From Pelagomonas calceolata (taxonomy: Eukaryota; Sar; Pelagophyceae; Pelagomonadales; Pelagomonadaceae): a stretch of DNA of 64,000 nucleotides. The notes beneath the pieces were generated by a model. It saw only the letters and a program-made list of their open reading frames with translations. It did not search any database and was not told where the DNA came from. Positions 1-64,000 of the stretch are shown in pieces. The translations under genes and the position numbers were made by a program. The stretch is taken from NCBI GenBank assembly GCA_918797485.1, contig CAKKNE010000005.1, positions 2,356,001 through 2,420,000 of the forward strand, written 5' to 3'. Each line of letters starts with the position of its first letter. The first letter of the stretch is position 1.

Positions 1-666
1 GAACGCCATACCTCTACTTCTTTTCGTCTTCGCGTCCGTTAACAGTCGCACCTTCAGGGTCCCCTCGACGCCCTGGCTCCGGAAGAACTGCTCGATGCGC
101 TCCTTGGTGGTGGAGTAGTGGAGCTGGCCGACGAAGGCCACGAGCGGCGCGCGCTTCGGTGGTTGTGAGGCCCGCTTCGGCGGCGGCGCGGCGGGGCCCT
201 CGCCGCGCGCGGCGGCGCGCTTCGCGAGGCGGCGCTCCTTGGCCGTCGTCGGCGCCGCCGCCGGCGCCTGCGGCGCCTGCGCCGCCGCGGGCGCCGCCTC
301 TCCGCGCGCGGCGGCGCGTTTTGCTAGTCGCCGCTCCTTGGCCGTCGTGCGGCCGGCCGGCGCCGGCGCCGACGACGTCGCCGCGCCGCGCGGCACCGGC
401 GCCGGTGCCGGCGCCTCGGCCGCGCGCGCTGCGGCTCGTTTCGCTAGGCGGCGCTGTTTCGCAGTCATGCCGTCGCTTGCGTCGCTCGACGGGGCCTTCG
501 CAGTCATGCTGTCGCTTGCGTCGCTTGACGGGGCCGCGCTCGCGGGCGCTGGCACTGCTGCAGCAGCAGGGGTGCCATTGCTTGCAGCCGCCCGCGCGGC
601 CGCGCGTTTCGCCAGCCGTCGCTGCTTGGCAGTCATGCCGTCGGTCGCTGTGGCGTCGGCCGACAT
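1..666 (-). CDS. RRM-domain RNA-binding protein with basic repeats (runs off the left edge)
   Basis: The reading frame is open from an ATG at 666 to the left edge, so only the N-terminal 222 residues are present. A low-complexity Ala/Pro-rich N-terminus carries four copies of a basic repeat, T-A-K-[QE]-R-R-L-A-K-R-A-A-A-R, at roughly residues 12, 66, 109 and 140. A partial, Ser/Asp-rich copy of the spacer lies around residue 55. From about residue 170 an RRM begins (PLVAFVGQLHYSTT, then EQFFRSQGV and a KVRLLTD strand), which matches the RNP2 strand and helix 1; RNP1 lies beyond the edge. The family suggests RNA binding, possibly nucleolar given the basic repeats (inference). It is divergent from the F-box/kelch gene with only 118 bp between start codons. 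Confidence is good for the RRM and low for any specific role. Confidence 0.8.
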   Translation of the reverse strand, partial: MSADATATDGMTAKQRRLAKRAAARAAASNGTPAAAAVPAPASAAPSSDASDSMTAKAPSSDASDGMTAKQRRLAKRAAARAAEAPAPAPVPRGAATSSAPAPAGRTTAKERRLAKRAAARGEAAPAAAQAPQAPAAAPTTAKERRLAKRAAARGEGPAAPPPKRASQPPKRAPLVAFVGQLHYSTTKERIEQFFRSQGVEGTLKVRLLTDAKTKRSRGMAF

Positions 667-784
667 GGCTCAGTGAGGATCTGTGCGAACTGCTGCGGCC
701 CGGAGACGGCAATGTCGCCCGAGAGCAGCGCAAGTGACCTGTCTTAAACTCCGCCGTCGAGGCCAAATTTCGCTAGAAATCGCA

Positions 785-1870
785 ATGCTGCGCATCACTG
801 ATCTACCAAACGACTGCTTGCTCGCGTGTCTCGCGAGGTGCCCGTACGCCGACCTGCGCAATGCTGTCCCCTCGACATGCAAGCAATTGCGTGATGCCGT
901 CGCGTCGTCGGCGTTCCGGAAGACGCGAGAGGCGTCGGGTTGGGTGGAGTGGGGCGTCTTCGCGACGGCACGAGGGGCTTCGACTGACGCCTGTTTTCTG
1001 ATCACCGAATCGGGCACACGCCGTACGGCGCCACGTCCACCATACCAATCAGGCTACTATGTCGAGCGCCCTCAAAACGAGGTCATCGTCATGAGTGGCC
1101 TGGAGCCTATGCGCGCTCGCGCCTATAACCCCAGCGAGAATACATGGCGGGACATCGCACCGCTGGTGCGAATGTATGGCGGCAGGAATTACGATTCTCT
1201 TGACTATCAAGCTTCATTAGGCTGCGTTGGCGGCCATCTTGTGGTCCTCGGTGGCGGGATTGATGAAAGCCGCGAGCCTTTGATGAGGCGCATGGATGCG
1301 TACGATCCAGCTGAGGACACGTGGTCGAGGCTGCCGGATGTGCCATTTACTAGCGACATGAACGGCTTGGTTGAAGTCGGCGGGAAGTTGTATTGCTTTG
1401 GTGGCTATCAAGGGCATCAAGGGCCCGGAAGTCAGCACGAAGATGCACGGCGGACGTTTGTCTATGATCCAGCGACCCGCGCCTGGACGGACGGGCCGCG
1501 GCTTCCACACGAGCCACTGGTCAATGAATATGGTCTTAAATACATTTCAGCCTTCGAGCGATCAAAGCGTCTCTGTATCATGGGCACCTTTAGTCTGAAT
1601 GACGGCCCCTTTAGTCCCTCTCTTTTCTTGGCTTTCGTGTGGGACCCGACGAGAGAGACTTGGGACGCGTTTCCTACGCCGCCGGTCGTGCCCGAATACA
1701 GGAGCGTTAGCCAGGTGGACGGTCATGTTGTTGCTTACGGTTATGATTCTGCCGGGGAGCACATCTTCGTGCTGCGTCCGGGCAGCAGAAACTGGGCCGA
1801 GTGGGACATCCCCGCCGTGGTCGACAACGCAATACCGTTGCCTCACTTCCACGCGGTCCGCATCGGCTAG
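785..1870 (+). CDS. F-box/kelch-repeat protein
   Basis: The protein has 361 residues if started at the ATG at 785, which puts an F-box-like segment (LRITDLPNDCLLACLARC) at the very N-terminus. The frame is open upstream to 683, but that extension is basic and unlike the family. At least four kelch-type repeats follow, with V-Y-D/A-Y-[ND]-P and E-[ND]-T-W signatures (AYNPSENTWRDIAPL, AYDPAEDTWSRLPDV, VYDPATRAWTDGPRL, VWDPTRETWDAFPTP) and GG pairs (VVLGGG, YCFGGY). Such proteins act as substrate receptors of SCF ubiquitin ligases, or use the propeller for other protein contacts. Substrate unknown. No intron is visible. The shared upstream region with the RRM gene is short and lacks the GCTAGC palindrome found upstream of many genes here. 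Confidence 0.85.
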   Translation: MLRITDLPNDCLLACLARCPYADLRNAVPSTCKQLRDAVASSAFRKTREASGWVEWGVFATARGASTDACFLITESGTRRTAPRPPYQSGYYVERPQNEVIVMSGLEPMRARAYNPSENTWRDIAPLVRMYGGRNYDSLDYQASLGCVGGHLVVLGGGIDESREPLMRRMDAYDPAEDTWSRLPDVPFTSDMNGLVEVGGKLYCFGGYQGHQGPGSQHEDARRTFVYDPATRAWTDGPRLPHEPLVNEYGLKYISAFERSKRLCIMGTFSLNDGPFSPSLFLAFVWDPTRETWDAFPTPPVVPEYRSVSQVDGHVVAYGYDSAGEHIFVLRPGSRNWAEWDIPAVVDNAIPLPHFHAVRIG

Positions 1871-1922
1871 GAATGTGTGTATTGTAGTAAGTGTGTAGTA
1901 TACAAACAAGGGATCTTATACA

Positions 1923-3641
1923 TCAGGCGGCCGGCTGGCTGTAGTGCACGTACGCGCGCATCGGCTCGTCCCTCAGATGAGCTTGCAATTTCCGCCGGTT
2001 GAAGCGGAACGGCGCGAGCGACTGGAGCTCCCGCGCGAGCTGGCGACGCAGCCGCCCCCGCGCCTCCTGGACGAGCGAGTCGTGCTCCGCACCTAATGAA
2101 GCGGCCGCGTCCAACAATCTTTTCCGCCTTTCTGTAACGTCCGCCGCGGGCGCCGTCGTCGCGGCCTTCTCCGTTGAAGGCCGCGGCAGCCGGCACCGCG
2201 CGTAGCGTGCCAGACGACGCCAGCCCTTCGAAGGCCCGTCGCAGTCGAATTCCTCCTTCACCTCGGACGCCTCTTGTACAACGAGCGGCGCCTCGGGAGG
2301 TGAGCACTCGACGAGCCACCGCCCCAAGTCAAAGGCCAGGGACTCGGGCGCCGTCGGTAGGGCTTTTCTCACTTCATCGTCCATCGAATCAGAAAACACG
2401 GGAAATGGGACCGAGGCCGCGTCCGCGTCCTCGCCGACGAGTGCCGTACTTGTTAATCGCGGCAGACTCCCGTCAAAGGCCGCGGCCAGATGCTCGAGAA
2501 AGGGATAGTCCTCCGACAGCTCCACGGCCACTAATAGAGTAGACGGAGACAGTTGCGCGTCCTCGAACACAGCGCCTATTCTTGGAAGGCCGAACTTCGC
2601 GAACCGACCCCTCAGTTCTAGATCTAAAGTCAGGAAGGCTTGCGTGTCGATGGACCACGCTTCCAGGTCCACGGCGAAGGCTAGCGTCGGTTTCTGAGTA
2701 CCACTTCGCTGTTCCAGAGCTTCTACTAAAAAGGAAGGCGTCTCGACGAGTCGACGCATCTCCTTGATACGAGGCGGCCTGAGCCCGAAGTCCACGACCG
2801 CTTCCTTGACTTCAAAAGAAGCGTCGAGCGTTTTCAGCGCTCGTCGCAATTCACCAGTAGCCCTCCGACTGAAGTAGGCGCCCAATCCAGAGCGCCAGAC
2901 GGCCGCCATGTTGTACTCTATCAAGTCGGCGGTCTTGGCGTGCGAACTCAGACCGGGCAGCGCCGGTTCTGCATTAACTTCGACGCGCGTCCGGTTGAGG
3001 GACGGGTCCCGCAACACGGCTCTTAACGAAAACACGACGCAGAGCCACTTCAATAGTAGGTATAACAGCGCCGACCAGCGGCGCTTTTTGTGAAACGGGT
3101 CCCGCTTTGTCGGCGAGAGCGTCGCCCTCCCAAGCGCAAAAGCTAAGACGAGCATGCCCAGCAGGCTCCGCTCCCGCAACAGATTGAAGCGCCGCCAGAG
3201 CTCCGCCGCGACGCCCAGACATCGGAAGACGAGGCTTTGGGTCGATTGGCGCAGGACGTCGCGCTTCCTATGCCGCGTCGTAGCGTTGTAGCTCGGCGTC
3301 GGCCGCGGCGACGGCCAGAAGCGCTTCCGCCGCGTTGTAGACAGGGTGTCCTTCTTCTTCAGCGTCTTGAGTAATTGCCGGGCGCCCTCCGCGCGCGTCG
3401 CGGTGCCATCGAGGTAGTTCGAGGCTCTTTGTAAACCCTCGCTCGTCCGTCGCGACGCGTAGGTCACGGCCTTCAGGGCCGTCCGGGCGAGCTTCCCTCT
3501 TAATGAATCGTCGCGCGGGACCTTCGCGGGCCGCGCGCGGGCCGGGGGCACCGGCTCGCCCTGGAAGTGGACGGAGACGGGCTCCGAGAAGAGGCTCGCG
3601 GGCGCCGCGGCGGCGGTTGCTACCACGAGGAGGCGGAGCAT
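1923..3641 (-). CDS. Membrane protein with SMP-like lipid-transfer domain (tentative)
   Basis: A 572-residue single-exon protein. Residues 1-14 look like a signal peptide (MLRLLVVATAAAAPA). Two hydrophobic segments follow at about 159-174 and 189-210. Residues about 235-390 resemble an SMP (synaptotagmin-like mitochondrial lipid-binding) domain in order of strands: FGLRPPRIKEM, then AFAVDLEAWSIDT, LTLDLELRGRFAKFGLPRIGAV, LSPSTLLVAVELSEDYPFLE. In extended synaptotagmins the equivalent order is hairpin membrane anchor, then SMP domain, which transfers lipids at ER contact sites. The similarity is seen by eye only and no C2 domain follows; the C-terminal 150 residues are Ala/Arg-rich and charged. 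If correct, a role at membrane contact sites is the inference. Alternatively it is a lineage-specific membrane protein. Confidence 0.55.
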   Translation of the reverse strand: MLRLLVVATAAAAPASLFSEPVSVHFQGEPVPPARARPAKVPRDDSLRGKLARTALKAVTYASRRTSEGLQRASNYLDGTATRAEGARQLLKTLKKKDTLSTTRRKRFWPSPRPTPSYNATTRHRKRDVLRQSTQSLVFRCLGVAAELWRRFNLLRERSLLGMLVLAFALGRATLSPTKRDPFHKKRRWSALLYLLLKWLCVVFSLRAVLRDPSLNRTRVEVNAEPALPGLSSHAKTADLIEYNMAAVWRSGLGAYFSRRATGELRRALKTLDASFEVKEAVVDFGLRPPRIKEMRRLVETPSFLVEALEQRSGTQKPTLAFAVDLEAWSIDTQAFLTLDLELRGRFAKFGLPRIGAVFEDAQLSPSTLLVAVELSEDYPFLEHLAAAFDGSLPRLTSTALVGEDADAASVPFPVFSDSMDDEVRKALPTAPESLAFDLGRWLVECSPPEAPLVVQEASEVKEEFDCDGPSKGWRRLARYARCRLPRPSTEKAATTAPAADVTERRKRLLDAAASLGAEHDSLVQEARGRLRRQLARELQSLAPFRFNRRKLQAHLRDEPMRAYVHYSQPAA

Positions 3642-4234
3642 GGTTTATGGGCACGCGGGCCGCTGCGCTGCACTGAGCGGGTGCTGCTCTTTTGAACGGC
3701 TACTGCTGGCGCTCTTCGCGTGCCGCAGGCGAGGCGGCTGGGATTTGGTGAGTTTGGTGATTACTTATGAGGCGCGGCAAGGTTCAGAGTCCTGTATCAT
3801 GCTCACCGCCGCGCACTCGGCACGTTCGTACACGTTGGGCAAAATCAACATGCTCTCGATCAATGGGCATGTCAAGGCGGGGCGGACTTGGAGTCCGGTC
3901 GGAGACTGGCCCCACGAACCGGACGCCTCAGTGCAACCGAGCAAGCCTGCCCCAGAAACCGCCGGAAACGCCTCGTCCCGGCCTCCACCACCTGCCTTCC
4001 GGCCCGCACCCGGGAGGCGCCGGCGCGCGAGCCGTCCGGAGCGCCCGGAGAGCCGTCAGGCTGGCCGGCCCGCCCCGAAATCAGGCAGGGCAAGACTTGG
4101 AGACTGGTGTTCGGCTCGACGCTGCCCCCGGGCACGCGCCGCCGCGCAGCGCAATACACGCTGCCCAGGCAACGCGCTACACCCCACTGCGATCGCTGCC
4201 CGCGAAAAAGCGACCGGTGACGGCCGCACCAGGC
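3642..4234. other. Divergent intergenic region, no gene recognised
   Basis: This 593-bp GC-rich stretch separates the divergent SMP-like and sulfotransferase-like genes. A frame on the plus strand is open from 3767 into the downstream gene, but it encodes a basic, low-complexity sequence without a leader, so I treat it as 5' untranslated. The GCTAGC palindrome is absent. Confidence 0.5.
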
Positions 4235-5458
4235 ATGGCCCGCCGCACCATATTAGCAGTAGCCGCCGGGCTCCTGCTCCTGCTGGGCGCGGCCCACGTT
4301 TACCTGCATCCCACCCTACAACCAACTGCACATGAGGACGACACAATAGCGCGCTTGGAAAAGCTGCACCAGGCGCTCGCCGAGAAGACGTCAATGCAGG
4401 AAAAAACGCTCGCGTCGTACAAAGCGACGACACTCGCCGCCCAGGACGCCATGAAGGCGCAGGCGAACCCCACCACCTCTAGAATTGAGGAGGCCGTCGC
4501 GGCGCGCCTGGCCGCGATTCAGCGAGAGGCCGACCTCCACGCCGAGGCGCACCAGGAGCACCATGAAGATCCGTACATCTTGCAGAAGCACAACGGTCAT
4601 ATACCTTTCGTGTTTGTCGCCGGTCTGGAGGGCACGGGGCACCACTGGTGGAAGGCCTTTTGGGAACAGTGCGGTAGTAAGGCGCGGCCTTCACTACTAG
4701 GACCGCTGGCCTGGCAAAGGGCAGCTGCCGTTTTCAACGCGAAGATGGCCCTGGACCTGCCCGCCTCCAAGTTAATGACGGAGGCCGCGCGGGCCGAGAC
4801 CAACACTGGCGGAACTGTCTACGCCCTGAATACCCTAGGAGGCCGCAACGACGAGGCCATGCGCCTCCTCAAGGCATCAGCCCCTGGCCAACAACTCCCC
4901 TGGGGCGAGGGCGAGGGCATGGGTTCGTATCCAAACTGGTGGGGCACGCCGACGCCGGACCACAAAGCGTTGCAAATGCCCGATCTTACTTATATGGCGG
5001 ATGCGTTGCGAGGCGTCCAGGGCGCCCAACTGCGCATTGTCCTACTCACGCGCGAGGCGTCACAAATCGTGCGAAGCGTCTGCGACAAGCGGAACTTCGC
5101 GAAGAGCGTCGGTGGTTGCGCCGCGGAGGTGCAAATTTTATCACTGGGTGCTGGTATCTTATCAACGCAACTCGAGGCGCTGCCGCCCCCCCCTTCAGTA
5201 ATCTGCGAGCACGTGCGCTTCGGTAAACTGCAAGCCGGCGACGCGGAAACGCTGGAGCGGCTCAGCGTGCTCTCGGGCATCGACGACGCGGCGCGCGTCG
5301 CGAAGCGCGTGCGCGCGCCGCCGTCGCCGCCCGGCGGGGCCGGGCCCAAGACGGAGCGGGCCAAGCGCGATCGGGAGCAGCTGGTGGGTGTGTTGGCGCG
5401 CGCGCAGGAGGCCGCGGTGAGCGCGTGCGCGCGGCAGGCGCTGCGGCGTGGTGCGTAA
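4235..5458 (+). CDS. Sulfotransferase-like type II membrane protein
   Basis: I start it at the ATG at 4235 (407 residues) because this puts a signal anchor (MARRTILAVAAGLLLLLGAA) at the N-terminus; the upstream open frame lacks one. A coiled-coil-prone stalk follows (about residues 30-110). A catalytic-like region then begins with PFVFVAGLEGTGHHWW, which resembles the PAPS 5'-phosphosulfate-binding loop of Golgi sulfotransferases (G-x-x-G-T-[GS]). About 130 residues later R-I-V-L-L-T-R-E-A-S-Q-I-V-R-S-V resembles the 3'-phosphate-binding strand and helix. The topology fits a Golgi lumen enzyme that transfers sulfate to glycans or proteins; the substrate cannot be inferred. It ends in a basic Ala-rich tail. 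Nearest alternative: a P-loop protein of unknown function. Confidence 0.6.
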   Translation: MARRTILAVAAGLLLLLGAAHVYLHPTLQPTAHEDDTIARLEKLHQALAEKTSMQEKTLASYKATTLAAQDAMKAQANPTTSRIEEAVAARLAAIQREADLHAEAHQEHHEDPYILQKHNGHIPFVFVAGLEGTGHHWWKAFWEQCGSKARPSLLGPLAWQRAAAVFNAKMALDLPASKLMTEAARAETNTGGTVYALNTLGGRNDEAMRLLKASAPGQQLPWGEGEGMGSYPNWWGTPTPDHKALQMPDLTYMADALRGVQGAQLRIVLLTREASQIVRSVCDKRNFAKSVGGCAAEVQILSLGAGILSTQLEALPPPPSVICEHVRFGKLQAGDAETLERLSVLSGIDDAARVAKRVRAPPSPPGGAGPKTERAKRDREQLVGVLARAQEAAVSACARQALRRGA

Positions 5459-5525
5459 GTTTGTGTTTGTGTTTTGACTTAGAGCTATGCCACTTAGCCG
5501 CGGAGTCGACGCAGGGTTTGCGTAT

Positions 5526-6596
5526 TCATCTATCTACGTGTGCGAGGAACCGCATCAGTATCGCGTTCGCGAGGTCGGGCGCGCCTGGCAGATGTCGGTG
5601 GCCCGGGCTGCGGTAAGCATAAGACGAGTGCGGCAGGCGCGCGAGCGGACACTCGAGGTCGAGGAAAAAGACGCCATGCCGTTCCGCGTCGAACCCAGCT
5701 AAGGCCGTCTGCACGGCCCGGCTCCACTTCGAGTCGTGGGAGCAGACGTCGCTGGTCTTCGCGTTTTTGATCGGCGGGAAGCCAAGGAACACCGCGCGTT
5801 GTTTGGTACCAGTCATCCCGTTGGCGAGCTCCCGCGACAGCACGCGCGTCGTCTGCTCGTAGAGCTTGGGACCAGGTGCGATGGGCTTGCCGGCTTTGGA
5901 GTAAAACGAAACGTCCGAGCGCCGAGAGCTGAACCAGTGGCCGTAAATCACGACGTACGTTACATCTTCGCGCCCTTTGAAATCGCGGAGCGCCTCGACC
6001 ACGCCCTCGATAGCCTGCGGCGGCTTGCCCGGTTCGCCCCAGGGCCTCACGACGCTCTTCACGCCCCGGCTCCTCATATGTTTTTTCTTGCCCTTGTCGA
6101 CGAACCATGCGCTGCCGCCCGTCGCCTTGGTCTGGCTGCTGGCGACGCCGAAGCGTGCGTCGACGTGCCTCAGCTCGATGCTATACTCGGGCAGCCTGAT
6201 CGACGCGCCCCCGCCCTTGCGCGCGGCGTCTCCGTCACCGCAGACGAGCAGCGCCGCGAGCGACACGTACGACTGAATACTGAGCGAGTCCCCAATCACA
6301 ACAATGGTATGGTTTTGCAGAGCGCGCCGCGCCGCGGCGGCCGTCGGCACCTCGATCCTCGTTCCTCCCGTCGGCGTCCAGGAGTAGCTCGTGTCCGGGC
6401 GGCGCTTGGGATGGATCCAGTATCTCCGATTACTCGAGATGAAAGACGAGACGCCCGCTCGCTTGAAGCACTTGTCGGCGTCGTAGCGCGGCGTCGCGTC
6501 CGTGTGTTGTTTTATGGTGCCGTCGCGCGTGAGCTCGGGGAAGCTCGCGGCGGCCAGCGTCGCCACGAGGAGCAGGCAGCATCTCGCCCGCGGCAT
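5526..6596 (-). CDS. Secreted SGNH/PC-esterase-like protein
   Basis: The ATG at 6596 gives 356 residues with a signal peptide (MPRARCCLLLVATLAAASF). The core has the features of the SGNH/PC-esterase (TBL/CASD1) superfamily. A G-D-S block (IVVIGDSLSIQSY) sits near residue 100, with a C-terminal P-G-H-R-H-L-P-G-A-P-D-L-A-N segment that would supply the Asp/His of the catalytic set. Related proteins acetylate or deacetylate polysaccharides in the secretory pathway. The start codon overlaps the stop of the small upstream membrane-protein ORF as TGATG, so both could sit on one transcript or be parts of one spliced gene. The annotation as a catalytically competent enzyme is an inference from the two motifs; acceptor and substrate are unknown. 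Confidence 0.7.
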   Translation of the reverse strand: MPRARCCLLLVATLAAASFPELTRDGTIKQHTDATPRYDADKCFKRAGVSSFISSNRRYWIHPKRRPDTSYSWTPTGGTRIEVPTAAAARRALQNHTIVVIGDSLSIQSYVSLAALLVCGDGDAARKGGGASIRLPEYSIELRHVDARFGVASSQTKATGGSAWFVDKGKKKHMRSRGVKSVVRPWGEPGKPPQAIEGVVEALRDFKGREDVTYVVIYGHWFSSRRSDVSFYSKAGKPIAPGPKLYEQTTRVLSRELANGMTGTKQRAVFLGFPPIKNAKTSDVCSHDSKWSRAVQTALAGFDAERHGVFFLDLECPLARLPHSSYAYRSPGHRHLPGAPDLANAILMRFLAHVDR

Positions 6597-6841
6597 CACG
6601 CGTCGCGCGAAAAAAATTCAAGAGCGAATTGCGCCATGGGCCACGCCACGAAAACGACGACGAGGGCGACAAAAAATACGCCCGCTACGTCTACGTTAAG
6701 CGAGGGCGACGGCTGCTGAGCTCGCCCTCCCCTAGATCCCCTGCTGGAGAGTGTAGTTAAGCGGCTTGGTACCGTCCCTGTTACTACTGCCACCGGTGGG
6801 TCTTGCTTGAACTTGAGGCCGCCCGCTTTCCTAGATGGCAT
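6596..6841 (-). CDS. Small single-pass membrane protein
   Basis: An 81-residue ORF with one strong hydrophobic span (VAGVFFVALVVVFVAWPMAQ, residues about 51-70) close to the C-terminus, the arrangement of tail-anchored proteins. The N-terminal half is basic and polar. I do not recognise a family; SEC61-beta and RAMP4-type proteins have the same layout but the residues do not match well. A 75-nt in-frame intron (donor GTAGTAAC near 6787, acceptor CAGCAG near 6713) could shorten it to 56 residues. Its TGA overlaps the ATG of the PC-esterase-like gene (TGATG at 6594-6598). The upstream 256 bp (6842-7097) hold no gene I can see. Confidence 0.5.
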   Translation of the reverse strand: MPSRKAGGLKFKQDPPVAVVTGTVPSRLTTLSSRGSRGGRAQQPSPSLNVDVAGVFFVALVVVFVAWPMAQFALEFFSRDA

Positions 6842-7097
6842 TAGACCGCTATGAATTTGGGTTGAATCGCCCCGTGAGCAACAAATTAGCGCGTTGCGCG
6901 AGAGTCCGAGCAGGGCTCGACTCGAGTGCCAAATCGGGTTTTACGAGATCTCTATCGTAGTATCGACGCTATCGACGCGCAAGGAGCCCGAGGATACCGG
7001 GGGGACTAGTAAACGGATAAATCTACGCCGGCCTTAGACCTTGGTACCAAACCCACCACACAGATGTGGGAGGCGCCGGCGCGTAAAGGAAGGAGCT

Positions 7098-7181
7098 CTA
7101 CTTCTTGCCCTTCTTGCCCTTCTTCTTCTTCTTGCCCGAGCCCGAGTCCTGGGACCCCTTCCGCTTCTTCTCGCTCGACTT

Positions 7182-7212
<31 letters not shown>

Positions 7213-7887
7213 TCCTCGCTCGAGTCGTCGTCGCTGTCGTCGTCGTCGGCCGCGCCGCCGAAGTTGAAGAACGACGGCTGGCCACCGCCCATGTCCTCGT
7301 CATCATCATCGTCGTCCGAATCGTCATCGTCGTCGCCGCCCGGAACCTCCCCGAACTCGTCGTCGTCCTCGTCATCATCCGAATCGTCGTCGTCGCCGAA
7401 CCCGTCGTACGTCTCCTCGAGGACCTCGTAGCCCGTGATGTGCACCTTCGCGCTGCCTCCGGTAACACTGAATTTGACGGTCTCGTTGCCCGTGCCGATC
7501 AACAAGTCGATCTGCGCGTGGTCCGTGACGCCCGGTCGCAAGACGCAGAGCGCGAACTTCGGGCCTGTGCGTTGTACCGTCAACCCACAACTCCGACGGG
7601 ACTCGAACCCGCAACCCCCAGATTCGAAGTCTGATACGCTATCCATTGCGCCACGGAGTTTGGACGCGGGGCGCGGCACCGTCGTCGGCCGCCGCGTACA
7701 CCACATAGGTCTCGCCCTTCTTGGCCTTGGCGTCCGCGAAGGAGACCATCGTGAGCTGGAGGTTGAGGTCGCCGTCCTGGTCCGCCTCGTAGGTGTGGGT
7801 CTCGCCTGCGGTCGCGGCGGCGGCGTCAGGGCTTGTGTGTTGCCCACGGGCGCGGCGGCGGGTCGACGGCGCGCGCGAGGGTTTCAT
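7098..7887 (-). CDS. Nucleoplasmin-like histone chaperone, intron hosts a tRNA gene
   Basis: Two exons (7887-7680 and 7564-7098) joined by a GT-AG intron at 7679-7565 give 224 residues. The junction restores a continuous nucleoplasmin-like core: exon 1 has THTYEADQDGDLNLQLTMVS and GETYVVYAAADDG, exon 2 resumes PKFALCVLRPG and ends the domain with VHITGYEVLEE, matching the H-L-T-G-Y-Y signature of FKBP39/nucleoplasmin domains. The tail alternates long Asp/Glu tracts with Ser, then Pro-rich and Lys-rich C-terminal blocks, typical of acidic histone chaperones. It should act in the nucleus or nucleolus. The N-terminal 25 residues are uncertain; a 42-nt in-frame intron ending CCGCAG near 7802 is possible, and the usual F-W-G start is not visible. 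A tRNA-Arg gene lies wholly inside the intron. Confidence 0.8.
7588..7660 (-). tRNA. tRNA-Arg (anticodon UCG)
   Basis: A complete 73-nt cloverleaf on the minus strand. The acceptor stem AACTCCG pairs perfectly with CGGAGTT and the discriminator is G. The D arm is GCGC-AATGGATA-GCGT. The anticodon arm TCAGA-CTTCGAA-TCTGG carries anticodon TCG. The T arm GCGGG-TTCGAGT-CCCGT is intact. A box (TGGCGCAATGG) and B box (GGTTCGAGTCC) match the Pol III internal promoter. There is no intron and no encoded CCA. It lies within the intron of the nucleoplasmin-like gene, same strand, 19 nt after the donor and 23 nt before the acceptor. No run of four T follows on the minus strand for over 100 nt, so a normal Pol III terminator is not evident. 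Confidence 0.95.
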
Positions 7888-8167
7888 GCGTAAAGCGGCA
7901 GTGCGGGCGGCGGCGCCGCAGCGGCGCGCATGCGGCGCGCACGCTCGCCGGCTCTTGCGCGCCCGACGCGCGCCTCCTTGCCATTAGGTGCAGCGGGAGA
8001 AAGTGTCAGCGAGGCGGCGTCGCAGCGCGTCAAGAGCCATGAAACGGATCGTACTGATGCAGGACGCTGCGGCGCGGACCACTGTGGATTTCACAGCCCC
8101 ATAGCTGTGTGACCGCCATGATTGCAGAGCTGTTTAGGACTCTCTCGCCGCCACTAATCCCGGCGTG

Positions 8168-8191
8168 GCTAGAGGCCTGTAAGACACTAGC
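8168..8191 (+). promoter_or_regulatory. GCTAGC-type palindromic motif, copy 1
   Basis: GCTAGA, spacer, then GTAAGACACTAGC: a near-palindrome with GCTAG/CTAGC ends. It lies 281 bp upstream of the nucleoplasmin-like start at 7887 and on the other side faces the 3' end of the NnrU-like gene. The rest of the 431-bp gap 7888-8318 shows no gene. See the finding on the motif family. Confidence 0.75.
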
Positions 8192-8318
8192 AATCGCAGC
8201 TTCTCGACGTTTACGCGACCTGCGCCGTGGCGACACAGAAAGATCACAACCGCCAACGGCCGAAACAGGAAGTCACAACCGATAAACTTACGAACACACG
8301 ACGACGAGCGCATCGGCA

Positions 8319-9047
8319 TCACGTCGCGACGAACGCCACAAAGACCGCCGCCGACGCGCCCAGGGCCAGCACCGAGTTCACGGGCTTGAGCTCGTCGAGG
8401 AGCGGCGCCCAGGCCTGCCGCCCCCGCAGCAGCGCGACGAAGGGCACGCCCGAGGTCTTCGCCTCGCGCTCCACGGAGAGCGACCCGCCCATGCCGCGCC
8501 GGTGCCGCGAGTCGAGGTGCGTGCCGTTGACGAGCGCCACGAGCGGGAAGCCGAGGGCCGCCGCCGCCGTGCCGGCGAAGGGCGTCATCGCCGCGCAGCC
8601 CAAGCCCAGAAAGCCCAAACTCCAGAACTGCGGGTGCCGCGTGACGCGCTCCAGTCCCACGACGTCCGTCGGCTTTTCCGCGCGCGCCGCCTTCAAGTCC
8701 AGCGGGCAGCCCGTGAAGTCGTCGGACATGGGGTTCGCGAGCGCCGGGGCCAGGTTGAACGCGCCGACCAGTCCTACACAAGTAAGCGCCGATCCTAATG
8801 CTAAAGACGGCGGGCCGACGGTCCGCACCCGCGGCCCCGGCCCGTGGCGCCACAGGCCGTACGCCACCGACGCCAGGGAGCAGGTCGACAGCAGGCCGTA
8901 GCAGGACTTGTAGCCGCGGTCGCCCAGGCGGTCGATGAAGACCTGCCGGTTCTCGGACAGGACCGCGTTCTCGGCGACGAAGAAGAGCCAGCCGCCGCCG
9001 CAGAGGTAGACGCTCGGGTGGGCGAGGACCTGGGCTGGCGGGAGCAT
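8319..9047 (-). CDS. NnrU/Z-ISO-family membrane protein (possible zeta-carotene isomerase)
   Basis: I start at the ATG at 9047 (242 residues); the upstream open frame to 9107 lacks an ATG. The protein has several hydrophobic segments and conserved NnrU-family features: an N-terminal membrane segment ending AENAVLSENR, the motif L-x-R-V-T-R-H-P-Q-F-W near the centre, then ALGFPLVALVNGTHLDSRHRR, and a conserved K-T-S-G-V-P-F. In plants and algae the family member Z-ISO isomerises 15-cis-zeta-carotene in plastids; bacterial NnrU is linked to denitrification. The His residues in the H-P and N-G-T-H-x-D motifs are the likely haem ligands (family knowledge). No clear plastid presequence is visible, so the localisation is open. 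Assignment to Z-ISO rather than another NnrU paralogue is an inference. Confidence 0.7.
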   Translation of the reverse strand: MLPPAQVLAHPSVYLCGGGWLFFVAENAVLSENRQVFIDRLGDRGYKSCYGLLSTCSLASVAYGLWRHGPGPRVRTVGPPSLALGSALTCVGLVGAFNLAPALANPMSDDFTGCPLDLKAARAEKPTDVVGLERVTRHPQFWSLGFLGLGCAAMTPFAGTAAAALGFPLVALVNGTHLDSRHRRGMGGSLSVEREAKTSGVPFVALLRGRQAWAPLLDELKPVNSVLALGASAAVFVAFVAT

Positions 9048-9073
9048 CGCTTCGAGCTGGTTATTTCGAGCAA

Positions 9074-9199
9074 TTGCGCGCAGCGAAGCCTGATCGCGGT
9101 GCTGCACGTCAGGAGACTGTGCTGGTCAGCAATTTTAGAGAATGCGCCGCAGCGACGGCGTGATCGCTGTGCTGTCAGGAGCTGTGCTTAGGTCAGCAC
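9074..9199 (+). repeat. Imperfect tandem duplication, about 68-bp period
   Basis: GCGCAGCGA...TGATCGC-GTGCTG...CAGGA...GGTCAGCA occurs twice, starting near 9074 and 9143, with several mismatches and small indels. It lies in the divergent gap between the NnrU-like gene (start 9047) and the PNPOx gene (start 9485). Confidence 0.6.
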
Positions 9200-9330
9200 C
9201 CTCTGCCAGAGTCTGGGCAACTTCGGACGCTGCTGCCGGGTAATGACGAACCGAATCAATGGCAACGAGGGCAGGCACCGCTATTTTGGTGCTGTTTTGG
9301 CTCCGTATGAGCTCTAGCAAACTCGCCCTG

Positions 9331-9353
9331 GCTAGCGTAGAGTAACATACTAG
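9331..9353 (+). promoter_or_regulatory. GCTAGC-type palindromic motif, copy 2 (diverged)
   Basis: GCTAGCGTAGAG followed by TAACATACTAG. It sits between the divergent NnrU-like (start 9047) and PNPOx (start 9485) genes, 132 bp before the latter. Confidence 0.65.
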
Positions 9354-9484
9354 ACTCCATCTCGCAAATCAGGCTGTAGGGTGAAGAGCCGATTCCGGTG
9401 TGTCGTGGGGGAAGTGGGAGCCACGACTCGCACCTCGAGGCTGCCCGGACCAGCGGAAGGCACCAACGCACAGTTACAGGGACC

Positions 9485-10162
9485 ATGCAGCGCTGGCTCT
9501 CGCGGACGTCGAGCCTCTTCTCGGTGCGGACGCACCGCCGCAACTGGACGCAGCGGGCCGGTGGTTTGGTGGAGGCCGAGCTGCCGGCGAACCCCATGCT
9601 GTTACTCGACGAGTGGCTGGCCGCGGCCCTGCAGGATGGCCACATCATCGAGCGCGGTTTTGTGCTGGCGACGTCTTCTGCTGAAGAGGGCCCGACGGCG
9701 CGGACCGTGGTCTGCCGCGACGTCTGCGAGGACGGGTCGATCACGTTTGGTACCAACCCTAACTCTCTCAAGGGCCGGAGTTTACGGGACGAGCCGCGCT
9801 GCGAGGCCGTGTTCCGGTGGGGCACGCGGCAGGTTCGGTTGAGAGGCACGTGTGCCGTCGACAATGACAATACAGAGGAGATGTTCCGGACGCTGCCCCG
9901 GCCGGCCAGGGTCTCGCTGGAGCTCCTCCACCCCATCGGTCAGGGGAACGACGTGTCCGAGGCAAAACATCAGGAGCTCCTCGCCGATGTCGAGGCGTCT
10001 TCCTTAGATCCGCAGACGCCGCCCGCCACGTTCACGGCGTACCGCATCACGGCCTCGACCCTCGAGTTCTACCAGTCGCTGCGCGAGGACTTTATTGTGG
10101 ACCGCTTCCTCTACGTGCGCGACGGCGCGGCCTGGAGCCCGCCGGTGCGTTTGGCCGGCTAG
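9485..10162 (+). CDS. Pyridoxamine 5'-phosphate oxidase (PNPOx) family protein
   Basis: From the ATG at 9485 the product has 225 residues, close to the usual PNPOx length. It follows the family pattern. There is an N-terminal acceptor region (ANPMLLLDEWLAAAL), then the FMN-binding strand FVLATSSAEEGPTARTVVCRD. N-P-N-S-L-K-G-R-S follows, then AVFRWGTRQVRLRGTC, and a C-terminal R-F-L-Y-V-R-D-G-A-A-W-S-P-P-V-R-L with the terminal Arg block. PNPOx enzymes oxidise pyridoxine or pyridoxamine phosphate to PLP using FMN. The terminus is WSPPVRLAG instead of the canonical W-x-x-x-R-L-x-P, and some FMN contact residues look changed, so a PNPOx-like flavoprotein (FMN_bind/Alr4036 type) is possible. The N-terminus (MQRWLSRTSSLFSVRTHRR) looks like a mitochondrial presequence. 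Confidence 0.75.
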   Translation: MQRWLSRTSSLFSVRTHRRNWTQRAGGLVEAELPANPMLLLDEWLAAALQDGHIIERGFVLATSSAEEGPTARTVVCRDVCEDGSITFGTNPNSLKGRSLRDEPRCEAVFRWGTRQVRLRGTCAVDNDNTEEMFRTLPRPARVSLELLHPIGQGNDVSEAKHQELLADVEASSLDPQTPPATFTAYRITASTLEFYQSLREDFIVDRFLYVRDGAAWSPPVRLAG

Positions 10163-10393
10163 AAGAAGCCCGTGCAATTGGACCAGCTGATGTACATACT
10201 GCAGCAAGCTCCTCCACCGCTTTGCGTCGCGCGCGCCGTCGCTCGGGCGCGCACGACGCCTCCCGTCGCTCCACCCTTCGCTCAATTCGCTCTCAAGGCT
10301 GGCTCACGCGCTCGCTCCGCACATGTCCGTGCTGAACGACGCGCCCTCTCCGTACATTCGCGTGCACATATCTATGCCTAAAAAACCAGTTAG

Positions 10394-11323
10394 CTAGAGG
10401 CTCGACGTCGGCGCCGCGTAGTTGCCGCGATTCGTATCGAAGACCTTGTTCCGGTCGCCGTACGGGTCGTTCTGCACGAAACTACCGGTGTCGCTCCACA
10501 TCCAGGCGCCCTCCTGGCCGTTGTACTCGAAGACGCCCGAGTGGCCGAAGCTCCGCCGCCGCGACGGCTTTTTGCTGGTCGCGCAGCGGTTCTTCGTCGA
10601 GGGCAGGGGCTCGAGCGCGGCCTCGCGCGCGGCCGCCATCTCGGGCGTCCAGTCGTCAAACCGCCGTTTATACGTAGGCGGTAATCGACGCAGAGGCAGC
10701 TTGTGGATCTTTGTGTAGTTATCTAAGCGCTGCGAGACTTTTGCGGTGTTCGCGCGAGCCCTCGTAAGCAACAGGTTCTGCCTATCCTCTCTTATTTTTT
10801 CATGCTCGGCCAATCCGGAACAGAACTGCTCGATGTTCCACCTAGCTTTGCCTCGTAACTTGGTAGACACCGGCATCTCGAGGTTACAAGTCTTGAAGTT
10901 GTAGGACGGATCGTCGATGGCCGCTTGCCTTATCGTTTGTTTTCTCGATTCGGGCATGACGTCGATCTTGAACTTGTGGGTTTTCGGTAGAGGTTCGAAG
11001 TTCTTTGGGGGCAGTTCTTCGGCTCGGAAATTGTAGGCGTATCTCGCCCTATCATGATCAGCGTTGATCCGAGTCCGCAGCCCAAATTTCTTGGAATACA
11101 AATGACCGGCGGAAGACGCGTTCCATAATGATTTCTCGCCAGGAAAGGTACCACCTCTAGCCCACTTTAACGAGGCGGCCTTGCTTGCTTTCTTCGAGGC
11201 TGGTATATCATCGGGGTGGAAGGTGGGTTCAGACGCAGCATAATTAATAGGGCCCTTGCAGGAGCCGATCTGGAAGCGGGCCTTGAGGAAGGGGTGCTTC
11301 TTTCTAGCGGGGTCGGCGCCCAT
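10394..11323 (-). CDS. Conserved-looking basic protein of unknown function
   Basis: A 309-residue single-exon protein, start at the ATG at 11323. It is polar, rich in Lys, Arg, Pro and aromatic residues, with no membrane span and no domain I can name. It has evenly spaced short motifs such as PKTHKFKIDVMPESRKQ, RARANTAKVSQRLDNYTK and a C-terminal GHSGVFEYNGQEGAWMWSDTGSFVQ. The composition (extended, basic, with W/Y-rich terminal motif) recalls microtubule- or axoneme-associated proteins, but this is only an impression. It converges with the PNPOx gene (231-bp gap, no gene seen) and its upstream region is shared with the M3 peptidase gene. Confidence 0.7.
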   Translation of the reverse strand: MGADPARKKHPFLKARFQIGSCKGPINYAASEPTFHPDDIPASKKASKAASLKWARGGTFPGEKSLWNASSAGHLYSKKFGLRTRINADHDRARYAYNFRAEELPPKNFEPLPKTHKFKIDVMPESRKQTIRQAAIDDPSYNFKTCNLEMPVSTKLRGKARWNIEQFCSGLAEHEKIREDRQNLLLTRARANTAKVSQRLDNYTKIHKLPLRRLPPTYKRRFDDWTPEMAAAREAALEPLPSTKNRCATSKKPSRRRSFGHSGVFEYNGQEGAWMWSDTGSFVQNDPYGDRNKVFDTNRGNYAAPTSSL

Positions 11324-11585
11324 GGCTGTAGTTGCTGCAGGGCTGCCCCCGGTGCGTCCGCTGCAGCGTCTTCTGGGCTGCTGGTTGCCGGGCGTCTAGA
11401 TGATGGGTTCCGAGTGCCTCGCGTGCAATGGGGCTTTGTGCGCCGCTTGCTCCCCGCGTAAATGGCCTGTGCTCCCCGCGTTAGAGTTCGGGTTCCAATC
11501 CCCGATGGCGGTGGCTGGGCGGCGCCGACGAGGTATGCGACCAGTCGCCGCCGCAACTATAGTTCTCGCGTGAAACGTAGCGCTT

Positions 11586-11609
11586 GCTAGTATCTTACAG
11601 CCCGCTAGC
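11586..11609 (-). promoter_or_regulatory. GCTAGC-type palindromic motif, copy 3
   Basis: On the plus strand GCTAGTATCTTACAG then CCCGCTAGC. It lies 101 bp upstream of the M3 oligopeptidase ATG (11710) and 263 bp upstream of the divergent minus-strand gene (start 11323). The remaining gap 11324-11709 has no gene; a tRNA-like T-arm near 11490 is discussed under rejected items. Confidence 0.75.
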
Positions 11610-11709
11610 TGTGGTTTCTTGTTTTAGCTTACGAGTCGCCTTGTGCTCCAATTGGTGCACCGCCATAGCTGATTGTTGCAGAAAAGGACCTTCAAGATCC
11701 TTATCCGCC

Positions 11710-13951
11710 ATGTCCAAGCGCCAAAAGACCGATGAAGCATGCCCTTGCTGCGAATTGAGAGCACGCCAGGCCTCGAGCTGGCAATTCCTACCGCCGAACA
11801 TGGCGCCAAAAGGCGCCTGCCAGCAGTGCGTGCTGCCGCCGCCGCCGCCGCTAAGTGACTACCTGCCGCCCTTCGTCTGGCCGCGCACGGCGGCGGAGAT
11901 CGAAGGGCTCGCCCAAGGAGTGGAAATAGACTTCACGTCGACGATGGACCGCGTCGCCGCCGTCTCGGACGCGGACGCGTCCGTGGAGACGGTGTTAAGA
12001 CCGCTCATGGGCGCGCCGCACTACAAGACGAACAAGGCCGTCGTCGAAGCAAAGTTCCTCCAGCACTGCTCGACGGATTCTGCCGTGAGAGAGGCCGCGG
12101 ACAAGGCCGGCGCGCGATTCGCGGCGCTCAAGGCGAAGGGCCGAACGGACCCGCGCATCTACGGCCGCGTCTGCGCGCTGGCGGCGAAGAACACCGTCTC
12201 CGGTCGCGACGCGCACTTCGTGCAAGCATTGAAAGCTGGCTTCGAGCGCAGCGGCCTCAACTTGTCGCCGGCCGACCAGAAGAAGTTGCAGGAACTGCGC
12301 GACGCCGACGCCAAGGTCTGCGGCCTCTTCAAGAAGAACCTCGCCGAGGACAAAACCGAGCTCCTGTTCGACAAGAATGAACTCGAAGGGTGTTCTGATG
12401 CCTGGATCGCGGAGCGGACGAGGGACGGGAAAGTCGTCGTTACGCTCAAATACCCCGATTTGATCCCTGTGCTGCAGCAGTGCTCCGTCGCTGCGACGCG
12501 GCGGCGCGTCTCGCGGGCGCGGGAATGCGAGGCGTACGGCGCGAATTTGGACTACGTGGCGGAAGGCGTCGCGATCCGGAAGCAAATCGCCGACCTGCTG
12601 GGCTACAAGAGCTGGGCGCATCTCAGTACCGAGACGAGGATGAGCGGCTCGCCCGAGGCCGTCACGGCCTTCATGGACCCGCTGCTGGCCAAGGTCAAGG
12701 AGGGCGCGGCGCGGGACCTCGAACGCTTGAAATCTCTGAAGGGTGGGGCCCTCGAGGCCTCCGACGTCAGCTTCTACTCCGCTAAATTATTGAAGGAACA
12801 GTATGGTGTAGATCACGAGGCGGTACGCGCCTACTTTCCTCTCGATCATGTGGTGGCGACGACGCTCGAGATCTACCAGGAGCTGCTAGGCTTAGAGTTC
12901 ATCGAGATCGAGAAGTGTGGACGCGGCGTCGCGAAGCGTCTTCCGATCGTCGCGTCGATGGCGTGGAGGGGATCACGCCGTCACGCCGTCGCAGGTTCGA
13001 CACGTGGCACCCCGCGGTGCGCCTCTTCCGCGTCATTGATGTGGCGACGAAGCAGAAGCAGGGGTTCTTCTACCTCGACTTACATCCCCGCGACGGCAAG
13101 TACGGCCACGCGGCCATCTTCCACCTCCTAAAAAGATGGGGCGACCAGGTGCCGGTGGACTGCATGCTTTGCAACTTACCAGCTCCCTCGGCCGACGGCA
13201 AGCCGGCGTTGTTACGGCACTCGAACTGCGTCACGTTCTTCCACGAGTTCGGACATATTATGCACGGTTTATGTGCTTCCGGTGATGGCAACTCGACGAC
13301 GCTGGCGAAATGCCCGCGCGACTTCGTCGAGGCGCCGTCGCAGATGCTCGAGAACTGGTGCTGGACCGTCGAAGGGTTGAAGCGCCTGTCGAAGCACCAC
13401 GAGACCGGGGCGACGCTGCCGCGCGATTTGCTGGATAAAATGCTCGACGCTAAAAATGTCAACGTCGGGTTGAACATGGCGCGGCAGATCTATCTGTCTA
13501 CTTTGGATTTGGAGATCCACGGCACCGATCCGCCGACGACGGCGGAAGGTCTGCAGGCGCTCGTCGATCGGTTGCGGCCGGAGATCTCGCTCATCGAGAA
13601 CCCGCCGGGCGCGAACATGCTACGCTCGTTCGGTCACCTCATGAATCAATACAGCGCCGCGCTGTGTGGAAATCAAAATTTTACGGCGCGTTCGCGTCGA
13701 CTCCATGCCATCGACGCGCCGATTTCGACACAGGTGCCGCGTATTATGGCTATCTGTGGGCGGAAGTGCTCTCGGCGGATATGTTTAGCCAGTGTTTCGA
13801 GAAGGACCCCTTCGACGCGAAGGCGGGCCGGCGCTACCGGGACCTCGTCCTTGCGCCGGGCGGCGTCGGAAAGATCCTCGACCACCTCACCACGTTCCTC
13901 GGCCGGCCGCCGTCGCAGGAGGCGTTCCTCAAAAGCCGCGGCATCGCGTAA
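11710..13951 (+). CDS. M3-family oligopeptidase (thimet oligopeptidase/neurolysin type)
   Basis: Three exons, 11710-12914, 12995-13665 and 13734-13951, give 697 residues, the usual M3A length. The zinc-binding motif is H-E-F-G-H in FFHEFGHIMHGLC, with the downstream E of the EAPSQMLENWCW block. Other family marks are FFYLDLHPRDGKYGHAA, SFGHLMNQY and YYGYLWAEVLSADMF. It should cleave short peptides in the cytosol or an organelle; no targeting peptide is evident. An N-terminal Cys-rich stretch (ACPCCELRA ... GACQQCVLP) is unusual for the family. Both introns are introner-like elements. The first adds three codons near TWHPAVRLF and the second four codons (L-C-A-A) before YYGYLW; removing them restores the family consensus. 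Start chosen at the ATG at 11710; the upstream open frame is not family-like. Confidence 0.93.
12915..12994 (+). mobile_element. Introner element (intron 1 of the M3 peptidase)
   Basis: An 80-nt GT-AG intron starting GTGTGGACGCGG and containing the family core GTCGCGTCGATGGCGTGGAG. The flanks GATCGAGA and GTTCGACA match at 6 of 8 positions, consistent with an old 8-bp target duplication. Deleting element plus one duplicate gives an in-frame E-I-E-T-W-H-P. The terminal repeats are the most decayed in the window. Confidence 0.75.
13662..13733 (+). mobile_element. Introner element (intron 2 of the M3 peptidase)
   Basis: A 72-nt element from CTGTGTGGAAATCAAAA to GATTTCGACACAG. Inverted termini match apart from one substitution. 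Flanking duplicates are GCGCCGCG and GTGCCGCG (7 of 8). The spliced intron is 13666-13733, so CTGT plus one duplicate (12 nt) stays in the mRNA. Core ...CATGCCATCGACGCGCC is the reverse complement of the core of the first element. Confidence 0.9.
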
Positions 13952-13964
13952 ACATTAGTTCTAC

Positions 13965-16900
13965 TTAGTCCTCAAAATCGTCATCCCCGTACCCATCGTC
14001 GTCCGAGTCATCGTTCTCCAGTGGTTGCGTCGACGTATCGGCAGGAGAAGGCCGGTGCGGCTCCGCGGCCCGCTTCAGCGCCGCGTCGAAGGCGTCCATG
14101 GCCCCATCGTCGAACTCGACGTCCGGCGTGTGCGGCCGCTGCTCGAGCAGCTCGTCGTACTTGTCGAGCGCGCAATCTAGTAAAGCAGCGACGGCATCCA
14201 CTATATTGGGAGGCCGCTTCAGGGGCGACTCGTCGATCTTCTTCAGGTGCCGCTCCAACCTTCTTTTGAGTTTCTCGAGGCCACTCATCACATGCGCGTG
14301 TTCTTCACTCATCTCCCGCCGCACCTCCGCGACGCGCGCCTCGACGTCCTGCCTTTCCGTCAAAACCCCGCGCATGTTGTTTGCTTCCCTCTCTTTATAC
14401 GCCTCGACTTGTTCTTGCGCATCTGTTAACTCATCCCTCGCATCGTTCAGCTGCTCCGTCAGCCGGACGTAGCCGTCCATGCCGTCGTCTCGTTCTTCCA
14501 CAACTCTCTCAAGTTCATAAGTCAAGCGCTCCTCGGCACCACGCGCGGCGTCGCGCTCCTCCTCGGCCACGGCCAGCGCTAATCTAGTTTGCTCGGCGAC
14601 GTCGGCCGCGGCCTCGCCCTCGGCGCGCGCATCATCTAATTCCTGGGCGAGCTGCACGCACTGGTCGTCGCGTTTCGCGAGTTCATCGTCGCCCTCCTCT
14701 AATCGAGAGCGCACGGCCTCGAGCTCCGATCGTAATTGTCTTTCTGAATCGCGCGCGGCGGCCAGTTCCGAATCAACTTGAGCGGCGCGGCCCTCCGCCT
14801 CCTTGACCAAATCTTCGGCCGCGGCCGCGTCTACTTTAAGACGCCTTAACTCGTTCTGCACTTCATCACTCTGGCGTCTCGATTCCTCAACCTCCTTCGA
14901 GGCCTCATCTGAAGCCATCTGCGCGGCGTCGTACGCGCCTTGCAATTTGAGGAGCTCGAGCTCGGCCTGCTTCTGGGAGGACTTGAAGGCGTCTCTCTCC
15001 GACTCCGCGGCGATCAACGCCTCCTTGGCGCTCTGGAGCTCCGTCCGCGCGTCGTCCAGCTCCGTCGACAGGCGCTGCACGTCCTGTAAAGCTTTTGTAC
15101 GAGCCTCCCACAACCCTTTCTCCTTGTCGTCACTTTCCGTCTTCGCCACTCTCAGTGATTCTTGGGCCGCCACGACCTCGCTCCGCGCCGCGTCGAGTTG
15201 TGTCCGGAGGTCGTCCGCGACCGTGTCGGCCTCCTTCAATCGTGCAGCGTCGGCCTCGCGCATCTTCTCCTGAGCCTCCCTTGCACTCTCGAGGGCAGCC
15301 GTCAGCTCGGCGATCTCGCCGGACTGCTGCCCGTCGTTTGTCCGCAGCGACTCCAAACGCGCGTCCCGGTCCCTTACCTGAGCCTCCGCCTCCCTTAATG
15401 AATCTTCGGCCGCCCGTGTCTTCGTTTGTAGTTCAATTTCGTGCGCCTGGGCCTGGGTCACCTTGCCCTGGGCCTCCTGGAGCTTCTCGCGGACCTCTCT
15501 CAGAGATGCTTCTGTGGAAGATAAAGCCTTCTTCGCGTCATTCAATTCCGAAGTCACTTGATCAACCTTCTGCTGGACCGTGGCTAGCTCCGTGGACGCG
15601 CCCTCGAGCTTGCGCGTTAGATCGTCGGACTTCGTTTGAGCTAACTTAGCTTGCGTTTCCAGCTCGCGCTGTCTGCCTTCGCTATCTCGTAATTTCTCCG
15701 TCGCCTTCGAGGCCTCCTCCCTTAACAGTTTCTCCCGCTCGACGGCCTCGCTTTGTATTGACAAATGCTTCTTCTCGGCGGCCCTCAGTCTGGACACCTC
15801 GGCCTCCAAATCCGCGAGTCGCTGGGACTCGCTGGCGCGCCGCTGGGCCTCGCCCCGCGTCGCTTTGCGAGCTGCACTTTGCGCCGCCCTTGCCACGACC
15901 TCGGCCGTCGCTCGCATGCATCGCGCGAGCTTGTCGGCGTCCGCGTCTAGGGCGGACGCGGCTTCTCCCGCGTTCATGGCGGATTCCGATAATGAAGGGC
16001 CGCTCGTTCCTGTTTCTAACCCTAATTTGCACGCTCCACTATTACCAGTCTCCCATTTTACAATGGAGACGCGCCATCTTTCCGCTTTCTGATTAACAGG
16101 AGCGCGACCATCAGTAACTCGCACCTCCGTGGCCTCCCAAGTATTCTGACGAAGCGCCTCCACTTTCAATGTATGAGGCGTCGACGCCACGTTGGACGTC
16201 GGTACGGCTTTCGCCGCCGCTAATTGCAGTAAAGCATTGGTCCCGTCCACACCACTGCCAGCTAATATGTTGTCGCTCGAACACGACGGACAATCGATAA
16301 TTTTGAGCCACGCGTCAAAGTGGCTTTGTTTCACATCATTAGGAGCCTTCGGATCTAATGGTTGAGGTGCATCGGTCCACCCGGCTTTCGTGGAGATGGC
16401 TTGCAAAGCATCGGCGACGAAGCGCACCGGCGGCCTCTGGAGTAATTTCAGGGCCTTCTCTGGCGTTAATCGCAGGGTCTTCCAGTCTAATGCAGAGGAG
16501 AGGCGTGCGATCGTGATTTTGGCGTCGGCGCCGTCGATTTGAGGAGTGACGGTGCCGGGCGCTATTTTCACGCTGGAAACGTGGGCGTCTCCCACATCGA
16601 ACTCAGCATACTCAGAAGGTGTGTTCATCCAACCGTCGCCCCGTCCTAAACAAGCAGTCTTGACGTCTCCGGACGAGACGGCGACGGGTCTCGCGGGCGG
16701 CCTTGCGGGCGCGTCGGACTCGGCCCTGGACGCGACGGCTTCCAATGCATGTCGTACATTATGGGCGGACGCCGATGCTCGTGAAGAGGCCTCCTGCAAC
16801 GCATCGCTTGCGGCTCGCAACGCTTCAGCATCGTCAGCATTTTCCGACGCGCGCTCGGCCTCCTGGACCAATTGTTGCGCCGCCTTCACCAGGTCCGACC

Positions 16901-18835
16901 CGCCGTCATCAGAAGACACCAGAGCCGCTCGTTCGGAAGCGAGCGATGCTCTCAGAGCGCCGCGCCGCGCCTTGCACTGATCTAAGACAAGTTCGACCCT
17001 TGCTTTCTTCGTCCGGTCCTGCTGCGTCACGAAATCACTTAACGATGCCTCGACGTCCGCTATCAACGCGTCGGCGCCCTTGAGTAGCGACGTTTCCCCC
17101 TCGCGCATCTTGTCGAGCTCGCCGCTGAGTTGTTGCCTGCGTGGTGTTCGCGCGTTTTGTTTGGCCCTTCCCCCTCGTCGCCGGCGCGCGGCGTGTGGAT
17201 CACTTACGCCATCGCCGCGACGCCCCGCAAAAAAAAGGACGCCGCGCCGCACAGCCGGCCCTGCGCAGAATCAGCGGCGGCCTTGGCCGACCGCGCTCGC
17301 TCGACGGGGTCCTCGTCGTCATAAGAAGACCCTAAATCAGCTAATAAAGCGTCCCGCAACACGTTCAAGTGCGCTCTCCTATCACCGACCCGAGCCTTCA
17401 GCCCGTCCAACCGTCGAGCCTGGTCGGCCCAAGAAGAAGGTAGATTGAGCTCCCGCACACTCAACTCGACGTCGCCCTTCTCCCTCAACAACTGAAAGCG
17501 CTTCCTCCGCTCCGATTCGGCCCTCTTGGCCGCATCTCGAGTAGCCTTCCGTAACCGCTGCATCTCGCTTTCGTGTTTCTTGGACTGCTCCTGCTTCTCG
17601 GCCCAGGTTTGTTTTGTCAACATTTCCATCTCTCGTATTTGGTCCTGGATCTGAGTTTGGGCTTTGGACAAAGCCTCATCGTCTTGGACGACACCTGATG
17701 GCGCAGCTTTCTCGGCGAGCATCTTCTTGAGGCGGGCGACCTCCTCATTTAATTTATCGATCTGGCCGGACTCCTCGTTCTTGGTGACCGTCTTCTTGAT
17801 CGTCTTCGCGCGCGCGGCGTATCTCAATGTCGACAGCGTTTCCTTGCCATTCAACAAGGCGGGACTGAGCGTAGCCAGCATGGTGCACAACGCATTACCG
17901 CCCAGCGACTCTTGTAAAACTCGCGTTAATTTACTGTTGCGATATTGAATGAAGACGCCCTTCTTGCCCCGGGCTTGTTCCACCAACGCATTAATAACTG
18001 AACCAAGCGTCGTCAGCGACTTGTTGATGTTCGCGCCCTCCTTGAGGCGCTTGCCGGACGCGCCGGTCCGGTCCGCCCTCTCGGAGCCGGCCAAATCCAC
18101 GAGATTCAATTTCGCGTAACACGACTTCGATTCATTTTCCGTATCTTTTTGATGTACAGTAACTAAACAAACAGAGTGCGACCTCGAGGATTCGGCGTTC
18201 ATGTCCGTGCTACCAACACTCCTATTCTTCTGACCGAGGTCCATGAGTTCTTGGACTTTGGCCGCGTCGTTGGCCACGATCTGCTGCAGGCCCTGCACGT
18301 GGATGCCCAATACCGGGTGCTCCTTGATCTGCAGGCCGCCCGATCTTTCTTTATCCTTGCGCGGCCGCGGGTCCAATAAGTCATACACGATCTCGTTATA
18401 GATCTCAAAGTACGAACACTGTACTAAGTATAGTTTTTCCTCCGACGAATTTTCGATCCTCTCGAAGATCTCCGCGTTGATGCGCGGGATCAATCCTCTG
18501 TTATCGCCAGACGCACCAGTCATGGACCAGGACTTGCCACTACCAGTCTGGCCATATGCGAAGACCGTCGTGTTAAACCCAGCGAAGGCCGCATCGACGA
18601 CCGGTTTACCGACGTCCTCATAGACTTGTAACTGGGTAGAGTCCGCATCATAGACGTGATCAAAACCGAATTCAATGGGATTGCCGCCGTTCTGGCGGCC
18701 GTCGGGATCTTGGAGTCTGGCAACATTGCCGTCCTTCGTGAAGATCGACCGGTCACCTTCGCTCAGTTCTTTCTTTGATAACGGTCTACATCTTAGGGCT
18801 ACTTTCACGTTGACGGCGTCGCCGGTGGCCGGCAT
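13965..18835 (-). CDS. Kinesin-family motor with long coiled coil
   Basis: Two exons (18835-17208, 17136-13965) joined by a 71-nt intron with donor GTAAGTG and acceptor ACGCAG give 1599 residues in one frame. The N-terminal motor (about 5-370) has all hallmarks: P-loop GQTGSGKS (95-102), switch I NAESSRSHS, switch II DLAGSER, then NKSLTTLGSVI and the microtubule-binding YRNSKLTRVLQESLGG. A neck coil follows. About residues 680-920 form a globular region. It contains LTPEKALKLLQRPPVRFVADAL, resembling the CH-like N-terminus of IFT54/MIP-T3, and a WEATEVRV...AERWRVSIVKWE beta-rich part. About 600 residues of uninterrupted heptad-rich coiled coil follow, ending in an acidic tail (DDSDDDGYGDDDFED). 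A role in flagellar or spindle transport is inference. Start at the ATG at 18835; the upstream frame lacks a motor. Confidence 0.93.
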
Positions 18836-19088
18836 CGTTGCTCCCTTGTGTGGATGTGAGCGCAGCGGTCGATGGGGCAGCGGTTCGCGGCTGCCTTTTT
18901 GTGCGCTGCCGTGCGTGCGCGCGGGTGCTGGAACGACTGTCTTTCGCGCGCCGCTGCAGCGCTTTGCGCAGCGCCGTGTCGGTTGGCCCAGCCCCAGGCT
19001 CATGCTAGTGTTCCCTAGCTATCTGCTTTTCCCCGCACGAGACGTCGTCGAGGCGGCCTGCGCGTTCTTTTCTCGCAATTGCTGCTTT

Positions 19089-19112
19089 CTAGTGTCTTTA
19101 CATGCCGCTAGC
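19089..19112 (-). promoter_or_regulatory. GCTAGC-type palindromic motif, copy 4
   Basis: Plus strand: CTAGTGTCTTTACAT then GCCGCTAGC. It lies in the 496-bp divergent gap between the kinesin (start 18835, 254 bp away) and the GNAT gene (start 19332, 220 bp away). Nothing else is recognised in this gap. Confidence 0.8.
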
Positions 19113-19331
19113 TAAGCTCGTGTTGTGGTAGCAACGAGTCAGAACCACTGCATAGGCTGGTTTGGGAGCTATTCGTTGATTCCAGGAGTTGTAAGCACTC
19201 ATACACTATAACGAGTGCGCATAGACAGCAACACTTGCATTGTCTGGCACCCCAGGCTGATTGTTGCAGCCCACCTCAGCGTGCAGCCTGGTGATTAGCG
19301 TGCACCCTCCACGCCAACGACGCGGCCCATC

Positions 19332-20063
19332 ATGCATCGCATCATCACATTACTCGCATGCACAACTGCAGCTGCACTCACGCCGTCGGGCGTCCGCACG
19401 CGTGACGCGGCCCTCACCCAGACGAGGGTCCGCACGCGCGTCATGTCCGACGGCGAGATCTTGCGACGGAGCGCCGAGGTGGGCCCCCTCGTGCGCGCCT
19501 TCTCGGTCGGGCAAAGGGGCCGGGGCAGCGGCGTGTCTACGTTAAACGTGGCCGAGGCGTCGGCGCTGCAAGCGGCTACTGATGAACTCATCGCGAAGCG
19601 CAAGAAGTGCGACGGAAGCGTCATCGTCGCCCAGAAAAACAAGCAATTAGTGGGTTTCGCGCTCGTGAACGACGATGTCCTGGAGACGGTCGCGGTGGCG
19701 GTCGACGAGCGCGGGCGGGGCGTCGGCGCGCAGCTCGTCGACGCCGCGGGGGCGTTGGCGAGCTCCGGTGGCAATGACGAGTTGCTGGTCGAGGTCGAGC
19801 CGCAAAATGGCCGGGGCAGAAACTTCTTCGAAGGTTTGGGCTTCGAGAGCACGGGCGAACGCCGAGGGACGCTGGCGGTCCTCTCCAAGCCGCTGCCCTG
19901 GCGGCCGCCGCCGCTGGTGGTTTCATTCGTGATCGGGCTGCCGATTGTCGTTGCGCTCGCCGGGATGGCGGCGTCGGGCGACGCGTTTGATGTGGAGGGT
20001 GTGGTCGCGGCGGTCACGGGGCTCGCCGATGGGCTCGCCGATAGGCTCCCCGTGCCGATCTAA
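19332..20063 (+). CDS. GNAT-family N-acetyltransferase with C-terminal membrane segment, possibly plastid
   Basis: A 243-residue protein. The N-terminus (MHRIITLLACTTAAALTPSGV) resembles a signal peptide plus transit region as in secondary plastids, though the usual Phe is replaced by Leu. The GNAT core runs from about residue 60 to 185. The acetyl-CoA binding motif A is VAVAVDERGRGVGAQLVDAA (R-G-x-G-V-G-x-x-L), followed by NDELLVEVEPQNGRGRNFFEGLGFESTGE (motif B, N-x-x-G-x-x-F-Y-E-x-x-G-F type). After the domain a hydrophobic segment LVVSFVIGLPIVVALAGMAA suggests a membrane anchor, uncommon for GNATs but known in thylakoid-associated plant GNATs. Substrate is unknown. Confidence 0.75.
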   Translation: MHRIITLLACTTAAALTPSGVRTRDAALTQTRVRTRVMSDGEILRRSAEVGPLVRAFSVGQRGRGSGVSTLNVAEASALQAATDELIAKRKKCDGSVIVAQKNKQLVGFALVNDDVLETVAVAVDERGRGVGAQLVDAAGALASSGGNDELLVEVEPQNGRGRNFFEGLGFESTGERRGTLAVLSKPLPWRPPPLVVSFVIGLPIVVALAGMAASGDAFDVEGVVAAVTGLADGLADRLPVPI

Positions 20064-20364
20064 GCTTGTGTTGTTTTCATGTGCGTGCGCGGTGGAGCGT
20101 AGCCGCTTGGGCACGCGCCGGTGTCCGACGCCTGCGGCGCTCCTTTCGTTGCCCGGAGTTTGGAGGGCTAGTACGTTTGTGGAGACGAGTCGTGGGACCT
20201 AGTGCCGCCGGAGGACGAGCCGAGGACCTTGCTTTGCATGCTCTTTGTGGACCGCCGCGCGGCGCTCACACGCCAATACGTGACATATCAACCTCGTCAG
20301 GAGTTTGTCGTGACCTATCCTGTCCTACGCTCAGGACGGCGCGGCAAATCTCGTCTCAGGAAGT

Positions 20365-20816
20365 GTGACCAGGCATTCCCAGTCGACCATCGGAGACGTT
20401 CTCGTCCTGCAGCTGCTCGGCGAAAAGACGTGGTCCATCGACGGCCGCGACGACGACGTCACGCTCAAGCCGGGCGACGCGCTCTGGATTCCGCAGGGCG
20501 TCTCGCACTCGGCGGTCGCGCAGTCGACGCTCTCTGGTCACGTAACTATTCACGGAATCACGCCGGAGCACGTCGCAGGGCCCAGAGCTGCTGCCGTTGG
20601 ACCGCAGCCAAGACTTGCGTTTGGATTGACTACGAATGGTCCGAGTGCAGAACAGGGGGGACCCGCCTCGACGTCACCGCGGCGGACGCCCGCGGCGCCT
20701 CGGCGTTCTCGACGCTCCTCCTCGTCGGCGCATTGCTCCTGATCGCTGGGTTCATCGTCGGCCGAAAGGCCACGCGCGCCGCCGAGTCGGAGCCGCTCCT
20801 CGCCACGACGGCCTAG
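20365..20816 (+). CDS. Cupin/JmjC-like domain with C-terminal membrane anchor (gene structure unresolved)
   Basis: The frame from 20365 encodes a cupin barrel segment: HSQSTIGDVLVLQLLGEKTW, then LKPGDALWIPQGVSHSA, like the Cupin_4/ROXY or JmjC-type 2-oxoglutarate oxygenases. A second frame to 20816 encodes a Cys-containing stretch (AKTCVWIDYEWSEC) and a membrane span (STLLLVGALLLIAGFIVG). A 71-nt GT-AG intron (20537-20607, donor GTCACG, acceptor CCGCAG) would join them in frame. No suitable ATG precedes the cupin, so an upstream exon in 20064-20364 or decay at the 5' end is likely; coordinates cover only the supported part. The usual iron-ligand H-x-D reads H-S-Q here, so activity is doubtful. 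The gap 20064-20364 holds no other feature. Confidence 0.4.
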
Positions 20817-20904
20817 GCCAAGCCCCCCGATCCCGCGACATCCCACGCGGTCGCCCTACGCGGGCGAGAACCCTGTCCCCCTAGTTAACCTCTCGTATTT
20901 AAGA

Positions 20905-22032
20905 TTAGAACCGCGGCGCGAACCCCATCGCCGCCTTGGCCGCGTCTAAGGTTCGAGTAGCGGTCTCGTCCGCCCGCTCGGCACCGCTCTTCAGCACGCC
21001 ACTCAGGTACGCCTTGTCCGCAGACACTTCGGCGTACTTGAGCTGGATCGGCTCCAAGTGCGCCACAACAGCATCAGCCAGGCGCGGCTTGAAGCCGCCC
21101 CAGGACAAATCACCCACTTCGGCTAAGATAGCGTCGCGCTCCATGCCGGTCACCGCTTGGTAAATATTCAGCAGGTTCGTGGCTTCCGGCCGCTCGGGGT
21201 TGTCCCACTCGAGTCCCGTGAACTCGTCGGACTTGCACTTTTTTATTTTACGAGCAATTGTAGCGGGGTCATCATTTAAGTTGATGCGCGAGTTGTCGAG
21301 CTCCGCGGATTTGCTCATCTTCGCGCGACCGTCCGTGAGAGACATCACGCGAGCACCCTCCTTCACGATCAGCGCCTTCGGCTCCCTGAAAACACGCTTT
21401 TTTCTTTTGCAGTACAAGTCGTGGAACCGCCTGGCTATGTCTCTCGTGAGTTCTAGGTGCTGCCGCTGATCTTCTCCCACAGGAACTAAACCAGCTTGAT
21501 ATAATAAAATGTCGGCGGCCATCAATACGGGATAATCGAACAACCCCACACCCACGTTCTCGCCCTGCTTCTGTTTTTTTTCCTTGTACTGGATCATCCG
21601 CTCGAGCCAATTGATCGGCGTCATGCAATTCAATAACCAACATAATTCCGCGTGCGCCGTCACGTGGGACTGGACGAAGATCGGCGACTTCTCCGGATCA
21701 ATACCCGCCGCAATATACAAAGCCGCGGCGTCCAGCGTTTCCTGCTGCAGTAATTTCGGATTGTGCGGCGCCGTGATCGCGTGCAAATCGACGACACAGA
21801 AAAAGCTGTCGTAGTCGTCCTGGAACTGCACCCATTGCCGGATCGCGCCCAAGTAGTTGCCCAAGTGCAGCGTGCCCGTCGGCTGCACGCCACTGAGGAC
21901 GCGCTCGCGCCGCTCCTCGGCGGGTGCTGCACTCTCAGCCAGTGTCGTGAGTGGCCGCAGCGGCCGCGCCCGGGGGACGAGCGCACTGCAGCGCGCTGCA
22001 ACCGCTAACATGAGAGCGCTTCGTCGTGGCAT
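20905..22032 (-). CDS. Tryptophanyl-tRNA synthetase, bacterial/organellar type
   Basis: A 375-residue class I synthetase that charges tRNA-Trp. The HIGH-type signature is in SGVQPTGTLHLGNYLGA (about residues 47-63) and the KMSKS loop in GRAKMSKSAELDN. Other TrpRS marks are MAADILLYQAGLVPVGEDQRQHLELTRDIA and a C-terminal helical anticodon-binding region. Length and sequence follow the bacterial TrpS family, not the cytosolic eukaryotic one, so it serves the plastid, mitochondrion or both. Residues 1-40 (MPRRSALMLAVAARCSALVPRA...) form a targeting-type extension; initiation at Met8 (22011) is equally possible. The basic insert YCKRKKRVFREPKAL in the middle is in the usual place of the family's variable loop. 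The divergent partner is TRM112. Confidence 0.95.
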   Translation of the reverse strand: MPRRSALMLAVAARCSALVPRARPLRPLTTLAESAAPAEERRERVLSGVQPTGTLHLGNYLGAIRQWVQFQDDYDSFFCVVDLHAITAPHNPKLLQQETLDAAALYIAAGIDPEKSPIFVQSHVTAHAELCWLLNCMTPINWLERMIQYKEKKQKQGENVGVGLFDYPVLMAADILLYQAGLVPVGEDQRQHLELTRDIARRFHDLYCKRKKRVFREPKALIVKEGARVMSLTDGRAKMSKSAELDNSRINLNDDPATIARKIKKCKSDEFTGLEWDNPERPEATNLLNIYQAVTGMERDAILAEVGDLSWGGFKPRLADAVVAHLEPIQLKYAEVSADKAYLSGVLKSGAERADETATRTLDAAKAAMGFAPRF

Positions 22033-22213
22033 CGATGCTGGCGTGCAGACCAGCGCTGTCAGCAGCCCTGGCGACAGACAGCCTCGTGTGCTTTAGCGAT
22101 GCGGCGCGTCGATGGCGTCTGGCCGTGCTGTGTGTCTGTACCGCAGCCAGCGAAGCTGTGGAGCGTCTCTGGACGGCACGGCTGCGAGTTTGCACCGCAA
22201 CCTCAGTCGCTTC

Positions 22214-22236
22214 CTAGTGGCTTGCACGACGCTAGC
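22214..22236 (-). promoter_or_regulatory. GCTAGC-type palindromic motif, copy 5
   Basis: Plus strand: CTAGTGGCTTGCACG then ACGCTAGC. It is centred in the 390-bp divergent gap between TrpRS (182 bp from its start) and TRM112 (187 bp from its start). No other gene or RNA is visible in the gap. Confidence 0.7.
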
Positions 22237-22422
22237 TTGCTATAGCGGCAAAAACGCAGCGGCGACTTAGACTGATACAAGAAATCGCAACAAACGCTCA
22301 CGTTTCAACACTACGACTCGCCAAGATCTGCGGCCGCAGTCGTTGGCATCGCTGCTGGCTCAGCTGGCTCCTAACCCAGCACCTCTGCAGCAGTGCAACA
22401 CGCCGGCGACGCGACGCCAGCA

Positions 22423-22791
22423 ATGGTGAACCTCCTCACATTAAACACGCTGCGCTGCAGCCGCAAGGACGTCACCGAGGGCCGCCTCACTCTGACAACA
22501 TCAAGGGTAGAGGTCCGGCCGACGAGCGACTACGACGCGGCCTTCCTGCAGCACCTGCTCCCGTCGCTCGAGTGGGACCAGCTCGTCGCCATGGCGTTGG
22601 TGGTTGGCGTGACGCTGCCCGCGGAATTAAACGAGACGCTGCGCGGCGACGACGCCTTCCTCCGCGCGCTGCACCACGTCCTCTTCGACGTCCAGGTCCT
22701 CGAGGGCTCGCTCTGTTGTGCGGAGTCGGGCCAGATATTTCAAATCGCCGAGGGCATCGCGGACATGATGCTGCCCGAGGCGGTGGTTTAG
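22423..22791 (+). CDS. TRM112: TRM112-like methyltransferase activator
   Basis: The ATG at 22423 gives 122 residues, the usual TRM112 size. The N-terminus VNLLTLNTLRCSRK and the C-terminus CCAESGQIFQIAEGIADMML match the two halves of the zinc-binding domain. These are L-T-x-N-x-L-x-C at the start and C-x-x-x-x-x-x-[FY]-x-I-x-x-G-I-x-x-M-L at the end, flanking a helical insert with the conserved LLPSLEW...L. TRM112 stabilises several SAM-dependent methyltransferases that act on tRNA, 18S rRNA and the release factor eRF1. Zinc cysteines appear reduced in number, as in several eukaryotic versions. The gene shares its upstream region with TrpRS, so two translation genes are divergently paired. 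Confidence 0.9.
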   Translation: MVNLLTLNTLRCSRKDVTEGRLTLTTSRVEVRPTSDYDAAFLQHLLPSLEWDQLVAMALVVGVTLPAELNETLRGDDAFLRALHHVLFDVQVLEGSLCCAESGQIFQIAEGIADMMLPEAVV

Positions 22792-22816
22792 GTTTTATAG
22801 TAACATTGTGATAGTC

Positions 22817-24094
22817 TTAGTGAAATGTGTACAAAACGTGGCGCCCCGCGGGGCACTTCTTCTGGTGCTCGGCCCAATGCGCGCGCTGGCACGCCTCAGA
22901 ACAGTAACGCGCCTCGCCACACCCGCTACAGACGAGGTAGCGCGGCTCCGAAAGGTCGGCTCGCTTGAAACAGTGGGCACAGACGCGTCGTCGGACCCTA
23001 TGCCAGTAAGGCCGGAAGCGGGGCCAATTTTCGATGGCCTTTAACGCACCCAGAAGGCCCGCGGCCCTAAAGCGCGGGAGTATTATCATGTTCGAATACT
23101 CTTGAAAAGCCTTTCTGACATCGGGGTATGTAATTTCTAACTCCTGTCGGATCGACGCCGTCGCCTCGTTAAGCCTATCCATATCAGCCGGTGATATAGG
23201 CCTCCCGCCGGCGACGGACGACATACGGGGAATTTCCCGCTCGTCCCGAGACATATCCTCGTGGCGGGTCCTCCAGTTCTCCGCATCAGCCACGACGTAG
23301 CTCCGCTTTGCCGCGCGCCTCGCTGCGCGGGCATCACCGCAGATCCGCCAGCGGAGCTCGCGGAGCGACAGCGTTTCGCCGCCCAGCTTCATGTCGTCGA
23401 AGACGACGTGGTACGCCAGCGCGTCCACATCAAGCTCTGGGTTCATTTCGAGTATGGACAGGACGCGCCCGAGGCCGCGGCCGCCCTCGCGGGCGTCGCG
23501 GAAGAACTGGCCTACTAATAATTCTCCGGACATCGAACAGATGCGGCGGTGGCACGCGTACAAGGCCTGCTCCTTCGTAGCACCGTCGTGCCAGCGGATC
23601 TTGAAGGCGTCGGGCATAGCTTCAAATTGGGCGGCGAGAGTTGCCGCGTCATATTTCACGGCCGCGCGCGATGTTTGCGCCCGTATAGCCGTCGTGAAGA
23701 GCTCGTAGGCGGAGAGCGGCTTTGGGGGTGGCACGTCGTGCATGGGCAGCTGGCGGCCCGCCCGCTTCTTCTCTCGCTCGCGCATTATGAATGGTTCCTT
23801 GTTTGCGCCTGATTCAATGTACTCGTCGACAGTCACGTGATCAGGCACCTCTATCTCACCACCCAACAGTTTGTCCTGTCGAGTGAGGGCCTGCCTAGCG
23901 ACGGGCACGCCCGTCGATGCCTCGAGCTTGACCTTCACGTCTCTGATAGTCTTGCCACGTGCCATATCCAGACCTAGAGTTTGTTTTTTTGTGTCTCCGT
24001 CCATCCATGCAACGAGTGTGTTCACTTGCACATATTTCGGTTTGCTCGCAGGCGTAGCACCAGCACCTCGCACCCTCCGGCTTTTCTTACCCAT
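22817..24094 (-). CDS. Ubiquitin-like/MYND zinc-finger protein
   Basis: From the ATG at 24094 the protein has 425 residues; the longer frame to 24220 adds a Leu-rich stretch that I judge to be untranslated. Residues about 20-110 look like a ubiquitin-like fold (VNTLVAWMDG...LGLDMARGKTIRDVKVKLEASTGVPVARQALTRQDKLL). The middle (about 130-350) is helical, with LSAYELFTTAIRAQ...FEAMPDAFKIRWHDGA resembling an HMG-box-like helix pair, and no named domain. The C-terminus is a MYND zinc finger: CAHCFKR ... LVCSGCGEARYCSEACQRAHW...HKKC, with all Cys/His ligands. MYND fingers bind proline-rich partners, so a scaffold or chromatin role is possible (inference). It converges with TRM112, leaving 25 bp between stop codons. 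Confidence 0.75.
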   Translation of the reverse strand: MGKKSRRVRGAGATPASKPKYVQVNTLVAWMDGDTKKQTLGLDMARGKTIRDVKVKLEASTGVPVARQALTRQDKLLGGEIEVPDHVTVDEYIESGANKEPFIMREREKKRAGRQLPMHDVPPPKPLSAYELFTTAIRAQTSRAAVKYDAATLAAQFEAMPDAFKIRWHDGATKEQALYACHRRICSMSGELLVGQFFRDAREGGRGLGRVLSILEMNPELDVDALAYHVVFDDMKLGGETLSLRELRWRICGDARAARRAAKRSYVVADAENWRTRHEDMSRDEREIPRMSSVAGGRPISPADMDRLNEATASIRQELEITYPDVRKAFQEYSNMIILPRFRAAGLLGALKAIENWPRFRPYWHRVRRRVCAHCFKRADLSEPRYLVCSGCGEARYCSEACQRAHWAEHQKKCPAGRHVLYTFH

Positions 24095-24225
24095 TATTGA
24101 TGATCGAGAGCGCAGCGCTGTGATATAGACGGTGGGCAACTGGCGCCTGCCCTGGCGTGCCTCGCAGTCACGTGTGCGTCGTGCGCCAGAGAGCAAAAGG
24201 AGGGTCAAGGCGACGAGCAAGCGGA

Positions 24226-24249
24226 GCTAGCGGCCAGTAAGACACTAGC
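24226..24249 (+). promoter_or_regulatory. GCTAGC-type palindromic motif, copy 6
   Basis: GCTAGCGGCCA then GTAAGACACTAGC, a very good match to the consensus. It lies 132 bp upstream of the Ubl-MYND start (24094); the other side is the 3' end of the ATM gene. Confidence 0.85.
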
Positions 24250-24325
24250 TCCGCAGTGAGTCCGCACTTAGCACCTAACAGACAGGACGGACACAATCTT
24301 CTTTCTTACGCACAAATATCAGGAA

Positions 24326-27300
24326 CTAGCACCACGGCGACCACCCCGGGAACAGCACGCACAGGTTGTCCCGGTCCGTCGCCTCCGCTATCAAATGCGT
24401 CACTTGGCCCTCGACGCTCAATGCATCATGAGTCGTATCGGAATACCCCTGGAGCTTCTGCTTCACTCTAAATAATGCTCGTTCGGCCGCCTGGTTGTCC
24501 GGCGGCGCCGCGGACTCCCGGTCCGCCTGCGAGTCGCCCTCGCGTTGGAACCGAGACGCGTCGCCTGGGGTCAACATCCACCGGTAGAGAGGATCATGTA
24601 TTAACACATCCAAAATAGTCGTGAGGGCCTGGTAGTTCTGCCGCAACTCGCTCATGCAGTCGACAGATGAAGAAAAGAACGCGCCGCGCGTACCAGCACA
24701 GCCCATCCCGTCGATGACATCCCGCGACAGCCGAAAGGGAATGACCTCGGGCATCGTCAATGTCTTGCCCTGGTCGAAGGCGATGCCGAAATCAATGTGG
24801 ACCTGTTCTCCCGTTTTACTATCAATAAGTATATTCTGGACGTGTCGGTCGCCGATCCCGAGGACATGTCCCACCATCGCATTGGCTGCCACGGATCGCG
24901 TATACGCATCTCTATGCCTTAACCATGTTTTGGCGTCCGCACACGTTTCTAAAAAGAAAAATCTAAAGGCCGGCCGGAATCTACTACAAACTTCGTCAAA
25001 CGCTTTTCGTTTTCTAGCTTGGGTGGTATTCACAGGTTTCCGTTGGGTAGAAGACGCAGATTGCGACGTGTGCTTGATGGCATCTAACCGTTGTCGACAC
25101 TGCGTGTGTTTTAAATCCTCGGGAAAGTACCTCTCGTGCGCGCCTTTCGGCTCGTTGCGAGGTACGAGGTACATGCCAAAGGGCAAGGTGTGCTCGACCC
25201 ATTCTATCACACCCGCTTGAGGAGCTAACGGTACGATGGCGTAGGTCCTCACTCGCAGACCGTGCGGTCTCCGTTTCCTCTCTAGTAGGTTATTCACGGC
25301 GTCGAAGACCTGCTGCATCACGGCATCCTGCCGCACGTCATCGTTGCCCTTGACTAACTGCCTTCTCTTCAGACCGTCACTCCCAACACAGGACACGATC
25401 TTCGGTCGATGAATACCCGAATCGGTCAGCTTGAAGGTCTGCACGACACTCGAGAGAGAGGGAGCATCACTACCGGAAGACGTAGACGACCCTAATGCCG
25501 TAATTACTGGAGGAGGTTCAGATCTTTGTAATTTCTTAGCTACGGTGTCGAGAGCACAATTCGCCTTAAAAACACTGAAGGGTATAGGATTTGTCTGATA
25601 CGTCTGCTGGATCTTCTTGGTGTCGGCCATGGCGAGGTCCACGTAGCACTGCGCTAACAAGTCTAGGGAGTTCGCAACGGCGCCCTGTTCGCTTCGTAGT
25701 AATCCATCCAATAGTTTCCTTGCGACTCGAACCCTCTCGCTACCCTCAACATTTTTAGCGAAAGCTGTCGAGCCCTTGCCGGCGTCGACTCGCGAACCGT
25801 TCGCAAGAGCTATCAACTGTAAGATGGTCTTGGCCGGTGCGGCTTTTGCGAGTTGTAGGAGTAAGGCTTCCAGCGTTTTCTGGAAATTGTTGCCGTGTGA
25901 GGCTAGTCTAGAAGACAGCTGGTAGAGTAGCGGCGCAAAAGCTAATAACCTCGACAACGGTGCTTTTCTCACCACTTTCATGAGTTGTTCATTCGAAGCG
26001 TCCACATCAGGGTTGCCGAGCCACAAACTCACTAACGTGGACGCCGCTCGTCTAGCTAAATCGTCGCAGGCGCCCTCGCCCATCAAAACGCCACAAAGAG
26101 CCTCGATACTTTCGACGAGGGCCGCTTCCGTCCGGCCCGTCAACGCATCTAGTTGATCCGAGTCCATCTTGCACTCCCTCTTCAGTATTGTGACTTGCCG
26201 CCACAAATGGTCGCGCCCGCCCGCCTCCGACGCGATCTTTTTCGCTTCCGCCGTGTCCGCCAATGACAAATGACCACTACCTCTAGGTGTTTTTCTACCA
26301 ACAGAATCAACAGCAGCATACAAACGCTCTAGTCTTTCGAGTTCTCTTTTCCGCTCCGAGGCGACTTTGCGAGCCTGGCGCCACTCCGGCGTTTTACTTC
26401 GAGTCACTAGCGACGCATGCATGTCCGCGACGTACTCGCCTAACGCTAGGAGTGCTTTCCTCCTCTCAGATGCTTCCTTGACGGCCGGTCTCAGGTAGGC
26501 TTCTAGGACTCGTGATGAAGATTCGGACGCGTTCTGCGTCGCCCAATCAGAACATAATGACAAAGCGTCCTTTCTAACAGAAGCCATGCGCTTGTCTGAG
26601 GGTGGTATGGTCTCGACGGCCCGACGCGCGACGGCGAGAGCCGCATGAGACTCCCCTCTACTCCAGGCGACCCTAGCTTTCAGTAGCTTGATGCGGCCCG
26701 GCGCGCTCGCATGTTGTGCCTTTCCAATGCGTTGGAGGCTCTTGCAGACGACTTTTGCTCTAGCTGTCGCGGCGACGGCCGTGCCGACGCTGTTTCTAGA
26801 TGAAGCGAGCGACACGACCGACGCCAAGTGGTCCAATAAAGCCGCATCTAGATCGCATGACGTCCGCTCATCATCGCCCAAAGCTACCGAGAGAGCCCTC
26901 AAAGAAGCCTCGCGCGCGGCTAAAGCAGGTTCCGCGTTCGACGAAAAGGCACCTTGAGAGCACCCCAGCGCCGACGCGTCCCGTTGGGACCACCTCTGGA
27001 GCATGTCGTCCAGACCACCGCCATCGTGAGACACCTGGGCCGCTTCTCGAACTTCACAAATACTGACCAACTTCGAACGCGCGTCGTCTATGATTGGTTG
27101 CACCGCGACTCTATGCAGAGGCGCCAACGCCAAGCGACGGGCGTTCTCCAGCCGCTTAAGAGCCGCAGCCTGGTCCCTCGAAGCTACCGCAGCGAGCGCC
27201 CCATGTAAAGCGCCATCGTAATCGACGTCAGTCGCCCCATCGGCGGGCGCCCACGCCCAGTCCGCACTGCGCCAGGCGGCTTCCGCTCCTAACGTCGTCG

Positions 27301-30300
27301 TGGCGTCGATGTAGCCGTCGGCGACGTGGTGCAGGCCCAGTCTTCTCAGGGCTGAAGCGACTGCGGGCTTGTGTTGACTGCCGAGGGACGCATCTAAGTC
27401 TGTGAGGACGTCGCGCCACGTGCCTCGCGCTCGACCTCTCGCTAGCGTGGCGTCCTCATCGTCATCATCCTCGACATTTTCTTGCGCCGCATCCAACGCG
27501 TCGGCGTCGCCTAACAACGCGTGGGCCTTGACCAGCGCTTGGTCGCACCTAGTATTTTCATCGATCGCCAGTTCTCCATGTAACACAGCTGTCCAGGGCG
27601 CGTCCGTTTGCGACGCCGCCTGCGCTATCAATGACGCCGCAATATTGAGAGGGGCACCGTAGGGTAGATTTCCACGACCATTCGAGGATTGTACAATAGT
27701 TAGAGGGTCGAGCTTGGCTTTTTTTCTAGGTCTCTCTTCAGAAGTGCTTCTGACAAACAATTCTAATTCGCATCTTCGTGTAAACGACGCAATATCACAG
27801 GCGAGCTTCCTCTGACAACCGCTCTCGAGCGCGTCCGACAGGTGATCACTAAGAGCGTCTCGAGCTAGATCCCTCGCGGCTTTCCTGCCTTTCGCCGAGT
27901 CGCCCGCCCTTGCGCACACGACATCGTACACCACACCAGGCAATATGAGCGCGGCGAACGGTACCGATTCTGAAGCGAGTGAAGCACAGGCCCCCCACAG
28001 CGCGTCATTACCGGTAGACGGGTAGCATCCCCTCAGTAACGCACCGGCCACTCGACAACTCCACTTTTCATCTTTTTGATTCCAAATCTCTCCATCGAAG
28101 GGCCCCGCGTCCATGTCCATATCGTCCTGACGTCTCTGGCGGTCCTGATGTCGGTCTTCGTCCATCAAAGCTGCTGCTCTAATAGATGCGTCGCTGAGGA
28201 AGGGCAATACTAGTGCGGAGTGGGCGTCGTCGCCGCAGCTCCTTCTCACGTCTTCGTCGCTCGCCGCCGATAGATGGCGCATCGTTTCTAAGGCGGCCTT
28301 CGCGATCGTTGGGTCGTCATCCACCAGCGCGCGCGCGACGGCGCGGCAGCTCCTCAATCTTAGCGTCGCTAGTGACTGAGGGAATCTTGAATCTTCTTCT
28401 TGCAGCGGGGGCTCGTCATTCATAGTACTCTGCGCACCGCCCAATTCTCCTAAACAGTCCGCTGCTAATGATCGTTCCCGCTCGTTTGTAGTAGAGGCGC
28501 AGATCGTCGCTAGGGATGCCGTCGAGACATGTCCTCCTTCCAGTCTTAGTTGTTTAAGTAGCGATGCCAACGCGAAGGCTCTTCTAGGTCTCTCTAACGG
28601 TCCGGGGTCTGTCCGGTGTATGTCCCCAAATAAAGCGAGCCAGTCCCAGTCGTTGTGATGGCCCGCGCTCGCGAAGCGCTGGGACGGTAATAACGCTGAT
28701 GCTCGCGCGAGGTCGGGGTGCGGCCTCATTACTAATGCTTCCACAACCTTCCGGGCCTTGTCCCTTCCAGATACACTGCACCTTTTGATGGACATCCAGC
28801 CGCCGTCCTCTTCATTGTCAGAGCGCGCTATCGACCCGGCTAGAACCGCAATGGTAGCTACTAATGGTTGGAGCGCTCGACGGCCCGCGTCCGTACTTAG
28901 GCACCGCAGGACGACCTTATTTAGTAAATCACTCACTTCTTCAGGTTCCGTCGCGACACTTCTCACGAAATGACTCAAAGCCGCCGTGACGACGCCCGCG
29001 ATCGCTACCGTATCTTCAGTATCATCATTAGTACCTTCTAACAAACACGCGCCGCGGAGGATCGCTCCCACGGATTGGAGCGAAGTGCTCCTCAGCACCA
29101 ATTCGGTCGCGTTGCACCTCTGTAAAAGCATCTTGACTGTAGTGCTGTGGTCTGATGAAGCTAACTCCGCCAGAGCTTCGGACACCCGCTCACTATGAGT
29201 ATCTTCCAGTATAGCTGAAGCGACGAAGTGAACTCGTGACCCGATGAACTGGTTGCACCGCTCCGAACCACCTAACTCTCTATCCAAAAATTCGCGCATG
29301 CGTTGGGAGGCGTTCTTCCTCGCCAATTTTATGGACTCCTTCTCGTCTTCCCTCGATGCCGCTCTACGTAATAAAACGCCGGCGACAACTTGGGGCGCCA
29401 CGTTGCCCACTAAGTGTCGGCGCCCGGCGTCGTCTCCACCTAACCCACTCAGATCGGCCAGGGTGCTGAACGCGGCAAATCGCAAGGACGCGTCCTGCGC
29501 GGCCGCGAGCGGTGCCGCGGCTTGCCGCGACGCCATCACCGCGAAGGCTCGCTTTGTGGGGGCGAGTCCACAGAATGCATAGGGAAATTCGGCCAACGTG
29601 TGGGCTTGTTTACCCGTAGAAGCACCCGTCGTCGCGTCGATGCCGCACCACTCGGCGACGACAGCGCCCAATCTTCTATGTAGTAACTCAGCCGCACTCG
29701 CGAGGCCTTGCGCTTTCGCAGCTCTCGCGCAGGCCGCGCCGGCGACGCTCACCATGGTGTCGCGCGTCGCCGCACGCACTAACGCTCCCAAAGCTCTGTC
29801 AGTAGCCCCACCATTCACGACCCCGGCGACGACACCGACGCACCTCGCGCACGTCGCTTCTAATGCCCTCCAATGAGCAGCGTTCGCCGAGATCGATTGA
29901 TCGTCGTCGTCGTCCGAATCCACGCCGATGCCTCGATCAGGATCGTTATTCTCATCAGATGGCAGGTTGACTTCGTTGTTGGGACCCATCACTAGTAATG
30001 ATTTCTTGGCACAGACGGCGGCGTCGTGCTCCCGATCTTGATCTAAGGACGGTAAATGAGAACAGAGCGTCTGCCAGACCTTGGCGTGGTTCTTCGCGGG
30101 GTAGGCTTCGAAGAGCGCCGCGACGCCGTCCGCCGCCGCCTGCCGGCAAACTTGCGCGTCATCGACAAGAGCGTCGACCACGGTGCGAACACACGACTGC
30201 TTGAGTCTTTTCGCAGCGTCTCCGGACTTGTCGCCCCATGTACTAAATGCGGTCGCGGCGGCCCGGACCTGCGCCGCCCTTGCTGTACCTTTTCTTGATA

Positions 30301-33300
30301 GGGCCACGGCCAATGGGGATGTACTATTAGGGTCCTTGGCGACTAATAAGAGATCGGTACAGGGCGCGACGACCTCGTCGACCTCGTCTTGCGCGCACCT
30401 CGACGTCGCGAGCTGCCCCAACAAAACCCCCAGTGCCTCAAAGGCCTCCGGGGCCGCGGCGTTCGAACTTTTAACGTCATCGTCATCAACGGACTCCACG
30501 ACTAACGCTTGGTTCGGCGCGAGCCAGCCCTTGGACAAGAGACCTAAAGCACACGCGCGCGCGCGCGGCGCCTTGGCCTGGCCGCACCTTTCTAGGATAG
30601 CCCTCGCCACGCGGCCCGCATCTCTTCTATCCCGCATGCACGCTCTAGCACCTCTTCTCGTTCTCACTCGTCGATAGGCCTGGGCCAGCGCTTCGGCCGT
30701 CGAACCGACTTCCGAATCGGACGCCAGGTCCAACGCCGCCCTACTAAGCCACACGGCACAAGCTCGAGAACGCGACGGAATCCGCGCCTCGGAGTCGCGC
30801 TCGACCGTCTTCACGGGCTGCGGGAGGAAGCCGTCGTCGCTGTCGGAATCCATCAAATCGTCCTTCTCTCTCGTTTGTTGCACCGGAGCATCCCGCGACG
30901 CCCTAGCTGCCCCGTAGTTGTCGACCTGGTCTGTGACCTTGTCTCCTAAGTTGCTCAGGTTCGTCTTCAATAATTGGGAAGGGGCCGTCTCTCTTATTGT
31001 AGACGCGACGCTCGCTAATACTCTCGCTGAATCAGCGTACGTGTCCAATTCTAGCAGTGAATCTTCATCACCATAATCCCAGGCCTTTTCTAGATCCTGT
31101 AACGCTCGTCCGACGTCCAGATCCAGATTCCGCGCCCTCTGAGCGTCGCCGCCACACACTCTTAGTTTTCGCAACCGAGCCAGCGCGAACGCGTTCCGGT
31201 GCCTACTAGAAGCCTTGGCCGCGGCCATGGCTCGACGCTTCCCTCTATCGCGGGGCACCTGCGCGCCCCGCATGGAATGCGCCGCTTTTGCAGATTTGAG
31301 CTTGGTCAGGACCTCGTCGACCAACAGGCCGGCCTCGCGCGCGCCGGGGGCGTGCGGCGGCTCGCCTTGGCCCGGAGTGACTTCTTCAATGGTAGGCAGG
31401 GCCCAGGCGTCTTCTTCATGCTCGTCAGACCCTCTCAAGAGCTCGGGCGCCCGCGGCGGCTTTGTCAGAGGTTGTCTCGGTGCAATCAGCGACGCGACGG
31501 TGTCGACGGCCCGGGATAATGCTACAGACGATAACGCGTCGTCGCCGTAGCACCGCTCGATGACCCGACATAGGAACCGGACTAGGCGCTGGCGCCGGTT
31601 CCGCGGCGGCGCCTCGCGCTCCTCGTCGTCCTCCATCGCATCGTCGTCCTCCTCCTCCACATCATCACTCCCACCAACTAACGACACATCTAAGCGCGTC
31701 TTCGCCGCGAAGCCGTTCACAATGGAACACGCACACGCTGTTGTACGAGCGTCGCCCGTCTCAGTAAAAAGTGGAGAGCTCCACAGCGATGATGCCGCTT
31801 GCTGATCACTTAGACCCTGGGCATCCACTAAACCCAGGCCCAGGCAGCCCGCCGCGGCCGACGTCGCCGCCGCTAAATCCCTTTGAGAAAAGCGCGACCG
31901 CCGTTTTTCACCTAACGCTCGCGCGACGCTTTTCCAGGCCGACCGCCACGCTTCTATCAGTGGAGACGACTCGGCCACATCTAACGCTTGCCGCGACGCT
32001 TCTGCGAGTCGTCGTAAAGCAACTAAAGACCAGGCCCGTTCGTCGGACCGCTGCGTGCCGGCCGACGACGCGTCCAGAGCCGATGACGCCGCTTGGACAC
32101 AATCAGCTAAAACGCGGCACCACTCCACACGCGCTTGCAGCACGTCGTCCGTCGATACGTTTTGTGATGCGGACACGACGGCTACATCACAATCCCACGG
32201 CACACGTTCATCATCATTCGTGGCGGCCGACGCCTCCAGAGCCGCAGCTAACAGTTGCAGGGGCGGCGCCGTCGACGTCAGCGACGCCTTCAGGGCGCGT
32301 TCGGGGCCCGGCTTTTGTGAGGCGTCGTCCCTTCTGGCGGCCGAAGTGATCTCCGCCGCCAACGATGTGAGAGCAGCGCCGTCGACGGGCCAGCCCGGCG
32401 GGGCCCTTGCTGCACACAACGACCCGAAGAGGGCGACGTGGGACCTCATCACAGGTCGGAGAGGGGGCGCCTCGGGCCACCTCCGGTCAATCTGCGGCTC
32501 CGCGCCGAGGTTCGCGGCGGCCCTAGCTTTGGCGTTGCTCGCCGCTAAACGAGCGAGGCGCGGCAGCAGCTTCTTGAGCTCGGGGCCGGCCCTTGAAGCG
32601 GCCGCGGCGACGTAGTCGAAGACCGCGCTCTGCACGGACCGAATGCCCGCCTCGCCTCTACTGGGATCCGTGAGGCGCGCGACGCAGGCCGCGGCGACGT
32701 GGCCGAGACCGTGGCAGCCCCGCGCCGCGAGGCGCGCCGCGTCCGCCGGGGCCCTCGAATGGAGCGCGGCGAGCGCCTGGAAGACCTCTACGGCCGGCGC
32801 CTCATCATCTAATTTCTCCTCGACGTAGAGGTTCCGCAAACACCCAGCGCAGGCCCGCGCGAGCGCCTCGCGCGCGTAGCGGTCGTCCGCCAAGTCCGCG
32901 CCCCGCTCCGCTAATCTACGTAACGCCGCGGCGGCGGCCTTCCGCGCGCCCGCGCGCTCGTGCGGCGGCGGCGCCGGGTCCGGAAATCTACCTCGGGCGA
33001 TGCGCGCCGCCGGCGCGCAGATCCGGCGCGCGGCCTGGCGCCCATCGAGGTTCCGCCCGGCCAAGGCCACGGCCGCCGCTTCAATGGCCTCCGGCTCTCC
33101 TAATAATCTTTCGAGGACGCGGCCGTAGGAGATGCACCAGACCTCGCCGGCCTCGCCATAAGCCGCTGATGAAAAGTTGAGCAGGTCCTCTGCACAGCCC
33201 GCCAACCTTCGCCCGGAAGGTCCGTCCGCGCACCACGACGTGATGCGCTCCACCAGATCGCCTACTTCTCGTCTCGGCGCGCGCCGCGTCTTCTTCGCGG

Positions 33301-33481
33301 CGAGCAAATCGAGCTTGGCGCTTTCGATGCTCTTCTTCACTAACCCGACCCAGCTCGCGTCGGAGAGTTGATTGCGCTTCGCGGGCTCGTCCAACAAAGT
33401 CGGGAGCGCGTCGACGGCCTTCTTTCTTGCGTTCGCTTTGCTATTTTCCAGGTCCTCGATGACGGCATAGACGTTGGCCAT
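24326..33481 (-). CDS. ATM: ATM/Tel1-type PI3K-like protein kinase
   Basis: One uninterrupted frame of 3051 residues, matching the length of ATM. The first two thirds are Ala/Leu-rich helical (HEAT-type) repeats, followed by a FAT region. The kinase domain near the C-terminus has the ATM signature K-R-R-Q-L-V-K-G-N-D-D-V-R-Q-D-A-V-M-Q-Q-V-F. The catalytic loop is GIGDRHVQNIL (Asp about 2878, Asn about 2883) and the metal-binding DFG is in VHIDFGIAFDQG (Asp about 2897). The last 32 residues form the FATC domain (LSVEGQVTHLIAEATD...LFPGWSPW), which matches ATM better than ATR, DNA-PK or TOR. In other eukaryotes it signals DNA double-strand breaks. Acidic inserts (EEEDDDAMEDDEE) and Ser/Asp clusters are scattered. 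Absence of any intron over 9.2 kb is notable. Start at the ATG at 33481, which begins MANVYAVIEDLENSKANARK. Confidence 0.95.
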   Translation of the reverse strand: MANVYAVIEDLENSKANARKKAVDALPTLLDEPAKRNQLSDASWVGLVKKSIESAKLDLLAAKKTRRAPRREVGDLVERITSWCADGPSGRRLAGCAEDLLNFSSAAYGEAGEVWCISYGRVLERLLGEPEAIEAAAVALAGRNLDGRQAARRICAPAARIARGRFPDPAPPPHERAGARKAAAAALRRLAERGADLADDRYAREALARACAGCLRNLYVEEKLDDEAPAVEVFQALAALHSRAPADAARLAARGCHGLGHVAAACVARLTDPSRGEAGIRSVQSAVFDYVAAAASRAGPELKKLLPRLARLAASNAKARAAANLGAEPQIDRRWPEAPPLRPVMRSHVALFGSLCAARAPPGWPVDGAALTSLAAEITSAARRDDASQKPGPERALKASLTSTAPPLQLLAAALEASAATNDDERVPWDCDVAVVSASQNVSTDDVLQARVEWCRVLADCVQAASSALDASSAGTQRSDERAWSLVALRRLAEASRQALDVAESSPLIEAWRSAWKSVARALGEKRRSRFSQRDLAAATSAAAGCLGLGLVDAQGLSDQQAASSLWSSPLFTETGDARTTACACSIVNGFAAKTRLDVSLVGGSDDVEEEDDDAMEDDEEREAPPRNRRQRLVRFLCRVIERCYGDDALSSVALSRAVDTVASLIAPRQPLTKPPRAPELLRGSDEHEEDAWALPTIEEVTPGQGEPPHAPGAREAGLLVDEVLTKLKSAKAAHSMRGAQVPRDRGKRRAMAAAKASSRHRNAFALARLRKLRVCGGDAQRARNLDLDVGRALQDLEKAWDYGDEDSLLELDTYADSARVLASVASTIRETAPSQLLKTNLSNLGDKVTDQVDNYGAARASRDAPVQQTREKDDLMDSDSDDGFLPQPVKTVERDSEARIPSRSRACAVWLSRAALDLASDSEVGSTAEALAQAYRRVRTRRGARACMRDRRDAGRVARAILERCGQAKAPRARACALGLLSKGWLAPNQALVVESVDDDDVKSSNAAAPEAFEALGVLLGQLATSRCAQDEVDEVVAPCTDLLLVAKDPNSTSPLAVALSRKGTARAAQVRAAATAFSTWGDKSGDAAKRLKQSCVRTVVDALVDDAQVCRQAAADGVAALFEAYPAKNHAKVWQTLCSHLPSLDQDREHDAAVCAKKSLLVMGPNNEVNLPSDENNDPDRGIGVDSDDDDDQSISANAAHWRALEATCARCVGVVAGVVNGGATDRALGALVRAATRDTMVSVAGAACARAAKAQGLASAAELLHRRLGAVVAEWCGIDATTGASTGKQAHTLAEFPYAFCGLAPTKRAFAVMASRQAAAPLAAAQDASLRFAAFSTLADLSGLGGDDAGRRHLVGNVAPQVVAGVLLRRAASREDEKESIKLARKNASQRMREFLDRELGGSERCNQFIGSRVHFVASAILEDTHSERVSEALAELASSDHSTTVKMLLQRCNATELVLRSTSLQSVGAILRGACLLEGTNDDTEDTVAIAGVVTAALSHFVRSVATEPEEVSDLLNKVVLRCLSTDAGRRALQPLVATIAVLAGSIARSDNEEDGGWMSIKRCSVSGRDKARKVVEALVMRPHPDLARASALLPSQRFASAGHHNDWDWLALFGDIHRTDPGPLERPRRAFALASLLKQLRLEGGHVSTASLATICASTTNERERSLAADCLGELGGAQSTMNDEPPLQEEDSRFPQSLATLRLRSCRAVARALVDDDPTIAKAALETMRHLSAASDEDVRRSCGDDAHSALVLPFLSDASIRAAALMDEDRHQDRQRRQDDMDMDAGPFDGEIWNQKDEKWSCRVAGALLRGCYPSTGNDALWGACASLASESVPFAALILPGVVYDVVCARAGDSAKGRKAARDLARDALSDHLSDALESGCQRKLACDIASFTRRCELELFVRSTSEERPRKKAKLDPLTIVQSSNGRGNLPYGAPLNIAASLIAQAASQTDAPWTAVLHGELAIDENTRCDQALVKAHALLGDADALDAAQENVEDDDDEDATLARGRARGTWRDVLTDLDASLGSQHKPAVASALRRLGLHHVADGYIDATTTLGAEAAWRSADWAWAPADGATDVDYDGALHGALAAVASRDQAAALKRLENARRLALAPLHRVAVQPIIDDARSKLVSICEVREAAQVSHDGGGLDDMLQRWSQRDASALGCSQGAFSSNAEPALAAREASLRALSVALGDDERTSCDLDAALLDHLASVVSLASSRNSVGTAVAATARAKVVCKSLQRIGKAQHASAPGRIKLLKARVAWSRGESHAALAVARRAVETIPPSDKRMASVRKDALSLCSDWATQNASESSSRVLEAYLRPAVKEASERRKALLALGEYVADMHASLVTRSKTPEWRQARKVASERKRELERLERLYAAVDSVGRKTPRGSGHLSLADTAEAKKIASEAGGRDHLWRQVTILKRECKMDSDQLDALTGRTEAALVESIEALCGVLMGEGACDDLARRAASTLVSLWLGNPDVDASNEQLMKVVRKAPLSRLLAFAPLLYQLSSRLASHGNNFQKTLEALLLQLAKAAPAKTILQLIALANGSRVDAGKGSTAFAKNVEGSERVRVARKLLDGLLRSEQGAVANSLDLLAQCYVDLAMADTKKIQQTYQTNPIPFSVFKANCALDTVAKKLQRSEPPPVITALGSSTSSGSDAPSLSSVVQTFKLTDSGIHRPKIVSCVGSDGLKRRQLVKGNDDVRQDAVMQQVFDAVNNLLERKRRPHGLRVRTYAIVPLAPQAGVIEWVEHTLPFGMYLVPRNEPKGAHERYFPEDLKHTQCRQRLDAIKHTSQSASSTQRKPVNTTQARKRKAFDEVCSRFRPAFRFFFLETCADAKTWLRHRDAYTRSVAANAMVGHVLGIGDRHVQNILIDSKTGEQVHIDFGIAFDQGKTLTMPEVIPFRLSRDVIDGMGCAGTRGAFFSSSVDCMSELRQNYQALTTILDVLIHDPLYRWMLTPGDASRFQREGDSQADRESAAPPDNQAAERALFRVKQKLQGYSDTTHDALSVEGQVTHLIAEATDRDNLCVLFPGWSPWC

Positions 33482-33658
33482 CTTCTTTTTGCGCTGGCTC
33501 TGTGGCTCCCGAATTTGAAATCTATGTGGTCTCGCGGCGCCGCGGGCCGCAGCGCTGGAGCTCTGCCGTCGCTGCGAGTTCTGCTGTGAGTCCGCTTCGC
33601 TGGCGCGACCTCAGGTGCGCGGCTCGGCGCGGTCTCGGGATCGTCCTTGGCGCGGCTT

Positions 33659-33682
33659 GCTAGCGTCCTGTAAGACACTAGC
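33659..33682 (+). promoter_or_regulatory. GCTAGC-type palindromic motif, copy 7
   Basis: GCTAGCGTCCT then GTAAGACACTAGC. It lies in the 347-bp divergent gap between ATM (start 33481, 178 bp away) and the DnaJ gene (start 33829, 147 bp away). No other feature in the gap. Confidence 0.85.
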
Positions 33683-33828
33683 AAGCCAAGCAAGCAGCCA
33701 AAACCACCCAGGCCTTGGCGCGCGAGCACGCTTGCGGCCTGCGGATAGTTTTAAGAAGCATCCTACAGCTATACGCCACTGGTGTGTGGAGCGGACAGCG
33801 GCACGCGTGGGCAGCACCCAAAAGGCAG

Positions 33829-34971
33829 ATGGCTAGCAGCCTCTTTGCGCTGCTCGTGGCCGGCGCGGCAGGCTTCGTCGCGCCACCACGCCGCCGCTGC
33901 GCCGCCGCTCCATCCCTGATGCCGCGCCGCAGCTTCGAGGGCGACCCCTTCGAGATCCTGGGCGTCGGCCCGGACGCGACAAAAACGGAACTCAGGAAAG
34001 CGTTCCGCAAGAAGGCGCTGAAGACGCACCCGGACGTGAACGACTCGCCGGAGGCCGCCGCGGAGTTCGCCAAGATCCAGGGCGCCTACGACACGCTGAG
34101 CGATCCCGACCGGCGCCGCGCCTGGGAGCGGGCCAAGCGGTCGGGCGCGCCGCCGCCCCGGAGTAGTGGTCGCCGGCCCCCGCCGGGCTACAAGCCTCGA
34201 TCGGAGCGGTCGAAGGATTCGTACTGGTCGGGTCCGCCGCCGGGCTACTCGCAGACGCCGTACGGCTACGACGACGCGGGCGGCGACTCCTGGGGCTCTA
34301 TTTTCGGTGATTTACTAAGGGGCGTGGCCTCGAACCCGAAGGGTACGATCCGAGGCGCGGTGAGCGATCTGTTGGATGTGCTGGAGGCTACCGCGGATTC
34401 ATCAATAAACACGGAGTTTGCTACGGAGAAGGAGTGGGCCGCCGCCGTCGCCGACGCCGAGAAGCTCGGGGATAGGCTGGAGAAGATGCTCCGCGACGAC
34501 CTCATTCCGAATTTAGCGGCGGCCAAGGCCGAAGAAAAGGCGGCGCGCGTCGACAAGTCGGCAGATATTGATTTTCTGCTTGAGAAGACGGCTGAGGCCG
34601 CGGGTCTCGACGCGAAGAAGCGCGCGTGCGAAAAGCAGATACGCAATGCTCGTCGCGAGGTCGAGGCGCTGCGGCGCGCCGGGCCGCCCACGGGCTCGTC
34701 GTCTTCGTACCGCTCATCGTCGTCTTCGTCGTCGACGTATCGCTCTTCGCGGCCGTCGTCCTCGTCGACGTACCGCTCGGCGCCGCGGCCGCGCGCGACG
34801 GCGCCGCCGCCGCCGTCAAGCGCTGACAAGCAACGCCGGCTCGATGACGAACTTGAGGAACTAAAAAAGGTGCCGCCGCACAAGCGGCGGCGACCACCGC
34901 CGTCGCCGTCGAAGGAGCGCCGCGTCGACGACGAGCTCGATGCCCTCAAGAAGAAATTAGGCAAGAAGTAA
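33829..34971 (+). CDS. Plastid-targeted J-domain (DnaJ) protein
   Basis: From the ATG at 33829 the protein has 380 residues. It begins with a signal peptide and a phenylalanine-type cleavage motif ([23 protein letters not shown]), the bipartite plastid-targeting pattern of stramenopiles. The J domain (about 35-105) reads [20 protein letters not shown], then [12 protein letters not shown] with the catalytic H-P-D, and a final [20 protein letters not shown]. After it comes a Gly/Pro/Tyr-rich linker, a helical region and a long Ser-rich stretch of SSSYRSS repeats. The C-terminus carries a twice-used motif, R-R-[LV]-D-D-E-L-[ED]-[EA]-L-K-K. It should stimulate plastid Hsp70. No G/F zinc-finger or C-terminal client domain is present, so it is a class III J protein. 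Divergent from ATM. Confidence 0.88.
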
Positions 34972-34992
34972 CTGTGATAATGCAACATACAC

Positions 34993-37120
34993 TTACGCCA
35001 CCGAGCAGAGGGAGGGGGCACTGGCCGGCGCCGGGGCCGGGGTCTCCGGCGCGTTGGCCTCGGCGATGCGCGCCCTGAGCCAGTCGACCGGCGACAGCCC
35101 CGTTTCCATTGTAATTGGCCCCTGTTGTAATGCATCGAAGAATGCCTGAACGCACGCCGCGGCCGTCTCGTCGTCCAAATCTAAGAGGGACTGCTTAACG
35201 TCGTCGGCCAGCTCGTTACGGTTATAATGAAACGTCTGCTCGAGCGGCTCGAAGGCGGCCGCCAGCAGCGGCCCGCAGGCCATCTCGTGCTCCGACTCGG
35301 CGTCCGAATCCGACTCCGAGTCGCTGGCCAGCTCCATCGCCCAGTGCGGATCGAGAGGGTCGATCGTCTGGCCCGCGTACTGCGGGTCTCCTCCAGCGTC
35401 GCCCTTGTCGCCCACGCACCAACAGACGCAACGCCCCCCTCTCACGGCGTGGTGCAGTTCCAAGCGTAGGTCAGGGAGCGCTCGCGAGATCGCCATCAGC
35501 GCCGCGCGACGGCGGTTTAGCTCTTCCGTCGACACTTCTTCGAGCGGCATAGTCCCCTCCTGCGTCAACAGGCAGACCCTGCCTTCCAACGAGTTCTCGT
35601 CCTCGTCGTCCGCCTCGAAACTGGGGGCGTACGGACCGGAGAGGCACGTGAGCCGGAGCTTTATGAGGCGCAGCGTGCGACACGACTGCATCGACAGAGG
35701 CAAGTCCTCGAGCCCGTAGTTCGCCGTCAGGTCCAACACGACGAGCGGCAACTCCCCGATCCACTCGGGTAGCACCTGGATCTCGCATTTGTCCAAATCT
35801 AGCTTTCGTAGCAGACGGCAGTCGCGGAGGGCCCGCGGGAACGCGTCGATGCCCAACAAGTGGTGGCCGTGGAGATCGAGGGACTGGAGCGTCGCGCTCG
35901 CCGACGAGAGCAATCGTTCTAACGGGTCTGCGAACTCGTACTCCTCGTGCGAGGCCACGAAGTCCTCGTGCTCGAAGGGAATTTGCAGGGTGAAGACCTC
36001 GAGTGCGACGCCCTGTAACGCGTCCGCGTAGGAGTGGATGGGCGCTAAGTAACCGTGCACGCGCTTCAGATTCGGGAGCTGTCCAAGCCAGCTCGGGCAG
36101 TGCGCGGACCCCAGATGCACTTCCTCCAATTGCGTCAGCTGCCGCAGGCACGCGAGCGAGGCGTTGCAGTTTCTATCGTCGTGGCGAAATATCCTCAGCG
36201 AGCGCGGGAGGCAGTCCTCGTCCCGATCCCATGGATACGCGTTCGCTTGGAAGTCTGTGGTCGAGACTTGTAGCTCTTCTAGAGGCAGGGACCGCAGCCA
36301 GTCGGGCATGTGCTTGATGTCGCACTCGTCGAGACTTAGCACGCGCAGCCGCGGCATGGACGCGATCGCTCGGTGCAGCGTGTCGGCGCCCGCGACTGTC
36401 TCAATGGTGCTCGCCCTCGTCGTCGAGCCTAAACTTTTCGGACGTGACGTTCAGCCGCTCGACGCCGCAGAAGCGCTGGCCGAAGTCGGCCGGCAAGTCC
36501 CAGTCCGTTCGCACGGTGATGCACTTCAGGGAGCTGTAGGGGGCGGCGTCGCGCCACGCCGACGAGACCTGGCGGACCAGCGCGAGCGTCTCGAGGCGGT
36601 CCCGCGTCCATCCCGCGCCGCAGTCAGCGAATCGCCGCGGCTGCGCCACGAGCGCGGCGTCCTGCTCGATGGAAAGACCTTCGTGGTTGATGTGGTACGC
36701 CGTCCTCCCGTCCCAGCCCTCGAGGAGGAAACCGAAGATCAGTCTAAGGATGTCCGCCGACGCGTGATGGTGCAGCCGGGCGGCGCGCGCGGACGGCAGC
36801 GCCGCGTCGTCGACGGCGACGTGCAGCGTACGAGCGTCGGGCGGCGGCGGGCGGCGGCGCGCGCTCTTGGCGCCCGCGTAGGCCTCGAGGTAAGTCTTGA
36901 GCGCCCTGGCGGTTTCGCGCGCGCCGTGCCAGTCCGGCCAATTGCCAATCGCCGCCTGGCACTGCGACTCGGCGGTGACCCAGTCTTCGCGGTCGAGCGC
37001 GTCGTTAATCTCCTCGAGGGCCTCGACCATCGCGGAGCGCTCGCGGGCGTCGCTGCGCCAGGAGTTGATGTCCTCCCGCATCATCTGTGCCTCAAAGAAG
37101 TCGTCGTCACCAGGGTCCAT
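34993..37120 (-). CDS. F-box-like/leucine-rich-repeat protein (reading frame shifts near 36.4 kb)
   Basis: Two overlapping frames look like one gene. The upstream frame (37120-36401, start MDPGDDDFFEAQM) has a helical N-terminus and an F-box-like segment (SADILRLIFGFLLEGW ... LVRQVSSAWRDAA). The downstream frame, open from about 36450, has leucine-rich repeats: MPRLRVLSLDECDIKHMPDWL, LEEVHLGSAHCPSWL, LQSLDLHGHHLLGID, LRKLDLDKCEIQVLPEWI, LVVLDLTANYGLEDLPLSM. The repeats continue seamlessly from VERLNVTSEKF in the first frame. A 49-nt intron (36448-36400, donor GTCACG, acceptor TTGAG) would join them, but its donor and acceptor are weak; a one-base frameshift is the alternative. The C-terminus is acidic with Cys-rich RCVCWC. 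Such proteins usually act as ubiquitin-ligase receptors. Convergent with DnaJ, 21 bp apart. Confidence 0.7.
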
Positions 37121-37651
37121 AATGTGGGTGTGGGGGTTACTACGTTGTTCCGGCGCCTCAGCCGCACGCGCTGCGCCAGCGTTTCGGTTATCGCTGCGAG
37201 TTGTAGTTGGACGACTTGTAACTTGACTTGCACAGCTATGTGGCTCCGCACACAGTCCAAAAAAGCGGCGCCGCACCCGCTTGTCCTAGTGTGTCTAGGC
37301 CGCTCTCGGTCGCCTGCGGGAAGTCGCGGGACAAGTTGATTGAACGGGCGAACGTTGCACATTGTTCGGGGGGGTTTGCCGAGGCGGTTCTGCTTAGAAG
37401 GAGGTACGCTGTTATGAAAGAAGCGGCCCGCGCCCGCCGCCGATGAATCGGCGACGCGCGGTGTCTCCCCCCCAGGGGCTCCGCCCACTAGTCCTAGTAC
37501 CGTAACATCGACTAATAATCGTGCCGTAATTACGTAAAAAATAGTTATCAACACATCTACATTCCCACCGCAGCTCATCTCTTCGCCGCCGCCGTCGCCG
37601 CGCGCGTCCGCAGCCAGCCCGGCGGCCACTCGTCAGAGCCGCCACGGCCAC
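37121..37651. other. Intergenic region with a gene-fragment duplication
   Basis: A 531-bp gap upstream of the F-box/LRR gene and downstream of the transporter. Apart from the duplicated ORC6-like 3' fragment (listed separately) I see no gene. There is no GCTAGC palindrome; the closest text (ACTAGTCCTAGTACCG near 37488) does not fit. Confidence 0.5.
37571..37634 (-). repeat. Duplicated fragment of the 3' end of the ORC6-like/BRCT gene
   Basis: About 65 bp resemble the last codons and stop of the gene ending at 39263: read on the minus strand it gives D-E-W-P-P-G-W-L-R-T-R-A-A-T-A-A-A-K-R-stop against D-E-R-P-P-D-R-L-R-T-R-A-A-L-T-A-A-K-R-stop. Same orientation, 1.7 kb away, directly after the stop of the transporter gene. 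Probably a local partial duplication with no function of its own. Confidence 0.7.
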
Positions 37652-38940
37652 TTATGTCCGCGTATAATAGACATACGCGCCCGACAGCATAACACAGAAC
37701 GCACACAGTACGAAGACGGAATTCGGGAAGATCCACTTCTCGCCGAGGTCGTCGTCCCGGGTCGCGTAGAACAATATCAGACCGAAGGCCCAGACCAACA
37801 CCGTTCGAAAGTTCTTCCAGACGTTGCGCGTCATGGACGAGGTGACGCTCGTCGCCATGATGTTGAAGACGCCCGTGAGCGTGAACAGCAACGTGAGCCC
37901 GACCATGGCTCCCGCCTTCGACGGCGACGCCGCGATCGCGTCCCTCGTGGCGGACGGCGACTCGCCGAAGCGACGCGCGAAAAGCAAGTACAGCGGCACG
38001 CCGAAGAGGAGCCCGAACAAACCTTCCATGCCCAACAGCAGCGTCGCGGGGAACGCGGCCTCGTGCATGAAGAGCTCCTCGGTCCTGTGTGGAAATTAAA
38101 TTTCAGGCGCCACGCCATCGACGCAATGTCGTTCCCGTGACTGCGTCTGCTCGATGACGAGGAGATTGATTTCCACACTGCCTCTGACATGTCCTGAATC
38201 ACCGACATGACGCATTGGCCGACGATAAGGACGTCGCCGATCCACGCGTGGCGACCCTTTTCTTCTTTAGCAGAATTACGATTCGCGAGCCGCACCAGGA
38301 CCAAGCCAAGAGCCACCACAACTACACCGACCCAGCGCGACCAGGAAATGCGCCGCTTGCGGATGCAGCGCGCCGCGACGACGCTCAGGAGCAGTTCGAG
38401 ACCGCTGATGAGCATCTCGGCCATCGATGCGGCGACGTAGATGAGCGAGCCCCAGCGCATGGCCGAATTGCAGAGGTTGAAGAAGCCCGGAACGACGGGT
38501 TTGAGGTACCAGGGTATCGCGTGGACCCACGTCACCGTCGCCGCGTTGTGCGACTCGGTGGTCAGACCCGTGGGCGACCCGCTTCGACGTCTCTCTGGTG
38601 TTTTCTCTTCGTCCTTGGCTTCTACTACAGGCGCCTTCACCTCGTCCTCCATGGCGCCGGGGCACTCGTCGTCCGCGTGCATAGGATTCGGGACCACGTT
38701 TCGCGTCGGGAGCTCGATCGAGACTTTTTTGTAGCGCGGCCGTCGTCGCGCGGGCGGCGGCGACGACCGTCGAGAGACCAGGTACACGACCAGGGACAGA
38801 CCCTGACCCGTCAAGTAGAGTAGCGTGACGAACAGCGGATTCCGGAAGCCCAGATCATAGAACAGCTTCACGGCTACACTGCGGCTGGCGCCGGTGATGA
38901 CCATGCACGCCAAGACCAACGAGACGCGCAGGGAATACAT
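37652..38940 (-). CDS. SLC35F6-like (drug/metabolite or UAA family) membrane transporter
   Basis: Exons 38940-38177 and 38084-37652 give 398 residues with about ten hydrophobic segments. The start is a signal-like first span (MYSLRVSLVLACMVITGASRSVAVKLFYDLGF), typical of SLC35F family members, with G-A-S-R-S/T at the end of helix 1. Later parts read VVVVALGLVLVRLANRN and VIQDMSEA-VT-EELFMHEAAF, then LLLGMEGLFGLLFGVPLYLL, matching Q-x-V-x-E-E-K-F ... G-x-E-G-x-F-G in SLC35F6. A cytosolic insert (about 65-125) is Arg/Pro-rich and acidic. Substrates of this branch are poorly known; lysosome or mitochondrion are reported locations in animals. The intron is an introner element which adds four codons (A-V-T-E). 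Confidence 0.85.
38085..38180 (-). mobile_element. Introner element (intron of the SLC35F6-like gene)
   Basis: A 96-nt element. Termini are CAGTGTGGAAATCAAT and TTTAATTTCCACACAG, near-perfect inverted repeats. The core GCGTCGATGGCGTGG is shared with the other copies. The flanks GTCAGAGG and GACCGAGG match at 6 of 8 positions. The intron itself is 38176-38085; removing element and one duplicate restores M-S-E-E-L-F, the family consensus. Confidence 0.9.
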
Positions 38941-39192
38941 TTTTCAATCAGAAATCAACGCAGCATCCGCATACTGCCATCCGCAGCGCTTGTGAGCCCT
39001 AGTCCGCGCGCGCACAGCGCGCAGCGCTGCATGAGTTGCAGTGCAGCAGCTGGCAGCGCTGATTTTGCTCGCCGAGAGCTGGGCTGGTCACGTGTAACCA
39101 CTGCGCACTGCTCACCAGGATGTGCTATAACACAGATAGCACAGCAGGGCGATAGGATCGCTGCGACACGTGCAGTTCGTCGGCTAGACATC

Positions 39193-39215
39193 CTAGTGTC
39201 TTTACAGACGCTAGC
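39193..39215 (-). promoter_or_regulatory. GCTAGC-type palindromic motif, copy 8
   Basis: Plus strand: CTAGTGTCTTTACAG then ACGCTAGC. It lies 253 bp upstream of the transporter start (38940) in a 322-bp gap whose other side is a 3' end (39263). Nothing else seen in the gap. Confidence 0.85.
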
Positions 39216-39262
39216 AAGTCAAAGGTAGTACGTCAAACAATTACACAACTCCCCTCGACAGC

Positions 39263-41236
39263 TCACCGCTTCGCCGCCGTCAGCGCCGCGCGCGTCCGCA
39301 GCCGGTCCGGCGGCCGCTCGTCCCGGATCAGGCACAGGAGCAGGTCCCGCTCGTCCATTGTGAGCTCGCCGTCGGCCACGGGCAGCGAGTGCCGATCCAG
39401 ATTGATCAGCCGCCGGTCCGCCGGCAGGTGCTCTCTTTTCCTCAACCAGAGCGCCCCGCCCGCCTCGACCGCGGCCTCGTAGCGGTGCCGGTCCGACCCG
39501 TACGCCGCCTCCGCGCCGGGTCTAGGTAAAACGGCAAACCCCGCCAGCACGCCGGGCTTCCGCGGCCGCAGCACGTCCCCCAAATCGACGCCGAACGTCT
39601 TCTCGAATACAGCATCGCGCGCGAGCGTCGCCGCGTCGAAGTCGTCGAGCTGCGACGCGAAGCCCCGCGACCGCGCCCGCAACCAGTCCGCCGACACGAT
39701 GGGCAGCCCCGCCGCGCGCGCGAGGGCCAGCGACGTCTTCGGCTCGATCTGCGGGCCCACGACCAGGACGTTCGCGTCCGCCGCCTCCCGTACCAACTGG
39801 CAGCCGGCCGCGTCGCACAACTGGCTCAATTTCTGAATTTGCTCGAGGTCCCGATCTCCACTCGCGCAGGACACGACGACGCGGGGCTTGCCCTGGGACG
39901 CGCTGCGCGCCGCGCCGAGCGACGACCGCCGCTTCCGCGGCGCGTCCGGCGGGCCCGTCTCGTCCACCTCATCGTCCGACGCCGCGCCGTTCTGGAGCCG
40001 CCAGGGCCGCGCGCGCGGCAGCGGCCGCGTCTCCCGCTGCAAATCCGGGTGGGGCTCGAGCGACGCGCGCCGGTTCTTCTTGGGCGGCGGCGGCGGCGGC
40101 GCGTTTTCCGGCGGTGTGATTTCCGCGTCGTCGTCGTCCTCACCGTCGTCGCCCGCGCCGTCCTGTGCACCAACACAGGTCCGCTCGTGCACGCCGCGGC
40201 CGCGCGCCGTCGCGAAGGCCCGGCCGCAGCCCTTCTGGCACACGAAGTCCCGGGCGGCCGCCGGCGCGTCGCCGTCGGACGAGTCGCCGTCTATTAGCTC
40301 ATCCTCGGCCGGCGGCGCCCACTGGTCCGCCGTGGGAAAGGCCTCGCGCACGCGCCTGATTTCCTCGGTCTCCAGGTCCGCCGCGTAGACCTCGTCCACC
40401 GCCTCCGCCGGCACGAGCGTCGCGGGGCACGGCACGGACCGCCGGCCGCACTCCTCGCGCAGCAGTTGCAGCGCAAAGTCCTCGTAGCACAAATCGCCCT
40501 CGGGCTCCTCTGGGACCGGCTCCGGCGACGGCGACCGGGGACGCGCCGGCTGCTGCGCCAGGACGGCCTCGCGCGCGCGCGCGCCGCGCGTCCCCGCGCC
40601 CCGCGCCGCCACGCCCTGCGGCGCGTCGAAGAAGGCCAGCTGGCTCTCGTCGCGCTGGCGCCGTCGAGCCGTTTCCAGATCGCGACACGCCGTCGCGAAA
40701 TCATTCGACGAGCAGCCCGCCGCGGCGCACAGCCGCTGCGCGTCCAGATCCAGGATCTGCCCCGCGGCCGCGACGCAGGCGGCGCGCTGCGCGCCGTCGG
40801 GGTGCGCGCCCCGCCGCAACATCGTCTGCAGGCCCCGCGCCGCGTCGGCGACGGCCGCGGCCGACGCCTCGTCCGCCACGACGGCCCGCGCCAGCTGCTC
40901 GATCGTGTCGACGACTGCCGCCGAGCCCCCGGAACTCATGGTCCGCGCGCCGAGCGCCGACTCGGCGTGCCGCAGGACTCGGTCGTAGGCCGCCGGCCGC
41001 GACGAGCACGCCGTCAGCAGCGCTTCTCGTCTTAAGTTGGCGCCGCCCGCTTCTCTAGCAGCAAGCTCGAGCGCCACGGCGCGCCGGCAGCACTCGCCCT
41101 TGCCGAAGACGCCCGGCGGGCACTTGATCGCGAGCCGCCGCAGCATCTGCGCGCCGGCCCGCGCGAGCGCCGACGCCCGGGCCTCGTGGACGCCGCACCG
41201 CTTTACGACGTCGAGGAGCCAGGCCTCGTCGTTCAT
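39263..41236 (-). CDS. ORC6-like cyclin-fold protein fused to BRCT region
   Basis: A 657-residue single-exon protein. The N-terminal 190 residues look like two TFIIB/cyclin-type helical boxes as in ORC6: AIKCPPGVFGKGECCRRAVALELAAREAGGAN-L with LLTACSSRPAAYDRVLRHAESAL, then a second box ending GQILDLDAQRLCAAAGCSS. The middle is acidic and Pro-rich with a lone C2H2-like finger (FVCQKGCGRAF...HERTC). From about residue 440 a BRCT domain follows (RVVVSCASGD..., ANVLVVGPQIEPKTSLALARAAGLPIVSADWLRA with the conserved W). A second, degenerate BRCT-like part then runs to the C-terminus (PGVLAGFAVLPR... LPADRRLINLDR). ORC6 works in replication origin licensing; BRCT domains bind phosphoproteins at DNA damage. 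The fusion is unusual. ORC6 identity rests on visual pattern, the BRCT on stronger similarity. Confidence 0.65.
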   Translation of the reverse strand: MNDEAWLLDVVKRCGVHEARASALARAGAQMLRRLAIKCPPGVFGKGECCRRAVALELAAREAGGANLRREALLTACSSRPAAYDRVLRHAESALGARTMSSGGSAAVVDTIEQLARAVVADEASAAAVADAARGLQTMLRRGAHPDGAQRAACVAAAGQILDLDAQRLCAAAGCSSNDFATACRDLETARRRQRDESQLAFFDAPQGVAARGAGTRGARAREAVLAQQPARPRSPSPEPVPEEPEGDLCYEDFALQLLREECGRRSVPCPATLVPAEAVDEVYAADLETEEIRRVREAFPTADQWAPPAEDELIDGDSSDGDAPAAARDFVCQKGCGRAFATARGRGVHERTCVGAQDGAGDDGEDDDDAEITPPENAPPPPPPKKNRRASLEPHPDLQRETRPLPRARPWRLQNGAASDDEVDETGPPDAPRKRRSSLGAARSASQGKPRVVVSCASGDRDLEQIQKLSQLCDAAGCQLVREAADANVLVVGPQIEPKTSLALARAAGLPIVSADWLRARSRGFASQLDDFDAATLARDAVFEKTFGVDLGDVLRPRKPGVLAGFAVLPRPGAEAAYGSDRHRYEAAVEAGGALWLRKREHLPADRRLINLDRHSLPVADGELTMDERDLLLCLIRDERPPDRLRTRAALTAAKR

Positions 41237-41375
41237 CTTTGCTCCGGGCGCGCGCGGCGCAGTCTTATAGATGGAGAGCTTGCACTACTGACTGGTGCGG
41301 CACTTATGTGAGTGTGGCCTGGTCGCAGCACTGCGTTGCTGCGGCGGACAATGCGCGCGCGTCGCGGCCACTCTA

Positions 41376-41398
41376 GCTAGCGGCATGTAAGATACTAG
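41376..41398 (+). promoter_or_regulatory. GCTAGC-type palindromic motif, copy 9
   Basis: GCTAGCGGCAT then GTAAGATACTAG. It is 27 nt before the ankyrin-gene ATG (41426) and 140 bp upstream of the divergent ORC6-like start (41236). Confidence 0.85.
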
Positions 41399-41425
41399 GA
41401 AGCCTTGGTCAAACTTCACGCGAGT

Positions 41426-42223
41426 ATGGAACGGGTCCCAGAGGCCGTCGCGGAGGACGCAAAGTCCGGTGATATCAGCGCGGTTCGCACGTGGCTGAAC
41501 ACGGTCAAAGACGACGTTAATAGATATGTGATAAATGACCCCAGCAATTTGCCAGGACAGGAAGATTATCCGCTCCTTATATGGACGGTGGCATGCGGAA
41601 TTACCACTCCCGAAAAGGTGGAGCTAGCGCGCGAACTCCTGGCGCGCGGCGCGGAAGTCGACAAGACCGACTACGTCGACCGAACCGCTTTGCACTGGGC
41701 CTGTCGCGGAGTAGGCGACGCTTCCCCAGCGTTGGTATCGTTGTTGCTGAGCGCTGGGGCCGACGTCCACGCTCGAACGAAACACACCAGAACAATCCCA
41801 ATCGCTTACACTGTGGATACGTGGTCCTTAAGTGCACAAATGCGATATCTCTCGCGATTGTCGACAGAGACTCTCTTGGTAATCTTCGAGCGCTTACTGC
41901 GTGCTGGGTCGGAGCTAGACAATATCTCGGAATGGCCTAATGATTCACTTGGATCAATCAGCGCGAGTAGCGAATCCGCGTTTGAGGCTTTGGCAACCGA
42001 TGCCAGTTTCCAGGAAATCAAGAGCATCACCGCGAACGTGCTCGCCGCCGGTAGCTATGGCGCGTACCTCCACGAGCAGCGCAAACAGGTGCTGAGTCTG
42101 CGGAGCCTCGCCAATCGCGGTCGCGCGGCGACGGCCGAGCCCGTCATGAATTTCCTCGTAAGACTTGGCGACAACGGCGTCGTCTGGAACGTGCTGAGTC
42201 ACTGGCCGCCGCCGAGGCGCTAG
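41426..42223 (+). CDS. Ankyrin-repeat protein
   Basis: From the ATG at 41426 the protein has 265 residues. Two to three ankyrin repeats can be read: DYPLLIWTVACGITTPEKVELARELLARGAEVDKTD, then DRTALHWACRGVGDASPALVSLLLSAGADVHART, followed by a weaker one ending RLLRAGSELDN. The C-terminal 90 residues are helical without a named domain. Ankyrin repeats mediate protein contacts; no partner can be inferred. The frame is open 7 codons upstream, but only via a TTG. It lies directly after a palindromic motif copy, so its 5' untranslated region is probably very short if the motif is at the start site. Confidence 0.75.
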   Translation: MERVPEAVAEDAKSGDISAVRTWLNTVKDDVNRYVINDPSNLPGQEDYPLLIWTVACGITTPEKVELARELLARGAEVDKTDYVDRTALHWACRGVGDASPALVSLLLSAGADVHARTKHTRTIPIAYTVDTWSLSAQMRYLSRLSTETLLVIFERLLRAGSELDNISEWPNDSLGSISASSESAFEALATDASFQEIKSITANVLAAGSYGAYLHEQRKQVLSLRSLANRGRAATAEPVMNFLVRLGDNGVVWNVLSHWPPPRR

Positions 42224-42322
42224 ACTGCATACGAGTGACAGAACAAATAACTTAGGTCATAATAGAGTCGTATCGAGGCAAGCTCCACCAACACGCCGTC
42301 GAGCAAACGCACCACAAAGAAG

Positions 42323-43246
42323 TCAAAAGCCCCAGTACGCCCCGCCCTCGACGACCTCCGCGCGCGGCGGCGTCTCCGCGGGCGACGGCCAGACCCACGA
42401 CTCCCGCGCCACCTTCATAATTTCGGCGCGGTCGGCCCAGCGCTTTCCCATAATTCCGAAGAGGAGCTGCAGGCCGCCGCCGACGTAGATCGCGGATGCT
42501 CCCCTACTCACGACGTGCGCGGCGAGGGGCAGGCCGTACGCGCCGCAGCCCAGCAACGCGGCATCAACTGGAAAGGCGCCGTCGATCGCGGCTTTAGTAT
42601 CAAGCAGCGCTTGCGACCACGTGCCGTTCGCGTCCCTTCCTAATGATGACGGCGCCTTGACTACGACCAAATCCAGGTCGCGCGGGAGCACGGCCTCGGG
42701 CCAGAGCAGGTCGCCGCGCGCATGCTTCGCGTACTGGTCTCTTATGGTAGCCGCGAAGGGGTGGACGATCAAGACGCGCCGCCCGCGCAGCGCGGCCGTC
42801 CACGCGTGTTCCCCAAAGTAGAACGGCTCCACGGCGCGGTGCTCGACGAAGGCCGCCCGCGGCGCCAGCGTTCTGGCCACGCGGGCCTCGGCCTCTCCCC
42901 CAAACCCGGCGACGACGGCGGACGCGTTGAGGGCCGAGGCGTACTCGTCCGCGAAGACCAAGGCCTCCTCGTCAGGACCGTGCACGCCCGCGTGGCTCGC
43001 GAGCAGTGGTCGCGCCGCGAAGTCTTCACGACGTCCGTCTGCGTACTCCGCTGCCACGGAGAGTTCGGCTCCGAGCGACAGCCGCGCCACGAGGAACGGC
43101 CGCCGTCTTCCATTAAATACCTCGGCGAGGCGCCGGCGGATCAGGCCGTTGGCCGTGAGCGCATCGATGCGGTGCGGCGGGCGGCCGGGCTGCGGCGCGG
43201 TCCAGGGGGCGGCCGCCGCGACGGTACAGACGAGAGTACAGCGCAT
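42323..43246 (-). CDS. Secretory-pathway GT-D-like glycosyltransferase
   Basis: The ATG at 43246 gives 307 residues with a short signal peptide (MRCTLVCTVAAAAPW). The C-terminal half resembles the GT-D type glycosyltransferase domain (DUF1792): RRVLIVHPFAATIRDQ, then LDLVVVKAPSSLG, AALLGCGAYGLPLAAHVVSRGASAIYVGGGLQLLFGIMGKRW. The last stretch is the most diagnostic (G-A-Y-G-x-P-L-A ... I-x-x-G-G-x-x-Q-L-L-F-G-I-x-G-x-R-W). Bacterial members transfer sugars onto glycoproteins. N-x-[ST] sites (NASA, NGTW) fit a lumenal protein. Acceptor is unknown. It converges with the ankyrin gene. Confidence 0.7.
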   Translation of the reverse strand: MRCTLVCTVAAAAPWTAPQPGRPPHRIDALTANGLIRRRLAEVFNGRRRPFLVARLSLGAELSVAAEYADGRREDFAARPLLASHAGVHGPDEEALVFADEYASALNASAVVAGFGGEAEARVARTLAPRAAFVEHRAVEPFYFGEHAWTAALRGRRVLIVHPFAATIRDQYAKHARGDLLWPEAVLPRDLDLVVVKAPSSLGRDANGTWSQALLDTKAAIDGAFPVDAALLGCGAYGLPLAAHVVSRGASAIYVGGGLQLLFGIMGKRWADRAEIMKVARESWVWPSPAETPPRAEVVEGGAYWGF

Positions 43247-43542
43247 CACACCGTCATCGCATCACTACGGGCGTGGCTTTGGCAGCCCATATCCGCCGTC
43301 GTCGCATCGCTACGCCGAGTTGGGCAGCCTGCCATGCCTCTGCTGCTGGGCTCTCTGCCAGGAAGTCAAATCGCAGAAACCTCCGCGCAGCCCTGCGAGC
43401 CATCGAAGCACCTCTACGTGTCGGTTTCAGGACCTGTCCGTAAGTTGATCCCGGGCCCCGGGCCCGGGCCGCGGCGATCTCGACTGTTTTCAGACACTTC
43501 GAGGCAATCGGAAGATTGCTGTTTTTGCAGCAGATTTGGCAC

Positions 43543-45505
43543 ATGGCAGCATCTAGCAGCGCGGCGCGGCGTCCCTATATCCACCTTGCACTCGTGCAGC
43601 AGCGGCAGCGCATGCGCGTTGCATCGGGACGGCGCGCGAGGCCCTGCAATTGGGGCTGCCCTGTGAACGCCCCACCGCGCAGGCACGCTGCGGCTCCTCG
43701 CGCTCGCGCTGTCCGCGGCGACAGCGCGGGCCGCCTGCCCGGCGGCCACGCTGGACTTCGTCATCAACGAGGGCGACGCGGCCCACGAGGCCTACGCCGC
43801 GGACATCGCCGCCGAACTCACCAAGCTCGGCCTGGCGGTCAACATGAGGCCCCTCGACAAAGACGCGAAGAACGCGGCCATGGTCAACGGCGACTACGAC
43901 CTCGTCTTCTCGGAGACGTGGGGCGCGCCCTACGACCCGCACTCGTACGTCAAATCGTGGGCCTCCCCCGACGAGGCGCACTACAGCGCGCTGCCGACCG
44001 CGGGCATCGACCGGGTCGCCTTCGAGGCCCAGGTCGACGCCGTGCTCTCGGAGATGGACGAGACGGAGCGCCAGAGCAAGTGGACGGCGCTCCTCTCGGA
44101 GATCCACTACGACGTCCTGCATTTACCCCTCTGGGGCAAGCGCATTCCCTCCCTGGTCAACAACGCGCGCCTCTCGGGCTACGTGCCCGGCGCGCAGCAG
44201 TACGACTACCCGCTCCACAAGGTGACCGTCCTCGACGCCGACAAGACCGTGAAGGTGGCGCCGGGCGCCCAGACGGGCCTGTTCGCGTCCGTCGGCCGCC
44301 TCGACCCGCACAGCTACCGGCCGAACGAGTTCTTCGCGAACAACTGGGTCTACGAGGGCCTCATCGCCTACGGCGTAGGCGGTACGCTGGAGCCGGCGCT
44401 CGCGACGGCGTGGACGTCGACGGTGAACTCCGACGGCGGCGAGACGGTCCGCTTCACGCTTCGCACGGGCGTCAAGTTCCACGACGGCGCGGACTTCGAC
44501 TGCGCGGCCGTGAAGCTCAACTTCGACCACGTCTTCGCGGAGGAGCTCACGACCGGTGACTGGCACGGGTGGTACGGCCTGCCGGAAGTGTACAAGGACT
44601 GTTCGTGCGACGGCGAGACGTTTGTGCTGAACACGAAGAAGGCCTACTACCCGCTCCTGCAGGAGCTCTCGTACATCCGCCCGCTGCGCATGCTCTCGCC
44701 GACGGCGTTCGTCGGAGGCGCCGCCAGTGACCCCGTGACGCAGAACTCGTGCCCGACGGGCTGGGACGCCGACCTTTCGACGATCACGTGCGCCGGCACG
44801 ACGGCCATCGCCGGCACGGGCCCGTGGAAGTTCGAGTCGCGCACGGCGAGCGCCGACAGCACCGACGACGACGTACAAGATGATCTGGTCGTCTTCGCGG
44901 CGAACGCGGACTACTGGGGGACCACGGGGGACATCGAGAAGCTGCACGTCGTGAAGTACGCCGACTCGGCGGCCGTCAAGGCCGCGCTCGAAGCCGGGAC
45001 CCTCGACGCCGTGGTCGGCGCCGGGGTGCTCGCGCCCGCGGACGAGGAGGCGCTCGGGGCCCAGGCCGGCTTCGACCTCGCGTACGGCGAGCTGTCGCAG
45101 AACTCGGTGATCATCATGAACATCGCCGACGCGGACATGCGGCAGGCGGTGGTCCAGGCCATCGACAGCGACCCGATCATCGCCAGCGAGCTGAACGACG
45201 CGTACCAGCCCACGGGCCGGCTGTTCCCGGCGACGCTGCCGTACTGCGACGTGACGCTGGCCGAGGTCGACTACGACCTCGAGAAGGCCAAGCGGGTCAT
45301 CGACATCGACCTCCTCTGCCCCGCCGACAGCAAGAAGAAGGGCGACGACGGCCTGAGCGGCGGCATCGTCGCGCTCATCGTGATCCTCGTGGTCGTCCTC
45401 GCCCTCGTCGTCGCGTTCGTCGGCTACGTCGTGATGAAGGAGAAGGCCGGCGAGCCCCTCTTCATGGAGGTGACGACCAAGACGCCCCTCCAGGAGAAAG
45501 TCTGA
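43543..45505 (+). CDS. Bacterial-type (SBP_bac_5) solute-binding protein with C-terminal membrane anchor
   Basis: The frame 43683-45505 encodes a mature domain like nickel/oligopeptide-binding proteins of ABC importers. The early DFVINEGDAAHEAYAADIAAELTKLGLAVN is the tail-like region, LDPHSYRPNEFFANNWVYEGLIAYG is the conserved N-lobe, and FTLRTGVKFHDGADFDCAAVKLNFDHVF is the family signature (R-x-G-V-x-F-H-D-G-x-x-x-x-A). IAGTGPWKFESR closes the ligand site. The first 120 residues repeat the end of the same fold, so domain order looks circularly shifted. After about residue 560 a hydrophobic span (GGIVALIVILVVVLALVVAF) anchors it. For the start I propose exon 43543-43570 and a 112-nt intron 43571-43682, giving MAASSSAARR joined to TLRLLALALSAATARA, a signal peptide; 616 residues. 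Likely cell-surface or plastid substrate capture (inference). Confidence 0.75.
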
Positions 45506-45639
45506 TCTCCCCGCGGTCACGCGACTCACGCCCTCCTTCCCCCCCCGCTTGCAAGCTAGCGTAAAGTTCTGAGGGTCATTGCCATGCGTCTTTTATGATA
45601 GCATACTTGCTTCTGAGTACTCTAAGAACCAAAAATCCA

Positions 45640-45662
45640 GCTAGCGGCAGTGAGACACTAGC
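45640..45662 (+). promoter_or_regulatory. GCTAGC-type palindromic motif, copy 10
   Basis: GCTAGCGGCA then GTGAGACACTAGC, 129 bp upstream of the coiled-coil gene (start 45791). A partial copy (GCTAGCGTAAAG) lies at about 45555 in the same gap. Confidence 0.85.
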
Positions 45663-45790
45663 AAGTAGACAAACTAATCCAAGCGCTGCACGGACGAAAC
45701 ACGGCCAACGGCTGCCCCCGGACCACGCCGCAAAAGGCAGAGACTGCTCCCGTCGTGACGAAGGCAGCCCCGCCCCACGGACACAGAGCT

Positions 45791-46555
45791 ATGGCCTCCT
45801 TCGAACCCACCGACGCCGACGCGGCAGCCCTCGGCAAGTCCGAGGCCCTCAAGGCGCGCTTCGAGGCCATTGCGGGGGAATGTACGGAAGATAATTTGGA
45901 CCTGGACGCGGCGAGCGCCAAGCTGGAAGAGATGTCCGCGGAGCTCGACTCGTTTTTAGCCGAGCTCGAGAGGGACCTGCCGGCGGACGTGAAGGCGCAG
46001 TTCGACGCCGCGGAATTAAAAGTTGAGGAGGAGGAGAACGAAAACATCCGGAGGGACCCGGCCGAGGCCTTTGGTGAACTGCAATCTAGAGCTTCGCGCG
46101 CGACAAAGGCCGCGGGAGATACGCTGCAGGAAGCCCAAGCCTTGGAGAAACAACAACGGAAGCTGCAACTCGAAGGCATCGAGGCGCACAAGGACCTCGA
46201 ACAGGCGGCCAAAGAATTACAGGAGCTGCGAGACGCGTTCGAGCTCTGCACCGGTGGCAGCGAAGGCGAGTCCGAGGTCGAGAAAGAGTTAAGAAGGATG
46301 CAGGAGAAGAAATATGGGCATGAGGAGTCGAAATCCGAGAAGGCAGATGACTTAGATCCCGCGCACCGGCAACTTATTGACGACGCGACACCTAACAATG
46401 CACTGGAGGCCGGCCACATGGAGCTCGTCATGAACAAGATGCGCTACGCGTCGCTGGGCGTGGAGAACGAGCAGCTCCGGGCGCAGATCGCGGAGCTCAA
46501 GGCGATGAACCGGCTCGCGGAGGAAGGAGGCGTGCCGCGCGACGCTCCGGAGTAA
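45791..46555 (+). CDS. Coiled-coil protein of unknown function
   Basis: From the ATG at 45791 the product has 254 residues. It is almost entirely charged helix: LKARFEAIAGECTEDNLD, then a heptad-rich stretch about 30-175 (KLEEMSAELDSFLAELERDL ... ALEKQQRKLQLEGIEAHKDLEQAAKELQELRDA), an acidic linker, and a final conserved-looking helix (ATPNNALEAGHMELVMNKMRYASLGVENEQLRAQIAELKAM). No membrane span or catalytic motif. The closing helix could be a tail-to-tail dimerisation module. I cannot name a family. The frame is open for 12 codons upstream via an ACG/GTG, but no ATG. Confidence 0.75.
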   Translation: MASFEPTDADAAALGKSEALKARFEAIAGECTEDNLDLDAASAKLEEMSAELDSFLAELERDLPADVKAQFDAAELKVEEEENENIRRDPAEAFGELQSRASRATKAAGDTLQEAQALEKQQRKLQLEGIEAHKDLEQAAKELQELRDAFELCTGGSEGESEVEKELRRMQEKKYGHEESKSEKADDLDPAHRQLIDDATPNNALEAGHMELVMNKMRYASLGVENEQLRAQIAELKAMNRLAEEGGVPRDAPE

Positions 46556-46621
46556 GTTGTCTCGACTTCACCAGGTCCTTTGCGGCCGCCGCGGCGGCGG
46601 CGTGTGGCTTCACGCGTCCGT

Positions 46622-46732
46622 GTTGCTGAGGCTGAGGCTAGTTACGTCGCAGGGTTCCCCGTACCCCTCCCGCTCCCCCCGGTTGCTGAGGCTGAGGCTA
46701 GTTACGTCGCAGGGTTCCCCGTACCCCTCCCG
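46622..46732 (+). repeat. Perfect 51-bp direct duplication, 60-bp period
   Basis: 46622-46672 is identical to 46682-46732. The unit contains GAGGCTGAGGCTAGTTACGT. It sits in the 422-bp gap 46556-46977, just upstream of palindromic motif copy 11. The exact identity implies a recent event. Confidence 0.95.
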
Positions 46733-46739
46733 GTTGCTT

Positions 46740-46763
46740 GCTAGTGTGTTACATGCCGCTAGC
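46740..46763 (-). promoter_or_regulatory. GCTAGC-type palindromic motif, copy 11
   Basis: Plus strand: GCTAGTGTGTTACAT then GCCGCTAGC, 215 bp upstream of the gene starting at 46978. Confidence 0.85.
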
Positions 46764-46977
46764 TTGTGGAGCTCGACGCCATTTTTTTGCGCGGCGCGTT
46801 TTTCCGCTCACGCTGCCTCGCAATTCAACCGCCGAGACCGCTGCTTGATCGCTGTGGAACGGAGAGGCCTTGCGCAGCCACAGACAGCTGTCAAAAGGAA
46901 GCGCCTTTTGACCACAGCACACTCCGCGGCCGAGCACGCTGGCGACCGAAGAGGAGAACCCAGCGAAGAAGCAGAGG

Positions 46978-47445
46978 ATGGCCGACGACGTGCACGGCAA
47001 GCCGGCCGAGGGCATGGAGTGCCTCGCCATGTTCGAGCCCATCGACGAGACGAATTACGTCGAGTACCAGGCCGCGCCGACGGGCAAGTGGCGGCCCTGT
47101 TTGTACGGGGCGGAGATGATCGAGGGGTTGCGGACGTCGCAGTACAAGAACTACATGGAGCGCATCCAGAAATCGGACTGCAAGGCCGAGATGAAGCGCC
47201 TCATGGAGAGCGGGCCGCCGGTCTGGGTCACGGACAAGCACGCGTGCCCGCTCGAGGAGGGCGAGACCCACGTCTGCAAGTTGTGGTTCATGAGCGACAA
47301 CCGGGAGGTCTCGGCCATGCTCGAGGGCGCCTGCGACGGGGAGGAGCGCCAGAAGCTCTGGGACGAGCTCAAGTCCGTGCACGCGGCGTCCGAGGAGGCA
47401 GACGCCGCGGAGAAATCTGAGGAAGCAGCGGCGGCGCCGGCCTAA
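46978..47445 (+). CDS. Small acidic protein of unknown function
   Basis: A 155-residue ORF with an ATG at 46978 (GAGGATGGCC context). It begins MADDVHGKPAEGMECLAMFEP and has a compact core with W-R-P-C, YKNYMERIQKSDC, PVWVTDKHACPLEEGE and HVCKLWFMSD, then an Ala/Glu-rich tail. Five or six cysteines and the W residues suggest a folded, possibly metal- or disulfide-bearing domain, but I do not recognise it. It is convergent with the DUF1826 gene with a 14-bp gap, and is well separated from the gene upstream. Confidence 0.7.
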   Translation: MADDVHGKPAEGMECLAMFEPIDETNYVEYQAAPTGKWRPCLYGAEMIEGLRTSQYKNYMERIQKSDCKAEMKRLMESGPPVWVTDKHACPLEEGETHVCKLWFMSDNREVSAMLEGACDGEERQKLWDELKSVHAASEEADAAEKSEEAAAAPA

Positions 47446-47459
47446 GTGTGGGGTACAAG

Positions 47460-48332
47460 TTAGCTACTACCACTGGAGGGGGACCGGCCGCGCCGCGCCA
47501 GGCCCTTGCGGCGCGGCGTCGGCGGAGGCTTCGGCGACCGGGAGCGGGACCGCGACCGGGACCGGGAAGCCACGTCGTCCAGCAGGGGGTCGTCCTCGTA
47601 CGCGAGCATGGGCCGGAAGTCGGTCAGGTCGCACTTCAGGAGCACGCGCTTCGGGAGCGGCGGCTGGCCGCGGGGGGATTTGTGCGTGAGTCCGCTGCCT
47701 TTGATCCCGGGCCACGCGTCGCCCTTCATCAATAGAACAGCGTTCGTGGGAATTTCATGGCATGACGAGACGACGTGCTCGTTGTCCTCCTCGCCCATGG
47801 ACGCCTCGAATGCGTCCCAATCGACCTGTGCGTCGTCCGCGGCCAAGGTCCCGGGCCCGACGTAGCACACGAGGGTCCGCCCGCAGTAGCCGTCCTGGTG
47901 CCAGCGCCAACACGCTTCCTCGTGCAGGATCTCGATGCGCAGCGTGAGCCACGGCGTGGCCGGCGAGAGCCGCCGCGACAGGCGCACGAGCGCCGCCGCG
48001 TCGTCGCGGACGGCCGCGCGGAACGAGTCTGGGAGTTCGGACACTAGCTGGTCCAGCGCGGCCTCGACGTCCTCCTCCGTCGCGAGCTCGTGGTCGTCGT
48101 CGCAATCGCTGTCTTCACAGGGCGGCGGCGCGACGAGTAATTGTGCAGACGCGAACTCGCCGAACATCAAGTCTTCTTCCTCCTGGCCATTCAGCCACGT
48201 CGCGATCTGCGCCGCCTTGGTGTGCGGTCCGCGTTCGATGTAGACACCCTTGGCGTTTTGACGGCGGGCGGCTTTCTCGAGGCCCGCGAATGTTGCCGGT
48301 GATGCGCGGACGACGGTTCCGCGGCGGCTCAT
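47460..48332 (-). CDS. DUF1826-family protein with C-terminal RS repeat
   Basis: From the ATG at 48332 the product has 290 residues; the upstream open frame to 48437 starts at a non-ATG codon. The conserved DUF1826 pattern is visible: LTLRIEILHEEACWRWHQDG, then RTLVCYVGPGTLAADDAQV, and ALLMKGDAWPGIKG-type VLLMKGDAWPGI followed by LTHKSPRGQPPLPKRVLLKCDLTD. The H-x-D-type residues and the terminal R of this pattern resemble 2-oxoglutarate oxygenase-like folds, but activity of the family is unknown. The C-terminal 35 residues are SRSRSRSRS followed by basic Pro/Ser-rich sequence, as in splicing-associated RS domains, an unusual addition suggesting nuclear-speckle targeting (inference). Confidence 0.8.
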   Translation of the reverse strand: MSRRGTVVRASPATFAGLEKAARRQNAKGVYIERGPHTKAAQIATWLNGQEEEDLMFGEFASAQLLVAPPPCEDSDCDDDHELATEEDVEAALDQLVSELPDSFRAAVRDDAAALVRLSRRLSPATPWLTLRIEILHEEACWRWHQDGYCGRTLVCYVGPGTLAADDAQVDWDAFEASMGEEDNEHVVSSCHEIPTNAVLLMKGDAWPGIKGSGLTHKSPRGQPPLPKRVLLKCDLTDFRPMLAYEDDPLLDDVASRSRSRSRSRSPKPPPTPRRKGLARRGRSPSSGSS

Positions 48333-48545
48333 CGTCAGCAATTGCGCGTACGCTGCGTTTGCACTGAGAGTATTGACAGCCTTGTGTTTGTTTGCAATGG
48401 CTGCAGCACGAGGAGCACAAACGGTCGCTTGCGTCAATGGTGACGGTCAATGGCTATCACGTAACGTACAACAATACGCTCGTGCGGCCTCCTGCGACGG
48501 GTGCAAGACGCCACAAGACGCCACAAAGCCGAAGGCTCTCACGAC

Positions 48546-48566
48546 CTAGTGTCAATGAGGCACTAG
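48546..48566. promoter_or_regulatory. GCTAGC-type palindromic motif, copy 12 (symmetric variant)
   Basis: CTAGTGTCAATGAG then GCACTAG, a more symmetric variant with CTAGTG/CACTAG arms, 214 bp upstream of the DUF1826 start (48332). The 344-bp gap shows no gene. Confidence 0.6.
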
Positions 48567-48676
48567 AAGTTTGTCCGCGTGACACGCACCGTATCAATAT
48601 AGCCCGCGTTGATACCAGTCCTACACCGCAACAATAGACACGATAGAACAAGCAAACATGTAAAGACAGACAAATA

Positions 48677-50191
48677 CTAGAAGCTCTTCCACGCCGGAAA
48701 CACGAGCTCCTCCTTCGTCAGGCGCCACCGCGTGTGGCGCCTCAGTTCCGCCAGGAACGCCGGCGACGCGCCGCCGTCGCCTCCTGGTGGCAATTTATTT
48801 GGCAAAGGCACGTCGGCCAGGTCGTCGGGGTGCAGCTCGCCCACGTAAAACTCGCGCAAATATAAAAAGGACTGGCGCGAGACGTGGTACAGCTCGAACA
48901 TCACGGTACTATCACAATTCAAGGCTTGTTGCGGAATAATCGAGTCCCCACCAGGATGCTCCGACAGCCATCTACTAATATCGAGGACCATGCCGTCGAG
49001 CAGCAGCCAGGTCTCGCCGCGCGGCGTCGTCTGGGAACCCTTCGCGTTCCGTCGCCGCACCTCATCCAAACGAATGGGGGACTTTCTCACCCTCTCCTCG
49101 AAGCTCCCGAGCACCTTCCTGCAATCTTCCTCGAGGCCCCGTATTTTGAGAGCGAGGGCCGCTTCTAACAATTCCGGGGCGAGCGTCGGGTCGAAGCGGA
49201 ACGGCGCCCCCCGCCTCTCGTGCTGCAGATACAGTAACACCCGATCAAAAGTGCAGCAGTCGAGCGGCACTCGTATTTCCTCCGCACTCGTGTACTTGCC
49301 CCTGCCGGCCTGCGCGGCCTTGGTCAGGGCGAGGCACGGTCGTAGCAACGCGCGCTTCACGGGGAAGACCTCGTCATCAGAACAGGTCACGTCCACGCAG
49401 TCGACCTGCTGATTTTTCGGGGGCACCTCGACTCCATTCTCCAGTAAAATGCGCGTCCCGGGCGGCGCCGCGCCGTCGGTAATCACGTAGGCGGCCGTCG
49501 AGGCCGTGACCACGCCCCGATACTCGTCGTCGTCATCATTATCCTCGTCGTCATCGTCCTCCCGGTCCGCCCGCACTTCCACGACGCGCGCCACGACAAC
49601 GACATCATCAATCGTCAGGACGTGGACCTCGGGCACCGTCACGACGCACCCGAAGCAGTGCTTCCCGAGCGACGCACTCAACTTGACCGCATCTATTGAA
49701 ACGTCCTTTGACGCGTCGCGGCGCCGCACCTCGAAGACCACCGCCGCGAGCTCCGAGTCGGGCTTGACCACAACGTCCGTGGCGCCGATGGCGGCCTCGC
49801 GCGCGTCCAGCGCCTCGTGCCGCCCGCGATAGAGCGTCATCGACGGCGCGTCGTGGACGCACACGCGGTTATTCAGGCGCTGGACGTCATTTAGAGAGAT
49901 GCAGCCTTCGGGTATGCTGTCGTCAATGACCAGGCGTTGCACGTGCGCCGGGTGCTCATGGAAGTGCACATGCACACAACCGTGCGCGTCGACCGCGTCC
50001 CGGAAGGCCGGTGGTAGGTCCCGGTAGCGCGCATAGGCGCAGGCGGATTGTGTTGGTGCGTCTACTACTTTGAGCGCGCACTGCTCCTCCTCGGTGGCGA
50101 GTTTTTTCGACGACGGCACGAGGAACTCCTTCACGTGGCCCTTGCGTATGGCGCCGGCTTGCTGGTTTTGGGTGCCGCGGCGCCAGGCCAT
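48677..50191 (-). CDS. BTB/SKP1-like and cytochrome b5 domain fusion protein
   Basis: A 504-residue single-exon protein. The N-terminal 270 residues are unassigned and beta-rich, with LVIDDSIPEGCISLNDVQRLN resembling the double-psi barrel of CDC48-type N-domains. About 265-365 forms a BTB/SKP1-like unit: VDCVDVTCSDDEVFPVKRALL, a hinge RVPLDCCTFDRVLLYLQHER, then APELLEAALALKIRGLEEDC, very like SKP1 or BTB-kelch folds. About 385-460 is a cytochrome b5 haem domain: TWLLLDGMVLDISRWLSEHPGGDSII with the axial H-P-G-G and a second His in YHVSRQSFLYLREFYVGEL. It may place a haem domain on a ubiquitin-ligase adaptor; function is inference. The frame shows no breaks. Confidence 0.8.
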   Translation of the reverse strand: MAWRRGTQNQQAGAIRKGHVKEFLVPSSKKLATEEEQCALKVVDAPTQSACAYARYRDLPPAFRDAVDAHGCVHVHFHEHPAHVQRLVIDDSIPEGCISLNDVQRLNNRVCVHDAPSMTLYRGRHEALDAREAAIGATDVVVKPDSELAAVVFEVRRRDASKDVSIDAVKLSASLGKHCFGCVVTVPEVHVLTIDDVVVVARVVEVRADREDDDDEDNDDDDEYRGVVTASTAAYVITDGAAPPGTRILLENGVEVPPKNQQVDCVDVTCSDDEVFPVKRALLRPCLALTKAAQAGRGKYTSAEEIRVPLDCCTFDRVLLYLQHERRGAPFRFDPTLAPELLEAALALKIRGLEEDCRKVLGSFEERVRKSPIRLDEVRRRNAKGSQTTPRGETWLLLDGMVLDISRWLSEHPGGDSIIPQQALNCDSTVMFELYHVSRQSFLYLREFYVGELHPDDLADVPLPNKLPPGGDGGASPAFLAELRRHTRWRLTKEELVFPAWKSF

Positions 50192-50312
50192 TTTTGCTGG
50201 CGCAGCGATGGCGTGCAGCGCAACGAGGCGTTGCAGCTGCAGTAAACGTGCGTTATGTTGCGTGGGCAGAGCCGTTTCGCACCGATTTTTGTCAAATCTC
50301 GCGTCGAAAATA

Positions 50313-50336
50313 GCTAGCGTTCTGTAAGATACTAGC
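50313..50336 (+). promoter_or_regulatory. GCTAGC-type palindromic motif, copy 13
   Basis: GCTAGCGTTCT then GTAAGATACTAGC, 122 bp upstream of the BTB/cytochrome b5 start (50191). Confidence 0.85.
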
Positions 50337-50340
50337 AGAT

Positions 50341-50403
50341 GTAGTCGAGATGGAAGATACCCTTAGCAGAGGTAGTCGAGAATGCTAGATACCCTTAGTA
50401 GAG
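50341..50403 (+). repeat. Tandem duplication, 31-bp period, over a stop codon
   Basis: GTAGTCGAGA...GATACCCTTAG occurs at 50341 and 50372 with a few mismatches. The second copy includes the stop codon of the glycosyltransferase gene (50385), so the duplication copied its 3' end into the neighbouring promoter gap. Confidence 0.8.
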
Positions 50404-51496
50404 AGTCGTCGCTGCCGCCGACGCCGTAGGGCGCAACAACACGCGGCCGCGATCCAGACGAACGACGAGACCACCGGCACGACGAGGACGTTCTTCTTGG
50501 GCCGCCCCGCGAAGGCGTCGCGCTCGTGCCACGACCGACCTCTCAGATGACCCACGAGCTTGAGCGGCGTCACTTTTCCGGTGTAGTAGCCGTCGCCGAT
50601 GATGATGACATTTCCCGCGGCGAAGGCGTGCGCGGACCGGTACTCGAGGAAGCTCTCCGTGAGGTGGACCGGTCCTGTCGTCGTCAGCACGGAGAGGAAG
50701 GGCCCGAGGAGCCGCCGCGGGAGGCTCGTCGCCTTCGCCGGCATCGTCTCCAGGACGTGTTTGAGGAACGGCGACCCCGCGCTCGCCAGCATCGTGTCCG
50801 GCGACAGAAAAGGTCCGAACTGGTCCGCGCGCGCCACTACGAGCTCCGGGCAGAGCGCGCGGACGGGCTCCCAGGACCGCCGCGCCATCACGTCGAGGTC
50901 GGCGTAGAGGCCTGCGTGGAAATCAAATGTCGCGGCGACCTCCACGCCATCGACGCGACGCCTGCGTGCACGCGACACACTTGTTGATTTCCACACAGGT
51001 AGATGCCGCCGTACTTGTGCAGAATCGCGTAGCGCGCCATGTCCGCGCGCTGGACCCAGCGCGGGTAGCTCTTGTACGTCGCCCAGAGGTGCGGATACTC
51101 GGTAAGAATCAACCAGTCGACCGCGTCCTTTGACCAGAGCACGTACTTCCACTCGTTCGCGAGCGCGCCGGGTGCCAATATGATTGGGTCCTCCACCTCG
51201 ACGGCGCGGTGGCGGTTCAGCCACGTCGCCTGCGCGCGGCGCCACGGCGACGGCATTTCTTCGTCGTCGTCCTTGAGTCCGAAAATTTGGTGGACGTACC
51301 GCGGCGGGCATTGCGGTGCGACAAACGCCGCCTCCCGCGGCGGCGTCGGTAGAAGCGCGCCTTCTGCGAAACCAATCCGAGTCCCGACGTACGCCGTAAG
51401 AGTTACGGCCGCCACAAGCGTCGTCGCAATTGCGCAGATCGCGGCGGCGGCGCGCGACCGGTAGTCGACGCGTGACCATTCGTCCGCCCGAGTCAT
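50385..51496 (-). CDS. DXD glycosyltransferase (Gly_transf_sug/OCH1-like), type II membrane protein
   Basis: Exons 51496-50995 and 50911-50385 give 342 residues. A signal anchor (RSRAAAAICAIATTLVAAVTLTAYVG) precedes the domain. Core motifs are CPPRYVHQIFG, NEWKYVLWSKDAVDWLI, then RADMARYAILHKYGGIYL...ADLDVMAR with the D-x-D nucleotide-sugar/metal site, as in OCH1 mannosyltransferases and MIPC synthases. A C-terminal hydrophobic stretch (VLVVPVVSSFVWIAAACC) near the end suggests a second span, as in MIPC synthases. It probably adds a hexose to a lipid or glycoprotein in the Golgi. An introner intron interrupts the catalytic motif itself, leaving four extra codons (L-C-L-Y) between GGIY and ADLD. 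Confidence 0.88.
50912..50998 (-). mobile_element. Introner element (intron of the DXD glycosyltransferase)
   Basis: An 87-nt element with the best-preserved ends: CTGTGTGGAAATCAAC and TTTGATTTCCACGCAG. Core GTCGCGTCGATGGCGTGGAG. Flanks GCATCTAC and GCCTCTAC match 7 of 8. Intron 50994-50912 (83 nt). The footprint is CTGT plus one duplicate. Confidence 0.93.
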
Positions 51497-51679
51497 CGAT
51501 CACTGTCCTTTATGCTATTATTAGTTTGAGAGAGCCAATTGATTCTCAGACTTGTTATGCGTGGCTGGGTTGAGCGCACGGTCTTTTGTTGATGATTTCT
51601 TTGTTAATTCTGACGTGCCTCGTGCCCCGTACCGTTAACTTACGGGGCACGCATGAAACGCCGCGAGTTAAAAAAGTGA

Positions 51680-51701
51680 GCTAGCGTCCTAAGACACTAG
51701 C
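51680..51701 (+). promoter_or_regulatory. GCTAGC-type palindromic motif, copy 14
   Basis: GCTAGCGTCCT then AAGACACTAGC, a 22-nt version, 199 bp upstream of the phosphoglycerate mutase ATG (51901) and 184 bp upstream of the divergent glycosyltransferase start. The 404-bp gap holds no gene. Confidence 0.85.
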
Positions 51702-51900
51702 CAGCATGGACTTGCGGGCGAGTGGAGCTTCATACGCAGGTGTGCTGCACAAACGCTTTAATTTCCCGTGTATTCGCTGCCCAGCAACCATCCTGCATCT
51801 TCTGCGGACATCAATCGAGGCGTATCGCACATCCAGCAGCCTTTGCAGTCGGTCATACGTACTCGCATCCTGCCCACGCCGTCGCGCATCCGCGGCAGCC

Positions 51901-53034
51901 ATGCAGAGAATGCTGCGCGCCGCCGCGCGCGCCGCGCGACGACGAGAAAACCAGCGCTCCGTCTCCACGCTCATCCTCCTGCGCCACGGCCAGTCGAAGT
52001 GGAACGGCGCGGACGCCATCTTCTCGGGCTGGGTCGACGTGCCCCTGACGGTGAAAGGAAGGGTCGAGGCCGTGGGAGCGGGCCAGTTGTTGAGAGAAAG
52101 AGGCTTCCCCGCGAAAAGGGTGGACGTCGCCTTCACGTCCAATCTACAAAGAGCGCACGAGACGTGCGAGCTGGCCCTGGCGTCGATGGCCGGCGCGCAG
52201 CAGGACACGTGGCACTCCGATCGTATTAGAAGGGACGCGCGCCTTAACGAAAGGCATTATGGGAGCTTGCAGGGCTGGCGCAAGGCCGACCCGGAGCTGG
52301 TCCAGGGTTTTGGGTCTGACATGCTCCTGAGTTGGAGAAGGACGATGGACGCCAAGCCGCCGCCCATGACGAAGGAGCACCACCACTACGATCCAGATGC
52401 GCCGCGCACGGAGACTCTGCGAGACTGCCAGAAGCGCGTCGTCGCGTGCTGGGAGACGACGATCGCGCCTGCATTATTCGAGGAGGAAAACTTACCGACG
52501 GAGATCGAGAACCGCACGATTTTGGTGGCGGCCCACTCCAATACTCTAAGGATGCTCATGGCCTACTTCGACGAGGTCGCCGACGAGAAGGTGCCGGAGC
52601 TCTACGTGCCGAACGCCGTGCCCATCATCTACCGCTTCGATCCTAGGACAAGGAAGCCGCTCTCGCGCAAGCTGGACACGCAGAGCGGCGGCTCGCACGC
52701 GCGGTGGCTCCTGTCCCCCTCAAATCACGCCCAGGTCCAGGAGGCGCTGCAAAGTGGCGGCATGCTCACGCGGGCGCTGTTCGAGTCGATCGACGTCGAG
52801 CGGAAGGGCCGGCTGACGGCGGCGGAGTTCGACGCCGGCATCAAGACGCTGATGGCCGACGCGGAGCACGTTGACTGCGTCGTCGTCGGCGTCGCGAAGA
52901 AGATCGCGCGCGAGTCCGTGACGCCGAACTGCTCCGTGTCGCTCGCCGAGTTCGAGGAGCTCGCGCAGGCGGCCGTGAGCGAGCTGCACGCCGAGGAGCA
53001 CATCGACTACGACGCGGAGCACCGGTGGGACTGA
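51901..53034 (+). CDS. 2,3-bisphosphoglycerate-dependent phosphoglycerate mutase, probably mitochondrial, with EF-hand-like tail
   Basis: From the ATG at 51901 the product has 377 residues, longer than the usual 230-250. The N-terminus (MQRMLRAAARAARRRENQR) is Arg/Ala-rich without acidic residues, a mitochondrial-type presequence. The mutase domain has the phosphohistidine site LILLRHGQSKWN, then FSGWVDVPLT, the catalytic Glu in LNERHYGSLQGW, and a second His in VAAHSNTLRML. It interconverts 3- and 2-phosphoglycerate. About 295-375 resembles paired EF hands: LFESIDVERKGRLTAAEFDAGIK (a D-x-x-x-K-G-x-L-x-x-x-E loop) and ESVTPNCSVSLAEFEELAQ. The RHGES Glu is replaced by Gln, a conservative change. 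The divergent partner is the DXD glycosyltransferase. Confidence 0.9.
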   Translation: MQRMLRAAARAARRRENQRSVSTLILLRHGQSKWNGADAIFSGWVDVPLTVKGRVEAVGAGQLLRERGFPAKRVDVAFTSNLQRAHETCELALASMAGAQQDTWHSDRIRRDARLNERHYGSLQGWRKADPELVQGFGSDMLLSWRRTMDAKPPPMTKEHHHYDPDAPRTETLRDCQKRVVACWETTIAPALFEEENLPTEIENRTILVAAHSNTLRMLMAYFDEVADEKVPELYVPNAVPIIYRFDPRTRKPLSRKLDTQSGGSHARWLLSPSNHAQVQEALQSGGMLTRALFESIDVERKGRLTAAEFDAGIKTLMADAEHVDCVVVGVAKKIARESVTPNCSVSLAEFEELAQAAVSELHAEEHIDYDAEHRWD

Positions 53035-53368
53035 CGGATTTTATATATGAGTAAAATAATTGTATCAAAATCCCTGCTGCTTTTTTTTTCTCCTGGGGGA
53101 GGAGACGCCCACCGCGACCGCGACGCGCCCGGATTCTGCCATTTTGCACGGAGGCGTCGTCGGGGGCGTCTAAGGGCTCCCTCGCGAGTCTTGCGTCGCG
53201 CGAAGCCTGTCCGTGCGGGTTCGATGGGTTTTTGCCTCGGAGGCCACTTCCTTTTTGGAGCTGCATTCGACGCCACGCAACGCGTTCGCTGTCACGAGCG
53301 AGACTCGGGACGCGTTCCACTACCGCTACCTCCGGGCTGCCTAAAAAAGCGCCGCCGCCGCACCAAAT
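53035..53368. other. Intergenic region, no gene
   Basis: It opens with an AT-rich patch just after the mutase stop (TTTTATATATGAGTAAAATA and a T9 run near 53083), a plausible 3'-end/polyadenylation signal. The rest is GC-rich. The GCTAGC palindrome is absent here. Confidence 0.4.
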
Positions 53369-54838
53369 ATGGCCACGCAGACCATCTTAGCAGAGCAGCT
53401 CAGTAAAGCGCCGCCCTCGGACCCGGTTGGGATGTACTATACGGGCAGCGAGTGGCTCCCCGGCCCGCCGCCCGCCAAAGTAACGCCCACCTCCGTGCCC
53501 GTGAAGCTCTGGCCCACGGCCGCGGCGCCGCCGCCGCGGCACCCGCGCGCGGCGCGGCGCGTCGTCTTCCGCAGCCAGTGCGCGCGCCTCGACTGGCGCG
53601 CGAAGTGGGCCGCCTCGACCAAGGCCGCGCCCTCGCTGCAGATCCAGAGCCCGAAGGCCTACGTCGAGCCCGCGAAGGACGATCTAGAAGAGAAGCTGCG
53701 CCGCGAGGCCGCCGAGGAGCTGCCGGCCGGCGCCGAGGAGGTCGTGATCGACGGCGCGCCCTACGTCCAGTACGGCGCCGACCTCGGCGGCCGCAAGCTC
53801 GAGGCCGGCCCGCTCCGGGGCAAGGTGGTCAGCGCCATCGACGTGCCGCCGCTCGCGCGCGTCGCCCGGGCGCCGGACGTCATGCCGCTCTACGACGTCG
53901 AGGGGAACCTCAAGTTACCTGGAGATGCGCCGCTCGGCGTGGCCTACGACGCGGAAGGCTTACCGGTCCCGGACTGGGACGTCGTCGAGGAGTGCGATGG
54001 CCAAGGCCGGGCGTTCATCGACGGTCGCGGCCAGCGCCATGCGAAGGTCGAGGTCCGCGGTTCCTTAGAAGATGCGGTGTTGTTAGATACGAAGCGGGCG
54101 TTCCCGGTCTGGGGCAAGCGCTTTGGTTTAGTGACACGGAAGCGCGTCGGCCGCGTCGGCACCCTTAAAGTCGACGAGGCCAAGGAGTGCTTAGAAAAGG
54201 AGTCCTTCGGCTTCCGCATGGCCGAAGCCGTCAACGTGCCTCCGTTAATTGAACTGCGCTACGGCGAGGTCCACAACGAGTGCTCTTCCGTCACGATCGT
54301 CGCGGGCCTGTCCGAGTTGCATTTATCACACAAAGAAAACATACAAGACGTGCACTACATGCTCATGGGTCTAGGATATGTCTCCTATACGCCCGTCGAT
54401 CAAGATCAGACCGGAGAGGAGGTCCCGCGGTTCTGGGGCGAGGGTATTTCTACCTCACCGTCTAAGCATTACGCCGGCGACGGCGGCGCCGTCTCCATCA
54501 AACAGCAGGGCCCGACCTACTACACGTGGCACTACCGCCTGCCGCCCTTCGTCGAGGGTTTAGCTCTGGAAGGTGAGGCCGGCGACCCGCGCGGCGGCCC
54601 CGAGGCGCTACTTAGAGCTGCTCGTCTGAAAAAGCTCGAGCTCCAACAGGAGCAATTACACGAAGAACGCGCGACGGCGCTGCGGGCGCGCGTCGCCGAG
54701 GCGGCCCAACAGCCCTGGTACCGGGACTACTTCCCGGACGGCGAGGTCGACCCGACGACGGGCGAGGTCGTCAACGCGCCGGGGACGCTGCCCGGCGAGG
54801 TCGCGATCGCGCCGTGCGACGCCGACGACAAGGAGTAG
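53369..54838 (+). CDS. Large conserved-looking protein of unknown function
   Basis: A 489-residue single-exon protein starting MATQTILAEQLSKAPPSDPVG. It is soluble, Pro/Ala-rich at the N-terminus, with no signal or membrane span. Middle segments are regular (APLGVAYDAEGLPVPDWDVVEECDGQGRAFIDGRG), and a stretch EVHNECSSVTIVAGLSELHLSHKENIQDVHYMLMGLGYVSY looks structured. The C-terminus is a charged helix (LLRAARLKKLELQQEQLHEERATALRARV) followed by an acidic Pro-rich end (YFPDGEVDPTTGEVV). I cannot assign a family. The frame is intact and longer than chance would allow, with coding-like third-base GC. Confidence 0.75.
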   Translation: MATQTILAEQLSKAPPSDPVGMYYTGSEWLPGPPPAKVTPTSVPVKLWPTAAAPPPRHPRAARRVVFRSQCARLDWRAKWAASTKAAPSLQIQSPKAYVEPAKDDLEEKLRREAAEELPAGAEEVVIDGAPYVQYGADLGGRKLEAGPLRGKVVSAIDVPPLARVARAPDVMPLYDVEGNLKLPGDAPLGVAYDAEGLPVPDWDVVEECDGQGRAFIDGRGQRHAKVEVRGSLEDAVLLDTKRAFPVWGKRFGLVTRKRVGRVGTLKVDEAKECLEKESFGFRMAEAVNVPPLIELRYGEVHNECSSVTIVAGLSELHLSHKENIQDVHYMLMGLGYVSYTPVDQDQTGEEVPRFWGEGISTSPSKHYAGDGGAVSIKQQGPTYYTWHYRLPPFVEGLALEGEAGDPRGGPEALLRAARLKKLELQQEQLHEERATALRARVAEAAQQPWYRDYFPDGEVDPTTGEVVNAPGTLPGEVAIAPCDADDKE

Positions 54839-54874
54839 ACGAACCCCCTCCCCCTCCCTTCCCCCCTAAGTGTA

Positions 54875-55447
54875 TTACTTCTGCCCCGCGGGGAGGAGCG
54901 TGTTCTTCTTCGCGAGTTCTGGGACCAATTGCTTGGCCAGGCCCGTCGTCGGCCACAGGTTGGCCAAGCACCACGACAACGTGAACGTGGGAATGATGTC
55001 CGTGAAGGGTAATAACTCCTCCGCAAACCCAAAAGCCGCGATCGCGTTCGAGGCAAATAATGCTTTGAGGAGCCCCGCCTCGACGGGCGCATACACCACA
55101 TCCGTCAATTCACCGAGCCCCGGTATCAATTCGGAAGCGTCACCCGCGAGGTCGAGAAGTAAACACCCGACGAGCTTGGCCCAGCCTTCCGCCGTCACGT
55201 CGGCGGGCTCCGGTTTGAGGCCGGAAGCGACGCGTCGCCCGAATTCGTCCATGACCGGTTTTTCTACTCTTCGTCGCACCTCGTTGATGGCGATTTTCGT
55301 GGCTATTGCGAGGCCGACGCCCTCGAGGAACGTGTGGTCCCCCGAGAGGACGTCTAATGATCTTGCCGTGGGTGGCCTCGTCTGTTTCGTCGGTGCGAGG
55401 AAACCGGTTGCACATTGTGCGAGCAGCAGGCCCGCGGTGAGTCTCAT
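54875..55447 (-). CDS. Plastid-targeted protein of unknown function, probably membrane-associated
   Basis: I start at the ATG at 55447 (190 residues) because it gives a typical stramenopile plastid leader, MRLTAGLLLAQCATGFLAPTKQTR, with cleavage before Phe in A-T-G-F-L-A-P. The body has helical segments (EGVGLAIATKIAINEVRRRVEKPVMDEF, WAKLVGCLLLDLAGDASELIPGLGELTDVVYAP). A hydrophobic region near 125-165 (ALFASNAIAAFGFAEELLPFTDIIPTFTLSWCLANL) resembles small cyanobacterial/plastid inner-membrane or thylakoid proteins of the YkvA/DUF1232 kind (E-L-I-P-G-x-G-E-L-T-D and L-P-F-T-D-I-I-P-T), so such a membership is possible. Convergent with the gene upstream (36-bp gap). Confidence 0.78.
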   Translation of the reverse strand: MRLTAGLLLAQCATGFLAPTKQTRPPTARSLDVLSGDHTFLEGVGLAIATKIAINEVRRRVEKPVMDEFGRRVASGLKPEPADVTAEGWAKLVGCLLLDLAGDASELIPGLGELTDVVYAPVEAGLLKALFASNAIAAFGFAEELLPFTDIIPTFTLSWCLANLWPTTGLAKQLVPELAKKNTLLPAGQK

Positions 55448-55870
55448 CTTGGCTGTGGATGCAGCCAAATATGGCTGAGCGATGCGGTTATTGCAACGAA
55501 TCAGTCCCAACGCAGCACAGGTTCAAAAAATATACTGCTGCGCCAGTCAATAGCAACGCTTAACGATTTATGCGGTCACACGAGTTGATTTGCGGAGGCT
55601 ACGCCATTGCCTATCCCAAGCACGCGGCTCTAGCCATGGCACCGCAGCACGCCCGTGACAAGTCGAAGAACGCTCGAATGATGTCCTGGAGGAACCCTCC
55701 GCTGCTGGGACTGCGTGCGGGTTGCTTGCAGGCTGTGCCAACATTTCAGGACCGATTGCGAGCGCACTGGCAACGTTCAGGCAGCGCAGGCTCGATCACA
55801 GCAGTGCGGCACAGTGCACCTCCCGCTTCAAAGCGGAAAATTGATCGCTGGCGTGCCCAAGAGCTCAAAA
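55448..55870. other. Divergent intergenic region, no gene
   Basis: A 423-bp gap between the plastid protein (start 55447) and the methyltransferase/DUF6816 gene (start 55871). Frames are open over part of it but carry no family-like sequence. No GCTAGC palindrome. Confidence 0.4.
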
Positions 55871-57586
55871 ATGCAAGCCACCCTAGTTGCAGCCCTGCTG
55901 GCACAAGCCACCGCAGCCGTGCATCCGCAAAGATCGTTGCCACGCGTCGGTTGCACGACCGCGGTGACGCCCGCCGCCGTGCAATCGCGCCGATCGCTGC
56001 TGCGCATCGGCTGCACGACCACAGTAACGCCGTTCGCATCGGCAGCGGCGTGCAAGGGCGACGAATGCCTCATGCAGAAGCGGCGCACCTTCGAGCGCGC
56101 CGGGCGGACGCTCGTCGTCGACCAGGAGTTCAGCACCGCGAAGCAGCGGAGCACCGGCGCGGGCGTCTGGGAATGCGGTGAGCTTTTGTCAGCAAAGCTC
56201 GCGGCGGAGCCCGGTCTCTGCAAGGGCAAGACGGTGCTCGAGCTCGGTGCAGGATGTGGCTTGGTGGCGATGACGGCTGCTCTATGCGGCGCGACGCGCG
56301 TCGTCGCCTCGGACGGCGACGAGGGGTCGTGCGCCCATCTCGAGGACATTCTAGCCACGAACGGTCTACGAGAAACGGTGGCGGTGCCGCCGCCCCTGCG
56401 CTGGGAGGCGGCCTCGGCCGCGAGCGCCAAGGCCCTCGGTTCGTTTGATGTGGTGCTCGGCGCCGACGTCACCTACAATCCTGCGAACGCCGACGCTCTC
56501 GCGAACGCTTTAGTGGCCCACGCGTCGCCTTCGACGAAGATCCTCCTCGCGCATAAACGGAGGCAGCCCGCCGACGACGCTACGATAAAACGGCTGGGCG
56601 AGTTCTTTTCGATCACCACGCTGGCGACGGGCGGGAGCACGGCCGAGCCCGTCAGCACCTTGGAATTGAGGAAGACGACGGCGCGTCTTGATTTAGATCT
56701 GGCCGGCGCGTCGGCGGCGAACTGCGCGGACGGCTACGTCCGGCGGAACGGCGCGTGCTGGCTCGCGCGGCGGTCTTTGGGTGGGCTGGTCGCGGCGCTG
56801 CCGGCGGTCGCCGTCGCGTCCGTGCCGAACGGCGTGGCATCTCGTTTTGAGTCCGACGCCTTGGTCCAGCCGGCCGTGGACCAGGGCCGGTCCGAGTTCT
56901 CCGGCGTGGCCAATTTGTATTATCCGGACTGGATGGCGGGCACGTGGGACGTGGAACAAACTTTGAAACGGGCGGAGGCGCCGCTCGGTCTGAAATTCAT
57001 CGGCGGGCCGCGCGGAGACCTCGCGATCGCCCAGAAGAGCCTCGACGAGCAGCGGTCGCGCATCGGCCAGCCACAGAAGCTCAAATTACGGTTCGTCCGG
57101 ACGAAGTTCGGCGTTGTGGAGGACCGCTTGTACAATACTCGGTCGCGGCTGGACGCGTTCGCCGGGAAGGCCGTGGTCTCGTCGGTCGAATACGCGGAAA
57201 CGGGCGGCAACAATCGCAGGGGCAACGTCGTCCTCGGCGGCTCGGCCGACGATCCACTGATCACCACCGTGACCTACTACAAGGGGCCTGCAGCTCAAAA
57301 AGTGTTCTCGGTCGCGCGGACGACGGAGGCGTCTGACGACCTGTGGCGCGGCAGCGAGGCGACCCGAAGTATTTTCGCGTTAACGAACACCAACGCCGCC
57401 CCACCCATCACGACGGACTCGGAGATCCTCACGGAGCTCCGGAGGACGACCGGAGACGCGGTCGTCGGTCGCTTGCGCCTCGTAGACTATATGAACCCGC
57501 AAGACCCGCTCTACTTCGACGCGCGGCGGAAGGCCGTGTCGATAGCTGATTACGACGTACGTATGACTAAGTGTGATAATGTTTAA
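55871..57586 (+). CDS. Methyltransferase (METTL21-type) fused to DUF6816
   Basis: From the ATG at 55871 the protein has 571 residues. The start is a signal/transit-like leader (MQATLVAALLAQATAAV) followed by a duplicated unit, R-S-L-x-R-x-G-C-T-T-x-V-T-P, at about 22 and 41. Residues about 75-285 form a Methyltransf_16 domain: GAGVWECGELLSAKL, the SAM-binding VLELGAGCGLVAMTAALCGA, then VVASDGD and FDVVLGADVTYNPANADAL. Residues about 350-570 match DUF6816 of plants and cyanobacteria: LYYPDWMAGTWDVEQTL, PLGLKFIGGPRGD and TTDSEILTELRR. Between them is ARRSLGGLVAALPAVAVAS, a twin-arginine-like thylakoid signal. Thus the second half may enter the thylakoid lumen as a separate product. No intron or frame break is visible. 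Confidence 0.85.
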   Translation: MQATLVAALLAQATAAVHPQRSLPRVGCTTAVTPAAVQSRRSLLRIGCTTTVTPFASAAACKGDECLMQKRRTFERAGRTLVVDQEFSTAKQRSTGAGVWECGELLSAKLAAEPGLCKGKTVLELGAGCGLVAMTAALCGATRVVASDGDEGSCAHLEDILATNGLRETVAVPPPLRWEAASAASAKALGSFDVVLGADVTYNPANADALANALVAHASPSTKILLAHKRRQPADDATIKRLGEFFSITTLATGGSTAEPVSTLELRKTTARLDLDLAGASAANCADGYVRRNGACWLARRSLGGLVAALPAVAVASVPNGVASRFESDALVQPAVDQGRSEFSGVANLYYPDWMAGTWDVEQTLKRAEAPLGLKFIGGPRGDLAIAQKSLDEQRSRIGQPQKLKLRFVRTKFGVVEDRLYNTRSRLDAFAGKAVVSSVEYAETGGNNRRGNVVLGGSADDPLITTVTYYKGPAAQKVFSVARTTEASDDLWRGSEATRSIFALTNTNAAPPITTDSEILTELRRTTGDAVVGRLRLVDYMNPQDPLYFDARRKAVSIADYDVRMTKCDNV

Positions 57587-57593
57587 CAACAGA

Positions 57594-58532
57594 TTACTTC
57601 TCATCCTCCTTCTCCCGCCTTCTCCGCCGCACGTTCGCCGACACGTCGTAGACCACGTCCGTCGCCGCCGCGCCGCGCGCCGCCACGAACAGATAATCCG
57701 AGAGCCGGTTCAGGAACTTGGCCACCGCCGCCACGCGCGCGGCGTCGTCCGCCAACTGCTCCTTCCTCAATTCCTCGGCCCGCCGCCAGACGTGGCGCTC
57801 GGCCCTTCTACAGACCACGCGCGCGTCGTGCAACGCAAGACAAGCTAAAGGACCCGTGGCCACGACAAAATTCTTGAGGGGCGGCAGCGCCGCGTCCAGG
57901 GCGTCGACCTCCTCCTCGAGGGCCGCGATCTCGGCATCATCAAACGCGTCCCGCGCCGCGCTCGCGTACGCGCCGTCGCCGCTCCGGTCCACGACTGTTA
58001 AAGTCGCGCCGGCATCCAACAACAGCGCCTGCGTTTTTAGGAGACGCGACCGCACATCCACACCGCCCTCTTCAACAGTCGTGTGGAAGGCCGCGATACC
58101 CAATTTGACGCCCAACTCATCGACGTCGCCGACGGCCTCGTAGACCGTGGCGAACTTTGGGGTCTCCGCGTCTCGCGACCCGACCAACCGCGCGCGGCCG
58201 CCGTCGCCCTTGCGCGTGTAGACGCGCGACGCTCTCGTCGGCTTCTCGGTGGCAAAGGCGCGGACATTGTCCGTCGTCTTCTCTGTGGAGAAGCCGCGGA
58301 CGTTGCGCCAGCCGTAGCAGCAGTGCCGGCACATCCTACCGCAGCAGCCGCCGCGCGCTCGATGGGCCAGCTCCGTGAAGACCGTGTAGCCCGTGGTCGG
58401 GTCGTCGTAGGTCTGGAGGCCTCGTGCCACGGCGGCGGCGTGGGCTTCGACCGCGGCCGGCGGGATGTCCGGTCTCGCTATTCGTGTGGTGCGCGCTGCT
58501 GTCCTCGCTAGTCGGGCAGCGCGGGCGGCCAT
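57594..58532 (-). CDS. DUF5522/cobalamin adenosyltransferase (MMAB/PduO type) fusion
   Basis: A 312-residue protein. Residues about 40-78 are a DUF5522 unit: TTGYTVFTELAHRARGGCCG-R-MCRHCCYGW, with the C-C-G ... C-R-H-C-x-Y-G cysteines. From about 103 a PduO-type ATP:cob(I)alamin adenosyltransferase follows: VYTRKGDGGRARLVGSRD (the T-R-x-G-D-x-G-x-T ATP-binding motif), DVDELGVKLGIA, then VCRRAERHVWRRAEE (R-x-x-E-R) and KFLNRLSDYLFVAAR (N-R-L-S-D). It makes adenosylcobalamin, the cofactor of methylmalonyl-CoA mutase, in mitochondria; an Arg/Ala-rich leader fits. Between the domains is a doubled R-[GA]-F-[SA]-T-E-K. It converges with the methyltransferase/DUF6816 gene with a 7-bp gap. Confidence 0.9.
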   Translation of the reverse strand: MAARAARLARTAARTTRIARPDIPPAAVEAHAAAVARGLQTYDDPTTGYTVFTELAHRARGGCCGRMCRHCCYGWRNVRGFSTEKTTDNVRAFATEKPTRASRVYTRKGDGGRARLVGSRDAETPKFATVYEAVGDVDELGVKLGIAAFHTTVEEGGVDVRSRLLKTQALLLDAGATLTVVDRSGDGAYASAARDAFDDAEIAALEEEVDALDAALPPLKNFVVATGPLACLALHDARVVCRRAERHVWRRAEELRKEQLADDAARVAAVAKFLNRLSDYLFVAARGAAATDVVYDVSANVRRRRREKEDEK

Positions 58533-58729
58533 CTGTTACGCCGGCGCGTCGGCGCGTTTGTCGCTGTGACGTAAATTGCCTGAAGTGACAATGCAGCACC
58601 GGAGGCGCCTGGACGCGCGCTTTTTTGGTCTAGAAGTCCCCAACCAATTTTATGGGTAGAGCGGCTGCGCGGCGTCAATTTGTAACCGCAACAGCGCGGA
58701 CAAGCACGCCAACAAATGCATCGATGTTT

Positions 58730-58750
58730 GCTAGTGTCTTACGCCGCTAG
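58730..58750 (-). promoter_or_regulatory. GCTAGC-type palindromic motif, copy 15
   Basis: Plus strand: GCTAGTGTCTTAC then GCCGCTAG, 198 bp upstream of the cobalamin adenosyltransferase start (58532), in a 324-bp gap bordered by a 3' end on the other side. Confidence 0.85.
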
Positions 58751-58763
58751 GTCACGTGCCTCG

Positions 58764-58836
58764 GAGGAGCCCACAGAAGTACCAAAAACTCCCTTAGCCT
58801 CTGGAGCAGCCCAGAGAAGTACCAAAATCTCCCTTA
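58764..58836 (+). repeat. Imperfect tandem duplication, 40-bp period
   Basis: CAGAAGTACCAAAAACTCCC and GAGAAGTACCAAAATCTCCC, starting near 58764 and 58804. Located between palindromic copy 15 and the 3' end of CFAP298. Confidence 0.85.
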
Positions 58837-58856
58837 CGCCAGTCGCCGCGACCAAA

Positions 58857-59714
58857 CTAACGGATCCCCGGCGCCCGCATGCCCCCCGAGATGCCCTGGA
58901 GCGAGTTCTTGAGGGCCTTCGTGTCCGCCCACGCGCTGTGTAGATAATCATCATCATCCGCTTCCGCCAAAGCCTTCAGCTCCTCCTGTCTTTTGAAATA
59001 GTGGGCCATCATCGCCTTGCGCTCGCCCTCGGAGACGCACGGCTCGCGCGCGGGCGCGCCGTGGCCCGGCTTCTGGAGCTTGGCGACGACTTTGGTCTTT
59101 TCATTTTTGCCTACACGATCGCGCACGAGCTCCTCCCGGACAAATTCCTTCCCGGCGCACCACAACTGAGCCGTGGCCGGGTCAAGCAACCCCTGCTGGG
59201 CCTGCGTCCCATCCAAGCCCTCTTCACCCTCCAACGCACTATACACGGGATCGTGCTTCGGCAGGCCCATGGGGAAGGCCATGGTCACGGCTCCTTTCAT
59301 TGTAGTTAGTTTCTCCATCATACCTTCCTTGGTCAACGCTTTCCTCGCTAATGCGCGATCCTTCGAGATGTAGGCCTCGGCGTCCCGACAGACGTCGTTG
59401 AACACGTTCGTCATCTGCTCGCCGATGCCATTGCCCGTCCTGCTACCGCTCGGATCCTCCTTATAGTTATCAGCCTTCTCGACGAACGTACCACCGTTCA
59501 ACTGTTGGATGTGGTCGATGCCTTCTTCCCCATGTGGTTTACTCGGACCATGTTCTGCTAATTCAGACATGGCCCCACACAGGTACGCGATGCGGACGCG
59601 CGTGTTGTTTATGTCGACGAGTTCTCTCAGCAAAGTGTCATTGCTTGTATCACCCGTCGTCTCGTACAAGAACTGGTCCTCGCCGCCCTGGAACTTGACG
59701 TGGATGACGACCAT
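58857..59714 (-). CDS. CFAP298: Cilia- and flagella-associated protein 298
   Basis: A 285-residue protein with clear end-to-end similarity to human CFAP298 (C21orf59/Kurly): start VVIHVKFQGGEDQFLYETTGDTS, then RIAYLCGAMSELAEHGPSKP, the conserved LTTMKGAVTMAFPMGLPKHDPV, and GTQAQQGLLDPATAQLWCAGKE. The GKNEKTKVVAKLQKPGHGAPAREP box and the C-terminal QEELKALAEADDDDYLHSAWAD-K-ALKNSLQG follow. The protein is needed for outer dynein arm assembly and motile cilia in animals. Its presence says this organism has, or recently had, a motile flagellum. Single exon; the ATG is at 59714. Confidence 0.95.
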   Translation of the reverse strand: MVVIHVKFQGGEDQFLYETTGDTSNDTLLRELVDINNTRVRIAYLCGAMSELAEHGPSKPHGEEGIDHIQQLNGGTFVEKADNYKEDPSGSRTGNGIGEQMTNVFNDVCRDAEAYISKDRALARKALTKEGMMEKLTTMKGAVTMAFPMGLPKHDPVYSALEGEEGLDGTQAQQGLLDPATAQLWCAGKEFVREELVRDRVGKNEKTKVVAKLQKPGHGAPAREPCVSEGERKAMMAHYFKRQEELKALAEADDDDYLHSAWADTKALKNSLQGISGGMRAPGIR

Positions 59715-59898
59715 CTTCTTTGGCTTTGCGGCGCTACGGCTGTTTCACGGCTTTAGCTGGGGCGCGTCGACAGCGTCTACGCGTCGCAAGTCTTGCGCTC
59801 GCTGCTAGATGGCTGTCGACGGCTTCGTGCAGAAATTTTGGGGGCGAGTGGCAGGGTTTGCGGCGTAGCGCCAAAAAGACTTCGATAAATCCGAGCCA

Positions 59899-59918
59899 GC
59901 TAGCGTATACATACTAGC
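59899..59918. promoter_or_regulatory. GCTAGC-type palindromic motif, copy 16 (short)
   Basis: GCTAGCGTATACATACTAGC, a nearly perfect 20-nt palindrome, 185 bp upstream of CFAP298. A second short text, ATAGTATCGGCACTATCGGC, follows at 59938 and resembles one near 6950. The 421-bp gap 59715-60135 has no gene. Confidence 0.8.
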
Positions 59919-60135
59919 TGGTACTCTAGGTGTTACGATAGTATCGGCACTATCGGCCCGCGCCAGCCGCCGGACGAATTGGCGACGCGACGCGCGCCAC
60001 TCGTCCTAGCACCGTGCGAGCTTGTAACCACAACCCACGCTCCCGTCGTCGCTCTACGTCGTCGCCACCGACTAGTTCCTCCTGCTCAAATGGAATACTT
60101 ATTGACCTCCGCGAAGGAAGAGAACGACGAACCAA

Positions 60136-60888
60136 CTAGAGGTCCGCCGTCGACGGCTGCGCCGCCGGCGAGAACGCCGCGTCGTCCACATCATACCCCG
60201 CCGCGGCGAACTGCGGCCCCGCGTCGCCGCCGCCGTCGCGCTGCATACTTTCAGGAGACGTCACGGCCACGTAGCCGTTCAGCGCGAGCGTGCAGAGTAA
60301 TATGATGGCCATCACGACGCCAAAAGTGCCCATCGCGAAGAGGAAGAGCACGCCCAGCACGGCCACAAAAGCCTCGCCTCGCAGGGTCGTGACAAAGGGC
60401 ACGACGCTCCTTAAAATGGACAGGGGCGGATCTAATTGTAACTCGACGCACGCTAGAGCTGCCGCAAAAAACGCCGTCTCCAACCCAATAATGACGCTCA
60501 AATACGAGCCTTCTTCACTCATGAAAGCGATGGCGCAGGCCACGCACAAAATGCTCACCAGTAAATTGAGGCCCTTGGCCAAGGCGGGGACGTCCAGCCC
60601 GCCCGTGACGGCGTCCATCCTCAACCCAGGTGAGGGCTGGCTGTAGAAGTTGTCGTCGTAGTTCCGCGACGGGAGCGTTGTACTAGGAGGCGCGTCGGGC
60701 TCGAAGGCCGCGTAGGGGGCGCTTTGGGAGTCCTCCAGCTTTGCGTAGACGCCGAAAGTGGCGCCTCGGCGTCCGCGTGACCCGTGCTTCGAGACGCGCT
60801 GTGGAGGTTGCGGTGTTGCGTACAGCCTAGGATCTGGTATGTCTCCAGCAGCCGAGGAACAGGCGCGCAGACGAAAAGCGGGATACAT
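60136..60888 (-). CDS. Four-span membrane protein, COPI-associated/TVP18-like
   Basis: From the ATG at 60888 the product has 250 residues; the longer frame to 61014 would read through palindromic copy 17, so I prefer the internal start. After a polar 80-residue N-terminus come four hydrophobic spans (LNLLVSILCVACAIAFM, LSVIIGLETAFFAAALACVEL, a segment around VAVLGVLFLFAMGTF, and VVMAIILLCTLALNGYVAV). Between spans two and three lies the loop DPPLSILRSVVPFVTTLRG. The layout matches Golgi COPI-associated proteins and TVP18 (loop E-F-x...P-F-x-x-x-x-G-R-G) but the motif is weak. The tail is Gly/Asp-rich. Golgi vesicle transport is an inference. Confidence 0.65.
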   Translation of the reverse strand: MYPAFRLRACSSAAGDIPDPRLYATPQPPQRVSKHGSRGRRGATFGVYAKLEDSQSAPYAAFEPDAPPSTTLPSRNYDDNFYSQPSPGLRMDAVTGGLDVPALAKGLNLLVSILCVACAIAFMSEEGSYLSVIIGLETAFFAAALACVELQLDPPLSILRSVVPFVTTLRGEAFVAVLGVLFLFAMGTFGVVMAIILLCTLALNGYVAVTSPESMQRDGGGDAGPQFAAAGYDVDDAAFSPAAQPSTADL

Positions 60889-60912
60889 GCTAGTATGTCT
60901 TGGTGCGCTAGC
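60889..60912 (-). promoter_or_regulatory. GCTAGC-type palindromic motif, copy 17
   Basis: Plus strand: GCTAGTATGTCTTG then GTGCGCTAGC. It abuts the ATG at 60888 (minus strand) and lies 108 bp before the divergent ATG at 61021. Confidence 0.8.
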
Positions 60913-61020
60913 TTGGCGTTTTGCAGGGTGCGCTCTGTTGGGGCAGTAGTTGCGCTTTTTTTGTTTGTCTTGCAAGCTGATCGACGTGTTGAAGCGCGGA
61001 GGTAGCGGCGGCAACGAAAA

Positions 61021-61803
61021 ATGGCAGCGATGCGACCAATGCGAGCCGTGCGCATTTTGCTCCTCATCGCAGCATGCGCAGTCGACGGCCTCAAACCTGC
61101 TGCACGCAAGGTCATGCTAATACGCCACGCCGAGAGCGAGCACAACGAGGCGGAACGCAACTGGGACCTGCGAGGGCTTTTACTGAAGCGCGACCACGGC
61201 ATAACGACTGCAGGCTACGCCCAATGCGACGCGCTGCAGGCGTACGTCGCCGAGCAGCGCGCGGACGCGGCGTCGCCTTGGGCCGACGCGAGGCTGGAGC
61301 TCTACGCCTCGCCGCTCACGCGCGCGATCCAAACCGCGTTGATCGCTACTGACGGAATCGACAAACCGCTCGTGCTGCTGCCCGACGCGCGCGAACTGGG
61401 CGCTGGGCCGATCGCCGGGCGCGACTCGTTAGGCGCTGCGGTGGGTGTGTTGGAGATCTTGGACCGCGTGAGCGACGAGTCGGCGCGGCCCCTGGCAATC
61501 GAGCGAGTCGATGCGGCGCGGTGCGAGGCGCGATGGTGGTCGCGGTGGGAGCCGCACGTCCGCGCGCGGCGCCGCGTGGACCGGTTCCTCGGCGAGCTGG
61601 CCGACGGCGGCGACGGGCCGGCGGCCGTGGTCTGCCACTCGCTCCTGATCCGATCTATTTTAAGGCGGCACTGCCCCGACGACGGGGACCTCGCGCGCGG
61701 ATTGATCCCGAACTGCTCCGTGCTTTCGATTGATGTGGGCCGCGACGGCGACGGCGCGCTCCGGCTCGCGAATCCAGCGCTCGCGTTCAGTCCCACCGAA
61801 TAA
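61021..61803 (+). CDS. Histidine phosphatase superfamily protein, secretory
   Basis: A 260-residue protein, start at the ATG at 61021. The leader MAAMRPMRAVRILLLIAACAVDG is a signal peptide. The catalytic R-H-A/G is VMLIRHAESEHNEAE, the second conserved Arg is in ASPLTRAIQTA, and the second His is in VVCHSLLIRSILR, so the catalytic pair is complete. The family (phosphoglycerate mutase/SixA/TIGAR type) hydrolyses phosphate esters; this one more resembles plant and fungal phosphoglycerate mutase-like phosphatases of unknown substrate than the true mutase at 51901. The 3' side is followed by an introner-like element at 61835. Divergent partner is the TVP-like gene. Confidence 0.85.
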   Translation: MAAMRPMRAVRILLLIAACAVDGLKPAARKVMLIRHAESEHNEAERNWDLRGLLLKRDHGITTAGYAQCDALQAYVAEQRADAASPWADARLELYASPLTRAIQTALIATDGIDKPLVLLPDARELGAGPIAGRDSLGAAVGVLEILDRVSDESARPLAIERVDAARCEARWWSRWEPHVRARRRVDRFLGELADGGDGPAAVVCHSLLIRSILRRHCPDDGDLARGLIPNCSVLSIDVGRDGDGALRLANPALAFSPTE

Positions 61804-61834
61804 TAACAAGTTTTAATCATTTCAGTGCGCAGCC

Positions 61835-61920
61835 GTGTGGAAATCAACCAGTGCGCCGGGTACGCCATCGAGCAGGCGTCGCGTCGATGGCGTTGAGGTC
61901 CACGCGACGATTCAAATCAG
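61835..61920 (+). mobile_element. Introner-like element at convergent 3' ends
   Basis: An 86-nt element starting GTGTGGAAATCAACC and ending ATTCAAATCAG, containing GCGTCGCGTCGATGGCGTTG from the family core. The right end is diverged and no clear 8-bp duplicate remains. It lies downstream of the histidine phosphatase and overlaps the last codons and stop of the TPR gene (61912). Confidence 0.8.
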
Positions 61921-63273
61921 TCCGGTGACGAGCGGCATCGGCTCGTGCTTGATGCGCACCTGGTCCAAGCCGACGCGCGCCTGCTCCAACGTCGAATCCA
62001 GGTCGAGCGCGTCGCGATACCGGTCCATCGCTAACAACCACTGGCGCTCGCACGCGTGGACCCGCCCCAGCAGAGCGCAGCGCGTCGCGTTGGGCTCGAT
62101 CTGCGCGCCTTCCGTGAGCCGCGCGACGGCCGCCGACCAGTTCCGGTTGCAGCCGCGGGCCGCACCCAACAGCGTTAACGCCCGGGCGCGCTGGTTCGCC
62201 AGGTCCGCCTCCTCGCGCGAGTGCGCCCGCATCTTGGACGGCGGCGGTAATTCCGGAGGCGCATATTCCAGGTACTTCTCGAAGTCGACCTCCGCACCCC
62301 TCCAGTCGCTCAGCTTCGCGCGCACGCAGCCCCGCAGGAAGCGCGCGTGCGCGAAGGGCGCGTCCGCGCCGGCGACTGCTCTCCTCCGCCGCGTCTCGCG
62401 GAGCGCGCGCGCCGCGTCCTGCGTCCTGCGCCCGCCGTCGTCCCGCCGGCGCGGCGCGTCGTCGGCGGCGTCGCCGTGCGCCGTCGTCGAGGCCGTGAGC
62501 GCGCGCCGCTTGCTGCCGCGCGTCGACTTGTGTCGACTCGCGGCCGTCGCGGGCGGCGCCGGCGCGTCCTCGGGCAAGGCCATCTCGGCCTCGGCCTCCT
62601 CGCCCGTCAGGCTCGCGCGAAACCGCCGCTCGGCCGCGTCGAGGTCCGCGGGCTTGCGGTGCGTGTGCTCCTTCTCGAGCATGAGGCCCAAAATGTCGTT
62701 CGCTCCACTATAATCGCCCATGGCCGCCGCGCAGCGGGCCTCGCCCAGCTGGCACACGGGCCGTCGTCGTTCCGGCAACAAGTCAAAGGCCGTCGCGAAG
62801 GCCTCCCTCGCCTTCCGGAACTCGCCCAATGCATACCTCGCCTCGCCCCGCAGGCTCCAGATCTCGCCACACCTATGATCCTTGCGCCCCGCAAATTTTA
62901 AAAGTTCCAGACATTCTTTCAATTCGGCGGGGTCCCTTCGCTCCAGAATGACGCGCGCCTGCGTCATGAACTTGAGGGCCTCTCTCCTTTGATCCCGCGC
63001 GTCTTTCCTAACTTCGCCGTACCACCTTTGTCGAAAGCCGCGCCAGCAGCGCTGCACGTCGGTGGCGTACTTCTGCCACTTCTCGACGTTGGCCCGCTGG
63101 CCCCAGGTCATCTCGAGGCGCGCCATGGCCAAATGCGGCTTCGAGAGGCTCCGCAAAAAGTCGCCCGTCAGCGGCTCGTCCGGGTCGAGGATGAGGCCCG
63201 GGTCGCGCACCAGCGACTCCGCCGCCATGGGCTGGTAGGACTCCTCCTCCTCCTCCGCGTCGGCGGCACCCAT
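61912..63273 (-). CDS. TPR-repeat protein with IQ-like motif
   Basis: A 453-residue single-exon protein, start at the ATG at 63273. After an acidic N-terminus, residues about 60-90 read KYATDVQRCWRGFRQRWYG, an IQ-like calmodulin-binding segment. TPR units follow from about 110 (EIWSLRGEARYALGEFRKAREAFATAFDLLP, VCQLGEARCAAAMGDYSGANDILGLML) and again after a 100-residue basic, Ala-rich linker (ARFLRGCVRAKLSDWRGAEVDFEKYLEYAP, ... ALLGRVHACERQWLLAMDRYRDALDLD). TPRs mediate protein contacts. The last residues (L-I-stop) are provided by the introner-like element at 61835-61920, so the C-terminus may have been altered by it. Confidence 0.8.
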   Translation of the reverse strand: MGAADAEEEEESYQPMAAESLVRDPGLILDPDEPLTGDFLRSLSKPHLAMARLEMTWGQRANVEKWQKYATDVQRCWRGFRQRWYGEVRKDARDQRREALKFMTQARVILERRDPAELKECLELLKFAGRKDHRCGEIWSLRGEARYALGEFRKAREAFATAFDLLPERRRPVCQLGEARCAAAMGDYSGANDILGLMLEKEHTHRKPADLDAAERRFRASLTGEEAEAEMALPEDAPAPPATAASRHKSTRGSKRRALTASTTAHGDAADDAPRRRDDGGRRTQDAARALRETRRRRAVAGADAPFAHARFLRGCVRAKLSDWRGAEVDFEKYLEYAPPELPPPSKMRAHSREEADLANQRARALTLLGAARGCNRNWSAAVARLTEGAQIEPNATRCALLGRVHACERQWLLAMDRYRDALDLDSTLEQARVGLDQVRIKHEPMPLVTGLI

Positions 63274-63637
63274 TGTTGTTGTGTTTCCTTTGTATTTGTG
63301 TTTTGTGTTTTTGTGTTCAGGGGCAGCCAGACAGTGCCAGGCAGAAGATGTGACGGCGCGAACACCCGCGCACGAGTTCCTACAGATGTCCTACAGATGT
63401 AGCACGCTGCCCTTCGTGTCGTCCGCGCACGGAGCGGCTGATTTAGCGCGTCGAGGGCTGCCCCGCCGCCACCCCGCACCTGGAACAAAAGACCACCGAC
63501 GGCTGCCAAAAGGATATTTCACACGTCCAGGCATGGTAGGCGACTCTGGCACAACGGCGCGCGCTCAAGTTAAGTGCGGCATCAAGGAAATTTGCCGGGA
63601 TGCTCTCGATCTCAGGCTGCCTCTCTGCGTGGGGTGC
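63274..63637. other. Divergent intergenic region
   Basis: A 364-bp gap between the TPR gene (start 63273) and the edge gene (start 63638). It opens with T/G-rich simple sequence (TTGTTGTTGTGTTTCC, GTGTTTTGTGTTTTTG) near 63273-63317, possibly a promoter feature. No palindromic motif or gene seen. Confidence 0.4.
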
Positions 63638-64000
63638 ATGGCTTCTAGCTTGGGCAGCAGCGCGAGCTCCCAGCGCGGCAACAGCGCGAGCGCCCAGCGC
63701 GGCACGCTGCGCGGCAACGTCATCCGTCTGAGCAACGTGCATTCATTCGTGATTTCCGACTGTATAACTCCGTGGGACGGTGAAATTGAAGGCGCGACCG
63801 GTCTCAAATGCCACTGGCACGACCAAGGCTGGGGCAATCGGAAGGGCATGGTGTTCGCGCGCACCGCTGGCGGCGCGTGGCATCCCCTCTCTCGGAGCGT
63901 TGCCCCGCATGCGACCGCACGCCTGACGGTCCAACTGCCGCCGTCGCTCCGTGGTCGTCGCGTTCAATTCGGCTACCGCGTGGGCGGCGGCGGCGGTCAC
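63638..64000 (+). CDS. Unrecognised protein, N-terminal part (runs off right edge)
   Basis: The frame is open from the ATG at 63638 to the edge (121 codons). The start is low-complexity with a doubled S-A-S-[SA]-Q-R-G (MASSLGSSASSQRGNSASAQ), then a folded-looking segment: NVIRLSNVHSFVISDC, GATGLKCHWHDQGWGNRKGMVFAR and ARLTVQLPPSLRGRRVQFGYRVG. H-D-Q-G-W-G-N-[RQ]-K-G-type sequence occurs in several fungal and algal proteins, but I cannot name the family. Divergent from the TPR gene. Confidence 0.6.
   Translation, partial: MASSLGSSASSQRGNSASAQRGTLRGNVIRLSNVHSFVISDCITPWDGEIEGATGLKCHWHDQGWGNRKGMVFARTAGGAWHPLSRSVAPHATARLTVQLPPSLRGRRVQFGYRVGGGGGH

Follow-up and report, generated by a model that had tools for sequence, protein, structure and literature searches.

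A two-part CTAG element, nearly always single, in 5' intergenic gaps of Pelagomonas calceolata: a putative two-way promoter site

Why does a similar short sequence recur between the genes of the window, the whole 64,000-nt stretch of Pelagomonas calceolata DNA analysed here? The initial annotation had listed 17 copies of a "GCTAGC-type palindrome", and every one was recovered where it had been placed, with four starts lying one base earlier (19088, 22213, 39192 and 48545; Table 1). The copies are 20-25 bp long and degenerate in sequence; the feature common to all 17 is a pair of CTAG words 14-19 bp apart, and the literal GCTAGC...GTAAGACACTAGC form is found in only 2 of the 18 window matches to a bipartite matrix built from these copies. 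A logo of 41 copies gives the consensus A GCTAGCGK..TGTAASACACTAG, in which two half-sites, GCTAGCGK and GCTAGTGTCTTAC, differ in sequence and stand in inverted order, each with a near-invariant CTAG; GCTAGTGTCTTAC is the reverse complement of GTAAGACACTAGC. The two CTAG words of the half-sites are typically about 18 bp apart, with some freedom, and the spacer between the half-sites varies from 0 to 6 bases (41 of 66 copies have the modal length). Of 38 copies, 35 have C at position 6 and A at position 19, so that the half-sites remain asymmetric. The CTAG arms are inverted, but the element is not a true palindrome. As we argue below, it is probably a proximal promoter site that acts in both directions.

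Table 1. Copies of the element in the window, with their surroundings; positions count from the first base of the window.
Position	Strand	Copy	Gene context
8168..8191	+	GCTAGAGGCCTGTAAGACACTAGC	no clear gene start within 300 bp
9331..9354	+		divergent gap: NnrU-like 8319-9047 (-) / PNPOx-like 9485-10162 (+)
11586..11609	-		divergent gap: 10394-11323 (-) / peptidase M3 11710- (+)
19088..19112	-		divergent gap: kinesin 17204- (-) / GNAT acetyltransferase 19443- (+)
22213..22236	-		180 bp upstream of class-I tRNA synthetase (W/Y type) 20905-22032 (-)
24226..24249	+		131 bp upstream of MYND-finger gene 22817-24094 (-)
33659..33682	+		divergent gap: 3051-aa FAT/PI3-PI4-kinase/FATC gene (-) / DnaJ gene (+)
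39192..39215	-		251 bp upstream of 37831-38940 (-)
41376..41399	+		139 bp upstream of 39263-41236 (-); other side, ankyrin-repeat ORF 41426-42223 (+) with low coding score
45640..45662	+		128 bp upstream of 45791-46555 (+)
46740..46763	-		214 bp upstream of 46978-47445 (+)
48545..48567	.	degenerate, symmetric; both arms CTAGTG-like	212 bp upstream of DUF1826 gene 47460-48332 (-)
50313..50336	+		121 bp upstream of cytochrome-b5-domain gene 48677-50191 (-)
51680..51701	+		divergent gap: 50385-51479 (-) / histidine phosphatase 51706- or 51901-53034 (+)
58730..58751	-		197 bp upstream of cobalamin adenosyltransferase gene 57594-58532 (-)
59899..59918	+	shortest spacer (20 bp)	184 bp upstream of CFAP298 gene 58857-59714 (-)
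60889..60912	-		divergent gap: 60136-60888 (-) / histidine phosphatase 61021- (+)
37285..37307	-	extra weak match, score 15.8, doubtful	

The matrix was applied at score cut-offs of 14 and 20. The window holds 18 and 16 sites at these cut-offs and the reversed window none at either; a 200-kb block from a different chromosome, independent of the window, holds 46 and 39, against 2 and 0 in the control. Across the genome, a strict pattern matched 185 sites (0 in the control), and the pattern CTAGCGN{1,9}AASRYACTAG, run over 32.4 Mb, matched 3,470 (1,686 forward and 1,784 reverse) against a single match for the same pattern written backwards. The initial annotation had proposed such a genome-wide scan, and the even spread across exons and convergent gaps that would have spoken against its reading of the element was not seen. 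By extrapolation, the genome would carry 4,900-6,700 copies in total. Contigs of prokaryotic genomes gave one match, which a rough estimate puts at about chance level. IMG/VR viral contigs, a set that may omit records of or near this genome, gave no exact or relaxed matches, and we set sharing with viruses aside.

The copies are confined almost entirely to gaps that contain a gene start. Within the window, none of the 18 matrix matches lies in a coding region or a convergent gap (tandem gaps contain 11 of them and divergent gaps 7), as had been claimed. By home-made ORF calls the nearest ATG is at most 252 bp away for 16 of the 17 copies, so that a claimed range of 0 to about 290 bp for every copy holds with one exception: the copy at 8168 lacks a clear nearby start, the nearest being more than 460 bp off or not called, because the left-hand ORF (7098-7706) consists in part of a read-through tRNA-Arg. 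The last copy in the window abuts the called ATG of its left ORF, whose true start may fall inside that ORF. We extended the analysis to 294 kb, using gene starts from the same simple caller, which ignores introns, and dropping gaps shorter than 60 bp. Fifty-eight of 61 strong copies fall in gaps with a gene start, which make up 20.3% of this sequence; the other three, outside the gap count, comprise one in a called gene and two located at the edges of the sequence pieces analysed. The copy in the called gene (score 31.4, near 1004960 of block C1) is close to the gene start, and at score 14 the same block has in addition one weak coding and one weak convergent match. Copies are present in 31 of 51 divergent gaps, 25 of 56 tandem gaps and 0 of 31 convergent gaps (5' gaps together 56/107 versus 0/31, Fisher 7e-9). 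Counted per gap sequence, there are 58 matches in 59.7 kb of 5' gaps versus none in 13.4 kb of convergent gaps (p 1e-5). The initial claim of a 5'-region element extends beyond the window, where the figures are 40/83 and 0/26 (Fisher 9e-7). With stricter gene calls a copy appears in 1 of 25 and 2 of 20 convergent gaps, perhaps because genes are then missed.

Where present, the element is nearly always single: the 5' gaps with zero, one and two copies number 51, 54 and 2, whereas chance placement would give about 11.7 gaps with at least two copies, and none of 5,000 runs gave two or fewer. Its distance to the called ATG, which depends on the caller, has a median of 180 bp in gaps shorter than 700 bp (quartiles 143-240, n=73). 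Inside divergent gaps, centrality was not significantly above uniform (KS p 0.052). Tandem-gap copies run with the gene direction in 12 cases and against it in 13, showing no orientation bias and bearing out the report of both orientations. A chromatin boundary, an insulator or a replication-start site that merely happens to lie in promoter regions would also be expected to be single per gap and free of orientation bias. We consider this improbable, however, given the preferred distance to the ATG and the empty convergent gaps, where boundaries would be useful too.

The indifference to orientation also bears on an RNA hairpin in 5' leaders or upstream transcripts. One strand of the full consensus could pair at 10 positions, G-U wobbles included, and the 6-19 pair is able to form on that strand in 35 of 38 copies. 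Nonetheless, both orientations relative to genes are equally common, and of the 38 copies only 13-14 could form pair 8-17 and 21-23 pair 9-16; where these pairs fail, mismatches are the most frequent replacement, not compensating pairs. On these orientation and pairing counts we set the hairpin aside as extremely improbable. An Rfam gathering scan of the window reported tRNA only and no other RNA family.

A tiny mobile repeat, or the remnant of paired terminal repeats, dispersed by transposition could account for the many copies and their inverted CTAG arms; another dispersed repeat is present in the genome, and in one pair of copies the flanks match over 75 bp at 83%. We regard such an origin as very unlikely, since in the 41-copy logo sequence information fades almost completely within 1-2 bases of the site, and a BLAST comparison of 61 flank sets yielded just 7 matches at E 1e-3, of which two came from the overlapping surroundings of sites 33 bp apart. 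The strict 5' placement and near-single copies likewise argue against it. A larger transposon or terminal repeat, already discounted in the initial annotation, is set aside on the same unshared flanks. A k-mer search of the gaps without the element, aimed at a second promoter motif, turned up that other dispersed repeat instead.

Does the element mark one class of genes, as the initial annotation suggested it might? In small, hand-picked family samples it was present at 6 of 8 DEAD helicase genes (9 of 37 matches fetched; L044, which had no readable start and no hit, excluded) and at 10 of 14 proteasome genes (7 of 14 at score 20; 14 of 27 matches sampled). It was found within 300 bp of none of 8 light-harvesting genes (8 of 93 matches; two hits at 385 and 441 bp scored as absent) and in 1 of 5 histone divergent pairs (6 stretches; L034, not a divergent pair and without a hit, excluded). 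The first two families taken together against the last two, at up to 300 bp, give 16/22 versus 1/13 at score 14 (Fisher p 3e-4) and 13/22 versus 1/13 at score 20 (p 0.004); the contrast is weaker when dropped rows are restored and any distance is allowed, at 16/23 versus 3/13 (p 0.014) and, for score 20, 13/23 versus 2/13 (p 0.033). A crude codon score did not differ between genes with and without the element (p 0.94). Support for a class distinction comes from these small samples. The element seems to lie mostly at constitutive genes, with histone and light-harvesting genes relying on other signals. A similar protein site serving one condition-dependent programme, such as growth, the cell cycle or the circadian cycle, would also leave 51 of 107 5' gaps without the element, and a growth regulon would fit its frequency at DEAD helicase and proteasome genes and its rarity in the other two samples. 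This is nonetheless unlikely: a total of several thousand copies, present in roughly every second 5' gap examined, is high for a single regulon, and the window genes that carry the element are functionally mixed (a kinesin, a tRNA synthetase, a kinase, a chaperone, a cilia protein).

We propose instead, on the evidence of sequence and placement, that the element is probably a proximal, double-stranded, two-way promoter site for a putative general sequence-specific protein that would bind it, open chromatin and activate in both directions. The factor might be a dimer, or a single protein with two DNA-binding modules, reading the unequal inverted half-sites with flexible spacing; a spacer of 0-6 bases is loose for a rigid dimer, which counts against this explanation, as do the 51 of 107 5' gaps that lack the element. 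One site per promoter region would be occupied, usually 140-240 bp before the start codon, and the bound site would keep the region open so that transcription could start on either side; divergent genes could therefore share a single copy. Protein searches for zf-BED and BEN domains, the known factor families of CGCG- and DRE-type sites, returned no matches, and the controls for both were likewise silent. It is possible, rather than probable, that the factor is a general one specific to the pelagophyte lineage, with its 24-bp site once each at about half of the promoter regions, shared two-way promoters as a basic layout, and histone and antenna genes forming a separate, independently controlled class. 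If so, such a factor would make two-way promoters basic to the organization of the genome. The element is long and specific, stands almost always alone and occurs in roughly half of the promoter regions examined, which offers a direct handle: it could be used to isolate the putative factor and to predict promoters and true gene starts, and genes could be sorted by whether they carry it or, like the histone and antenna genes, lack it.

Palindromic sites before housekeeping genes are familiar from Drosophila DRE/DREF (TATCGATA) and NRF1-type sites, which the element resembles as a 5' site but not in sequence. The yeast general regulatory factors Abf1 and Reb1 open promoters without regard to orientation, and the Abf1 site is two-part with a fixed spacing; the two-part build is shared with the element, but the sequences differ and the spacing is variable here. 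The consensus matches neither TATCGATA nor TCTCGCGAGA, the vertebrate CGCG element, which is described as near-palindromic, located before gene starts, without orientation preference and linked to housekeeping genes (PMC6192621). The first three of these properties are echoed in the alga element, with a housekeeping link suggested for two families in small samples. According to the same text, two-way drive has been demonstrated for the CGCG element (PMC6192621); for the alga element we infer it. By contrast, the CGCG element as described there is a continuous 10-bp palindrome with a CGCG core, 93% of its copies lying in annotated unidirectional promoters (PMC6192621), whereas the alga element is about 24 bp long, has unequal half-sites with CTAG cores and a variable spacer, and is richest in divergent gaps. 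For oomycetes, also stramenopiles, a study describes core promoter motifs (INR, FPR and DPEP) that are oriented and close to the start site, as well as unnamed motifs without orientation bias lying 75-300 nt upstream (PMC3599244); the alga element is unrelated in sequence to the three named motifs and orientation-free, and "palindrom" and "ctagc" do not occur in that text. The early promoter of the Aureococcus virus AaV, AAAAATGA, belongs to a pelagophyte-virus system and is viral, AT-rich and unrelated in sequence (PMC5917014). The motif or promoter words tried gave no match inside PMC13284251, PMC12054182, PMC10366177 and PMC3520976. Literature searches by motif and topic found no description of the element; among the matches listed for the nine letters GCTAGCGTC, all look unrelated by title, and 12 letters from the right half matched no paper. 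Between the element and the ATG there is no core motif at a fixed distance; TATAAA occurs once in the 87 upstream regions that carry the element, and a loose excess of CTGCA(C) is seen towards the ATG.

All 17 window copies of the CTAG-type inverted site listed in the initial annotation are present, and we used them to build a bipartite scoring matrix (two parts of 9 and 11 bases, with 0-7 between). An independent 200-kb block of another chromosome, C1, has 39 sites at matrix score 20 and 46 at score 14, versus 0 and 2, respectively, when the block is read backwards; for all later counts, one symmetric copy was removed from the matrix. Our in-context sample is 294 kb of the 32.4-Mb genome (the window, the C1 block and three 10-kb pieces), and contains 61 sites at score 20 and 72 at score 14, versus 0 and 2 in the backwards control. 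Across the whole genome, the strict element pattern has 185 matches (control, 0), the pattern with a spacer one base above the usual has 50 (control, 0), and CTAGCGN{1,9}AASRYACTAG has 3,470 (control, 1). Because the 294 kb contain 43 matches to this last pattern alongside the 61 strong matrix copies, the genome total should be ~4,900 (scaled by pattern) to 6,700 (by density). The assembly has 32,445,274 bases in 8 contigs, and the window (C5:2356001-2420000) is 63% GC; the published description of the P. calceolata genome gives 32.4 Mb, 63.6% GC and six chromosomes, with contigs 7 and 8 being chloroplast and mitochondrial (PMC9481584).

Genes were called with a simple codon-pair scorer that ignores introns and gives approximate starts. 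Relative to these calls, 58 of the 61 strong copies are in 5' gaps (here, any intergenic gap that includes one or more gene starts), against a 20.3% share of the bases in the 294 kb (binomial p = 1e-36). Of the remaining three copies, two fall at the edges of the sequence pieces analysed, and one lies inside a called gene, close to the start of that gene. The element is found in 31/51 divergent, 25/56 tandem and 0/31 convergent gaps (Fisher p = 7e-9), and the difference between 5' and convergent gaps persists when tested by bases of gap (p = 1e-5). Excluding the window, which makes the counts independent of both the initial annotation and the source of the matrix, the numbers are 24/41, 16/42 and 0/26 (Fisher p = 9e-7). 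Thus, the proposed placement in 5' gaps extends beyond the window (40/83 5' gaps versus 0/26 convergent gaps), and with these gene calls the reported absence from convergent gaps holds for strong copies across the 294 kb. With stricter gene calls, again excluding the window, 1/25 and 2/20 convergent gaps have the element, perhaps because real genes are then missed.

For gaps shorter than 700 bp, the element precedes the ATG by a median of 180 bp (n = 73; quartiles 143-240). In divergent gaps, it shows no significant central tendency relative to uniform placement (KS p = 0.052). Both orientations occur, as initially described, with 12 copies along the gene direction and 13 opposite in tandem gaps. 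As initially suggested, copies are nearly always single: 54 5' gaps have one copy, two have two and 51 have none; random placement would give ~11.7 gaps with at least two copies, and never as few as two in 5,000 runs.

The consensus of the 41 copies of modal length is A GCTAGCG[G/T]C.. TGTAA[G/C]A[C/T]ACTAG[C/G] AA, with both CTAG words nearly invariant, 1-2 A's on each side, and little conservation farther out. Spacers of 0, 1, 2, 3, 4, 5 and 6 bases occur in 4, 1, 5, 10, 41, 2 and 3 copies, respectively (66 copies, score 16). The left half is CTAGCG, and the right half, read from its own side, is CTAGTG; the right half is the longer (GTAAGACACTAGC). Of 38 copies at score 20, 35 have the pair C/A at positions 6 and 19; the halves thus stay unequal, and the element is not a true palindrome, contrary to its original description. 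An RNA hairpin is disfavoured, since arm pair 8-17 fails in most copies with no clear compensation. A larger repeat is likewise disfavoured: as initially judged, the flanks are largely unrelated, with those of the 61 copies yielding only seven BLAST matches at E 1e-3, two of them from sites 33 bp apart, one of 75 bp at 83%, and four of 18-30 bp. The element has one match in a prokaryote contig collection and none in the viral contigs of IMG/VR, from which records of or near this genome may be missing.

The element is orientation-free, nearly always single, built of two inverted parts, and set at a preferred distance before the ATG. These are the features expected where a general promoter-opening protein binds, and we infer that this is its role. 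The halves differ from each other in a constant way, which suggests that they are read by two different DNA-binding modules and, given the absence of orientation bias, the bound complex would not itself set direction; protein binding would open chromatin and permit activation both ways. The nearest working analogue in the literature compared is the vertebrate CGCG element, described as a palindrome in housekeeping promoters that drives transcription in both directions (PMC6192621). The P. calceolata element differs in sequence, length and half-site structure, and hence is not itself a CGCG element, but may work like one. It is unrelated in sequence to oomycete core motifs (PMC3599244) and to the AaV early promoter (PMC5917014). 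Among the matches listed in full-text searches of main articles, mostly openly accessible ones, for its sequence or for pelagophyte or Aureococcus promoters, palindromes and cis-regulation, we found no description of it.

Between element and ATG, CTGCA occurs on the gene-ward (sense) strand 62 times in 14.3 kb, versus 22 times in the 13.2 kb that precede genes lacking the element, a loose excess; 40 of the 62 are within 100 bp of the ATG, and the word may be part of the start region, as an initiator or leader signal.

Window genes served by the element include those for a kinesin, a tRNA synthetase, a DnaJ protein, a 3,051-aa FAT/PI3-PI4-kinase/FATC protein, cobalamin adenosyltransferase and CFAP298. 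Beyond the 294 kb, we analysed selected upstream stretches from some members of four gene families. Of eight DEAD helicase genes with a readable start, six have the element, in each case scoring above 20 and lying 183-293 bp upstream; it is absent from a ninth gene, whose start is not readable. Proteasome genes have it 111-260 bp upstream in 10/14 cases at score 14 and 7/14 at score 20. None of eight light-harvesting genes has it within 300 bp, although one of them has a strong copy farther out, at 385 bp, and another a weak match, at 441 bp; it occurs in one of five divergent histone pairs, in an insert of the histone gap. DEAD and proteasome genes together differ from light-harvesting and histone genes within 300 bp (16/22 versus 1/13 at score 14, Fisher p = 3e-4; 13/22 versus 1/13 at score 20, p = 0.004), and at any distance with the ninth DEAD gene included (16/23 versus 3/13, p = 0.014; 13/23 versus 2/13, p = 0.033). 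Since the families were hand-picked and the samples partial, we regard this preference by gene class as a lead.

The promoter gap of the five histone pairs (L029-L033, on C1, C2 and C3; the element copy is in L033) is strongly conserved, with inverted TTTTGGCG / CGCCAAAA and, close by, AATGAAATTGTGAC / GTCGCAAAATGATTCG words; four of the five have a CCTAGT word resembling an element half-site. In the window, the SBP_bac_5 gene is possibly of bacterial origin, and the two peptidase M3 ORFs probably form a single gene interrupted by an intron; as expected, no copy of the element lies between them. A second dispersed repeat has 238 genome matches to its core (at most one mismatch) versus 0 backwards. 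Two C1 stretches resemble its window copy, one near 1126260 (~150 bp, 81%) and one near 1108000 (113 bp, 82%), and because the likeness extends this far, the core appears to belong to a longer repeat that may be mobile.

Other features of the window, in window coordinates
Feature	Position	Strand	Remark
tRNA-Arg (TCG anticodon)	7588-7660	-	Overlaps 5' part of ORF 7098-7706
ORF	7098-7706		Naive gene call; translates tRNA-Arg
Peptidase M3 ORF	11710-13131	+	The two ORFs match successive parts of peptidase M3
Peptidase M3 ORF	13164-13958	+	
Second dispersed repeat	37475-37507		Core CTCCGCCCACTAGTCCTAGCACC
SBP_bac_5 gene	43844-45505	+	Bacterial-type extracellular solute-binding protein family 5; 5' gap without element
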